Part shown: one piece after another, positions 1 to 64,000 of the stretch | How positions within the stretch are numbered: the stretch's first letter is position 1 | Layout of the letters: the number at the start of each line of letters is the position of its first letter | Assembly (NCBI GenBank): GCA_039096225.1 | Contig: JBBPEB010000004.1 | Location: forward strand, 1,274,001-1,338,000 | From: Blastocystis sp. Blastoise | Lineage: Eukaryota; Sar; Bigyra; Opalinata; Blastocystidae | Length of the DNA stretch: 64,000 bases | Direction: 5' to 3' | The notes under the pieces: model-generated | The model's database searches: none | Told to the model about the DNA's origin: nothing | Seen by the model: only the letters and a program-made list of their open reading frames with translations | Made by a program: the position numbers and the translations under genes

Positions 1-39
1 CCTAATGTTGGCTTTTATTTTAATAATAAAAATATATCT

Positions 40-77
<38 letters not shown>

Positions 78-129
78 CAAATATTTATATTTCTTTTAAT
101 ATATATATCTATATATTTTATCTATATAG

Positions 130-240
130 TGATGGTGTGAATAGTTCTTTAATGCTGAAGGTATATATATATATATTTATCTTTTATTTCTATAGGTTCT
201 TCTAATTTGGTTGGCATACTTAACATATTATTTTATTTTT
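130..240 (+). CDS. Partial multi-exon gene at left edge, candidate
   Basis: A 31-nt exon (130-160) lies between a TATATAG acceptor and a GGTATATA donor. The next exon starts at 196 after TTTCTATAG. If the first exon enters in phase 2 it reads DGVNSSLMLK and the next continues VLLIWLAYLTYYF, a hydrophobic, membrane-like stretch. Upstream exons would lie before the window, and the 3' end dissolves into T-rich sequence after about 240. The evidence is only splice-site flanks plus an open frame, so this may be chance. No family recognised. Confidence 0.25.
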
Positions 241-599
241 GTTTTGTTTTGTTTTGCTTTGTTTATTATTATTATTTTTTTTTTTCACAGATAATATCTT
301 TCTATTATCTGCTTTCTTAGTATTATTTATTTATTTTTGTTTTGTTCGTTTTTTATAATTTTTATTGTGCTTACTATTAAGATAATTTTGAAATTAGTTA
401 ATGTTATTAGTATGTGGTCCTTAATATTGTTTTAATTTATAATAACATTCATTTATCACCTAATCTGATATAGACTAGCGATATAATTACATCAATGATT
501 GAGTTATTATTAAGTTTTGTATTCTCCACTTTCATTTGTATATTTAATTATGTGTAAAATTGTAAGCAATAAGAAATGTGAAAAAATAGGTTATTAAAT
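241..599. other. AT-rich non-coding stretch
   Basis: T-rich then mixed AT sequence. I see no ORF, exon-like block, repeat or RNA feature that I can support. Confidence 0.5.
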
Positions 600-1039
600 T
601 AAGAGATTTAAAATTATAGAAATTGTTTAATATAGAACAATATGTACTCTACAACATATTAAAAAATAAGAGAATTTCATTTTTGACAAGTGAATTAACA
701 ATGCGTTTGAGTTGTTCAGAAATTTTAAAGAGTTAGTCTATTCTTTTAAAATTGTGTTTTTGTTATACTATGAAAATTTTGACTTTTAAAAACAAGTTTA
801 AAGGGATTACTTTTTTAAAATGTAGAAATGAATTATCCAAAGGACGAGATTCAATATAAAACATTTTATTTATCAAACTATTATTTATAGTCTGAATTAT
901 ATTAAAAGGAGGGACAAAAATACTCTTGACAAAGTGTATGACCAAATGAAAAATGTTTATAAAGAGTATCAAAATGGTAGCTAATGTATTGATAGAGTTA
1001 TGTTGAGCATAGTGTTAAAATATAAGCTTTTTAAATTAA
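600..1039 (+). repeat. Diverged copy of the repeat found inside Helitron H2
   Basis: This stretch shares blocks with the tandem units at about 30,540-31,800, in the same orientation. Shared blocks include GGACGAGATTCAATAT near 842, TTAAAAGGAGGGACAAAAAT near 903 and AGTGTATGACCAAATG near 932, in the same order and spacing. It ends where Helitron H1 begins at 1,040, so H1 may have inserted into this repeat. A minus-strand ORF at 763-972 runs through the repeat and shows no coding character. Confidence 0.6.
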
Positions 1040-1068
1040 CTAGCGGGTGGCATCGGCTTCGCCGATGC
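1040..1068 (-). other. Helitron H1 3' terminus: hairpin plus CTAG
   Basis: The arms GCATCGGC (1,050-1,057) and GCCGATGC (1,061-1,068) pair perfectly over a 3-nt loop. The spacer plus CTAG occupies 1,040-1,049. It is one of very few GC-rich spots in the window. In rolling-circle transposition this hairpin acts as the transposition terminator. Confidence 0.85.
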
Positions 1069-1320
1069 TATGTATCAATTAAGTCTATTTCAGTCAATTA
1101 TTTCTTGTTCTTTGTTATTTATTTATTTTTTTTTTGATAATGATAAAGAATTATAAACTAAACAATATAAATTTTAAGAATTAATTATTAACAAATAAAA
1201 ATAAACAAATATACAATTTAAAATTGAAAATTAACAAAAAGTATTCATAAACAATAAGAAAAATAAGAAAAATTAGAAAATCGAAAAAAACATATAACAA
1301 AATACAACAACAAAAATAAA

Positions 1321-4300
1321 TTATAATACTCCATTAAATACACAATTTTTAGTATACCATTCATTACTATTTCTGATTAATTGACCTTGATTAATATTAT
1401 CATTCTTTATAAACATTTTTATACCGTGAAAAGAACGTACTCTACTTAAAGCTACATATAATTGACCATGACTAAATACTGGTCTTTCTAAATAAATACC
1501 TACATTTTGAAATGTTTGACCTTGTGATTTATTAATAGTCATAGCAAAAGCTAATCTGACAGGAAATTGTTTTCTACTTAACTTACATGGTAAATCACTA
1601 TCATCTACTATAAATTTAATTCTTGGAATCAATACTATATCTTGTCCTTCTAACATATTATCAGTTCTTACTAATAATTGACTTCTTATTACATTTGGTT
1701 TTGTATCTAATACTACTAATCTCGTTCCATTACATAATCCTCTCTTTATATCTAGATTTCTTAATAACATAATAACTGAACCTCTTTTCAATTCTAAATC
1801 ATGAGGTGGACATCCTTGAGGAATTAAACTATTTAAATATTCTGTACTATAAGCATCTCTTTCATCTATATCTTCTACTTCTTCTGCTAATTCATCATGA
1901 CTATAATAATGATGAGAACTTGATCTTATCATATTTTGAATTCTTTCATTAATTAAATATGCTTGTTCATTTGTTGCACATAATATACAATTTGAAGCTA
2001 ATTTCTGTCTATATATATCTGTATTTGAATCATTAATAAATTCATGAAATATCTCTTCACCTATATTCTCATCACAAATACATTCTCTTGGAATATGTAC
2101 TTTATCTTTTGATAATAATCTTAATTCATTATTACATCTCTCACCATTTCCTATCTTCAATAAGAATTCTTTAAATTCTATTTCATTTGCATTTGCTCTC
2201 ATATTTTCTGTTAATTGAAATTGATTAAATTCATTCCAAATATCTAAATATTTAATACATAAAGGAACTATATCAGCTTCTTTTCCATGAGCTACTACTG
2301 GTAAACATTGTCTAAAATCTCCACCTAATACTATTGTTTTACCTGCAAATGGAATATCTATCTCATCATTATATAAGAATCTTAATAATCGATCAACTAC
2401 TTTTAAAGCATATTTAGAAGCCATAGGAGCTTCATCCCATATTATTATTTTACATTTCTTAATTTGTTCTGCTCTTGGAGATCCTCTTGAAATAGAAGAA
2501 GAAGAAGATTCATTTAATTCAAAAGGTAATCCAAATTGTGAATGAGATGTTTTTCCTCCACATAATAAAGTAGCTGCAATACCTGTCCATGCAACTGCTA
2601 TCACATCATCTATATTATTTCTTATTGATTTAATTATTGTATTATAAAGAAATGTTTTTCCAGTTCCTCCTGGTCCATCTATAAAAAACATATTATTTCT
2701 ATGAGGTTCATTATTATTCACTGATTCCATTATTGATTCATATACTCTTCTTTGTCCTTCATTCAATAAACTTATATTTCTTTCTGCTATTCTATGATCT
2801 TCTTCAAAATTAATTCCTTCAGATTCATAATCTATCATATTAGTATTATTATTATCAAATTGTGGTAAATTAGTACTTTGATATCCTCCATTATGTTTAT
2901 TTGTATCTATAACACTTCTTATATGATTTAATGCTCTAGGTATACAATATTCTTCTATTATTCTATTCACTTCATTATCTTCTGAATCTAATACATATGC
3001 ATCTTGTCTATCTATACTTATATATTCATTTATATATTGATGAAAGAAATCATCTATCATATCATTCCTATAAGTATTCCAAATAGATAATGGATCAGTA
3101 ATAGGATAATAAGAACAAAGTAAACCAAATAATTGTCTTAATTGCCAAGGAGTAGCATCTATTACTTCATTTGCAAGAATATCATAATATTCTGTATCAT
3201 CTACTAATAATCCTCTTGCTATACAGGATTCTCTATATGTATTATATATTTGAGCTTCATAACATTTTAAATCATCAAAACTTAATGGACGACTTACATG
3301 TAATAAAAGTATTCTTAAACAAAATAAATTATCATTTGTTGGATCTATATAAGGAAGTCTTCCTATTACTTTATTATTTCTTCTTCTATGATTCCATTTC
3401 TTTAATTTTGAATCATATGTATAATATTTAGGAAATTCTATATAAGTTAAAATAGAGGGTTCATCCATTGTTCCTCTTGATTCTTCATTTATATATAAAT
3501 CATTCATTTTAAAATATGCTGTTAACATTGTATCTTGATTCATTATTCTATCTAAAGCTCTTTCTTCATCTCCTTCCACATAATATACAGTTCTATCATT
3601 CTCATCATGAATATCTAAAGTAATTACACTCACATTACAATATTTTATTGGAAATCCATATATTCTCCACATAGCTTCAGGAGCTGATAAATATCTTCCT
3701 TTTAAATAAGATTTCATTTCATTTGGTATTTCTATTTCATTTCTATTTGAATTAATTGAATTATTATTATTAGTATTATTATTAGTATCTTCTCTTTCTA
3801 TTTCTGCATTAATAGAATCATGTCCTTTAAAAGCATATTTAAATATATATTTAGGACTTCTTACTGAAGAACATACTTCTACATTAATATGACAACCTAT
3901 TCTTAATGATAAATATGGATTATATGGAACTACCCATCTATTATCTAAAGTATTATTTACATTTGATTGCCTACCTATTACATATACTCTACCATTATCT
4001 CTTCTTCTATAATTTGGATATCCATCTTCATTTATTGTAGTTTCATTTCTATAATCTTTTGGGAATTTCTTTGAACAGTATTGTTGACCATTTATTTCTT
4101 TCATACATTGAGATGTTCTTGTATGAGGACCATGCATATTCATTGAAGTAATAATTTCATATAATCTTGGATTCTTTATAGGATCAGGAATTTCTGCACA
4201 TATATAGGAATCTATATCTTCAGGAGTTCTTAATTTATATTCATTCTCTAAAGTAATTAAAATATGTGCATGAGGCATTCCTCTCTTCTGATATTCTATT

Positions 4301-7300
4301 GAATAACATAAACATTTTACTTCTCCAAATACTTTAAAGTTTGTTATCAAATGAGTTAAGATTTTCAATTTTATATAAAATACTCTATCTACTATATCAG
4401 GTCTCATCCAAGGTTGTTGACCTTCTTCTAATGATTCTAAGATTTCTGGCCAATTTGGATTGCAAGTCATGGTTATAAATAAATCTGGTTTACCATAAGC
4501 TCTTACAATAGCCATTGTTTCTAAGTAAGAATTCTTCATATATCGAGGACCACCTACAAAACTTGATGGAATAATAACTGCTTTTCCCATTCTACTTCTT
4601 ATATATTCATCACTAAATCCATTTCGTATCATCTCATTCACTGTATCTCTAAATACAGAATATTTCTCTGATCTTAATTTTGTTTGATTATTTGCTATAA
4701 ATAATAATCTTGAATATTCTATTTTTGTAGCTGCATCAACCATAAATTGTAATAATAATTTTTCAAATAATAATAAATAATTCTTATGATTAGGATGTCT
4801 TGTATATAATAAATAGGAATAGAATTCTCTTAATGAAATAGTAGGTATAGTATAAAATTCATTTCCTAAAATATCTAATGGAAATCCTCTTTCTGATCTA
4901 TTTCTAAAAATTGGAATAATTCTCATCGATTTTGAATCATCTCCATTACTATCATTATTCTCTATATGATTACTATTTATTCTATAATTATTTCTATTAT
5001 TTAATTCATTTTCTACTTCTTCTATTATTTCATTCTCATTATTATTATTATTATTATTAGTTGTTGTAGAAATATTTCTATTATTATTATTATTATTTTG
5101 ACGATTTAAATGTAATTCAGAATTACGTATAATATTAGAAGTAGATTCTAAACTCCATAATGGTAATCCATAAGGAAACATTAATGGATATATTAAAGGA
5201 TCACAAAAAGGATTATTATAACTAAGATTTGTTATTTGTTGTTCTGATATATTATTATTATTATTTTCATTTTCATTTTCATTATTATTTTCATTTCTTC
5301 TTCTTCTTCTTGGATAACATGAAAGATTAATATTTGGTAAACCTTCATCATTTTGTTTTGGTATAATCATAGCTATTTCATTTGTTGTAGTAGGAGCATT
5401 AAATCTTCTTCTATCATCATAATTACTTATTTTAAATTGTAATTTTAAATTTACTTGTGAATAAGTAGTATTATTTATTCTTCTTGATTCTGTTACTTGT
5501 TCATGTAATGTTTTAAAAGATTCATATATTTTATTATTATTTCTTATCATAGAATCAATACTTAATAATAAATCAGAAGATAATTCTGAAAACATACTAT
5601 TTCCATTTCGAATATGAAGAGCTTCTTCTTCATCATAAATATATATTTGATTAAAAGAAGGAGGAGAATTATCAGAAGGATATAAATCACTCATAGAATG
5701 ATATACATTACCATGAACTCTATAAAAATATGGTCCTGGACCATTCATTCTTGTTACTACATTAGAACATGACATAGAAGCAAAAGCAAAAGCATTATTA
5801 TATCTTCTTATCTCATTTCTAAATAATTTATTATTTGGTGTCTGACTCTTTAATTGATTTAATAATTCATTTGGAAGATTTATAGGTGATTCTACTTTCA
5901 CTTTCCCATTATTACAACACATTGTATAATTTGAATTTCTTGTAATGATATAATCATGATCTCCTTCATAGTATTCAAATTGTATTCTTGAATCATTAAT
6001 TAAATTAATATATTTTTTATATGTAGAATATTTTGTAATCTTATAATTTGTTTTTTCTGCTTCAAAATGAAGAGCTTCACAATGAATACAAACATGATTC
6101 ATTTTACCTATATTATAATATTCATATATATTATTTCTATGAATATCTCTTTCATTCTCTTCTATTATTTGTTCTCCATTTCCTATACATAATATAATAA
6201 TAGTTTTATTATCATAAAGAATTATAATAATATAATGATATAATATTAAACATACTTAATTTAATACATGCTTCACAGTTTTCAAATCTTATTACAATTG
6301 GAATATTGCTATTATTTTCTTCATTATTATTTTCATTTTGATTATCTATATCTATATCATTATTATTTGTAGTATTTATTGGTTCTATTTGCAAAATAGG
6401 ATTATTAGTAGTATTAGGAGGAATAATAGGTGTGAAATCATTATCTGAACTTGTATCATCATCTGAAGTAGAAAAATCAAAACTAATTCTTCTTCTATGA
6501 TTATTTATATTTGTTGATAATAAATTATTATTATTAGGATTTTGAATAGGAGATATTTGATAATAATTTAATATATCTAATATCGATGATCTTGGCAGAG
6601 GAGGAATAATAGAATTATTATTATTATTATGAGAAGAAGAAGAAGAACTAATTATTCTTGAATCAAGAGGAGATAATCTAGGAGGTGTTATAATGAGAGA
6701 AGTAGAAGGAGATACTATTTGATTATTTGTATTAGAATTTGGTGTATTATGTATAGATGGAATATGATTATTATTGATACTATTATTATTATCTGAAAGT
6801 ATATCATTATTGTGTTGATTATGTAAAGGAGTTACAGGATTATTTAATATTATAGGTTGTGTATTATTATTTGTTTCATTATTTTCAAAAACAAAAGTAG
6901 AATTAAAACTATCATCAACTATTGATTGAGACATATTTTCATTGTTGTTATTATTTATGTCAGTTTCAATAAAATCTGTTTCATTTATTAAAGTTTCATA
7001 TATAATTCCATTATTTAAATTTGTATTATTATTAGAATCTGGCTCTATTAAATTGATTTCATTAATTAATGTTTCGATTGTGTTATTATTATATGAATTT
7101 GTATTATTACTTTGAGTTGAAGTATTATCTGAAATAGGAGAAGAAGAAGAAGAAGATATAGTTGCTATATTGTTTAGTTGTATTGGGTGTTGTTCAGTTA
7201 CTATTTCTTCATTATTTAAAGAATTATTTGTATTGAATAATGAATTGTCTTGATTAAAAGCATTTTGATTTTCGTTTAATATTTGGTCATTAATCCTTTT

Positions 7301-7374
7301 AGATTTGTGGGTATTCAAAAAATTCCCAAATATATCTCTTCTCTTAAGAGAATTAAATCGCTTTCTTTTGTTTC
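1321..7374 (-). CDS. Helitron RepHel transposase (Rep endonuclease + Pif1-type helicase)
   Basis: Rolling-circle transposase. The exon 7,374-6,256 encodes an Asn/Ser-rich leader with a basic KRKRF stretch near its start. A 73-nt intron (6,183-6,255, GTATGT...TATAG) then restores frame into a 1,593-codon ORF that begins NHVCIHC, as in Helitron N-termini. Numbering from Met 6,102, the Helitron-like N domain contains CNPNWPEI (about 540), the HUH motif PHAHILI (about 611) and the two-Tyr motif YIFKYAFKG (about 752). The helicase has Walker A GPGGTGKT (about 1,142), Walker B IIWDEAP (about 1,220) and the terminal VALSRVRS. Frame and motifs look intact. The oddity is the start: the exon opens in phase 1 without ATG, and the first in-frame ATG is at 6,934. 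Poly-Asn tracts interrupt the N-terminal third. Confidence 0.93.
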
Positions 7375-7586
7375 CTATAGTATTATATATTATTAGTTTT
7401 ATATATAAGATTTTATTAATTAAATAATATTAATATTTATAAAAATATATATTTAAAATATTTTATTTTTTCAATCATTTTTAAAAATAATATATTTAAC
7501 TAAACAAAATAAAATATAACAAAGAAAAAAAGAAATAAAACAATACAAAACAATAAAATGCTTATAAGCAAAAAACAAAAAACTCC
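7375..7586. other. 3' flank of micro-exon gene and Helitron 5' end
   Basis: AT-rich spacer between the stop of the micro-exon gene (7,587) and the first RepHel exon. It contains the inferred Helitron 5' TC at 7,410. No GT that could act as a good donor precedes the RepHel exon, so no upstream coding exon can be proposed here. Confidence 0.5.
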
Positions 7587-8750
7587 TTAATAATATTCAG
7601 GAGAAGAAACAGGATAAACAGGAGAAGTAGGAGGTGAAACCCTTTCATCATAATAAGGAGGACTTGAGAGATCCTCGTCACTTTCATTCTCCTGATTATT
7701 ATTATTTAAAGAAACTATCAAGTCATAATAGAATTTAAATTATAAAAATATTTACCTTGATTTGTTGGACATGTTGAAAATCTGTTTTTATTTGCAAAAA
7801 GAGTTGTGTTGTCTTTAAATATAAATTTATTTGTTATTTCTGAGTCTGTAGTACCTATATATATTTTAGGTTGTTTTCACATCAAAACATACCTTCACAA
7901 TTAATAGTAAATAACTTACTATTAAAAAATGTTTTCTCAAGGGTGTTTTTGTAGTTATTATTATCTAAAGACGAAACAATAAAAATATTTTTATTATTTT
8001 ATTAGACAATAATATACCTTTGTCTCCCTTGTTGTTAAGACAAAAGCAAGATGTATGAAACTCAAAAGTATTTTCAACTCTTTTACAATCTATATATATG
8101 ATAATATATTTTGTAAGTTAATGAAAATATTTTCGAGATCAAACATATCAAAAACAAAAGTGTGTAATATTAATTCGCAATAGCAAATAATTTACAACAC
8201 AAAAACAAAGCAAACACATATAAAATATAAAACAACAACATTCTATTTTGTATCTTATAGTTTAAATGATATATTTAAAATATTATATGAGTTCATAAAC
8301 TTTAAACTATATAAAGAGACATCATGAACTTTTATAAAGCAGAGTCGGGCATTTTATATAGGTTAAACTCAATAACAAATATATATATTCAAGTAAATTA
8401 TAAGAAAACAAAATAAAATAGAAATTGTAAAATATTTAATAATGTGAGAAATGAAAATGGAAAAGAATAAAAATAGAAAAATATTTAAGAAGAAAATATT
8501 TAATAAGAATAGATGAAAAATATCACAACATAAGAAAAATTAAAAAAAATTAAAAAGAATACTCGAACAATTTATATTAAACAAAGAGGACACATTATGT
8601 TTTTTATTTTTTTTGTATTTGAATTGTATTTCATCATCTTGTGAGTCTAAGAATAATAATAGATATATTATAAAACTAAAAAGATACCCTCGAATGAATT
8701 GTTGCTTGAACGCTTTTTTGAACTACTTTTTGACAGTGTTCGGCGGCTTT
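7587..8750 (-). CDS. Micro-exon gene, 3' part: exons 21-26 with Cys motif
   Basis: Final six exons of the gene that starts at 33,948: 8,688-8,750, 8,563-8,646, 8,018-8,089, 7,893-7,964, 7,756-7,854 and 7,587-7,714. Lengths are 63, 84, 72, 72, 99 and 128 nt. Introns of 41, 38, 53, 473 and 41 nt all have GT-AG ends and all fall in phase 1, and the joined frame ends at TAA 7,587-7,589. The protein here has a basic Ser/Lys stretch (SKSSSKKRSS), then INCSNCKRVENTFEF, HTSCFCLNN and LFTINCEG, then an acidic/proline tail ending PVSSPEYY. Cys pairs CxxC and CxC suggest metal binding; the CxxC pair exists only after splicing. I do not recognise the family. Exon boundaries agree exactly with phase, so the model is strong, but expression is unproven. 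Confidence 0.78.
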
Positions 8751-8753
8751 CTA

Positions 8754-8788
<35 letters not shown>

Positions 8789-8791
<3 letters not shown>

Positions 8792-8940
8792 GCATTGTTA
8801 GAAATACCCAAAAAATACCATAATTATTTTAACCTACCCAAAAAAAAAACGAATTGTTAGAAATACCCAAAAATATTTAAAATTTTTGTTAAAATACCCA
8901 AAAATTTTACAAAATTGTTAGAAATACCCAAAACTTTTTC
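8789..8940 (+). repeat. Left terminal inverted repeat with four subterminal motifs
   Basis: Four copies of TTGTTAGAAATACCCA or a one-step variant lie at 8,795-8,810, 8,854-8,869, 8,886-8,900 (GTTAAAATACCCA form) and 8,915-8,930. The spacings are 59, 32 and 29 nt. Repeated subterminal motifs are typical transposase-binding sites; that role here is inferred. Confidence 0.75.
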
Positions 8941-9448
8941 AAGACTCTAAACGATTGGTACTTTGAAAACACAAATTTCTTAATAACCAATTAAAATTCT
9001 TTTTCTTTATTTTGTTAGAATTAGAAAAAAAAACTCCAGAATATTTTTATATTTGATTTATTATATTTCACAAGTGAAGCTTATACTATGTAAGACATTA
9101 AAAAAATTTAATAAATTCTCATAATAATGAAGAAAAATAACTATCTAAGTTAAAACCAGCATTTCATTTTACATATTTTATATAATTGCTAGAATTTTTA
9201 AACTAAATATAATATAAATATTTCAGATACTTTTATCAATTGACTGGAGTCATTTATAATGTAATAATATATAGTACTGCTCTCAAATAAAGCATTTAGA
9301 AAACAACAATGCTAATTTTCCTGATTTTTTGGTGATTTTCCTCTATAAAAATAATATTTGCAGTTATAAATCACCAAAAAATACATTTATTTATTTTTCA
9401 CTATATCTACACGACTAAAAAGTTAATTACTACAAATTGTCGGCAACT

Positions 9449-10472
9449 ATGTCTGTATATAGACGAAAAACACATTTTCATTATTATTTTTTAATAATTA
9501 GACAATTGATTCAAGTCAGCCACAAGAAGATGTGGAAAATCGTTTTTGTATGAATAAGGTTGATTACAGTGACTTCAAAAATAGTGAAGAAATTAAGAAA
9601 TTTGAAAATGAAGAAACATATGGAGTACAAATTATGTACGAAAATAAGTCTAAACTCAAAAGTGATGTCTCAATTCAAATGCAAAAGCTAGGATATCCAA
9701 TTAAGGTTCAAAAATCAGAAAAAGGAAGAATTATTTACAAATGTTGTGTTTCCGATTGCCCGTTTATGCTTCATTTCCAAGGTGACGACGTTTCTGGATG
9801 GATAATGAAAAGATACTGTCATCATGACTCAACTGTATGTTATTTAATTAATTATTATAGTTTATACTTATTATTAATATAGAAATGCAATCGTTTTAAT
9901 ATGATTTACATTAAGCTTAACAAACAAAATAAAATAGATTATCAAATTATTAAGACAAGTAACTAAATATAAATATAATATATAATGTATATAATATTCT
10001 ATTATATACAGTGATAAAAAATCGAATTAAAAATCATCAATTTAATATAAGGTATATATATATATCAATATATAAATTGTGAGAGAGAAATCTATACATT
10101 GAATAAAGAAGGAAAAAGAGGAAAATAAATATATAGAGAGAAAAAAATGAAATACAGTAGTATATGTATGTGAAAAGTGTTATATATTAATTCAATGTAT
10201 GAGAGTAATAGAAGAAATATCCACCTATATATATAGAGAAAGGAAGATTATATAATATATACAGAGAGAAAGAAAGAAAGAAAAATTCTATTATATATAT
10301 AGTAAGAATGAAAGAAAGAAACATTTATGAATATATAAAGAGAGAACGACAGATATATATATATAGAGAGAGAGAGAGAAAGCGATAGAAAAAAATATCT
10401 AATATATATATATATATTGAGAGAGTAAGAGATGGAAGAGATAGAGAGAGATGCATAGAAAGAAGCAAAGAA

Positions 10473-10533
<61 letters not shown>

Positions 10534-12805
10534 TAAGTCTTAATCCAATGATTCTATCAAAAGATGCTAGTAATAGTAATGATCAAAATCATGAAGATGA
10601 AGCTGAGATACATGAAACTATCAATTTTACACACAATTCTCGGAGCTCAGATGCTAATTCTAATCCTACAAATACCCAAACTCTTCCTATCTTAGAAGAT
10701 CCATTCATATCTAGTAAAAATTCTGAAATGGTCATAGAAGATATAAATAAATCAAAGGATAATAATCATGAAGATGAAGAAAGTAGAACAATTGATATAG
10801 AATTGAATATTGAAGATACATCAATAGATAATGTGTTTTCTTATGAAGAACAAAATGAAGGAATTACAGAAGATAGATTTAATAATATATTTAAAGATAT
10901 TTCTGATAAATGTATATTTATTCAATATAAGTCACATAAATACAATCAAGATATAAGCTCAAATGATGTTGTGAGTTATTTAAAGGAAAATAATCTAGCC
11001 AAGTATTTCAAATCAATATCTCAGTTAAAACAATTCCTGGAGAAGAAGAATATCAGTGTTTCATATGAAATAGCAAGAAACGCCTTAAGAGAATTAGGTA
11101 TTAAGTCAACTAATGACTATAGTAAAATACCATGTATTATAAAAAGTATAATAAGCAAAGAAAATTATGCTATATATGGTTGCCTCCCTCCAGGATATAC
11201 ATATAAGAATATTAATGCTTATCCTTCTTCTTCTTATATTCAATCTAATATAGATGAGAATATAGTAGATAATCATTTAGAACAAGATGAAACTTTCAGA
11301 GTAAACTTGGAAGATAGTGTTCTGAATTATTCTGAAAATGATTCAGTTTGTAGTGGAAATAATTCCAATATGAATATACATGAAGAAATAAACATGGATA
11401 GAGAATTAAACAAAGCAGTAGGGAATAATAAAGTAATAAGTCATGAGTTTCTATATTCTTTTGTATCTATTAAATCAAATATAGCATTATATAAGAAGGG
11501 AAATAAAGCAGTAATCTTTATGGATGGAACTCATATGTATATGAATGATCATATCATATTAACTGCTATATCCATTACTATTAATAGACAAATACTTCTT
11601 CTTGCTTATGGTATATATGCTGTAGAGTGTTTAGCTACCTGGAGTGATTTCCAAACTAATCTGAAAAAAGCACTTGAACTCATGTCATGTAAAACTACAA
11701 ACATAACATTTTTCTCAGATATGGACAAAGGTCTCAAAGGAAGCCTAGGAGTAGTCTTTCCTGAATGCACATATATATCATGTGCATTTCATATTCTAAA
11801 GAAGATGACAAATGTGAATTCAAGAATAATAGGACTAATATCACAACTCATTCTAATTGATGATGAAGAAGAATTCTATAAGCTTATTAATGATTCTTCA
11901 ATAACAGAGAACCAGAAGAAGCAAATACTCTCACAAAGGGGAAAGAATATGTATAATATAGATCTACCACCTCATGTATCCAGATATGGATACATTGCCT
12001 CAAGTTTGGCCGAGTCATTTAATAATCTTATTAGTGACATAAGAGGAATGTCTATACAGAAGGTATTGTTTGAAATCTATAATCATGCAATTAATTATCA
12101 ACTGAAAATAAAAGAGGCACCTCATATATCATTCTTTCTTCCTTACTTTCAAAAAGAGTTTGATATGGCTGATATATTTGTTTCTAATGTGATATCATAT
12201 AAGAGTATAAATAAGGGTTTATATAGACTAGTAATGGAAGAAGAAAACCGTGAATACATAATTAATTTTGAACAGAATACATGTTCTTGTTCAATTTTTC
12301 AATACCAAGGTTATCCTTGTATACATGCTATTCTTCTATATAAAAAGTATAATAGCAGTGTTTCGTATAATCAACAAGGAATTGACGATTTCAATACTAT
12401 TGCCAAATACTTCATTCCATATAAGAACCATATGAATACTTATTATAATTATTATGTAGATAGGTAATGATATATATAATACATATTATATAAATATTTT
12501 TTTTTGTTATATATAGAAGAATAGATGATTCATGCTTGAAAGAAGAAAGTCACATAAATATTACAGGACCAAATAATCCAATTCGTAAATCAGGTCGACC
12601 ATCTAAGTTTAACTATTCTCATATAACATCTTATTATCTGAAAAATAAGTATTGGAAAATAAAGAACAGTATTCCAGCTTTGGAGTGTTTGAATGAGTGT
12701 GCAGTTGAAGCTGAAAAAGAGAAATATGAAGAAACTGATATTGCCTCAATTCCTACACTTGAAGATGTAGAATCATCAGAATATAGTTCGAAGAGAAGAA
12801 AGTAG
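9449..12805 (+). CDS. MULE (Mutator-like) DDE transposase, 6 exons, 892 aa
   Basis: Transposase of the surrounding element. Exons: 9,449-9,454 (ATG TCT), 9,502-9,834, 9,883-9,958, 10,012-10,051, 10,529-12,463 and 12,517-12,805. Every junction is GT-AG and the frame is preserved to TAG at 12,803. Residues about 80-110 form a Cys/His DNA-binding finger (KCCVSDCP ... CHHDST, FLYWCH/WRKY-GCM1-like). The catalytic MULE domain shows FMDGTHMY (about 482), FFSDMDKGL (about 548), the CxxH of SCAFHILKK (about 570) and LAESFNN (about 646). A SWIM zinc finger CSCSIFQYQGYPCIHA lies near 736. The C-terminus carries a basic GRPSKF motif, AT-hook-like. Intron 4 (477 nt) is TA and GA repeat. No frame break is visible, so the enzyme may be functional. 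The first two exons are the least certain. Confidence 0.88.
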
Positions 12806-13094
12806 TATTTTTTAAATGATAAGTCTATGTATATACTTATTATAATCTATAATACATATTAATTTTTTTACATTCCTAATAATATAAAATATTTTTAATT
12901 AATCATATTTAATATAAATGTCTTCTTATTTATAAGATCATTGTTTTGTTATTGATTCAAATATAATATCATATATGTCGTTGATATTGCAGATATTCAT
13001 ATTAAAGAGACTAAGACTAATAAAAAAGAATACTCATCAACGGATATAAATCCAAAATGAAACCAGCTAGAGTAATATGTATTACAAATTATTG
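12806..13094. other. Spacer after transposase gene
   Basis: AT-rich sequence between the transposase stop and the start of the purine-rich tract. No feature seen. Confidence 0.5.
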
Positions 13095-14747
13095 CATATG
13101 CAAATAAATGAAAGAGGACAAGAATAAGAAGGAGAAGGAGAAGGACAAGGACAAGGACAAGGAGCAGAAGAAGAAGGATAGGATAAAGATAAGAAGAAGG
13201 ATAAGGATAAGGATAAGAAGAAGAAGTAGAAGGAGAAGGATAAAAAGGACAAAGATAAGGATAAGGATAGGAGAAAGAAATGACAAGAAGAACGATAAAA
13301 AAAGAGAATGGCAGAAATAAAAGAAAAAGAAGGAGAAGGAGAAGGAGAACAAGAAGGAAAATAAGAATAAACCAAGAATAAACATAATAAGGAAAACATC
13401 AATAGAAGGTAAGGATAAGTAGAATGAGAATGATTAGAAGTAGAAGCATAAGAATAATAATACGAAGAAGACGGAGAAAGAGAAGCATATGTGGGAGTAG
13501 AAGAAAAAGCATGTGAATAAAAATGGAAAAAGAAGAAACTAAAAAGAGAATAGAAGGAGAGGATCAAAATATGAATAAGAAGGAGAAGGATAAGAAGGAT
13601 AAGAATGACAAAGAGAAGGAGAATAAGAAAGAAAGAACGAGAAAGAGAAGAAGGAAAAAAATAAACAGAAGAAGAAAGAGAAGGAGGAGAAGAATGAGAA
13701 GAAAAAGAATAGGAAGGAGAATGACAAAAAAAAACAAGAATGACAAGAATGGCAAAAGGAAAAAGGAGAAGAAGACAAATTATAGAAGGAGGAGAAGAAG
13801 AAAAATTATAGAAGAAGGAGAAGAAGAAAGATTAAGAAGAAGGAGAAGAAGGAAAAGGAGGAATCAAAAGAAGGAGAAGGAGGAAGGAGAAGAAGATGAA
13901 AAAATAAAATTATAAGAAGAAAAAGTAGAAGAAGAAAGAGAAAGAGAAGAACCACAAAGAAAAGGGGGAGAAGAAAGAAATTATAGAAGTAGAAGAAGGA
14001 AAAGAAAAGAGAAAAAGGAGAAAGAGAATAAGGACAAGAATAAGGTAAAAGTAAAAGTAAAAGAATCAATAGAAGAAAAAGTATGAGAAGAAGAATATTG
14101 AAAAGGAGATAGAGAAGTAGACGAATAAGTTGAGATAAAATGAGAAAGAAGAAGAAATAAAAGTATGGTAGTAGAAACAGAAGTAGAAATAGGTAGAAAT
14201 AGATGGAAAAGGAAAATGAGAATCAGTAGAAGAAGAAGAAGAAGAAGAAGAAAATGAGAAAGAGAAGAAGAAGAATGAGAAATAGAATATAGAAATGAAA
14301 TAGAAGAAACAAGAATGAAAGAAGTAGAAGAAGAAAAAATAATACTAATAATACGAATGTGAATGAGAATAAGAAGAAGAAATAGAAGAATAGCAATAAT
14401 GGAATGAAAATGAAAAAAAAAAGAAGAAGAAAGAGAAATAGAAAAAGAAGAACAAGAAGTAGTTGTAATAGAAATGGATGTAGAAGCATAAAAAAGTAGT
14501 AGAAGCAAAAGTAGGAGTAAGAGTTGAAGTTGGAGTACAAGCGAAGTAGAATAGAAATATAAGTAGAAATATAAGTAGAAGAATGAGAAGTAGTATTAGT
14601 AATAGTGTAGAAGTCGAAATGGAAGAAAAAAATAACAGTAAGTAGTAGTAGTAGAAATATGAGTAGAAGAACAAGTATAAATAGAAGAATAAAGGAAAGA
14701 AGGAAAGAAGCTGAAGTAGAAGAAGTATAAGGAAAAGAAGGTAAATA

Positions 14748-14780
<33 letters not shown>

Positions 14781-17700
14781 TAAGGAAAAGAAGGTAAATA
14801 TAAGAATAATAATAATAATAGTAAGGAGAAGTAGTAAAAAAGAAGAAACAGAAGAATAAGGAGGAAGAGGAAATGAGATGAATAAAGAAAAGTAAAAAGA
14901 AGTAAAATATTGAGAAATAGAACGAGAAGTAAAAGAATAATAAAAAACAAACTTTAATAAGTATGGATAGAAGAAAAAGAAAAAGAAAAATAATGAGAAA
15001 TAGAATAAAGAGATTGAAAATGATAAGAAAAAGGAAAGCATGAAAGATAATAGGAATGAGAATAAGAAGAATAAGTAGAAGTATAAGGAGGAGTATAAAG
15101 AAAATGGAGATAAGGAGTAGAAGCAGAAGGAGAAGCTAAGGTTGAAGAAAAATAGAAAGGATGATAATAAGAAAGATAAAAGAAATAGAAGGAAAACGAG
15201 AGTGTGAAGTAAAATAAGAATAACAAAAATAAAAAGAAGCAGAAGGAAAACAAGAAGAACTAAATGAAAATGAGGAGAGGAAGAATTTGAAAAAGAAGAA
15301 ATATAATAAGAAGAATAAGAACAAGAAGAGGAATCACAAAAATAAAAAGAAAGATACTACAAATAAAAAGAATACTGAGGAAGACAAAATATAGAGTAAA
15401 AAATGATATAGAAGAAGCAGAAGATAGTGAATAAGGAGAAGAAGAAGATAAAGTAGAAGAAGAAGTAGATCGAGAAACAGAATAAAGGGAAATGAAAAGT
15501 AGAATGAAAATAAGTAAGAAAATAGGAATATATAAATAAGATGTAGAAGAAAAATTGAAGCAAAATGAGACGAATTTAGAATAAAACAGAATACGTTAAA
15601 TTAGAAGAATATGAAGAATAAAAAATGAGAAGCATACAAGTAGAATAATGAGAAATAGACAAGCCTGTAGAAGAAAGGCAAAAAAAGAAGAATCTGGAAA
15701 AAACAAGAATAAGAATAGAATAAGAATAAGAATAAGAATAAGAATGGAATAAAAACTGACTGAGAAAGTACTAGAAGTAGTAGAAGTAGTAGTAGTGTAA
15801 ATAGACTTAGACTTAGACTTAGAAGCAGAAGGAGAAGCACAATTATGTATGTATAAATAGAAGAAACAAAGTATAAGTAAAATAGGAAAAAGAAAAGGCG
15901 AATAGATGAAGTATAATTATAAATATAAATAGAAGAATGAGAAAGAGAATATGAATAAGAATAGATGAAGTATAATTATAAGTACAAATAGAAGAAGAAA
16001 TAGAAGAAATAGAAGAAAAATATAATAGGAATAAGGAGTAGAATTAAAAGAGTCTAATATAAATAATAATAAAAAGAAGTTATACTAGTATAAGTAGATG
16101 TAAAATGATGAATATAAGTTGATAAACAAGAAGTACTAGAAGTAGAAGAATAAGTAGAAGTAGAAGAAATCGAATTATAATAGAACTAAAATAAAAAGTA
16201 GACGAAAAAGAGTAGAAGTTCAAATTGAAGAATAAGAATTAATAGTAGTACGAGTACATGTAAAAGGAGAAGTGAACGTAGAAGGAGAAATAGTCATAAG
16301 TAGTGGTAGTAGAAGTAAAGAACAAGAAGAAGAAGAAGAAGGAAAACTAGAAAGTATAAGTAGAACTAGAAGTAGAAAAGAAAGTAGAAGTAGACGTGCA
16401 TGTATAAATAAAAGTAAGAATAGAAGCACGAGTACAATGATAAGTAGAATTAGAATAAGAATAAATACTAGTAGAAAGAAATAGGAATAAGAATAATAAC
16501 AAGTAGTAATAGAACTAGTAGTAGTAGTAGAAATTGGAATAAGAATGAAAGTAAGTAATAATATAAGTACAAGTAAACAAAAAGTATAAGTACAAGTAGA
16601 AATAGAAGAATAAAGTAATGAATGAAAAAAAACTGAAGAAGACGAAGTATAAGGAATAGAATAAGAACAGAATAAAAAAGGAATGAAAATAATAATAATG
16701 ATGTAAAAACGTGAAAAGAAGGAGAAGAATAAAGAAAAGGAAGAGAGACTATATAATTAGAAAGAGAATGAGAAGTAAAATAAGAAGAACAAGAACTAAT
16801 ATAAATAGAACGATAATAAGAAATAGAAGGAGAAGGAGAATATCAAAAAGAGAGTGAGAATGAGAAGAAAAAGGAAAATATGAAAGATAATAGGAATAAG
16901 AATAAAAAGGATAAGTAGAAGTACAACGAAGAGAAAGGAAAATGAAGAGAAGAAGTAGAAGCAAAAGGAGATGATGATGTTGAAGAAAAACATGTTGGAG
17001 AATAATAATAAACCACATAAGGAGAAACAAAAGGAAAAGAAGAATTTGATGTAAAATAATAAGTATATGAAAAAAGGAGAAGCAGAAGGAAAATGAGTAG
17101 ACTTAAACTGAGAATACATGACAGAGAATTTGAAAAAGAAGAAATAGGATGAGAATAGTAGGAAAAAGAGAGGAATGAGAATAAGAAATAGAATGACGAT
17201 ACAAATAAGAAGAAGAAAAAGAAAATATAGAGAAAAAAGATGATATAAAAGAATGAGAAGATAGGGAATAAGAAGAAGATAAAAAGTAGAAGAAGAAGAA
17301 GAAGAAGAAGAACCAAAGCTAGAACTAGAACAAAGAGAAGGAAAAGTAGAAGTTTAAAAAAGAAAGATAATAGGAGAAAAAGTAAGAATTAGAATAAGAT
17401 ATAGAAGGATAGTGAGAAGAATTTGGTGAAAATAGAATACGCAAAAGTAGAAGAATATATATAAATAAAAAGTGAGAAGTATACCAGCAGAGTAAGGAGA
17501 ACTAGACAAGAAAGTAGATACAAGTAAAAGAAGAATTTGGAGAACAATAAGAATAAGAATATGACTAAGAGAGTAGTAGTAGAACCATAAGAGAAGTATG
17601 AATAGATGTAAAAGTATAAATGAAGTAGAAGGAGAACAATAAGTATGAGTAGAACCATATGTATAAGTATAATGAGAATAAGAATAAAATAAGAAAGATG

Positions 17701-19451
17701 ACAATATGAAGTGTTAGTAGAAGGAAAATGAGATAAATAGTAGAATAAAAAGAAGAATATTAAGGAGAGAAAGTTTAGAAGTGGAAGGAGTACAATAAAA
17801 ATAAGAATGAAGTGAATAAGAATAGGAATAAGAAGAATAAAAAGGAGAAATGAAAATAGAAGGAGAAGAAAGAAGATATAAAGGAGAATAATAATAAGTA
17901 GAAGGAGAAATAAAAAATAAGTTTAATAAGAATGAAAATAAGAATAATAGAATAAATTGAAGATAGAAAAGTATAAGAAAAGAAGGAAGAAGAAGGAAAG
18001 TGATAAGATGAAGAATTAGAATAAATAATAAGAAAATGAAGAATACGAATAAGGAGTATGATAAGCAGAAGTGAATAAAAAGAATGAGAAATGGAAGGAC
18101 AATACTAATAATAATAATAAGAAAAAGAAGATACAAAAGGAGGAGGAGAAGAATGAAAAAAAGTTAAGGCTAACTAGAAGCAGAATAGTATAAAGATAAT
18201 GATAATAAGATTGTAGAACAAGAAATAGAAGTAGAATAAGAAGAGAAATGATTAGGAAGTATAAGTAAAGTAAGAAGAGAAAGATATCATGAATAAGAAG
18301 AGAAAGATATCATGAATAAGAAGAGAAAGATATCATGAATAAGAATAAGAATAAAAAATGAAGTAGAAATACAAGCAGAAATAGAAGTAGAATAAGAGTG
18401 TAAAAATAAGGTGAATAAGAATAAAATGTGGAAGATGAAGAAGTAGTAAAAGTTGAGTGAATAGTAAAGAGAAATGGAAAGTAGACACTAAGGCTTATGA
18501 AATGAAAACAAAGGAATAACACCAGAAATAAGAAGTAGAATTAGAATAAGAAGGAAATTAAGAATGAAATGCTGAAGTAGAAGAAGAATTAACAGGAGAC
18601 AAGAATAAGTAGAAGGCGAAGCAGAACGAGAATAAGCGTAAAAATAATAATAATTAAAGAATAATATCAATTAAAAGAAGGAAAATAGGAATGAGAAGTA
18701 AAATAGAAATTACAATAAAAAAAATAAGTAAAAGTAACTAGATAAGCAGAATGAAAATATGAATAGTATGATGAAGGGAAAGGAGAATGAGAAAGTCGCA
18801 TATGAAGGAAAGCGAGAAGTAGCACGAGGATAGTAATAAAAATAAGAAAGAGAAATTAAAAAATAAGGAGACGTGGAATAAGAAGGAGAAAGTGAGATAT
18901 ATGGAAAAACTAAATAAGAAACAAAATATTAAGTAAAATAAGAAGTAAAAAAAGAAGTAAAAAAAGAAGTAACAACAATATATGAAAAAGAAGAAGTTGA
19001 AGAAGTTGAAGAAGGAGAAGAAAAATAAGAATAAGAGAAATATATCTAAGAATAATAAAAAGAAGATGACAATAACAAGGAGAAGTAAATTTACAAGGAG
19101 AAAAAAAAAGAAAGGAAACATAAGTGAAGAAGGAGAATAAGGAGAAGTAGAATAAGATGTACAGGTGAAGAAGAATAAGTAGTAGACGTAAAGTAAGAAG
19201 AATAAGAATAAGAATGAAAGGATAAGAAGAAGGATAAGAAGAAGAAGAAGAAGAATGAAAAGGAAAGGATAATTAGAAGTATAATAATAAAATATAATAG
19301 TAGAATTCGTGAAGAGGTAATAGTTATGAAAACAAATAAAGAAAAATTAATATCTATACAAAAAAGAAGAAAAAGATGTAGTAAGAAGTGTATTAGAATG
19401 AAGAATGAAGAATGAAGAATGAAGAATGAAGAATGAAGAATGAAGAATGAA
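13095..19451 (+). repeat. 6.3-kb strand-asymmetric tract, almost free of C on the + strand
   Basis: For more than 6 kb the + strand is made of GAAGAA, AGTAGAA, AATAAGAA and AGGAGAA variants with very few C residues, so G versus C skew is extreme and sustained. The numerous ORFs on either strand (Lys/Arg/Glu-rich on +, Ser/Phe/Leu-rich on -) follow directly from this composition, overlap in several frames and show no conserved start or splice pattern; I do not call them genes. The tract is degenerate rather than a simple tandem array. It lies inside the giant element. Such DNA can form triplexes or R-loops; any such role is inference. Confidence 0.85.
19395..19451 (+). repeat. 7-bp tandem repeat (AGAATGA)n
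   Basis: About eight near-perfect copies of a 7-bp unit close the right end of the C-depleted tract. It is much more regular than the rest of the tract and looks like a recent expansion. Confidence 0.85.
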
Positions 19452-19696
19452 ATTTTGTAAACCAAAAAATTTAATAAATAAAAGAATAATAAATTGCAAC
19501 TTTCCTAATAGACTAATAATATTTGTAATCAATTTTTTGTTTTATAGAAGAAACAATAAAAATACCACTAGGTCTAAAGAATATATAATATTATAAAAAT
19601 AGAATATTAATAATTATAATATAAAGAAAAAAATAACATATATATTATTAATAGTCAGTTAAAACAAACTAACTATATTATTAAATACATATATAC

Positions 19697-20080
19697 CTTA
19701 ATAAAGACTTGAATCATCGCAATCTGATTCCCAAGTTGTGCTTAAATACGCTAAGATTCTATAAATAAATACGTAGAATAAATTAATAAAATTAATTAAA
19801 GTATAAACATATTAGAAAAACAACAAGATAGAAAAATAGGAGCTAATTCAATTATAAAAAGTATAATATAAAATTAAAAAAAGATAGGGATGCTATTAGA
19901 ATGATAGTGATGTATTAATAGCATAGACAAGAAATAGATATAGCAAAAAATAAACAAAATGAGAGAAAATGAAAAATATCTATATACCTTAGATTCATCA
20001 GTATTGTTTACCAAGACCTTTTGAATTGATCTGAAACCAGATGAAGTTTGTTTTGAGCATATAAACAAGAAATAACCCAT
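19697..20080 (-). CDS. Small multi-exon gene or relic related to micro-exon gene exon 1, candidate
   Basis: Exon 19,988-20,080 begins with ATG, encodes 31 codons (MGYFLFICSKQ ... NNTDESK) and ends at a GTATATAG donor. Further downstream a 62-nt block (19,697-19,758), bounded by TTTATAG and GGTATATA, reads TTWESDCDDSSLY and then stops. It resembles the start of the micro-exon gene (MESDCPVLS), including upstream bases (TTTAAGCAC versus TTTAAGTAC). The two blocks do not join in phase directly, so an exon is missing or the gene is a relic. Function unknown. Confidence 0.35.
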
Positions 20081-20571
20081 TGATCAACTGATTACTATAT
20101 AAAATTAAATATTTGAAGAGAGTAAACTATATAATATATATATTTATAACTAGAAAACATACATAGATTCATTTTATATGCTTATAATGAAAATATATGA
20201 AATAAATCAATATTTGATTTTCAAGAAATAACCATTCTGAGGATGGAAACAGAGGAAAAACAGCCTAAATAGCGGAATTAATCTCTTCTATAGAAACTTT
20301 TTTGGGTTTCAGTGAACAAGTTTTAAAAATAATTTCTAGAGATTCAAAGTATGGTATAAAAAGTCTTCTTTGATATGGTCCCTATTCTTGGAGTCTTTCA
20401 GAATCACTTAAATCTTTGGAAAACCGTATTCAGCTACGGCTTAAATGAACTCCTAAAAAAGAATATTTTTTAAATATTATTATATGGATTATTTGCTTAT
20501 TTAGAAGGTTATTTTATTATTTATATTTATATTATATTTTATTAGGTAGATTATTATAGATTAGGCTTGAA

Positions 20572-20858
20572 ATGAATCCAGATAATAAACCAATTAGTGA
20601 TTCATTCTTTCACGTATATACTTATTTGATTTACCATTATTTATATAGGTTTAGAAACATGATTTAGAGAGCCCGGTGGAGTTGGCTACAATATTGGAAG
20701 AAAACGCAATGATCGGAATTTCCTCTTTAAGAATATTCTTTGGTGTATGTTCTAGTGGTATATTATTTTGTTTTTTGTTTGTATATTTAATTATTTATTT
20801 AGGAAATTCAAAAGAAAAAAGTAATTGGTCTCCATCTACTAAGAAAATTGATGTCTAG
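20572..20858 (+). CDS. Small 3-exon gene with possible optional transmembrane segment
   Basis: Exons are 20,572-20,613 (ATG; MNPDNKPISDSFFH), 20,655-20,742 (KHDLESPVELATILEE ... SLRIFF) and 20,803-20,858 (NSKEKSNWSPSTKKIDV, stop TAG). The first intron is 41 nt with GTATATA...TTTAG. The 60-nt segment 20,743-20,802 has GT and AG ends, yet it is also open in frame and reads a hydrophobic stretch (GILFCFLFVYLIIYLG). Spliced, the product is a soluble peptide of 61 aa; retained, it is 81 aa with a membrane anchor near the C-terminus. Family not recognised. It lies in the cargo of the giant element on the same strand as the transposase. Confidence 0.5.
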
Positions 20859-20946
20859 GTCCTTCTTTTGATTTTTATTATTTTATTTTTTTATCAGAAG
20901 TATATATTTATGTTATTAATGCTATATTGTATCTAATTATATAGAA

Positions 20947-21115
20947 ATGGCAAGTGATTATTGTTTTGGAATTTTTGTAACTTTTCGATTTCAGCACAAT
21001 TATCGAGTCCTTAAAAGTATATAAATATATTAAATAATTATTTTTTTCTATAGATATATGGAGTAAATTGATATGGTTATATATACAAAAAAAAATACTA
21101 GAAGAATATGGCTAA
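20947..21115 (+). CDS. Tiny 2-exon gene, 43 aa
   Basis: ATG at 20,947 follows a TATATAG site by two bases. Exon 1 (to 21,016, MASDYCFGIFVTFRFQ ... RVLK) ends at GTATATAA in phase 1. Exon 2 begins at 21,054 after TTCTATAG and reads IWSKLIWLYIQKKILEEYG to TAA 21,113-21,115. The frame agrees across a 37-nt intron. The AAATG context right after an acceptor leaves open that this is the 3' part of a larger gene. No family recognised. It lies 88 bp downstream of the previous small gene. Confidence 0.4.
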
Positions 21116-21894
21116 AAAGTATATATTTTTTTATTTTTATATTATTAAAATTATATATATTTGTTTAATTAAATTTGTATATTGTAGTTATTTATTTTTG
21201 TTATAACTGAGGCTCTAACATTGATATATGGTTCAAATATATATATATATATTTTTATTATTTATAAATTCTTAATATTTTATTAATTTATTATATTATT
21301 TTTCTATATAGGACTATTAATTATCATTCTTTTATTATAGTTTATATATATATATATGTATTATTTATTTTCGATATATTTTATTCTTATTCATATATAT
21401 AGTATTATTAAGCTATGTACTCATTAGCTTCTCTACATCAATACTATTATGTGACTAGGTATATTATATATATATTTAATTATTAGCATATTATTTTCTA
21501 TTACTTCTTAATATATATATATATATATTTATATATTAACTAGTATTTTTATATAGAGAATGTGACGTTTCCCTTATGTTATAAACTTCATGGTCATCAA
21601 TTTTTATATCTAAGGTATATAGTTTTTATATGTAAGTAATTGTTTTATTGTAGTATATTGTTTCACATTATTTTTATATATTATTCTATTTTCCGTACAA
21701 TAATTTTTTATTTTTTTTATATAATTTATATTATGTACCTATAATTACTAATAATATCCTATTGTTTATATTTCTGTTATTCATGTCTCTATAGTTTTAT
21801 TAGTTATATAAAAATATAACTAGTAAAACTGTAATTACATATATATATTATATAGGTGTTATATAAATATACGAATGTTGCTTTAGTTGAAGAA

Positions 21895-21977
<83 letters not shown>

Positions 21978-22863
21978 GTTATAGACTTTTATTGTATTCT
22001 TTTTATATTATTATTTTATACATTTTTCTCTCTATATAACATATTCACAGATATATTTACCAAATATATACTCTTTAGAAAATTGATATATGTTTTATTT
22101 TGGAAGTTGATAATATATACTAGAATCAGTTCATATCAATTGTTTATTCTTAAACTTTATATATATATATATATATTATTTATCAAAGTCAAAGTTATAT
22201 ATAAATAGAATAATGAAGAATTATCTATATATAGTGGTCTTTAGTTCTATTACTACATTATTTTTATGTATTTAAGGTATATATAAATATATTATATATA
22301 TACTTTTATATATACTTATTATATAAATATAAACTTATAGACTTATATATAGTAATATATCAGTTATCCTTTTATTTTTCTCATGAGTTTTTAAGTATAT
22401 AGTCTTTTTATCTTATTATATATATAATACATTTTTTATAATTGACACAAAAGGTAATATTATTTGTATATATAATTTTATCTCAACTATTCTTCTATTT
22501 TATTCTTTTATATCACTTTTTCTTTCTATAACTATATTATGTATTATCATTTTATAATATAATTTGTTTATAGTTAATTATGTATATATATGTAGTAACA
22601 GTAATAACTCTTCTTTTTATCTCTTTTGTTCAATTATACTAGTATATTTTCTATGATAATATATATACTTTGTATTTATCTCCTTTTATATATATTATCT
22701 ATTTATTTTGATACTAATTATATATACACTTAGTGTTATGTATACTACATTTTCTTTTTGTTTATAATACTATACTAATATCATTTTTATTATATATAGG
22801 ATTAAGGATATATATAATTGTTTTGAATGATTTACTTTTGTATTATGTTAAACCTTATTTTCT

Positions 22864-22906
<43 letters not shown>

Positions 22907-23624
22907 TTTTCTTTATATTTTCCAGCTTTCTTTTCTATTATATACATTTATACTCACTATAGTGTACTATTATTAATATATATAGTTTGTGAAGATATTA
23001 AATAGATTCTACGTAAAGAGTATGTATTTTAATTGTTTTAATACATATACATAATATGTTCCTATGTTATATTTAAATATATATATTTTTTACTTTATAT
23101 ATATATTTTTCTCATAATTACATATATGTATATATTCATATATATATATATATAGACTTGGTATTCCCTTAATTAATTCATGCCGTCTTATTCATTCATT
23201 TTATATATATAGTCTATAATCAGCTTTTATGAATTATTACAAATAATGTATACAATCCTTTTGTATGTATTTTATTTATATTTATATAGCTTGCTATGTA
23301 GTATTTTCTATTATAACAATATAATGTGTTTATTTTATTTATATATATATTAATTTTTTTTTAATCTATATATAGAACGTATCTTTAGCTTATCTTCTAT
23401 GTTCGTATACAACTTAATATAGATAGTATATATTGTATATATTTATTATATATATTGTTTGCTAATATTCTATTTTTAACTTTATTCTTAATTACATTAT
23501 ATTCTATTGTATATTGAAATAATCTTTTTATTCTACATGTTTTTATTATTTAGGTTAGTATTAATAGGTGTAATAGAGTATATATATATATAATTACAAT
23601 ATTTTTATAGTCTCTTTTCTTCAA

Positions 23625-23657
<33 letters not shown>

Positions 23658-23676
23658 TATTCATATAATTAATATT
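21116..23676. other. TA-rich cargo with scattered exon-like blocks
   Basis: Mostly (TA)n and T-rich DNA, including a long pure TA run at about 21,899-21,974. A few blocks sit between TATATAG and GTATAT. One at about 21,559-21,616 could read NVTFPLCYKLHGHQFLYL, and one at about 21,857-21,896 VLYKYTNVALVEE. I could not chain them into one gene, so they are noted only as possible micro-exons. Confidence 0.4.
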
Positions 23677-23744
23677 CCTTAGACTGAATATGGTCAGTAG
23701 CAATCATTAATAGATTGCTATCAGGTTCAATTCCTGATCTAAGG
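23677..23744 (+). tRNA. tRNA-like sequence, 68 nt, anticodon unclear
   Basis: The arms CCTTAGA and TCTAAGG pair perfectly (7 bp). Between them lie a D-arm-like CTGAATATGGTCAG (4-bp stem, GG in the loop), an 8-bp stem TAGCAATC/GATTGCTA with 7-nt loop ATTAATA, and a T-arm TCAGGTTCAATTCCTGA containing a B-box match. Unlike a normal tRNA there are no bases between acceptor and D-arm, no variable loop, and the anticodon stem is too long. It may be a decayed or non-canonical tRNA, or a tRNA-derived element. Confidence 0.55.
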
Positions 23745-25265
23745 TTGTATACTATATTTTTTATAAAAAAATTTAAATGTTTTTTCCCTATAGGTATTCT
23801 CATTCATTAGAACCAATATGAATAAATACATTGAGTTTCATGCAATTGAATCAACTCTATACGTCGTTAGTCGCTCTTTTATAATAATTTTAGATACCTT
23901 TACTTAAAACCAAACACATTCACAATTACAATCACCCAAAATTATCTAGTCATTATTTTGTTGAGTTATGTATCCTATTCATCAATTTTACACACAAATA
24001 AAAAATAAATATTCATCAATAATATCTTGAAGTCTATAAACACGCAATACATTATTTGTTTATACTCTTAAAAGGCATTTCTACTGTTTATATTAATATG
24101 ATTGACACTAAGAATCATTTCTAACCAACTTTAAAAACTTTTGAAGAACCTTAACAAATTTACATTACCTAAAAAACTATTATAATCAACTTTGGCTTAT
24201 ACGAGTCATGATTAAATTTAAATTATTAATAGAAATTCATAATAAAGGCATTCTATCTCAACATATCACCAAGAGAAATCAATTATGTTTGTAACTTCCC
24301 TAAAATTAAATTAATTACTAAAAGACGTATTTTAATTAATGTAGAATTCAAATTCAAACACACATAAACTCATCATTTCTGACAATTTTACACATTTAGA
24401 CAATCTAGTGAGTATCACATAATCAACTAATTCTTGTTGTCTTCATCAAGTCTAACGATTTCCTTATGACAAGAAGCATCAATTTTATTTTATTCAACAC
24501 TCTATAAATAATTAATCAATTAACTAATTTTATTTACTTAAATACATACTCCAATAACAACAACAAGACATCAGGAGTGAGAATAACTGATTAAACTATT
24601 TAAATAAAATAATTAATAATAAAAAGTAGAAATATTAGGATTTTAATAATTTTTAATAAGTTAATTTATAGTGAAGTTTCAATAATCATATAAAAAATAT
24701 GATTAATTTAGCTTTTGTATGTTCTAAGCATATATCTATCTATATATAGTCCCTAGGAGTATATTAGAGTACCTTCCAGTCTCCATTGGCAGATTGATCT
24801 AAACTGGTATGTTCTCTTTCTCTATTATGAGCTAATCTAGGTGATGTAAAGTGGTTGTACTAGATGGTCAGCTATTGTGTCGTGGTTATAAATGGGATGA
24901 TGTGACGTCACCATATAAAACTATTTCTTTAGGTTTTATCAATGAGTGGGAAATGCTTGGCTATGTTAACTGAGCGTTGCTTGAAACTTTCAAAAAATCA
25001 ATTGGTCAAATGTCTAAACAGATTTGTCTTGAATCATACAGAATCATGATCTATTCACATAATCACTACATCTACAATTCAAATATTCATATTTGAAGTT
25101 ACTTGGTTTAACTCATATTCTGATTCTAGATGTATATATTTTCTACATTTTTTTTATATAAATATAATTATATAATTATATTAATGTTTATATAGGTTGT
25201 TATATAGCTATTAAATCTAGTTCTTGCTTTTCTTGTCACTAAATTCTTGGTTCTTCTCTTTTATG

Positions 25266-25296
<31 letters not shown>

Positions 25297-25451
25297 TATT
25301 ATTAACTTCTTATGTTTTGATTTTATAATATAAATTTCTTAATTTTTGAAAATTATTTCTATTTATACATATTATTAGTTTCTTCTATGTACTTATTTGA
25401 AGTTTTTATTAATATTAATTTATGCACTTTTTTCTTTTTTTTTAATTATAT

Positions 25452-25488
<37 letters not shown>

Positions 25489-25590
25489 CTATTTCTATAT
25501 ATATTTGGTTTTCTTTTTGTCTATATTTGCCTTCTTTTCCATTTTATTCTTATTAATTTCTTTGTTATACTTTATATTTTTCTTATAGTC
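23745..25590. other. Higher-complexity non-coding stretch in the element
   Basis: Mixed-composition DNA without a usable ORF. The part at 24,750-25,080 has the highest sequence complexity of the giant element's cargo, including the palindrome TGACGTCA at about 24,903, and has GT/AG-like sites, but no frame stays open through it. I cannot assign it. Confidence 0.4.
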
Positions 25591-25593
25591 ATC

Positions 25594-27450
25594 GTGTTGA
25601 TTCGGGTAATTGTTACTACTATTAATACTACTCAATATCACATTTCATTATATAATATACCTTTTTTCTTTAGTTCTTACTTATCATTCTCCTTACATTC
25701 TTCTTATCTTTCCTTTTTGTGTTCTCCTTCTATAATTACATCTTCTCTTCATTTCCACCTCTATATCTTAATCTTCTTGTTCTTCTTCATTTTCTTCTTA
25801 TGTCATTACTTCCTTTTCATATCTTTCCACTTCTACTTTTCTATTCGCTATTCCTTTTAATTCTTCATCTAGACGTTCTTTCTATATTCCTTTTTCTTTT
25901 ATATATCCTTATTCCCCTTCTCCTTTTCTGTCTCCAATATTCTTTTCCTACTCGTTCTTCTTCATCTATTTATCCTTATGCTTCTATATCTTGTATATAC
26001 CATTCTTTTGCTTCTCAATCTCAATCTCCTTCTCTCAATCTCTTCTGTATCTCTTCTTCTTCCTCTTCTTCTATATATCCTTATTCCCCTTCTATATCTT
26101 ATATATATCTTTATTCTTCTTCTATATCTTATATATATCCTTCATCTTCTATATATCCTTCGTCTTTATATTCTTTTTCTCTCTATATATCCTTCGTATA
26201 TATATTCTTTTTCTCTCTATATATCCTTCCTCTGCATTCCTTCTTCTATTTGCCATTATTCTTCTTATACATTTTATCTATATCATTCTCCTCCTATGTT
26301 TTCTATTTTTTCTATATATCCTTATTCTTATCTTTCCTCTTCTATATATCGTTTTTCTTCTATATATCTTATTTTTGCTTCTTCTTCTATATATCTTTCT
26401 TCTTCTTCTATTTATTGTTCTTATTCTTCTGTATCCTCTATTTATCATTATTTTCCATAGTATTCTTCTACTGTATCTTCTTCTTGTCTCTTTCTTCTTC
26501 TTAAATATCTCCTTCTTCTCCTTCTTTTCTTCTATATCTTCAATATACCTTTCTTTATCTATATATTTTGATGTTCATTATTTCTCTATATATCTTTATT
26601 CTCCATATTCTTCCGTATCTTCTTCTTCTTTTTATGCTTCTCTTTATTCTCCTTCTATATATCTTTCTTTTCCTTCTTTTCCTTCTCAGTCTCCTTCTCT
26701 TCATTTTATCATTCTCTTTCTCTCTATCTCTATCTCTTTCTATTTCTATATCTTCTATATGTACTTTTTCTTCTTCTTCTTCTATATATCATTATTTTCC
26801 TCCTCCTCCTACTCTTCCTTCTTCTTTTATCATCATTCTTCTACTTCTTCTATCATTTCCTTCTTCGATTTCGATATCTCTATATATCATTTTTCTCCTT
26901 CGTCTTCTCCTTCTTTACTCTTTATATTATTCTAATTTTATTCCTTTTCATCTATTTCCTCTTTATCTCAATATTCTCTCGATTTATTACACATAATATC
27001 AATTATATATATATATATATATAATCTTTTATACTCTTTTTCTTTCATCATATACTATCTTTTTTCCTACATTTACACTTGTACTTCCTATGTGTACTCT
27101 ACTTATATTTTTATTTCCTTCTTAATTTATTCTCCCTTGTTCTTCTTCTAACTCTCTTCTCTATCTGTTTTCTCTTCTTCTCCTATACATGACTTTTTAT
27201 TATCCATCTATCTTTCTTTTCTTCTTACCTTCTTATCTTATTTTTTACTCGCTTCCTATTCTTATTCTTCTTCTTTATATATATGCTTTTTATTCTCTAT
27301 CCTATTAACTAACTCCTCCTTCTTCTTCTTCTCATTTACTTAATATTTTTCTTTTTCCTAATTTATTTTCCTATATTCTTCATATTCATGTTTTCATTTT
27401 TTTATATTCAATTCCTATCTTTTATCATCTTATATCTATATATATACTTC
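25594..27450 (-). repeat. C/T-rich tract (purine-rich on the minus strand), about 1.9 kb
   Basis: The + strand is almost only C, T and A with repeated TTCTTCT and CTATATATC blocks and few G residues, the mirror of the 13.1-19.5 kb tract. The overlapping Ser/Leu/Phe/Tyr-rich ORFs in all + frames are by-products of composition. Together the two tracts face each other across about 6 kb of TA-rich DNA. Confidence 0.8.
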
Positions 27451-27606
27451 TCTCCATATTTAAACTATTTCTATCTACTATACTAATTAATATAGTATTT
27501 ATTTTTATTAATAAAAAGATTTTATCCTTTTTATTTCTTATTTATACTTATTATTTTATATGTTTCTTGTTTATATATTTAATTTATATATTAAAATAAT
27601 TTTTTC

Positions 27607-27650
<44 letters not shown>

Positions 27651-27783
27651 GCAACAGTAATATGTATTCTATTTGATAAATATATATGAAAGAGATAAGT
27701 ATATATTTATATATCTATATTATTGATTCATCTTTTTTAGATATATATATTAAATATTGTATTTTATTATTATTTATTATTAC

Positions 27784-27851
27784 TCTTATGCTCTATAAGG
27801 TGAGAGGCTATCATAATTCGATAACAATCAGGTTCAACTCCTGACATAAGT
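27784..27851 (+). tRNA. tRNA-like sequence, 68 nt, anticodon unclear
   Basis: Arms TCTTATG and CATAAGT pair over 6 bp with a terminal U-U mismatch. The D-arm-like CTCTATAAGGTGAGAG, an imperfect anticodon-like arm around ATAATTC and the T-arm TCAGGTTCAACTCCTGA follow in tRNA order. Length and the absence of bases between acceptor and D-arm match the other 68-nt copies. Probably degenerate. Confidence 0.45.
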
Positions 27852-29059
27852 CATTCTATATATATATATATATTTTTTTTTATTTAATAAACGTTTTAAT
27901 TATATGTTCTTTTTACACTTATTAATGTATTTATTAAATTATTTATAGCTCTTCATCCTTCAAAACTTCATAGTTTCTGAAATGAGTTGTAATCTGTTTT
28001 ATTCTCAAAAGTGTAGCTTATTCAAAATATGTTTGAATTGAGTTAAATACAGTTTTAAAACTTAGATTCATTTTTTATTTTCAAAATATACTCAAATACA
28101 GAGTATATTCAGCAATCATTAATACTTTAACGACTGTAGTTTATTATTTTTAACTGAATTCTGGTCAGTATACTCAATACAAACAACTAAGTACAATACA
28201 TACGTATTCATGATTTTTAAACAACATTTTTCCATTTCGACATTTACTTGATCCATTATAAAACTATTTGTCCTTTTGATATAGTAAAGAAAAACGAATA
28301 CCATATACCAAACAAAACGTTTTAACTTGAATCTCGTCATCTATTAAATATTTTTCTTAATCAATTCACAGTTCATACTCTTAAAACAGTTATTTAAGAT
28401 TAATATTTATGTATTTGTCCTTATACAATATTTTCATGACACTGTAATAATATATATGAAAATTAAAAGAGTCAAGAAAATCTGTTAATTATCAAAAAAT
28501 AAGTTCTATTTACTAAAATCATATTTATAAGATTTATAAACTTATACCATATAAAAACATAGCTCTTATATAAAGTATTGGCTGAATTAGTTTATTTGTA
28601 AGTAAATTAAAAGTATGTTATATAACGTAATTTTAGGTTACTCTTTTTAATCAGATTTATTTCATAGCTATTTATGGTTTATTTGTCTGTTAATCTTATT
28701 TTTTAAAACAATTACAGACAATTATATTATGATCCTTGTCTATTAAGTTATTTTATTGAATTAATAGTATAAATAAAAGTTATATAACAAAATAAATGTA
28801 TATATTGATTAAAATAAGGAATGAATATAAATAAATAAAAATAGATAAAATTGCCAAAAAGCAAATTCTTAGAATTATATAGTACAATAGACGAACTTCT
28901 AATAGAAACTTAAAAATCGATTGATTGGATCAAATAGTCAAATCCTAACGTCATAATATGAATTATTCTTTTCATTTTTTATTAATTTAAATTCTTGAAA
29001 TACATCTAATAAACACGGTTATTATATAAATTAATACGATTGGACAACGAAATCAAAAT
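27852..29059. other. Right inner part of the giant element
   Basis: AT-rich mixed sequence leading to the right inverted repeat. Apart from the small ORF at 28,119-28,340 I see no feature. Confidence 0.4.
28119..28340 (-). CDS. Hypothetical 73-aa protein with one membrane segment
   Basis: A single-exon ORF with ordinary amino-acid diversity: basic start (MTRFKLKRF), hydrophobic VWYMVFVFLYYI, then KRTNSFIMDQVNVEMEK and a second hydrophobic part YVLYLVV. It is not composed of repeats, unlike most ORFs here. No family recognised and no splice support, so chance is possible. Confidence 0.3.
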   Translation of the reverse strand: MTRFKLKRFVWYMVFVFLYYIKRTNSFIMDQVNVEMEKCCLKIMNTYVLYLVVCIEYTDQNSVKNNKLQSLKY

Positions 29060-29154
29060 GTTAACAGAAATTTTTGGGTATTTCTAACAAATCATACAAA
29101 AAATTGGGTATGTATACAAATCAATAGGGAAATCTGGGTATTTCTAACATTTTT

Positions 29155-29157
<3 letters not shown>
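29060..29157 (-). repeat. Right terminal inverted repeat of the giant element
   Basis: Read on the minus strand it gives ATGTTAGAAATACCCAG, then ATACCCAAT and TTGTTAGAAATACCCAAAAA, matching the left end in order and approximate spacing. Copies lie at 29,075-29,090, about 29,105 and 29,135-29,150. A pure TA tract starts immediately outside. Confidence 0.75.
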
Positions 29158-29225
<68 letters not shown>

Positions 29226-29766
29226 TTTTCATTAGGGAATGCTTTGATCGCTTACATTCAGCTATATATATAGTATAGTATATATATATATATTAGTATA
29301 TAATATATATGCATATACCATTATTTGAAGTATGATTCAATTCATTATCTATATATATAGTGTTGATATATAATGTTATATATATATACCTTCGGTCAAT
29401 GGTTTTGATCCTGAATCTATATATATATTATAATATGATATAACATAATATAATATTATATATACATTGAATCAATGGTTTTAATCCTGAATCTATATAT
29501 ATAATAAGTATAATATAATATAATATAATATAATATAATATATACCTTGAATCAACGACTTTGATCCTGAATCTATATATATAATATAATATAATATAAT
29601 ACATATATATAATATTATATATATATATACCTTGAGTCAATAGCTTTGATCCTGAATCTATATATATAATATAATATAATATAATACATATATATAATAT
29701 TATATATATATATACCTTGAGTCAATAGTTTTGATCGTGAATCTATATATATAATAAGTATAATAT

Positions 29767-29837
<71 letters not shown>

Positions 29838-32613
29838 GAGTCAATAGTTTTGATCGTGAATCTATATCATTACTATTATAAAGCAAATAGGCAAAAAAAT
29901 TCCCATTGGTCAGTTTTTGGAAAATTCATTTGATTGGCTACTATATACTAGAGTTTGTACCCACAACTCCTCTAAACTTACGGGGAGTTAACTTTTGGTT
30001 GAAACACAGTTCAATACGATATAACGTGTAGTTGTGCACCGTATATTTGGTTAAGCGATATTATTAATAATTAAAAAGTTATTAATAAAAGAACAGAAAA
30101 CATGATTTTTGAGTCGTTTTTGATTGGCTCTTTGGGATGACCCCGATAAAAATTGTTGACCAGACAATTGGAAAATAAACATGGGGTAAACTTGATTTTT
30201 TCTCAATCCCACAATATACGTTATCCGTGTTTATTCTTTATATTTATCTATTTTTAAAGACTTTTTCATATTGAACACGTGAGGCCTTAACGGTCAAATT
30301 TAGATTGTTAATTTGACATCATATTCTGATTCAGGAGGTCAAAAAACCTAGGTGTAGCGATTTTCAGTTCCTGAGGACAATTTTTGAGTGATCGATATTT
30401 TCATCGATCTTCTTATAATCGACTAATATTACAGTATTGTAATTGATAGGTCATCAAACTACTATAGTAGAAACAAAGTTTTTAAATAACGAGTTAAAAA
30501 GTGACAATTTTGAAAAAATGTGAATTAAGTGGTCTTAGAGTGAGAGATTCAATATAATGACTTTTATTTAATAAACTATAGTTATAACTCCATACTATAT
30601 TAAAAGAAGAGTCAAAATTATGATGGTCAAAATATATGAGCAAATGACAAAATGTGTCTTAAAAAGTAAAATGGCTTCTATATGTGTTTAGAATCATGTA
30701 TTAAGTATATTCTATGAATAAGAGCTTTAAATAAATAGTTTAAGGTTGTCAAATTCAAAAGAATGTGTAAAACATAGTCTTAGACTTTGAATAAAAAATT
30801 TAGAGATATTAATTAGTGTACAGCTATAGTAGCTCTACAACATATCAAAAGTACAAAGAAAATAATTTTTAGAGAGTGGATGTGTGAGGTGTTGTGACTA
30901 TTATTTAAAATTTATTTTTACTTCTGTTTGAGCAAAATCGTGAATTTCGTGCACTGTAGAAAAATTGAGTCAAAAGGTCAACTCTAAGGGTCTTAAATTT
31001 AAAAAAATGTAAAAATAAGTGACTTAGAGGACGAGATTCAATATTTGAGTGTTTATTCATTAAACTAGAGTGTATGACCTATATTATGTTAAAAGAAGGG
31101 ACAAAAATATTTTGATCAAAGTGTATGACCAAATGGTAAAGTGTCTTTAAAAAGTCTAAAGTGATGACTAATATGTTTATGGTGTCTTATAAAGTCTACT
31201 ATGTAAATATTAGCTTTTAAAAATATGTTTAAGCCTTTCAATTAGTAAAAATATGTTCAAAGAGACTCATAAAATGAGAATTTTAAGAAACGAGATATTG
31301 TTCAGTATACACTAAGAGACACTCTACAACATATCAAAAATATAGCAAAAACTATTTTTAGAGAGTGGATGTGTGAAGGGTTGTGTGAGTTATTGAAAAA
31401 ATATTTTTCACTCAGTTTATCCAAAATTGTGTTTTTGGAACACTGTAGAAAAATTAACTTCAAAAATCAACTCTAAGGGTCTTAATTTTTAAAAATGTGA
31501 AAATGACTGACTTAGAGGACGAGATTCAAAATTCCCTCTCACTTTCATATAACTAGACCACACACTCTATATTATATCAAAAGGAGGGACGAAAATATTT
31601 TGGTCAAAGTAAATGAGCAAATGCAAAAGGTTTATAAAATGTTTTAAAGTGATGACCAATGTGTAGCTATGGTCATATTAAGTAAACTATGTAAATATTA
31701 GCATTTAAAAATGAGTTTAAGTGTGTCAACTTTTCATAATGTGTCAAAAAGGGTCTTTAAGACAGAGATTCAAAACATTTACTTTTATTTAATAAATAGT
31801 ATGATAAACTCTATACTATACCAAAAGACTGAAGGAAACTGTTTTGATACAGTGGATCTTGAATGTGTAAAGTCTATTTAAAAGTCACTTTTTCGAGTCA
31901 TTTATGATTAAAATAAGTATTTGAGACAACTGAAGAAATATTAACTTTTTAAACCATGTTTTATTAGTCAAAGTTAGAATGAATGCTGACTTTGTTATGA
32001 TTAAAGCTTTCTAATTCTTTTAAAAAGTATGAAAATGAGTTTAAATCATTATATTACGTTTATTTAAATAAATTTTATGAATTAAAAATACTCAAGAGTA
32101 CTTCACATTGTGACTCATTTCTAAAGTTGTTGACTTTAAAAACTCAAAAAATGCTTAAAACAGTTGTTTAATTATTTATAAATACAAAATATATTTTTAA
32201 AATAATAAATAATATATAATAATACAAATTTCGTTTTTAGTATCTAAGAAATTCTTTTAGTTTTTTAAATATTATTAAAAAGAATCTAAAAGATACTTAT
32301 ATCAGGAATTGAACCTGATTACAATCATTTACTGATTATAACTCCCCATATAGAGTATAAGAAATGTAATAAATAATAGATAATAAATAATAATAGATAA
32401 TAGATAATAAATAATAATATATAATAAATGATAAATAATAAATAACAATAGATAATAAATGATAAAAGATACAAAAAGCCAAACATATATGATTTTATGC
32501 AGCCGCGGTCCGGGGCCGTTAGGCACTGGACCTGCGGCGTGACCCTAGTATATAATAAGTATAATATAATATAATCTAATGTATACCTTGAATCGACGGT
32601 TTTAATCTTGAAT

Positions 32614-32656
<43 letters not shown>

Positions 32657-32796
32657 ACCTTCACTCGATTGTTTTAATCCTGAATCTATATATATAATAT
32701 AATATAATATAATATATTATAATATTATATATATATATACCTTGAGTCAATAGTTTTGATCCTGAATCTATATATAATATAATATAATATAATATA

Positions 32797-32840
<44 letters not shown>

Positions 32841-33058
32841 GAGTCAATAGTTTTGATCCTGAATCTATATATAATAAAATATAATATAATATATATATAT
32901 ATATAGCATATAAATACCTTGAGTCAATAGCTTTGATCCTGAATCTATATATATATATATATATATAATATAATAGAATATAATAGAATATAATAGATTA
33001 AAAGAATATAATAGAATATAGCATATATATACCTTGAGTCAATAGTTTTGATCCTGAA

Positions 33059-33135
<77 letters not shown>

Positions 33136-33948
33136 ATATAATAGATTATAATAGAATATAATAGATTATAATAGAATATAATAGAATATAGCATATATAT
33201 ACCTTGAGTCAATAGCTTTGATCCTGAATCTATATATATATATATATATATAATATAATAGAATATAATAGAATATAATAGATTATAATAGAATATAATA
33301 GAATATAGCATATATATACCTTGAGTCAATAGCTTTGATCCTGAATCTATATATATATATATATAATATAATAGAATATAATAGAATATAATAGAATATA
33401 ATAGAATATAATAGAATATAGCATTATATACCTTGAGTCAATAGCTTTGATCCTGAATCTATATATATATATATATAATATAATAGAATATAATAGAATA
33501 TAATAGAATATAATAGAATATAATAGAATATAGCATTATATACCTTGAGTCAATAGCTTTGATCCTGAATCTATATATATATATATATATAATATAATAG
33601 AATATAATAGAATATAATAGAATATAATAGAATATAATAGAATATAATAGAATATAATAGAATATAGCATATAAATACCTTGAGTCAATAGCTTTGATCC
33701 TGAATCTATATATATATATATATATAATATAATATAGTATAATAGTTTAAATGATTGTATACTTGATAATAATTAATAATATATATATACATACTTTTCG
33801 TATTTATTTTTAGTGGATTTATAAATACGCATAAAAATATTTTATAAGACAAAAATGAAAAGCTAAATAAATATATACCATTATTATTTGAAGATTCAGC
33901 ATCCTCATATTGTGATAATAACGATAAGACTGGACAATCAGATTCCAT
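29226..33948 (-). CDS. Micro-exon gene, 5' part: exons 1-20 including 17 tandem 27-nt exons
   Basis: Exon 1 (33,879-33,948) starts with ATG and reads MESDCPVLSLLSQYEDAESS plus Asn, ending G in phase 1. Seventeen 27-nt exons follow, then a 30-nt exon (29,319-29,348, NELNHTSNN) and a 36-nt exon (29,226-29,261, ECKRSKHSLMK). Each is flanked by TATATAG (one by TATAAG) and GTAT. All junctions are phase 1, so each 27-nt exon adds exactly nine residues, mostly DSGSKLLTQ. The frame then joins exon 21 at 8,750, beyond the giant element. Summed exon lengths (1,113 nt) give 371 codons with the stop. Microexon genes are known in other eukaryotes (for example schistosome MEGs), but I do not recognise this protein. 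Two introns hold transposons, so correct splicing today is uncertain. Confidence 0.75.
30540..31810 (+). repeat. Tandem repeat of about 485 bp inside Helitron H2
   Basis: The landmark GAGATTCAA recurs at about 30,544, 31,027, 31,516 and 31,764. Blocks such as AAAAGAAGGGACAAAAAT, GTGTATGACCAAATG and AGAGAGTGGATGTGTGA repeat in the same order; the last copy is partial. A related single copy lies at 600-1,039. Confidence 0.75.
32295..32362 (-). tRNA. tRNA-like sequence, 68 nt, in Helitron H2
   Basis: On the minus strand: TCTTATA, D-arm-like CTCTATATGGGGAG, an 8-bp stem TTATAATC/GATTGTAA with loop AGTAAAT, T-arm TCAGGTTCAATTCCTGA and closing TATAAGT. The layout is identical in length to the copy at 23,677. 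Position 33 would be G rather than U, so decoding function is doubtful. Confidence 0.5.
32502..32548 (+). other. Helitron H2 3' terminus
   Basis: The outer stem GCCGC-GGTCC pairs with GGACC-(T)-GCGGC, and an inner GCC/GGC hairpin forms within the loop. GTGACCCTAG then closes the element. It is the most GC-rich 47 bp in the window. Confidence 0.8.
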
Positions 33949-34084
33949 AGTACTTAAACAATACTGAAAGATTTAGCAAAAAGCACCTTCTATATATATA
34001 AAAGGTATATTAAAACAAATGGTTTAATAAATCAAAAAGATATACATAATAAAAGAAATAATATATTATAATATAAATATATAC

Positions 34085-34240
34085 ATGACATCAAAGATAT
34101 TTTGTGGTGAATTTACATATCAAAAAATGAATGGTGAACTTTTAAAAACGGAATCTTCATATCATTTTTTTCATAATAACCAACCATTTATTTATAACTT
34201 CCAGCTACATTTCTTTTCTTTCTTTTCTTTCTTTGGATAG
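34085..34240 (+). CDS. Small ORF, 51 aa, divergent from the micro-exon gene
   Basis: ATG at 34,085 reads MTSKIFCGEFTYQKMNGELL and ends in a Phe/Ser-rich tail encoded by TTTC repeats, stop TAG 34,238-34,240. It starts about 140 bp upstream of the micro-exon gene start on the opposite strand. The first 35 codons have ordinary composition. No splice evidence or recognised family, so it may be chance. Confidence 0.25.
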   Translation: MTSKIFCGEFTYQKMNGELLKTESSYHFFHNNQPFIYNFQLHFFSFFSFFG

Positions 34241-36591
34241 CATAGTTGTAACAGTCAATTCTTAAGATGAGTAATAGCATACCTAATAAAAAAGTTATAC
34301 ATTATCCCCTGTATCATTAGTTTACCCATTTACATTGTATCATTACCAAATATAATTTATTATATTTATCATCTACTCTCTATACATATATAAATTAATT
34401 AATAAAAACACGATAAAGACAAAAATGAAAATAAACTTACAGAAGGAATTATTAAAATAAAGAATGATTTGGTTGTTACCAATATATTAATATGTTGAAC
34501 GTAGAAATAGCATAGTAGTTTTAAGTAACCCTTTCTTATATCACTCTAAAATCAGCTAAAGTTTCTTTGTTCACAATTAGGCAATCATTCTTTCAATCAG
34601 TTAATAATTCATTAATTAGACATTCTACAATTGGCGCTTTTAATTCTGTTCATGAAATGACTTGCTAAATGTATTTAAATCTATTTCTAAATACAGTACA
34701 ATAAAAAAAAGAAAAGAAAAGAAAAATACTGAAAGTTTTAAAATATTCTTTTTCATTTTTATTGTTAGCTCATCTTCTTATGTGTTTCAAACAGAGATTA
34801 ATAAGATTATTGATCACTATAAAAAAATTTGAACCTTTTTAATTAAGATTGTAAAACAATTACATCTATATCAGTTTGCAAAAAGTATTATTTTATAAAA
34901 ATTAGCATAATAATAAAACATTTATAATATTATTATGTAGAAATATAATATTAATTATGAATTAAGTCCATAATCTTCATGTGTTTGACTTAAAAAATAA
35001 TGTAGATAATTCTGTCAAGACCTCTTTTTTTTTATCTTATTTTAACTTTTAATATAATATAATATTATAAAGTTTTCATATATTTTATAAGATAGACACA
35101 TATAGTATTAAATATGACAAAAATAAATAATAAAAACATAATAATAATGGTCGAAATTGACCTTAGTTGAAACATCAAAAATAAAATTTTTGAGAAAACG
35201 CAAAATTTCTTTTTCATTTTTGACACCGAGACCCAACGATATTTTATATTTTGACTTTATATATTTATGTAATAGTATAATAACTATTAATATGACTTTT
35301 AAAAAGTGTGTTAGGACGACTTTTTTTGGTACAAAGTCGCAATTAACTTTTTTTGACCTTTTTTAAAAAGCCTTTAAAGACATAAAATATCATAATGTAA
35401 CACTTAAGGCATCCTTACACCAAATATGAAGTCAAAAGTCGAAATTAATGGGGTCGAAATCTGCCGATACACCAACTTTGTTGTCATAAACATGCAATAA
35501 TGATATATTTGTGTATGGTAGAGGTCACTGTATTCATATATAAAATCAGAATTTGATTTTATGAGGGTCAACCAAACATATATCCACTCATTCTTGTCTT
35601 AAAAGAAACCTGATGGGTTCAATGAGTGGCGAATTTTATCTAAACTACAAATATTAAGTCAAAATTTCTTTATTAAGAGTGAAATGATTTCGATATCTCT
35701 TCGACCTTTTTATTTTAAAAATGTGTTCAAATAATTTATGAATATAAACTCATAAGATAAATCCTGTAACGTTTAAAAATTAATAAAATAAAAAATGTTG
35801 ACAGAACGCGCGATTGAAGTTTTTTGTCAATTTTTCAACATGTCAAAAACAGGTTTTAATGACTTTTAGGATGGTTTCATGAGTTATCATGATGATCCAG
35901 ATAGTTTTCATTAAAATTCAAAGGAGTCAAAAGAGAATGTGTCCGATATCTCAATACTTTGTGGATCAATTTTTTTAAAAGCTTTATATATTATCATTAC
36001 TCAGGTTATTTTATGTATATAAGTTAATTTCAATCAATTAAAGTCTCTTAAAAAAGGATTCTTGTCTAATTGTCTTTTTAAAGTTTAAAAATCGTTTATA
36101 CATGTGGCGAGAAATGTTATGCATTTAAAATAAATTATATTAATATTTAATGACAAATATTAAGTACATCATAAAGAAAAATATAACTTAAAAATGAAAT
36201 TTATAAAAAATAAATTTTACAAAATATAAAAAGAAATTTTTAAGTAGAAAAATGTAAAAAATGAAAAAATTTCTGAGAAAATGAAAAATAAATAGGAATT
36301 TTATGTACGAAATATGTTTATTGGATACAAATTTTAATTTTGAATTTTAGCCAATTATTTGGGGCATTTCCGTTAATTTTTTTTTTGTCTGACCGTTTTA
36401 GGCCCTTAGACGTGGAATTTTTGAAAATTTTAAAAGCGCGTCAGAATACGTTTTTCATTTAGTATCTTACTCTGTTATCAGTGTAACATAGATAAGTAAC
36501 ACAAAAAAGTAATCGGTCCATTTATATCAGTACAATTTCGTGCTTACTTATCCCTTTTATATATAAGATATTCTAGAATCCATTTATTTAC
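34241..36591. other. Non-coding repeat-like AT DNA
   Basis: Intergenic-type sequence with many short blocks (GACTTTTTAAAAAGTC-like and GGTCGAAAT motifs) that recur loosely around 58.8-60.2 kb. The ORF at 35,157-35,366 has no supporting context. No gene seen. Confidence 0.4.
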
Positions 36592-37270
36592 ATGTATTTT
36601 ACTCCTCCTTCTCCTTCTTCTATATCACAATCGAAATCTACTATAACTACATTATTCTATGATTTAAATGAAAATATTTATATGAATAAGTGTTGGTTAG
36701 CTTCTTCAAATTATTCTATTATTACTAAAAAAACAAGTATATATATATATATATATATTGTATTATATATAATTATTTTCTGATCTTATTCAATCATTAT
36801 AATTAGCAACTCAATTTTCTTAAGAAATATTATTAAAATAATTAATATGTATTAATTTACTGTATAAAAAAAGAATTACTCTTAAGATTTATTGAAATCA
36901 ATTAAAAATATATGTGTAACTATATATGAACAATTATTTACTATTAAGAATGAATCTACTAAACCTACTCTTCTTCCTCTAGAACTAATTTCAGATATAT
37001 AAAAATTGGGTCCATTAATCTTTCTAAAATGAATAAATTTATTATTATAACTAAACAATAAATACTGGATTCTATTAAAGAACTATTAAATAATATAAAA
37101 TGAATTAAAACTAATATAAAATTTAGAAGAATATATTCTGGTTTCATATCTCCTTTAGAAACTAATTATTTATTTATATATAAAGTTTTTATTATTATAT
37201 TCATATATTGAACAATTAAAAGTATTGAAAAGTCGAAATAATATTGGAAATAAGATTATAGACAAGTATA
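36592..37270 (+). pseudogene. Decayed multi-exon gene with in-frame TAA/TGA
   Basis: Exon 1 (36,592-36,739) is intact: MYFTPPSPSSISQSKSTITT and on to IITKKT, ending at GTATATAT in phase 1. After the next AG, at about 36,808, the frame that joins in phase reads TQFS, stop, EILLK, stop, LICINLLYKKRITLKIY, stop, NQLK. A shifted frame then reads ITKQ, stop, ILDSIKELLNNIK, stop, IKTNIKFRRIYSGFISPLE. The in-frame nonsense codons are TAA where Gln would fit and TGA where Trp would fit. At least one frame change lies near 37,020. The product is unrecognised. Best explained as a gene inactivated by C-to-T/G-to-A decay. Confidence 0.5.
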
Positions 37271-39299
37271 TATATATTTATATTATTATTAGAATTATAT
37301 ATATATATATTATATTGTTATTGATGTATATATTTAGATATTAATACATACAAAGATAAATAGAATGATATTATTTCTTCCTTTGATCTTTTGGTTATTC
37401 TCTTTGTATGTTGTTAACTTTAGTTCTTTCGAATTCGAAGAGTATTATTTTGAATGTTTTTATTTAATTATATCTTCTATTATATATTATTATTATATAT
37501 ATTATATCTATAAACTTATTTTTTTTATAGTCTAAGTATTTTATTAAATTATTCACTGAATTATACTATAATAGATAAGAATGAATTTAATGATAAAAAT
37601 AAATAATAATGATATAATCAATAGGAGTAATAAACATATATTTCTAAAGGAAAAATAGTCTATGCTATATATATTCTTTAATAAGTTCTTTTATATCTTT
37701 ACAACATATATATACTTACTATTCCATGTTATTACTCTTTTTTATTATTTACTAAATAATATATATATATTCGTTTATAACATTATTTTTATTTCTTCTT
37801 GTAATAAATATCATAAGAATATAAATTAGTTTATTATTAACGTTTCTACCTAAATAACTAATAGTTTTCTATATATATAGTTTTGTTTATAATAATAATA
37901 TTTTTTTACACTTTTATTTCTATTAATATTCTTTAAATTGATTTATTTAAAACTTAGTTCTTTACACATTTATTTCTATGAGTATGTAAAAATAAGAAGA
38001 GTTATATTTTTAAAAATAAAAAATATTTTTTAAAGAATTAATAAATCAGTTTGTGAAAGTATATCAAATTAAATATTTTCTTATTTTGAATGATATAATT
38101 ATTGTAATAAAATACTATATAATCGTTATAGTATCTCGATTAAACACAATATAGTTTTTATTTCATTTATTATTGGTTGTTATTCTTTCAATAACCTAAT
38201 ATCACTTGTCATAACATAAATATAAATATCATAATTATTATATTATGAATATACAGTGATATTTGAACTATGCTGACTTTTTTAGTATTCAATCATTCAA
38301 GAGAAAAAAAGAAGAAATCATCATAGGGTAGAATTTTCAGAGTTTTCGTATATATAAAAAATTTATACATATTTTAGGGTTAGGGGTTGGATTATTATTT
38401 GACATAAAAGTTTTTCACATAAATCTTTTTATTTATTAATATTTTATGTATTGTTTTTTGTTGACTTATAATGGTATGTATCATTATTTTTTTATATACT
38501 TTATTATATAGCTATCATTTATGACTCAAATAAATAGGAGACGAACACAATTTTTTCTCTTGGATGAAGATATGTTCTTATTTTACTATTTATCTACTCT
38601 CTACAGTTATAACTTTGTTTTTGGTGCTCTACTGATCAGGAATGACTTACTTTGAAATGTATGCTTTAAATATTTTTATATAATAGTTATAGTTGGCTTC
38701 TTTTAGCTGGTGATCCTTGAAGTGTAATCATTGATTGATGTGCGTGTTTAATATATATTATTTATAATTATTTTTTTTATTCCTTTTTATTTTAAACTGT
38801 ATATAGTATTTCAGAATAATCATATAATTGAAGATAAGATGATGTTTGATGTGTTTATATAAGGTGTATAATTTATTATTATTAAATTATCAATATTTTT
38901 ATAATTACATTTCTATAGTCTTTAAAAATGGTCAAAAAACGACACTCTGCATGAATACTAAACATATAAAAAAAAATCTATGTTAGTTTATTAATTACTT
39001 ATGTATTCTTTTTTATTAGTTTATTATTTTTCTGTTTATAATACTATAAAATGAAAATGAGTTGTTTTGGGATTAAAAAAGGATATTAATTAAATATGAA
39101 ATGACTTATTAAACCCTTTTATATATCATTAATACACATATTATGTTAATTAAATAATATATATGTTTTATTTCTCGTGAATTTTTATTTGCTTAGGGTT
39201 AGAACCAAATAAATTTCTGAAATTGCTTCTTAAAAAATATTGGGTCTGATAGTGGTGTCATATACGTTATTTGGTGTTGACTCTAGAGTCAGAATTTGA
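37271..39299. other. AT-rich intergenic region with two telomere-like hexamer pairs
   Basis: No coding frame seen. TTAGGGTTAGGGG occurs at about 38,374-38,388 and CTTAGGGTTAG at about 39,194-39,205. Confidence 0.5.
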
Positions 39300-41560
39300 T
39301 TTTTTATTTCTATTTGTGCTTTTCTAGAGGCTCATAGTAATCAGACTAAAGGTCATTTAAAAAAAGAAAACACAAAAAGTATCTATTAGTGAAAATGTTC
39401 TATATGTCAAAGAATCTATATAAAGTAAAATAATTAAAAAATTATTATTAATGTTGTATAGTGATCACTTATAAGGAAATAAAAACAAAATAATTTTTCT
39501 TTTAAATTATGAATAGTAAATAAATAATTCTATGAAATATTTAGAATTGTAAAAGAAGTTAAATAAAAATTATTATGAGATTTTAATTTGCTATCTTTTA
39601 GATATAAATAAAATTAATATATGAAAAAAAATAAAATTTTTTAAAAGAAAACATTTTTGTAATTCTTGTTTTGGAATAGATTTTAGTGTCATAAATTCAT
39701 TTTTAATTATATATTATATATATATATATAAGTTTTATATATATTATTAATGATAATCCATAAATTAGTAATATTAAAGAATTATTTATCATATATAGAT
39801 AATCAAAACCATTCTTTTAAAATTTTTATTATGTATATAAATATTAATAAAAAATATAATATTTATTTTTATAGATATATATTATTATAATTTTTATTAT
39901 GTATAGTTTTAAAATAGATTATTATTAATTAGAAATACATATATATATAAGATATTAAAAGAAATTATTCTTAGAGTGATAAATTTCTTTTTTTAATAAA
40001 ATATTTTAACTAATTCTTAAAATATATAAAACATTATAGTGTTATATCTTTAAATAAAAATTTATATTAAATGATAATACATAGAAAATACATATGTGTT
40101 GATATAGAATTACAATAGATTCAAATATTATATTTTAATTTATTTTATTATTATAAAATATATATAAATTGTTTTATAAAATATTTTTTATATATTTTAA
40201 TGTCAATGAATTATTTTTATTAAATGAATTTATATTTATAAATATAATTATTTAATTAATATAATATTTATTATAATGTTAATGATTTTAATGATATTGA
40301 AGCATTAATAAATAAAAGATAAGAATTATGTATTAAATTATTTATTTATATAATGAATTAAATATTTTTAAAATAATATTCACATTCATTTATTTATAAA
40401 TTATTTTTTATATTTTATTTATTCATTTGATATTCTATTAATAATATGGAATTCAAAATATATTTGATAATAAATTATTCTTTGAATAAGATATTTGATT
40501 TTTATTAAGATTAAATGAATTTTTTATTATTTTTATGTAGTTTAATTATTTAATTATTTATTTTATTTATAAAAATGGATTGAATTATGAATAAGTAATA
40601 TTAATATAAAAAAATTCATTTAAATGTGATAATAGAAATATTTTTTAAATATAAATTATATTTATATATATATATATTGAATAAATATATTAATAAAATA
40701 TAAATGAAATAGTATTTGAATATATAATAAAAATATATTTTTATTAAAAATGATTATTTCCAAATTAATTTATGATAATTTTTTATATTATAATAGTTAT
40801 TTTACATTTAACATAATGAATTGTATTTAATAATAATTATTGTTTTATAATAAATAATATAATAAATAATACTATTAAATTAATATAGAAAATATTACAA
40901 ACAAATATATTTATTAATTAATAAGAAAAATTTTAATTAATAAGTATATATGTAATTTTAAAATGAAAATAAATATTGATTTATGAATGATATTTAAATT
41001 AAAAAATTAAAATAATGAAGATGATTTAAAAATATAATTTTTTATTAAATATTAATATAAAATTCTATTTAAATAATTGAATAATAAATTAAAGTTATAT
41101 TTTATATGAATTAATCAATTGATGAAAAAATATTGAATAGAAATTGTTTAGTATTAGAAATATTCTTATAAATAATATTACTTTTTATTTATACATATAT
41201 ATAATAATTAATGAAGATAATTATATATATATAGATGAATTAATTATATATGTAAATATATCTATTTGAATAATAGAAAAGATGTTATTAAAATTTATAG
41301 TTTGTTATATATATAAAATTATTTATAATATATATTAAGAAATTATATTAGTTTTTAAAATGTATAAATATATAAATTAGAAAAAAGAATTAAAATGATA
41401 TATTATATATTTATTTCTGATTGTATGGAAATATATTATTTATAATGAATAATTCAATTAGTAATGAATGCTTTATAAAATATTTATGGTATGCATTAGA
41501 ATTATGTTAATTAATGTTTATACGATAAAATAATAATGAATATAAATATATACACATATA
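39300..41560 (+). repeat. Diverged direct duplication, copy A (partner at 60.2-63.9 kb)
   Basis: Ordered similarity with 60,220-63,880. Examples: GAAAATGTTCTA at about 39,392 and AAAATGTTCTA at about 60,231; TAGTGTTATAT at about 40,037 and TAGTGTTATATATTTCAATA at about 62,364; TTAGTAATGAATG at about 41,459 and about 63,777; and AGAATAATAATGAATATAA near the right ends. Very AT-rich and non-coding. Copy A ends directly at the TTAGGG block at 41,561. Confidence 0.6.
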
Positions 41561-41576
41561 GGGGTTAGGGTTAGGG
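41561..41576 (+). repeat. Interstitial telomere-like repeat
   Basis: GGGGTTAGGGTTAGGG, two and a half copies of TTAGGG on the + strand, at the exact right end of duplication copy A. Single pairs of the same hexamer occur near 38,374, 39,194 and 61,542. TTAGGG is the telomere unit of many fungi, animals and protists. Confidence 0.8.
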
Positions 41577-41691
41577 AAAAAAAAATATAATTAGAGAATA
41601 AGTTAATTTATGTTATAAAAATATAATATATTATAAATATAATTGGATAAAAAAAGATATTATTGATTTAATTGGTAGTCTAGAATCGTAG

Positions 41692-42163
41692 AATCGTAGA
41701 GTCTACGATTGTATGATTGTAGGATTAAATAAACCAATAGAATAAGTTTAAAAAAAAATCAACCAAAATAGTATTAGGGTAAAAAAGTGAACCAAAATAG
41801 TATTAGGGTAAAAGAATGATAGAATAAAGTGGTAATGTTTTAAAAGAAGGGTTCTCAAAATTTTATTAGGGTGAAAATAATTAATTTAATTGGTTAAAAA
41901 AATAAAATAAAATAATTGGGTATTGTAGAATTGAAAAAAGAAGAAAATAATTGGATAAAAAAAGATTTATCCAATAAAAATAGAGTTTTTCATTTCTACA
42001 ATCATAGAATCGTAGAGTCTACGATTCTACGATTGTAGAATATAAGATAATGAATTTGATTGGTAGTCTACAATCGTAGAGTCTACGATTCTACGATTGT
42101 AGGATTGTAGGATAATGAATTTGATTGGCTGTCTACAATCCTAGAATCGTAGAGTCTACGATT
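41692..42163. repeat. Four 19-bp perfect palindromes in related units
   Basis: AATCGTAGAGTCTACGATT (9-bp arms around one G) occurs at 41,692-41,710, 42,008-42,026, 42,072-42,090 and 42,145-42,163. Each is extended on one or both sides by extra CTACGATTGTAG half-sites, and three or more are preceded by TTGATTGGTAGTCTA or a close form. Between them TATTAGGGTAAAA recurs. Spacing is 316, 64 and 73 bp. The shape fits a protein-binding site cluster or the ends of a miniature element; neither is proven. Confidence 0.8.
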
Positions 42164-42607
42164 CTACGATTGTAGGATGAAATAAGCCAATAGAATGAAT
42201 TAAAATAAAAAAGTCAACCAAAATGTTATTAGGGTAAAAAAGTGGTTGACCTTTTTGAGAGGCTTTAATATTTTACTTTACTTTTTTTGTTTATTTTTTA
42301 AATTATAATGGTAATTCTTTTATTTTTATTTATTTAATGAATTCAATATATTTATTTTTATTTTTATAATGAAATATTATTTATATTAAATAATAAATAG
42401 ACGCCATTCTTGGCTTGGGTTTGAATGTGTAGCTATTTATAGTGTTAGGATACTTGTGGTCTGTTGAAATGTGGTGCTATTCATGGATCTGTTTGAATTA
42501 CTACGTTTGAAAAGGTTTAAGGTAAGAATGGGAAGATTTTAATTAAGTTGAAAGTGATGTTTATGAATGAAAATTCATAACATCACTTTTTCCCATTGTC
42601 TTTGTAG

Positions 42608-42833
42608 TGTTGGTTTTGGTACTTATGATGATAAACTATGTTCTACGATGATTTTGGATCATTTATGTTGTCTTAGTATCATTGGAATACTTTTTAAGGT
42701 ATATATTATATTAGACAATTGTGGTGATTATGTATAAATATTTTATATTATATAGTTATTTTTATATATAAAGTATATATAGGATGAGTTGAGTGTGATT
42801 AATGAAGTATTGAGTCTTCTTTGTAAGTATTAG
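42608..42833 (+). CDS. Two terminal exons of a small gene, candidate
   Basis: Exon 42,608-42,698 (after TTTGTAG, before GGTATATA) enters in phase 2 and reads VGFGTYDDKLCSTMILDHL and on to SIIGILFK. Exon 42,783-42,833 (after TATATAG) continues in phase 0 as DELSVINEVLSLLCKY to TAG. The upstream exon that would fit (about 42,451-42,522, reading GYLWSVEMWCYSW) contains an in-frame TGA, so the gene may be broken. The intervening 85-nt intron carries a strong hairpin. Family unknown. Confidence 0.35.
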
Positions 42834-44232
42834 GTATAGAAATGATTAAAATAGGTAAAATAAAATATAACAAAAATTCAAAAATTTCTAAACTATTCTT
42901 TCAACTAGAGGGTGTTTAACCCTTTAATAAGGTATATATTATTTATTTTATTCTATATTATTATTATATAGGTTGTGTGTGTATTGGATATATATATAAT
43001 ATATAATATAAATAAAAAAAACATAATAAAAAAAGAAAAATTGATTGAATATCATTTTTATTTTTTAATTTTAAAATTTAATTTTTTATATCATAAAATA
43101 GTTTTTATAATATAATATGAATACAATTAATGTAAATTAACATATATATACTATTTAAATAAATAAAAGTTTTGTTTAAAGACATTTTGTAAAAAACTAT
43201 GAATTCACTCATGTTGACTTAAATAAACAAAAATGACTTTCGCTAAGTTATTATAGACTAATAAACATATGTGTATGATAATAACTTGTTTTCTAAACAA
43301 AATAGTTTAATAATGTTAAGAATTGTGTGTATAAAAGAATATTTAAAAAATGATTATAATAAAATATTGATAATTAAGTCATAAAGTCATTAGAAAGTTG
43401 AGTCATGAACAGTTTGAAGATAGTTGAATGAGAGACTTTGACAAGATTTGTTTAAAATACTTTATAAAAACATGTTAAATGAATTTATAAAGTGATTATT
43501 AATAAGAATTAAACATAATAATAACTTTAAGAAAATAATTAATAAGAATGAGAAGATAATGTTTTAGTAAAGTATAAAATAAAAAATATATATGATGACT
43601 AGAGATCTTAATAGATATAAAAATGAATAAATAATGAATATTAAGAGTATCTAAATAATAAATAAATAAAAAGAAGAAGTTTGAAAAGAATGATAAAGTT
43701 CTTATTATAATTTTTCTTTTTATTCTTATTTTATTATTTTTAAATAACATATATTATTCTTTTGAATTAAAATTGATACTATTCATTGAATAATAGTCTA
43801 TAGTATACACTAGTATGAATAAAAGTTGAAAAATAGAATAAAATATTTTTTAAGAATGGATGAATTGTGTGTAAACATAGTTATGTAGTATGCTTACAGT
43901 AGTTTAAAATGTTATAATGAATATTTATAATTGAAAAAGATAATAAGTTAACTTATTTTATATAAAAATATTTCAATTACTGGTGTTGAAGTGTTGATAT
44001 ACAAGTATTACGATAGTATTTGTATTAAGAGTTGTAAATAAAGGTAGAAAAGAAAGAAATATTAATTAGAAGACTATATTACTATTTGAAAATCTTTTAA
44101 TTTTTGTAAATACAAAGAGATTTCTTGATGATTAAATAATTGAAGATAACTATATATATTACATAATTGATTAGATAAACATTTGAATTCTATATATATA
44201 GAATAATAATTATAAATTAAAAGAATAGAATA
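42834..44232. other. AT-rich intergenic DNA
   Basis: Recurring loosely similar short blocks but no ORF or exon chain. The ORF at 43,499-43,750 on the minus strand is a low-complexity by-product. Confidence 0.4.
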
Positions 44233-44302
44233 ATTTAAGTCAGGAATCGAACCTGATATATATATAATATATATATATTCTATCCATTTATAGAAATTAA
44301 AT
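44233..44302 (-). tRNA. tRNA-like sequence, 70 nt, best B box
   Basis: On the minus strand: acceptor ATTTAAT with CTTAAAT (6 of 7 pairs), two linker bases, D-arm CTATAAATGGATAG (4-bp stem), a 23-nt TA-only anticodon-like arm, and T-arm TCAGGTTCGATTCCTGA with the canonical GGTTCGATTCC B box. It is the most tRNA-like copy, but the TA arm leaves the anticodon undefined. Confidence 0.5.
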
Positions 44303-44411
44303 ATTAAAATAATAATATATTTTAATATATTGAATTCATCTTCTATATATATATATATAATATAATTATAATATAAAAATTAATTATAAAAAGAATATAA
44401 TAAAATAAAAT

Positions 44412-44473
44412 ATTTAAGCCAGGATTTGAACCTGTATATATATATATATATCCATCCATTATGGAGCTTAAAT
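44412..44473 (-). tRNA. tRNA-like sequence, 62 nt
   Basis: The acceptor ATTTAAG/CTTAAAT is a perfect 7-bp stem. A D-like CTCCATAATGGATGGA, a pure TA middle arm and a T-arm CAGGTTCAAATCCTGG follow. Shorter than the other copies because of the collapsed TA arm; 110 bp from the previous copy in the same orientation. Likely degenerate. Confidence 0.45.
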
Positions 44474-44858
44474 ACGATAAACAAAAGTAATTATAAGTAT
44501 ATATGAATAGAAAATAATATATATATATATATAAAATTATAGAAAAACACAATAAAAGTTACAAGAAAGGAATACCAATGTGAAAGAAAAAAAAAGGGAA
44601 ATATTAGAATAAAAAAAGATTATGTATAAATATATATATATATATATATACGAAAGCAACAAAGCTATTAATACACCAAGAGAACAAAATACATAATAAA
44701 CAAAATATATATTATATAAAATAGTTAATAAAAATAATATAAAATAGTATAATAAACCACATAAATATGTAAATATAAAAAATAAATATATAATAGATAA
44801 AGACAAATATAATAAAAAAAAAATAAAAATATAATATATATATTTACATAAGATACCT

Positions 44859-44890
44859 AAAATTGTAACCCAATTCATCTCAAATAACAT
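44859..44890 (-). CDS. Possible first exon of a further small membrane gene
   Basis: ATG at 44,890 reads MLFEMNWVTIL to a GTATCTTATG donor in phase 1. Downstream T-rich DNA could hold hydrophobic exons (for example CTTTGTTGCTTTC before GTATATA near 44,650), but I could not close a model. Weak. Confidence 0.2.
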
Positions 44891-44944
44891 TACAAGACTA
44901 TAAACAAGACAAAGAATCCAAATAGAAGCAAAAAAAGAAAAATA

Positions 44945-45229
44945 TCAAGCACAATGGAGACGAAGATCATATCTTTGATAACAAAAACTATATATAAATA
45001 CTGTATATAAATAAATAAGATGATAATAAATATATTTATAATAATATAAAAGTAAATAAAGAATAAAAAATAATAAAAAAAAAAGAAAAAATAAATAAAT
45101 AAAAATATACAGGAAAAAGGATATTTTTGATAAAGAAGAGATCATTGAGATGACACAGAAAGCCACAAAAGAACACCATACATGTTTGGAGACCAGCAAT
45201 ATAAAAAAAAATGAAAAAACACAACCCAT
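44945..45229 (-). CDS. Two-exon gene for a 53-aa membrane peptide
   Basis: Exon 1 (45,111-45,229) reads MGCVFSFFFILLVSKHVWCS and then FVAFCVISMISSLSKISFF, ending in phase 2 at CCT|GTATATT. Exon 2 (44,945-44,987) follows TATATATAG and reads FCYQRYDLRLHCA to TGA. One or two membrane segments with a basic C-terminal tail. No family recognised. It lies just downstream of a second small membrane-protein gene on the same strand. Confidence 0.4.
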   Translation of the reverse strand: MGCVFSFFFILLVSKHVWCSFVAFCVISMISSLSKISFFLYIFIYLFFLFFLLFFILYLLLYYYKYIYYHLIYLYTVFIYSFCYQRYDLRLHCA

Positions 45230-45317
45230 GATAGGTGAATTAACCCTTTAGACTATATAAAAAATAATAAAATGAATAGAATGAATATATAAATACCTTG
45301 TAGATTGTTTGAACACA

Positions 45318-45547
45318 TTAAAACCAACAAGAAAGGAAACCAACACAGAGAATACCCATCAGGGTTACTAACAAAAATTTCTAAATAAATAGGTAATATT
45401 AAATAACTAATAAAATAGAATACATACCATTTTAAGCACTTTTTGAAGAACAGCAAAAGGAATGGAGATTTTGAAGAATGGAGAGACTACAAGACCTAAG
45501 AATGAGACAGCTAGGAGATATAGAGATAATAAATAGATAACATACAT
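45318..45547 (-). CDS. Two-exon gene for a 60-aa membrane peptide
   Basis: Exon 1 (45,428-45,547) is 40 codons from ATG: MYVIYLLSLYLLAVSFLGLV, then VSPFFKISIPFAVLQKVLKM. A 47-nt intron (GTATGT...TTTAG) leads in phase 0 to exon 2 (45,318-45,380), KFLLVTLMGILCVGFLSCWF and TAA. Two hydrophobic segments around a Lys-containing loop. The second exon is also open in another frame up to a GTATTT donor, so an alternative model exists. No family recognised. Confidence 0.45.
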
Positions 45548-50755
<5,208 letters not shown>

Positions 50756-50924
50756 TATTTTTTCTTTTTGATATGTATATATAATTTTCATTTATATTTC
50801 TTGTAAATTATTTTATAATTATATTGTATATATGTATATTTATTTAAAGTCAACAAAAAAGAATACATAAGAAATAGTAATTATAAATATATTTATTAAA
50901 AATATCATATATACATAAAATAAT

Positions 50925-51618
50925 TTATTTTTCTTTATTTAGGTGATATAAGAAGAATTTATTAACGTTTAATTGTTCAGAATCTAAATCTATATTATCA
51001 TAATCAAAATTTCTATATATATATAAAAGTTATTATTGTATATATATATATATATACAAGTTTCTAATATGTTTTATATTTTTTTGAAACATATTATATT
51101 CTTTGATAAATTGTTTAATCATTCCAAATATAAGAATTGCATTGTTATTATCATAAGATTTATCACACTTTATATATAATATTTTTTTATTATATATATA
51201 TATATAAGTATATATATATATATACTTTTTTATATTGAACAATAATTTTTGATGTATTAGTTTTAAATAATCTATATATATATATATATATATATAGATA
51301 ATTCTATTAAAATAATTAAATATACTTTTTCATTTGATTAATTATTTGATTGAGATATTTATCATTTCCATCTTCAATATCAAAGAAATTGTATATATTA
51401 ATTGTAAGTGTTTTCTTTTTATCACCATTTGTCAGTTTATTAATTATTAAATAATATCTATCTTTATTTCTATAATAATAATAATAATAATATATATATA
51501 TATAGATGAATACTTTAAATAGATTGTAAATATAAAAAATATTGGTGAATTGGAATTAAAATGAATCTGAATTTCATCAGATATATTATATAACTATATA
51601 TATATTATTGTTAATAAT

Positions 51619-51653
<35 letters not shown>

Positions 51654-53902
51654 AGAATCATTAATAAAATCATTATAATTATAGTAGTTATGAATGAATA
51701 AATTTATATTATTGGCTGTTACAATTTGGTTATAAACATTTAAATATAAATATAAATCAAATAATTCACTTGGAAAAGATCCTTCATGTAAGAATGTATA
51801 CTATATATATTATATTATATTATATTATATTATATTATATTATATTATATTATATTATATTATATTATATTATATTATATACATATTGTTTTTCATTAAC
51901 TATTATCTCATTATCTATATATATATATTATATTATATTATATAATACTAATTAGATTATATGTTTGTTTATTATTTATTTGTATAGGATCATTTTCATA
52001 TTGACTATTTTGACTATTATTATAACAACTAGCTGTATATATATATATATATAAATATTATATTATTATATTATATACATTATATATATATATATTATAT
52101 TATATTATATTATATATATATATACAAATATTAATATTATCATTTGAATAATTTATAGATAAATTTGATGATTGATTATGAATTTCTTTGCTTATATCAT
52201 TATTTTCAGATAATGAAGTATAATCATATACATCAGTAGGTATTATATTATCAGCATTAATATTATCAATATTATATTTAATAGATGATTGTATATTAGA
52301 ATTATTAGCTGAAATTATATTAGCTGAAGATTGGTTATTATTTTGAATAACTTTAGATGCATATTCATTAGTATTTTGAAGTTTTTGGAAAGAAATATTA
52401 TTACTATTACTAATTATTGGATTAGCCAAATTATTATTGATATTATTTAATAAGATATTAGGAGATGAAGAAATTATATTATCATTACTACTAATTATTG
52501 GATTTAATGAATTATTGTAATTGATTGATGAATTAAGATAGTTATTATTATTTATTAATGGATTTGAAGAACTGTTATGATTAATGAATGAATTAGAAGA
52601 ATTATTATTATTTTGATTATTAATATTGATTGATGAATTAAGATAATTATTATTATTGATTGATGAATTAAGATTGTTGTTATTATTGATTGATGAACTA
52701 AGATAATTGATATTATTGATTGATGGATTAGAAGAATTGTTATAATTGATTGATGTACTAGATAAATTATGATTATTATTTACTATTGGATTAGATAAAT
52801 TATGATTATTATTTGATATTGGATAAGAAGAATTGTTATAATTGATTGATGTATTAGATAAATTATGATTATTAGTTGATATTGGATAAGAAGAATTGTT
52901 ATAATTGATTGATGTATTAGATAAATTATGATTATTAGTTGATATTGGATAAGAAGAATTGTTATAATTGATTGATGTATTAGATAAATTATGATTATTA
53001 TTTACTATTGGATTAGATAAATTATGATTATTATTTGATATTGGATAAGAAGAATTATTAATGAATGAATTAGAAGAATTATTATTATTTTGATTATTAT
53101 TGTTGATTAATGGATTAGATAAATTATTTATTATTTGCTTAGAAGAATTATCATTGATAGAATTATCACTATTGGAAATGATAGAAATATTAAACTGATC
53201 AATATCTTCAACAGAATTATGAATACTTGGAATTGGAGAATAATAATTATTTAATATATTATTATTATTTAGATTATATTGATTATTTAATGAATCATTT
53301 ATACTATAATTATTATCATTGTTATTAGAATTAAATGAAGGAAGAAGAAGAGGAGAAATAAGTTCTATACTTTTTTTATTTTCATCATCATTCATACTAT
53401 TGAACTTTATAATGGGAGATATAATTATAGGAGATATTTGTTGATCTGATAATTTAATATATTTATTTTCATTGTTACAATTATTTATTTTAGCACTATC
53501 TTTTGATTCCATCTATGGGATACATATGATAATATGAATAATATGAATATGAATATGAATATGAATATGAATATGAATATGAATATGAATATGAATATGA
53601 ATATGAATATGAATATGAATATGAATATGAATACATATGGATAATATGAATATACATGAATAATATGAATATGAATACATATGGATAATATGAATATGAA
53701 TATGAATATGAATATATATGAATATGAATATATATGGATAATATGAATATACATGAATAATATAAATAATATCGATAATAAAAATAATATGGATAATATT
53801 GATAATATGAATACTTTAGATGATATATCTTCTTTTGATTCAATATAACGATTTATATCATAATTGAATGTACACTTTCTAACCAGTAATTCATATGAGC
53901 AA

Positions 53903-53984
<82 letters not shown>

Positions 53985-55320
53985 ACATACTAAAGCTTCA
54001 TGAATGGTTATTAGGTTACCATCTATGTCTCTTTCTGGGACAAAATAATTCATTTCTTTAGCGAATTGTTTATCCAGGACATAATCAATGAATACTTTTA
54101 TACCAAGCTCAGAAGTACATAAATCATTTAATTTAAAATCATTATTATTATATATAGTTTTATATTTTATATTTAGATTATAGTATTTGTCATGAACATC
54201 ATTTGTATGATGGCAACTTCTGATGAAACTTTGGCAATAAAGAGGATTAACACAATTTGTTCTTCCAAACCAAGTGGCAAAACAATGTCTATAGGAATAA
54301 CCTGAGTGATCTTTAGGTATGTTACTAAATAATTTTTTTAATTGATGTTTACAACTATATAGGTATATAAGTTAATATATATATATATATATATAGATTT
54401 AGATAAATATATATATATAGGTGTATACATAGTGGGATAGGTACTATATGTGAATTGGGATGCTACATAATTACTATTAGTATTTGGTTTTCGTATATAT
54501 AGGAATAAATTTGTTGTATATTCAATATCATTATCTTTTAAATATTCACATATTTGATTTCTTATAATTATATATTTATCATATATCTTTTGAAATTTTT
54601 CGCATAAAATATATATATCAGGAAATTTTTTGCCGTCAGAATAAGGAATATTTCCATTCTTAGATCCTGTATGTATTATATATATATATTCTTTTTTAGT
54701 ATTTTCATTTCTATATTTCTTTAGGTTTTCAAATAATTTCAAATTATATATATCATTATTTCTAAGTGGACAGCCTGTGCAAGTCTGAAGGAGATACATC
54801 ATAAGAATCGTAATAGTATGAAATTTTTTTATATATATATCATTAATATTTTTCTTATTATTAATTTCTTCTATATATATATTAATTTTTTCAAATAATG
54901 TTCTAATTATATTGTAGTAATCTTGTAAAGAGATAAGAGCTTCCATTTTCTTTTTCTTATTCAAATCCTCAAAAGCTTTACTATCATTTTTACTAATGAA
55001 ATTGCTATCTGTAATCATAACTGAAGACTTGTGAGTAATATATGTTAGTGTTTCTTTTATTATATCTTTCATTTTATTATCTATATATACATTTTTTCTT
55101 TCTATATAGGTAATTATAGATCTTATCTCTTGTATTCTATTATGAAGGGTTTTTGGACAATTTGATCTGGGCAGAATATTTAGAGTAACGTATTTATATA
55201 TAAAATCAGGAAATAGTAAAATATTCAAACCATAATGATCAAGTTCTTCCTGATATAATACAAAAGCAAAATTGATTATATCACAAATACTAAGCATAAT
55301 TTCATAACTATATATATATA

Positions 55321-55355
<35 letters not shown>

Positions 55356-55674
55356 GATACAAAATTTGTTTCTCAGATAGAGAATATATAGATATATCCG
55401 GTATTTTATCCTCAACCCCGTTTTCATAGAAGTCTCCAGTAATCACAGATTTAATTAAAGGTAAAGCATATTTTATAAATATTTTTGTATTTGTATCCAT
55501 TAGTAGAATTCTTTTTCTACTACACTTTCTTTGATATTTCCAATATTTTATTATATTATATAGGCGACTAATATCATCATCACTTAATCGTTCTGGTAAA
55601 AAGCAACCAAGAAGATTTTTATTTATTTCTAATGATTTCTCACCAAGATTTATTTTTTCATTTAATTTTACAGG

Positions 55675-55753
<79 letters not shown>

Positions 55754-56055
55754 TTCTTAATTCTTGAATTGTATTTAATGATTCTTCATTATTGTTATTT
55801 TTCTTAAGTATCTAGAATTATTATATTTTTAAATGTATATACATATAATATATATATAGATACATATCCTAATTGCAGATATATATAGGTTTGAAGATCC
55901 AAATCTTTTACAAGTAGTGGGTTAGTAATAATCTATAAATTAAAATTAAAATAAATATGATTATTATTTAAATATATACATGTTTAGTATAGTTTGTATC
56001 CGAGTTCAAAATTAAATTACACAAATTATTCATAAAATCCTGTATATATATATTA

Positions 56056-56091
<36 letters not shown>

Positions 56092-56458
56092 GATTTTAAA
56101 TATACTTCATTATCATCAAGATTTATTTTGTATTGCTTCAAAAAATTATATATTTCTGATCTTATCTATTGAGTATATATATATATAAATCAAAAAATAT
56201 TATTTTAAAATATATTTATACTTCTTCATCTATTTCATTATTATTCTTAATTATATTTTGAATATCTATATATCGTATGAATTATAATAATAATAATGCA
56301 TTTAATATATAAACAATTATTACTTGATAATGTATATAGAAATGTTTTGAGTTCTTCTGAACTTATTAGAATTTCTTCATCATCTTCTTCTTCATTATTT
56401 TTAATTGCTAGTGGTATATAGTCTATTTTATTCTTATTTGATATCATTTTCCCATTAT

Positions 56459-56522
<64 letters not shown>

Positions 56523-58104
56523 GTGAGTCTATATCAATTACATTATCTTGAATTTCGTCATTATTCTTGTTAGAATTGAATTTATAAGATTGATTATTAT
56601 TTATCTTAATAGAATCATATTCTTTATTATCTATAGATTTCTTTTTTATTTTTATATTTTTATGTAGAATCGGTGAAAGAAATGATGCTTCAATAGGAAA
56701 TTCATGACAAGCAGGTAATTGTTTATTTATAGAATTGGGATTACATTGATTATTTAAATTATTATTAGATATAGTAGATTTAATAGAATTATTAGAAATT
56801 GATATAGGTGGAGAAGGAGATGAATGAAAATTATTGATAGATGAATTATTATTATGATTATTATTAAAAGTTGATATAGGTGGAGAAGGAAATGAATGAA
56901 ATTTATTGATAGATAAATCATTATTATTATTATTAGAAATTGATATAGGTGGAGATAGAGATGAATGAGATTTATTGATAGATGAATTATGATTATGATT
57001 ATTATTAAAAATTGATATAGGTGGAGAAGGAGATGTATGAAATTGATTAATAGATGAATTATTATTATTATGATTATTATTAAAAATTGATATAGGTGGA
57101 GAAGGAGATGATATAGAAGATGGAGATGAATTAAATTTATTGATAGATGAATTATTATTATGATTATTATTAAAAATTGATATAGGTGGAGAAGGAGATG
57201 AATGAAAATTATTAATAGATGAATTATTATTATGATTATTATTAAAAATTGATATAGGTGGAGAAGGAGATGATATAGAAGGAGATGAATTAAATTGAAT
57301 AGAATGAATAGAAGGAGATGAATGAAAATTATTGATAGATGAATTATTATTACGATTATTATTAAAAATTGATATAGGTGGAGAAGGAGATGATATAGAA
57401 GATGAAGATGAATTAAATTTATTGATAGATGAATTATTATTATTATGATTATTATTAAAAATTGATATATGTGGAGAAGGAGATGATATAGAAGGTGAAG
57501 ATAAATTAAATTGAATAGAATGAATAGAAGGAGATGATATAGAAGGTGAGTAATATAGATCACTATTCATATATAATGGATTAGGGTCTTTAGATAAAGG
57601 ACTAGGAGGAAAAGAAGAAGAAGAAGAATCATCGATTAAAATTGTATTAACTATATATATTATTTATGAAATGAAAATTATATTATTATTAATGTATATA
57701 TATATATATATATTACAATTATTATTTAATATTTTTTTATTTTGTTTTTGAAATTTATTGTTATTTGAAGATGAGATTTCTATTTATTATAATATTATTA
57801 TAGTATATATATACTTTTTTTAGGTGTACTTGATTGACGAGTTTTTTCATAAGTAGAATCAATAGATAATTGTTGAGTTTCTAGTATATCATTTTTAAAA
57901 CGATTGTTATTTTTTTTGATTTTATTATTTTTAGTATTCGCTATAATTTTATTAATTGATATATAGATTTATTAATAATAATATATAAAATATTTTGATA
58001 TTAGATACAATCAAATTGATTAATACTTATTTGGTTTTGCTATATAAAAATAAATAATTTATTTATCATGTATTATGTATATTATATCATACAATTCTTT
58101 TCAT
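50925..58104 (-). CDS. 24-exon tyrosine recombinase protein (Crypton-like), about 1,848 aa
   Basis: DNA strand-exchange enzyme by motif. Exon 1 is 12 nt (58,093-58,104, MKRI), exon 2 is 13 nt (58,027-58,039), and 22 more run to TAA 50,925. All lengths agree in phase; the sum is 5,547 nt. Large exons: 56,521-57,650 (SPSPPISIFNN repeats, disordered), 55,361-55,677, 54,429-55,307, 53,991-54,354 and 52,126-53,512. Catalytic residues: Arg in CTGCPLRNNDIYNL (about 877), Lys in HTGSKNGN (about 914), Arg in GYSYRHCFATW (about 1,012), His in SCHHTNDV and Tyr nine residues later in HDKYY (about 1,048). The usual HxxR His is Tyr. A 462-aa Ser/Asn-rich insert and a 244-aa C-terminal domain follow. Family placement (Crypton or captain-like YR) is inferred. 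No element ends were found. Confidence 0.85.
53513..53814 (-). repeat. Hexanucleotide array (GAATAT)n filling an intron
   Basis: The + strand shows about 30 near-perfect GAATAT units (53,530-53,760) with a few TACATATGGATAAT interruptions. It lies exactly between the exon ending EDISSK and the exon starting MESKDSA. Ends are GTATTC and CCCATAG on the minus strand. ORFs of Tyr/Ile/Phe in all minus frames are artefacts of this array. Confidence 0.85.
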
Positions 58105-58190
58105 TACTATTAAATAAGAAAAATAAATATTGTTATTTATAACTTATTTTTTTCTGAATAGTTTTTTTTAATCAATTATATTTTAATATA
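58105..58190. promoter_or_regulatory. Short 5' flank of the recombinase gene
   Basis: 86 bp of AT-rich DNA between the start codon and the minisatellite. Any promoter must lie here or within the repeats; no specific motif can be identified. Confidence 0.2.
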
Positions 58191-58410
58191 AAATAAAAAC
58201 TGTAAACAAACTGTATATTAACTGTATATTAACTGTATATTAACTGTATATTAACTGTATATTAACTGTATATTAACTGTATATTAACTGTATATTAACT
58301 GTATATTAACTGTATACTAAATAAAATTAAACTGTATATTAACTGTAAATAAACTGTATACTAAATATAATTAAACTGTATACTAAATAAAATTAAACTG
58401 TATACAAAAT
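58191..58410. repeat. 11-bp minisatellite (AACTGTATATT)n upstream of the recombinase gene
   Basis: About ten perfect tandem units followed by longer variants that include ACTAAATAAAATTA spacers. It lies 90-300 bp upstream of the recombinase start codon. The ordered unit could bind a regulator, or be simple slippage. Confidence 0.85.
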
Positions 58411-60200
58411 TTTTCTGATCAATGAATGGTTTATATATATAGGATTTAAATATATTTTTAAATATAATTATTATATATATATATATGTTTTTATATATCG
58501 TACATTATTTTTTTCCAGTTTAACAAATTTAGAATATAAATTTATAAAAACTTAATTATTTGAAAAATAAAATAATTAATATTAAACCTGTTGATATGAT
58601 GACAATCAGTATCAGTATCATTTCTATTGTTAATTATATTTATTTTTTATTGATGATTATATATATATTGTTTTTTATTTATGTATATAGTATATACTTT
58701 ATAAGTCAAAAGAATAATATTAAAAATTAATTGAAAAAATTTATAAAAGTATATTATCTATATTATGACTTATTCTATTTGAATTTGGTAGTTCTTTGAC
58801 ATATGACACCATTTTATTCTATGTATATAATCTAAAGATTATAAATATATAGATGAGATTCATTTAAATATCATATTTCAGGATATAGAGCATAAAATTG
58901 TCGATGAAAAATTATAAAAAATCTTGCATCAAAAATCATTTTTTTCAATCATAATTGATCCTATCAACTCATTCACACAAATTATAACACTTTTAAAGCT
59001 ATATTATATATATACATGCTATTTAGATATTTCTTAGTAAATATGTTTCTTTAAAATATACAAGTCAAAGAAAATCGTTTAAGAAATCGATAGTCTAAAA
59101 AATAATATCATAAAAAAAGTCATACCAACATTCATTTATTATATTTCTAGCACTTTTAAATGCTATATATATTTATGACACTGTTGTTATTCTATAATAA
59201 AAGAATTATTATTATTAAATAAAAATTGACTGAGTTATATGACTTTTATTAAAGAGAGGCAAAAAAAAATTAAAAAAGTTAGATTTCTTCTTTTCATTTT
59301 TGATACCCTAGATAATGAATTTTGAAGCAAATCTGTTCGTATGCATTTAATACATGATATAGCTTAGTAATAACTAAAAATAACAAATTTAGAAGACAAA
59401 AAAAAACAACATATTGCATTTTGACCCAATGTCGACTTGTCAAGATAAATCTATTAAAGTATTATTTCTTATGTATGGATAATGCTGTATATGAATATAA
59501 ACGATATAAATTGATTTGATAACTTTAAATAAGTCAAAAGACCCTTTTTTCAATCTTGCCAAAACTGATTCATTTTGTACGAAAATTTTATTTTTTTAAA
59601 TTTCGACTTTTCTCAATGATAGATTGTCGTTATATTATGTTTGACACCAAAAAATATATCTACGTTTTATAAACTTTATATCTAGTATGCTTTTATATTA
59701 TTATTCTTAAAATGGAAGACACTATTACAATAACAAGAATAAAAAACTGATTGATCATGATTTTTAAATAATCAAGGCTACTGACCTCAGTTTTGAACTA
59801 ATATGTCTTAAATATACAAAATGTGTATCTGTATATTATTCTTGTTCGATATTGGTGTCTTTCATATATATTTAATATATTTTTATTGGTAAATGAGTTA
59901 AAAGAAACTTGAGTATGCGAATTATTTTTTTCTAAAAATTTCAGTTTTTTAAATCTCATTCGTAAGTACTCATTTAAGTTATATTTAAAAATTATGAATA
60001 TACATATGTGTACTAGATCCTTATTACTATCTATTTGATATACATATATGTTTGAATAAGGACCTTTTTCAAAACTGATGCAAATGCTGACTTGAATAGA
60101 AAAGTATAAGTGTGTTATTCTAAACACATATCATATGTATTTTAGTTTAATACACATTTTAGAAAGTATTTGGCACAGCATTCTCATTTCGAAATGTTAA
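58411..60200. other. Non-coding AT-rich DNA
   Basis: Blocks loosely resembling 34.2-36.5 kb. A 109-codon minus ORF (59,798-60,127) lies in this repeat-like DNA without splice or family support. Confidence 0.4.
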
Positions 60201-63200
60201 TTTTTCACTTTTAAAGAATCTAGTTGTAAGAAAATGTTCTACAGGTCAAAATATCTACAAAAAGTAAAAAAATGTGAATATTAATATTGTTTAATAGTGA
60301 CTAAAAAGAAAATAAAAGTAAATTGAAAAACAAATTATTTAAATAAAAAATAGAAAATAAAGAATTCTAAGAGATTTTAAGAATTCTAAAAGAAATGAAG
60401 AGAAAAATATTTTAAAAATTTTAGAGTCATTTCAAAAATCAAAAATTTAATTAGAAAAAACAATATTTTTAAATGAAATATAGCTTGTTTTCAATACATT
60501 ATTATGTTATATGTAATCTTATATTTAGTAAAAGCTCGTTTAAACAGTCATAGATACCTATATAAATTTATATGAAAAGTCATTCTTATATTATTTTTCT
60601 TAATTAATTATATGACTTTTTTTGAATACAATATTTGACCTCATAATTGAGTATATAATATATGTCACATATCAAGTGTATTCAATCAAAACCTAAAAAT
60701 ATATTTTAATTGCTTTGAAGAATAGAAATGACTTTAAGATTTACTTGTTTTGTTATTTTAATAGAAATTAGATTTTAAACAAAAATATCATACTAATATA
60801 TAAAAGATGATATGTGATTAAATATGAAAACTATATTTTTGATATTATTTATTATATAATCGTTGAATGAGAAGAGTTTGTTTCTTTTTCTTTCTTTCAG
60901 TTTTTATTCTTATATTTTAATTTCATTAGTTTATGTTATATTGATGATAAATACTATTGTAAGGTAATTTAAAAAATATATCTTTAAGTATACAATTAAG
61001 AAATAATAGGCTCATTCTTGTTAATTTAACTTTCATCAAAATTTTATATATCAAAAAATTGTTTATTATATATTTTGCTATGTCTATATAGTCATCCACC
61101 TTCTTTCACTTTTTTTTCCTTAAATATTTTCTTATTTTCAAATATTAAACAAACAGAATTTAAACTCATTCTTAAGACATCCAACATTTGTAAATATATA
61201 TTTCCTTAAAATATTCACAAGAGTTATTCATTGTTTTAGTTTCATTCAAATCAATATAAAATATTTCAATAATTTGTTTTTATTTTCTAATATTCTCTTA
61301 TAATCAAGTATCAAGTGTTGTTTTACAAATTGACTAATAATCATCTTTTGTATTCATAGACTAAACGATATATTATATATTTCTATATCTACTGATAGTG
61401 TTTTATTCATGTATGATATTCTTAAATTATTATATATTTTAATTTTAAGATATATTCATTAAATTTAATTCTTAATCTTTTTTGTTTTGTTTTATTATCA
61501 AAGAATAAAGATATTTTATTTTATATATAACATTGAAACATTAGGGTTAGGAAGCTAAACAAGTAATTTTTAAATAATAGTTACTAAAGCAAAGACACTT
61601 AAACAACACATTTGTTTTATAACAAAAAATATAAAGTTATTTATTTTATATACTCACACCTTATTCCAATATACATATTATTATAACATACTAATATACT
61701 ATAATGAATGATATATTATGTCAATAGTCTCTGATGAAATATCATCATATTTTCAACATAATGATAAACAACAATGTATATAAACAATATTCTTTTTTTT
61801 TGAAATTTCTTGTAAGTATTAAAGTTAATTATATGTAGTTATTATAGAATAAAAAGATATATATCAACAAATAAAGTCATTAATATAGTATTAAAAAGGA
61901 TGTTTTTGATGAAATATTTTTAGTTTTGAAAATTTTTGGCTTTTTGAAATGACTTTTAATTTTATTTTTGAAATATAAAATAAATTAGTATTAAAAAAGA
62001 AATTCTTTTAAGAAAATATTTTTGTAAATTATTTTTTTTGACTTTAAGCGTCATGAATTGATTTTTTAAATATGTGCTACAATAAATATAATTTTTATAA
62101 ATTTTATTAATAATGATGATTAATAAATTATTAATTAAAAAGCGTTATTTTTTATATACTGATAACCAAATACCTATTTTTCTTATTATTTTTATTATAT
62201 AGAGAGATATAGATGAGAATTTTAATATTCAATAAATATATATATATATATATATATTATTATAGAATAGATTCTTATCATTTTGAAATATTTATGTATA
62301 TATAAGATATAAAAAATAATTATTCTTTGTGTCCTATAAATATATTTTTTATTAAAATGTTCTAGTGTTATATATTTCAATAAATATTTATATTAAATTA
62401 TAATACATAAAATCTATATATGTGTTAATATAAAATCACAATAGATCCAAATACTATATTTGTATTTATTATATAATGATAATATATATATATATTGTTT
62501 TATAAAATATATGTTTTAATTATATTATATATATATATTTATTAAATGAATTTATAATTTATATTTGTATTATATGGTTTTTAATTTATATTATATTTAT
62601 TATAGATTGAATTATTTTATCAATATTTAAGTATTATTGAATGAAAGATAAAAATTATTTTTTAATTATATTATATATATATATATATAAATTCATTTAT
62701 TTATTTATATAATAAGCTAACTCTTTTTTTAAATGATATTTATATTTATTTATAATCTATTTTTATAAATTATTTCTTTATTAGATATTCTATTAATAAT
62801 ATGAAATACGAAATATATATACTAATAATATATTACTCTTTGAATGAAACTTTTGTATTTATTAAAATTAATTGATTTTTTTTTAATATCTTTAATGCGA
62901 TATAATTATATAATTATGTGTTATTGATAAAAATGTTTTTATTATAATTAAGTGAAGTTAATAAAAAAGACGTATATTTCAATTTTAGAAAATATTAGAT
63001 AATTTGATTCTATAAATTAGATATATAATATATTAATAAAAATAATTTTATTTTTTGAATATATATATTAAAAATAATAAATTCTAAATAAATTTCTGAT
63101 TATATTTTATATAATAATAGTTAGTTTACATTTAATATAATGAATTTTATATAACTATCATTATTTAATAATAAATAGTGTTATTTGTTAACGTAAAAAA

Positions 63201-63900
63201 AAATATATACAAATATTTATTAATTAATGAATATTTATTGTATAATAGATATTTTATTTCTTTTAATAAAAATAAATATTAATTTATGAATGATATATTT
63301 TAATTATCAAAAGTAGTATTGAGAATGATTATAAATGAGAGTTTATATTGAATAGTAATTATAAAATTATATTTAAATACTTGAATAATATATAAAGATA
63401 AATATTATATATGAATTAATCAATTTGTGAAAAATCTGTATTGAATTGTTTAATATTAGGAATACTCATATATAGTTAGTATTATTTTATATATAAATAT
63501 ATAATAGCTAATTATGATAATTATATATATATATATATATAAATTCATTATATATGTAAATATATATTTGAATAATAGAAAAAATAGGATAGAAATTATT
63601 TAGTTTATTGTATATTTAAATAATTATAAATATCCATATAATAAAATATTATTATTTTTTCTAGATATATAAATGAATATAATATATATATTTATATATA
63701 GAGAAGTAATAAAATAATAATTATTTGACTTTATTTCTGGTTGTATGAAATATAGAATTCATAATGAGTAATAGAATTAGTAATGAATGTTTTATAAATT
63801 TTTTTATGCTATGCATTATAATTATGTCAATTATTGCTGATATGATAGAATAATAATGAATATAAGTATATATAGGTATATATATAAATATATTATAAAA
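60201..63900 (+). repeat. Diverged direct duplication, copy B
   Basis: Matches 39,300-41,560 in two blocks: about 60,220-60,420 with about 39,380-39,590, and about 62,000-63,880 with about 39,640-41,550. The roughly 1.6 kb between the blocks in copy B is absent from copy A, or was replaced. ATTAGGGTTAGG lies within that interval near 61,542. No coding frame seen. Confidence 0.6.
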
Positions 63901-64000
63901 AGTAATTTAAAAACACAAAAATCTTTTAGTAACATATAAAACTTTTTGAAAAATTGATTTATTTGATAGTTTGATATGAATAGAAATAAATATTAGAATA
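63901..64000. other. Right edge, AT-rich
   Basis: No feature seen in the last 100 bp. Confidence 0.4.

Follow-up and report, generated by a model that had tools for sequence, protein, structure and literature searches.

Known micro-exon genes and Helitrons

Binding of ssDNA by the bat Helitron Helraiser requires its N-terminus, which carries an NLS and a zinc-finger-like motif, according to the consulted part of the report (PMC4778049). In Schistosoma, the micro-exon genes (MEGs) encode secreted proteins in numerous short exons, most of them of a length divisible by three, with introns that range from 100 bp to almost 5000 bp and with transposable elements noted near the 5′ ends of the genes, as outlined in the consulted part of that source (PMC10526429), and the title of Davis et al. 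1988, which it cites, speaks of tandemly repeated 81-base exons that encode repeats in Schistosoma mansoni. Blastocystis ST1, ST4, and ST7 have intron-rich genes, mostly of the GT-AG type, with a GC content of 40-55% and a modal intron length of 30 bp (PMC5608401, consulted part).

The window analysed here comprises 64,000 nucleotides of Blastocystis sp. Blastoise (contig JBBPEB010000004.1, positions 1,274,001 to 1,338,000 of the forward strand). Beta-tubulin places the genome in Blastocystis sp. Blastoise, and Schistosoma, the initial candidate, was discarded. The window contains a string of tandem micro-exons that was taken for a stand-alone gene in the first-pass annotation but, judging from its reading frames, most likely forms the 5′ portion of a transposase gene carried by an autonomous-looking Helitron. 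This element resembles Helraiser, as far as the consulted part of the source describes it, in its HUH and Tyr motifs, the helicase, the 5′ TC, the 3′ hairpin, CTAG, and an N-terminal part before RepHel; unlike in Helraiser, this part is split into up to ~40 symmetric short exons, and the tandem arrays differ between element lineages (PMC4778049). Many short symmetric exons are also found in the Schistosoma MEGs, but the window gene encodes a transposase, has tandem near-identical exons and short TA introns, and shows no obvious signal peptide by eye (PMC10526429, consulted part). Because the gene is transposon-borne and no hydrophobic stretch is seen by eye in its exon 1, we do not class it as a MEG. 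The repeated exons of S. mansoni are 81-base units, compared to units of 27 or 30 nt in a mobile element of a protist here (PMC10526429, consulted part). GT-AG introns are common to the window and ST1, ST4, and ST7 (PMC5608401, consulted part), whereas the GC content of the window is only ~21% and the array introns measure 36-316 nt. The design had been put forward as one not known to be described, which is partly wrong, since schistosomes are known to have both micro-exon genes and exons repeated in tandem (PMC10526429, consulted part); for a micro-exon array within a transposase, however, no precedent was found in the literature searched.

Exon-intron anatomy of the gene and the enclosing Helitron

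Rebuilding the minus-strand gene from the window gave 26 exons, and 17 of them are tandem 27-mers, as first proposed; these run from 33705 down to 29390 and are followed by eight exons of 30-128 nt. Each of the 25 introns is of the GT-AG type, the junctions are without exception in phase 1, and the spliced total of 1113 nt (370 codons plus stop) reproduces exactly the 371 codons and the phase-1 boundaries reported before. The flanks claimed for every micro-exon, TATATAG on the left and GTATATA on the right, are strictly kept in 12 of the 17, whereas the other five differ slightly but retain AG and GT. The gene's exons straddle two nested insertions (29866-32560 and about 8788-29160), and the features are as follows:

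1040..36568, minus strand: whole Helitron; 5′ end at 36568 (A before TC), 3′ end at 1040 (CTAG before T)
33879..33948, minus strand: exon 1, 70 nt, ATG, ends in phase 1; MESDCPVLSLLSQYEDAESSNNN
32587..33705, minus strand: micro-exons 1-11 of the array, 27 nt apiece
29866..32560, plus strand: nested insertion of 2.7 kb inside an array intron; bounds approximate
29390..29861, minus strand: micro-exons 12-17 of the array, 27 nt apiece
29319..29348, minus strand: exon 19, 30 nt
29226..29261, minus strand: exon 20, 36 nt, ending in CKRSKHSLMK; homologous in the copies C10 and C15a
8788..29160, no strand assigned: 20.4-kb nested insertion, within the intron that separates exon 20 from exon 21; TTAGAAATACCCA-type terminal repeats
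10548-12467, plus strand: MULE transposase ORF within the 20.4-kb insertion
8688..8750, minus strand: exon 21, 63 nt, basic
8563..8646, minus strand: exon 22, 84 nt
8018..8089, minus strand: exon 23, 72 nt; NCKRVENTFEFHTSCFCLNNKGDK
7893..7964, minus strand: exon 24, 72 nt
7756..7854, minus strand: exon 25, 99 nt
7587..7714, minus strand: exon 26, 128 nt, TAA end; probable alternative terminal exon
6256..7374, minus strand: exon H1, 1119 nt; phase-1 acceptor and donor
1321..6182, minus strand: exon H2, Helitron Rep and PIF1-type helicase, stop TAA

Exon 1 has seven identical genome copies (DNA search), and diverged versions of it read MECPSLSLLSQYDDE and MEYPLLSLLSQYNQE. Exons of at most 51 nt account for 19 of the 26 in the window, 37 of 43 in C10, and 13 of 19 in C15a (H1 and H2 left out), and the internal exon lengths of all three are multiples of 3. 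By phase, exon skipping without loss of frame would be possible, as had been suggested.

Without its two nested insertions, the Helitron measures ~12.5 kb (by subtraction). At its 5′ end, the alignment of seven copies breaks at TC; the 5′ flanks of these copies are of six different kinds, with one common to C4a and C4b, and the base preceding TC is A at four and T at two of the six independent sites. The 3′ end consists of the hairpin GCATCGGC-GAA-GCCGATGC followed by CACCCGCTAG, and the base after CTAG is T in both 3′ ends read (window and C10). The element therefore has the 5′ TC, 3′ hairpin, and CTRR that are hallmarks of Helitrons, and no terminal inverted repeats were seen by eye. The 2.7-kb insertion itself reads as a non-autonomous Helitron on the plus strand, with a TC start and a GC-rich stretch plus CTAG at its end (ends read by eye), and copies related to it lie in the C7 and C28 loci.

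Probable connection of the micro-exons to the Rep-helicase

H2 encodes a Helitron Rep (Helitron_like_N, E 7e-58; HUH motif PHAHI, YxxxY motif KYIFKY) and, in the same ORF, a PIF1 helicase (E 4e-61; Walker A motif GPGGTGKT). With the stop exon skipped, a phase-1 join to H1 and H2 yields an open transposase of 2,321 aa with HUH, YxxxY, and Walker A intact. The length of H1 is divisible by 3 and H1 is stop-free in 10 of the 11 copies examined; its donor was not found in C15b. The H2 acceptor motif is present in nine of ten copies with an H1 donor and missing in C4a. An H1 donor 12 nt earlier was rejected because it leaves a stop at the junction, and the donor 12 nt further, also implied by the deposited model, was adopted. 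Exon 25 lies upstream of the Rep-helicase on the same strand in 15 of the 16 family copies found, at a distance of up to ~2 kb in 14 copies and of ~27 kb in C15b, and H1 sits between the two in the copies examined.

Deposited Blastoise proteins, which may be ab initio models, were compared for six of the eight listed (P0125 and P0127 left out). WA158_000549 is a single protein of 2,088 aa in which exon 1 and the nonapeptides are joined to RepHel; it differs from the rebuilt gene in that two exons are skipped and the join falls within the 128-nt exon. In WA158_003519, RepHel is accompanied by different micro-exon peptides, and the protein starts with unrelated sequence instead of exon 1. A second Helitron family (RepHel ~50% identical) also has a many-exon 5′ part, and the N-terminus of its model WA158_003899 was largely reproduced by independent exon chaining. 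Our home-made chaining found 34 exons in C10, 16 in C16, and 15 in C20 but is too crude for 27-nt exons (seven exons in C24, eight in C15a). For a third family (P0172, 42%), no place was found in the genome.

From the frames and splice signals, we consider it highly probable that the micro-exon string makes up the 5′ region of a Helitron's transposase gene and is spliced onto H1 and H2. Host-type GT-AG splicing of AT-rich introns would join exon 1, the micro-exon array, about seven short conserved exons, H1, and H2, and the product would be a transposase of ~2,300 residues whose N-terminal part may consist of a variable low-complexity spacer and a basic, Cys/His-containing segment. In keeping with this reading, one intron of a host kinase gene reads GTATATA...TAG and another GTATTT...TAG (by eye). 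Since the next two exons run on in phase 1 into the Rep-helicase and no ATG is common to all copies, the exon annotated as the last one is at most an alternative end, probably giving rise to a short N-terminal protein.

It is improbable, although the best of the other explanations, that the 26 exons invariably yield the 370-aa protein by itself, as the product of a separate accessory Helitron gene, with RepHel expressed from its own promoter and start. Conservation of exon 26, with its TAA kept at the same place in C13, C10, and C15a and the two preceding Tyr codons retained in three diverged lineages, would fit such a gene, and the deposited WA158_006971 (C28 contig) begins at a Met inside H1 and has no micro-exons. 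However, that Met is absent from the window copy, five of nine copies have Ile in place of the window's first in-frame Met in H1, and none of the start codons in H1 is common to all nine copies compared (this comparison used a shorter H1, frame unchanged). Furthermore, H1 opens with a conserved phase-1 acceptor, no conserved ATG exon was found between it and the upstream exons, and the two parts are fused in deposited models of two families.

Fragments of genes are captured and moved by Helitrons, as stated in the consulted part of the Helraiser report (PMC4778049), and the micro-exons might then stem from a family of host genes that Helitrons have captured or lie next to. We regard this as very unlikely and reject an independent host gene: exon 1 (seven places) and exon 25 (15 places) were found by DNA searches only at RepHel-linked loci, and the spliced protein had no relative at E ≤ 0.01 among 8000 candidates scored, a search that took candidates up to 1.75 times the query length, so that the 2,088-aa fusion was outside its scope. 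Pfam and PDB gave nothing credible for the N-terminal region (three weak Pfam matches, none of them in more than one of the three members, lowest E 0.032), and the second Helitron family likewise has a many-exon 5′ part.

Array units, selection, and diverged copies

The pattern of ATATAG, a 25-34-nt exon starting with AYTC, and GTATATA has 140 matches in the 33.3-Mb genome, compared to one for a control read backwards; among the 100 matches listed, the Helitron loci account for 85, and the other 15 occur singly outside them. Across nine paralogous copies, AG and GT flank 147 of 153 core-like 27-mers, the remaining six having lost splice sites, and all 145 half-motif pairs enclose a core of exactly 27, with two left halves partnerless. 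Diverged copies contain other arrays: 26 tandem 30-nt exons in C10 and eleven non-identical exons of 24-30 nt in C15a. In two diverged relatives with different arrays, the ORF is complete, at 308 codons in one and 557 in the other (stop included).

The dN/dS of the flanking exons is 0.21-0.32 in frame and 0.93-1.53 in shifted frames. For the first 135 codons of H1 (shorter version), it is 0.44-0.68 in frame, and one shifted frame has 0.41-0.58 in five of six pairs. The view that the micro-exons are coding and separated by TA-rich introns thus held up, based on the open frame and phases, a flanking-exon dN/dS that falls well under 1 in no frame but the spliced one, the preservation of frame where diverged copies differ, and an independent deposited gene model that contains these repeats. 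A minisatellite spaced by TA tracts, non-coding and exon-like by appearance only, would account for the unit structure, the near-identical repeats, and the freely varying array residues, but is hardly credible and was rejected in view of the fixed 27-nt length and AG/GT of the cores, the same phase in relatives of different sequence, the purifying selection on the flanking exons, and the deposited model.

Some copies may be inactive, since in-frame stops occur in two canonical cores (C7, C34), core splice sites are lost, and the exon 20 donor is lost in C4b. In addition, C28a and C28b are without exon 1, and H1 is reduced to its 3′ end in the C8 copy.

Neighbouring array exons derive from each other by duplication and are, in this sense, tandemly repeated exons. 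In C10, 23 of 24 array spacings are 83-84 nt, and five array units of the window repeat at 112 nt, which points to tandem duplication of exon plus intron. We infer that arrays lengthen when entire units of exon plus intron are duplicated within the TA repeats, and shorten when such units are lost there; because all units are in phase 1, this would leave the frame unshifted. More tentatively, it is imaginable that the transposon evolves its own transposase by micro-exon amplification, with the TA-microsatellite introns as recombination or slippage sites at which phase-1 units are added or dropped, that each Helitron lineage invented its own repeat domain, and that the alternative stop exon gives a short protein from the N-terminal part, possibly a regulator of the full transposase.

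These related, recently moved genes, with arrays of 6 to 26 units from different sequences at the same place, are a natural series in which birth, multiplication, and loss of micro-exons can be followed. The series also allows us to ask whether a spliceosome of short AT-rich introns joins dozens of 27-30-nt exons per message. Furthermore, a transposase can hold much of its N-terminus in exons that escape notice when long open frames are sought. The array drew no matches in Rfam and tRNA scans.

The micro-exon gene and its predicted junction to the transposase

The first-pass annotation had proposed a minus-strand gene with 17 tandem 27-nt micro-exons in a stretch of DNA that has a GC content of 20.6%. 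Rebuilding the gene from the window sequence reproduced the 17 micro-exons (cores), the 70-nt ATG exon, and eight other exons, giving 26 exons and 25 GT-AG introns with every junction in phase 1 and a summed length of 1113 nt, or 370 codons and a stop. Each core encodes the peptide unit DSGSKLLTQ or a variant of it. The strict flanks described for every core were found in 12 of 17 and not in the other 5, yet AG and GT are kept in all 17. The exons concerned are as follows.

33705 to 29390, minus strand: the array of 27-nt cores, 17 in all, each bounded by AG and GT
7374-6256, minus strand: H1, a further exon with an open frame past the stop first proposed and a conserved phase-1 acceptor
6182-1321, minus strand: H2, encoding RepHel (Rep and PIF1-type helicase)

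What was not supported was the idea of a gene of its own that ends at exon 26, the TAA exon: exon 25 can be joined to H1 and H2 in phase 1 and in an open frame. Most likely, the micro-exon gene is the front part of a Helitron transposase gene, with the splicing being predicted. The predicted phase-1 join of exon 25, H1, and H2 yields 2,321 residues, including the motifs PHAHI (HUH), KYIFKY (YxxxY), and GPGGTGKT (Walker A). No ATG of H1 is common to all nine copies compared, and the first Met of H1 in the window is Ile in five of them (C34, C10, C28a, C3, and C4a, named by contig). The H1 donor was located in 10 of 11 copies examined; in all 10, H1 is stop-free and a multiple of three in length, and the H2 acceptor motif is present in each except C4a.

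Six of eight deposited Blastoise proteins were read. WA158_000549 (C3 contig; 2,088 aa, cluster of 12) has the N-terminus MESDCPVLSLLSQYEDAESSNNN, followed by 19 nonapeptides and RepHel, and WA158_003519 (C15 contig) joins different micro-exon peptides to RepHel, with unrelated sequence at its start and without exon 1. WA158_006971 (C28 contig) lacks micro-exons and starts at a Met within H1 that is missing from the window copy; in both C28a and C28b, exon 1 is absent. The deposited models and ours differ in downstream details; splicing is predicted in ours, and the deposited models may be ab initio predictions too.

The Helitron setting

From its genomic context, we assign the micro-exon string to a Helitron. 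In the 33.3-Mb genome (34 contigs), a core-plus-intron query matched 109 places, with loci on C3, C4, C7, C13, C24, C28, and C34. The beta-tubulin encoded in this genome is identical to WA158_006881 from Blastocystis sp. Blastoise. The Rep-helicase protein of the window had at least 16 matches at ≥97% identity and at least 13 others at about 50%, both counts being lower bounds. Exon 25, present at 15 places in a genome DNA search, lies upstream of RepHel on the same strand in 15 of the 16 copies with ≥97% identity, within about 2 kb in 14 and at about 27 kb in C15b, where H1 is interrupted; the 16th, C8, is close to a contig start and retains only the 3' end of H1. In the loci compared by Blast, H1 lies downstream of the exons, as does RepHel where the compared stretch extends that far. 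At the 5' end, seven copies stay aligned through the ~2.6 kb preceding exon 1, up to a TC at which they diverge; at the 3' end, the window copy and C10 have a hairpin, CTAG, and then T. The common flank of C4a and C4b indicates one insertion within a segmental duplication.

In a second family with RepHel ~50% identical (C16, C20), the 5' part is long and contains short exons in phase 1, and a tandem array was not seen in it; exon chaining in C16 gave 16 exons, largely matching the deposited WA158_003899. Therefore, the many-exon N-terminus probably predates the arrays. The N-terminus of P0172 (WA158_002607), which represents a third Helitron family (Rep region ~42%), contains repeats resembling GLEGSS.

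In Helraiser, an N-terminus with a zinc-finger-like motif is required for single-stranded DNA binding (PMC4778049); in the Blastoise Helitron, the corresponding place would be taken by a Cys/His segment together with a basic stretch. Array introns (those under 400 nt in five copies) span 36 to 316 nt and are 93 to 94% AT with about 80% TA dinucleotide; array exons have 35% GC. Similar introns occur in a host kinase gene. If splice sites were recognized across the intron, exon size would not matter. Single parts have precedents in the micro-exon genes of schistosomes and in tandem exons of 81 bases (PMC10526429). No such Helitron array is described among the matches listed, judged by their listings, for Blastocystis, Helitrons (including splicing in protists and structure in stramenopiles), microexons, exon duplication, and tandemly repeated exons, a literature mostly without subscription journals and preprints; for the isolate Blastoise, no paper came up.

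Diverged copies and array turnover

The diverged copies are the strongest test of coding micro-exons. C10 and C28c carry another array, with 30-nt exons encoding DSSNNPIPSI and variants; that of C10 has 26 such exons (25 of this type and one variant), spaced at 83 or 84 nt in 23 of 24 measured cases. C15a has eleven non-identical exons of 24 to 30 nt. Manual models comprise 43 exons and 557 codons including the stop for C10, and 19 exons and 308 codons including the stop for C15a, with every internal exon length divisible by three; they were picked by eye, with phase partly used as a selection criterion. The conserved ends, exon 1 (MExPxLSLLSQY) and exons 20 to 26, align among diverged copies, with dN/dS values of 0.32 (C15a/C10), 0.21 (C15a/C13), and 0.29 (C10/C13), compared to 0.93 to 1.53 for the same exons in shifted frames. 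Neither this contrast nor the deposited models rest solely on the by-eye choice of models. Array residues vary freely, and therefore, no selection is claimed on the nonapeptide itself.

Exons 21 and 22 of C34, C3, and C7 are strongly unlike those of other copies, with phase and splice sites kept. The diverged block covers exons 20 to 22 and the next intron between flanks nearly identical to other copies, a pattern that we read as a mosaic from recombination or conversion between element lineages.

Canonical cores number 17 in the window, 16 in C24, 23 in C34, 20 in C3, 24 in C7, 18 in C4a, 17 in C4b, and 6 each in C28a and C28b. In these nine copies, 147 of 153 core-like 27-mers are intact, and three of the six broken ones have lost both splice sites (locus L019 at 4278 and 4819, and the reverse complement of L018 at 3916), as if exons were switched off on both sides together. 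Two intact cores contain an in-frame stop (C7, C34), and C4b has lost the exon 20 donor. C4a and C4b differ by one donor mutation and missing units, which indicates that the arrays change quickly.

Nested insertions and other window features

The window copy of the Helitron is 35.5 kb long because of two nested insertions, listed here with their contents.

29866-32560: 2.7-kb insertion with Helitron-like ends, in the array intron between micro-exons 11 and 12
8788-29160: 20.4-kb MULE-type insertion, located between exons 20 and 21 and bearing terminal repeats of the TTAGAAATACCCA type
10548-12467, plus strand: MULE/SWIM transposase ORF inside the 20.4-kb insertion
27782-27852: predicted tRNA-Ile(AAT), also inside the 20.4-kb insertion

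Outside the Helitron, the minus-strand ORFs at 52100-53512 and 54338-55297 had no Pfam match; the first is very Asn/Ser-rich. The 2.7-kb insertion contains internal repeats of ~488 nt and has related copies within or next to the arrays of C7 and C28, and the C4b array is split by a relative of the MULE-type element. The latter has a long polypurine stretch at about 13000-19500. Two segments of the MULE-type element, 23630-23777 and 27707-27851, are matched by sequence of the 2.7-kb insertion, and therefore, the tRNA-Ile(AAT) may be repeat-borne.
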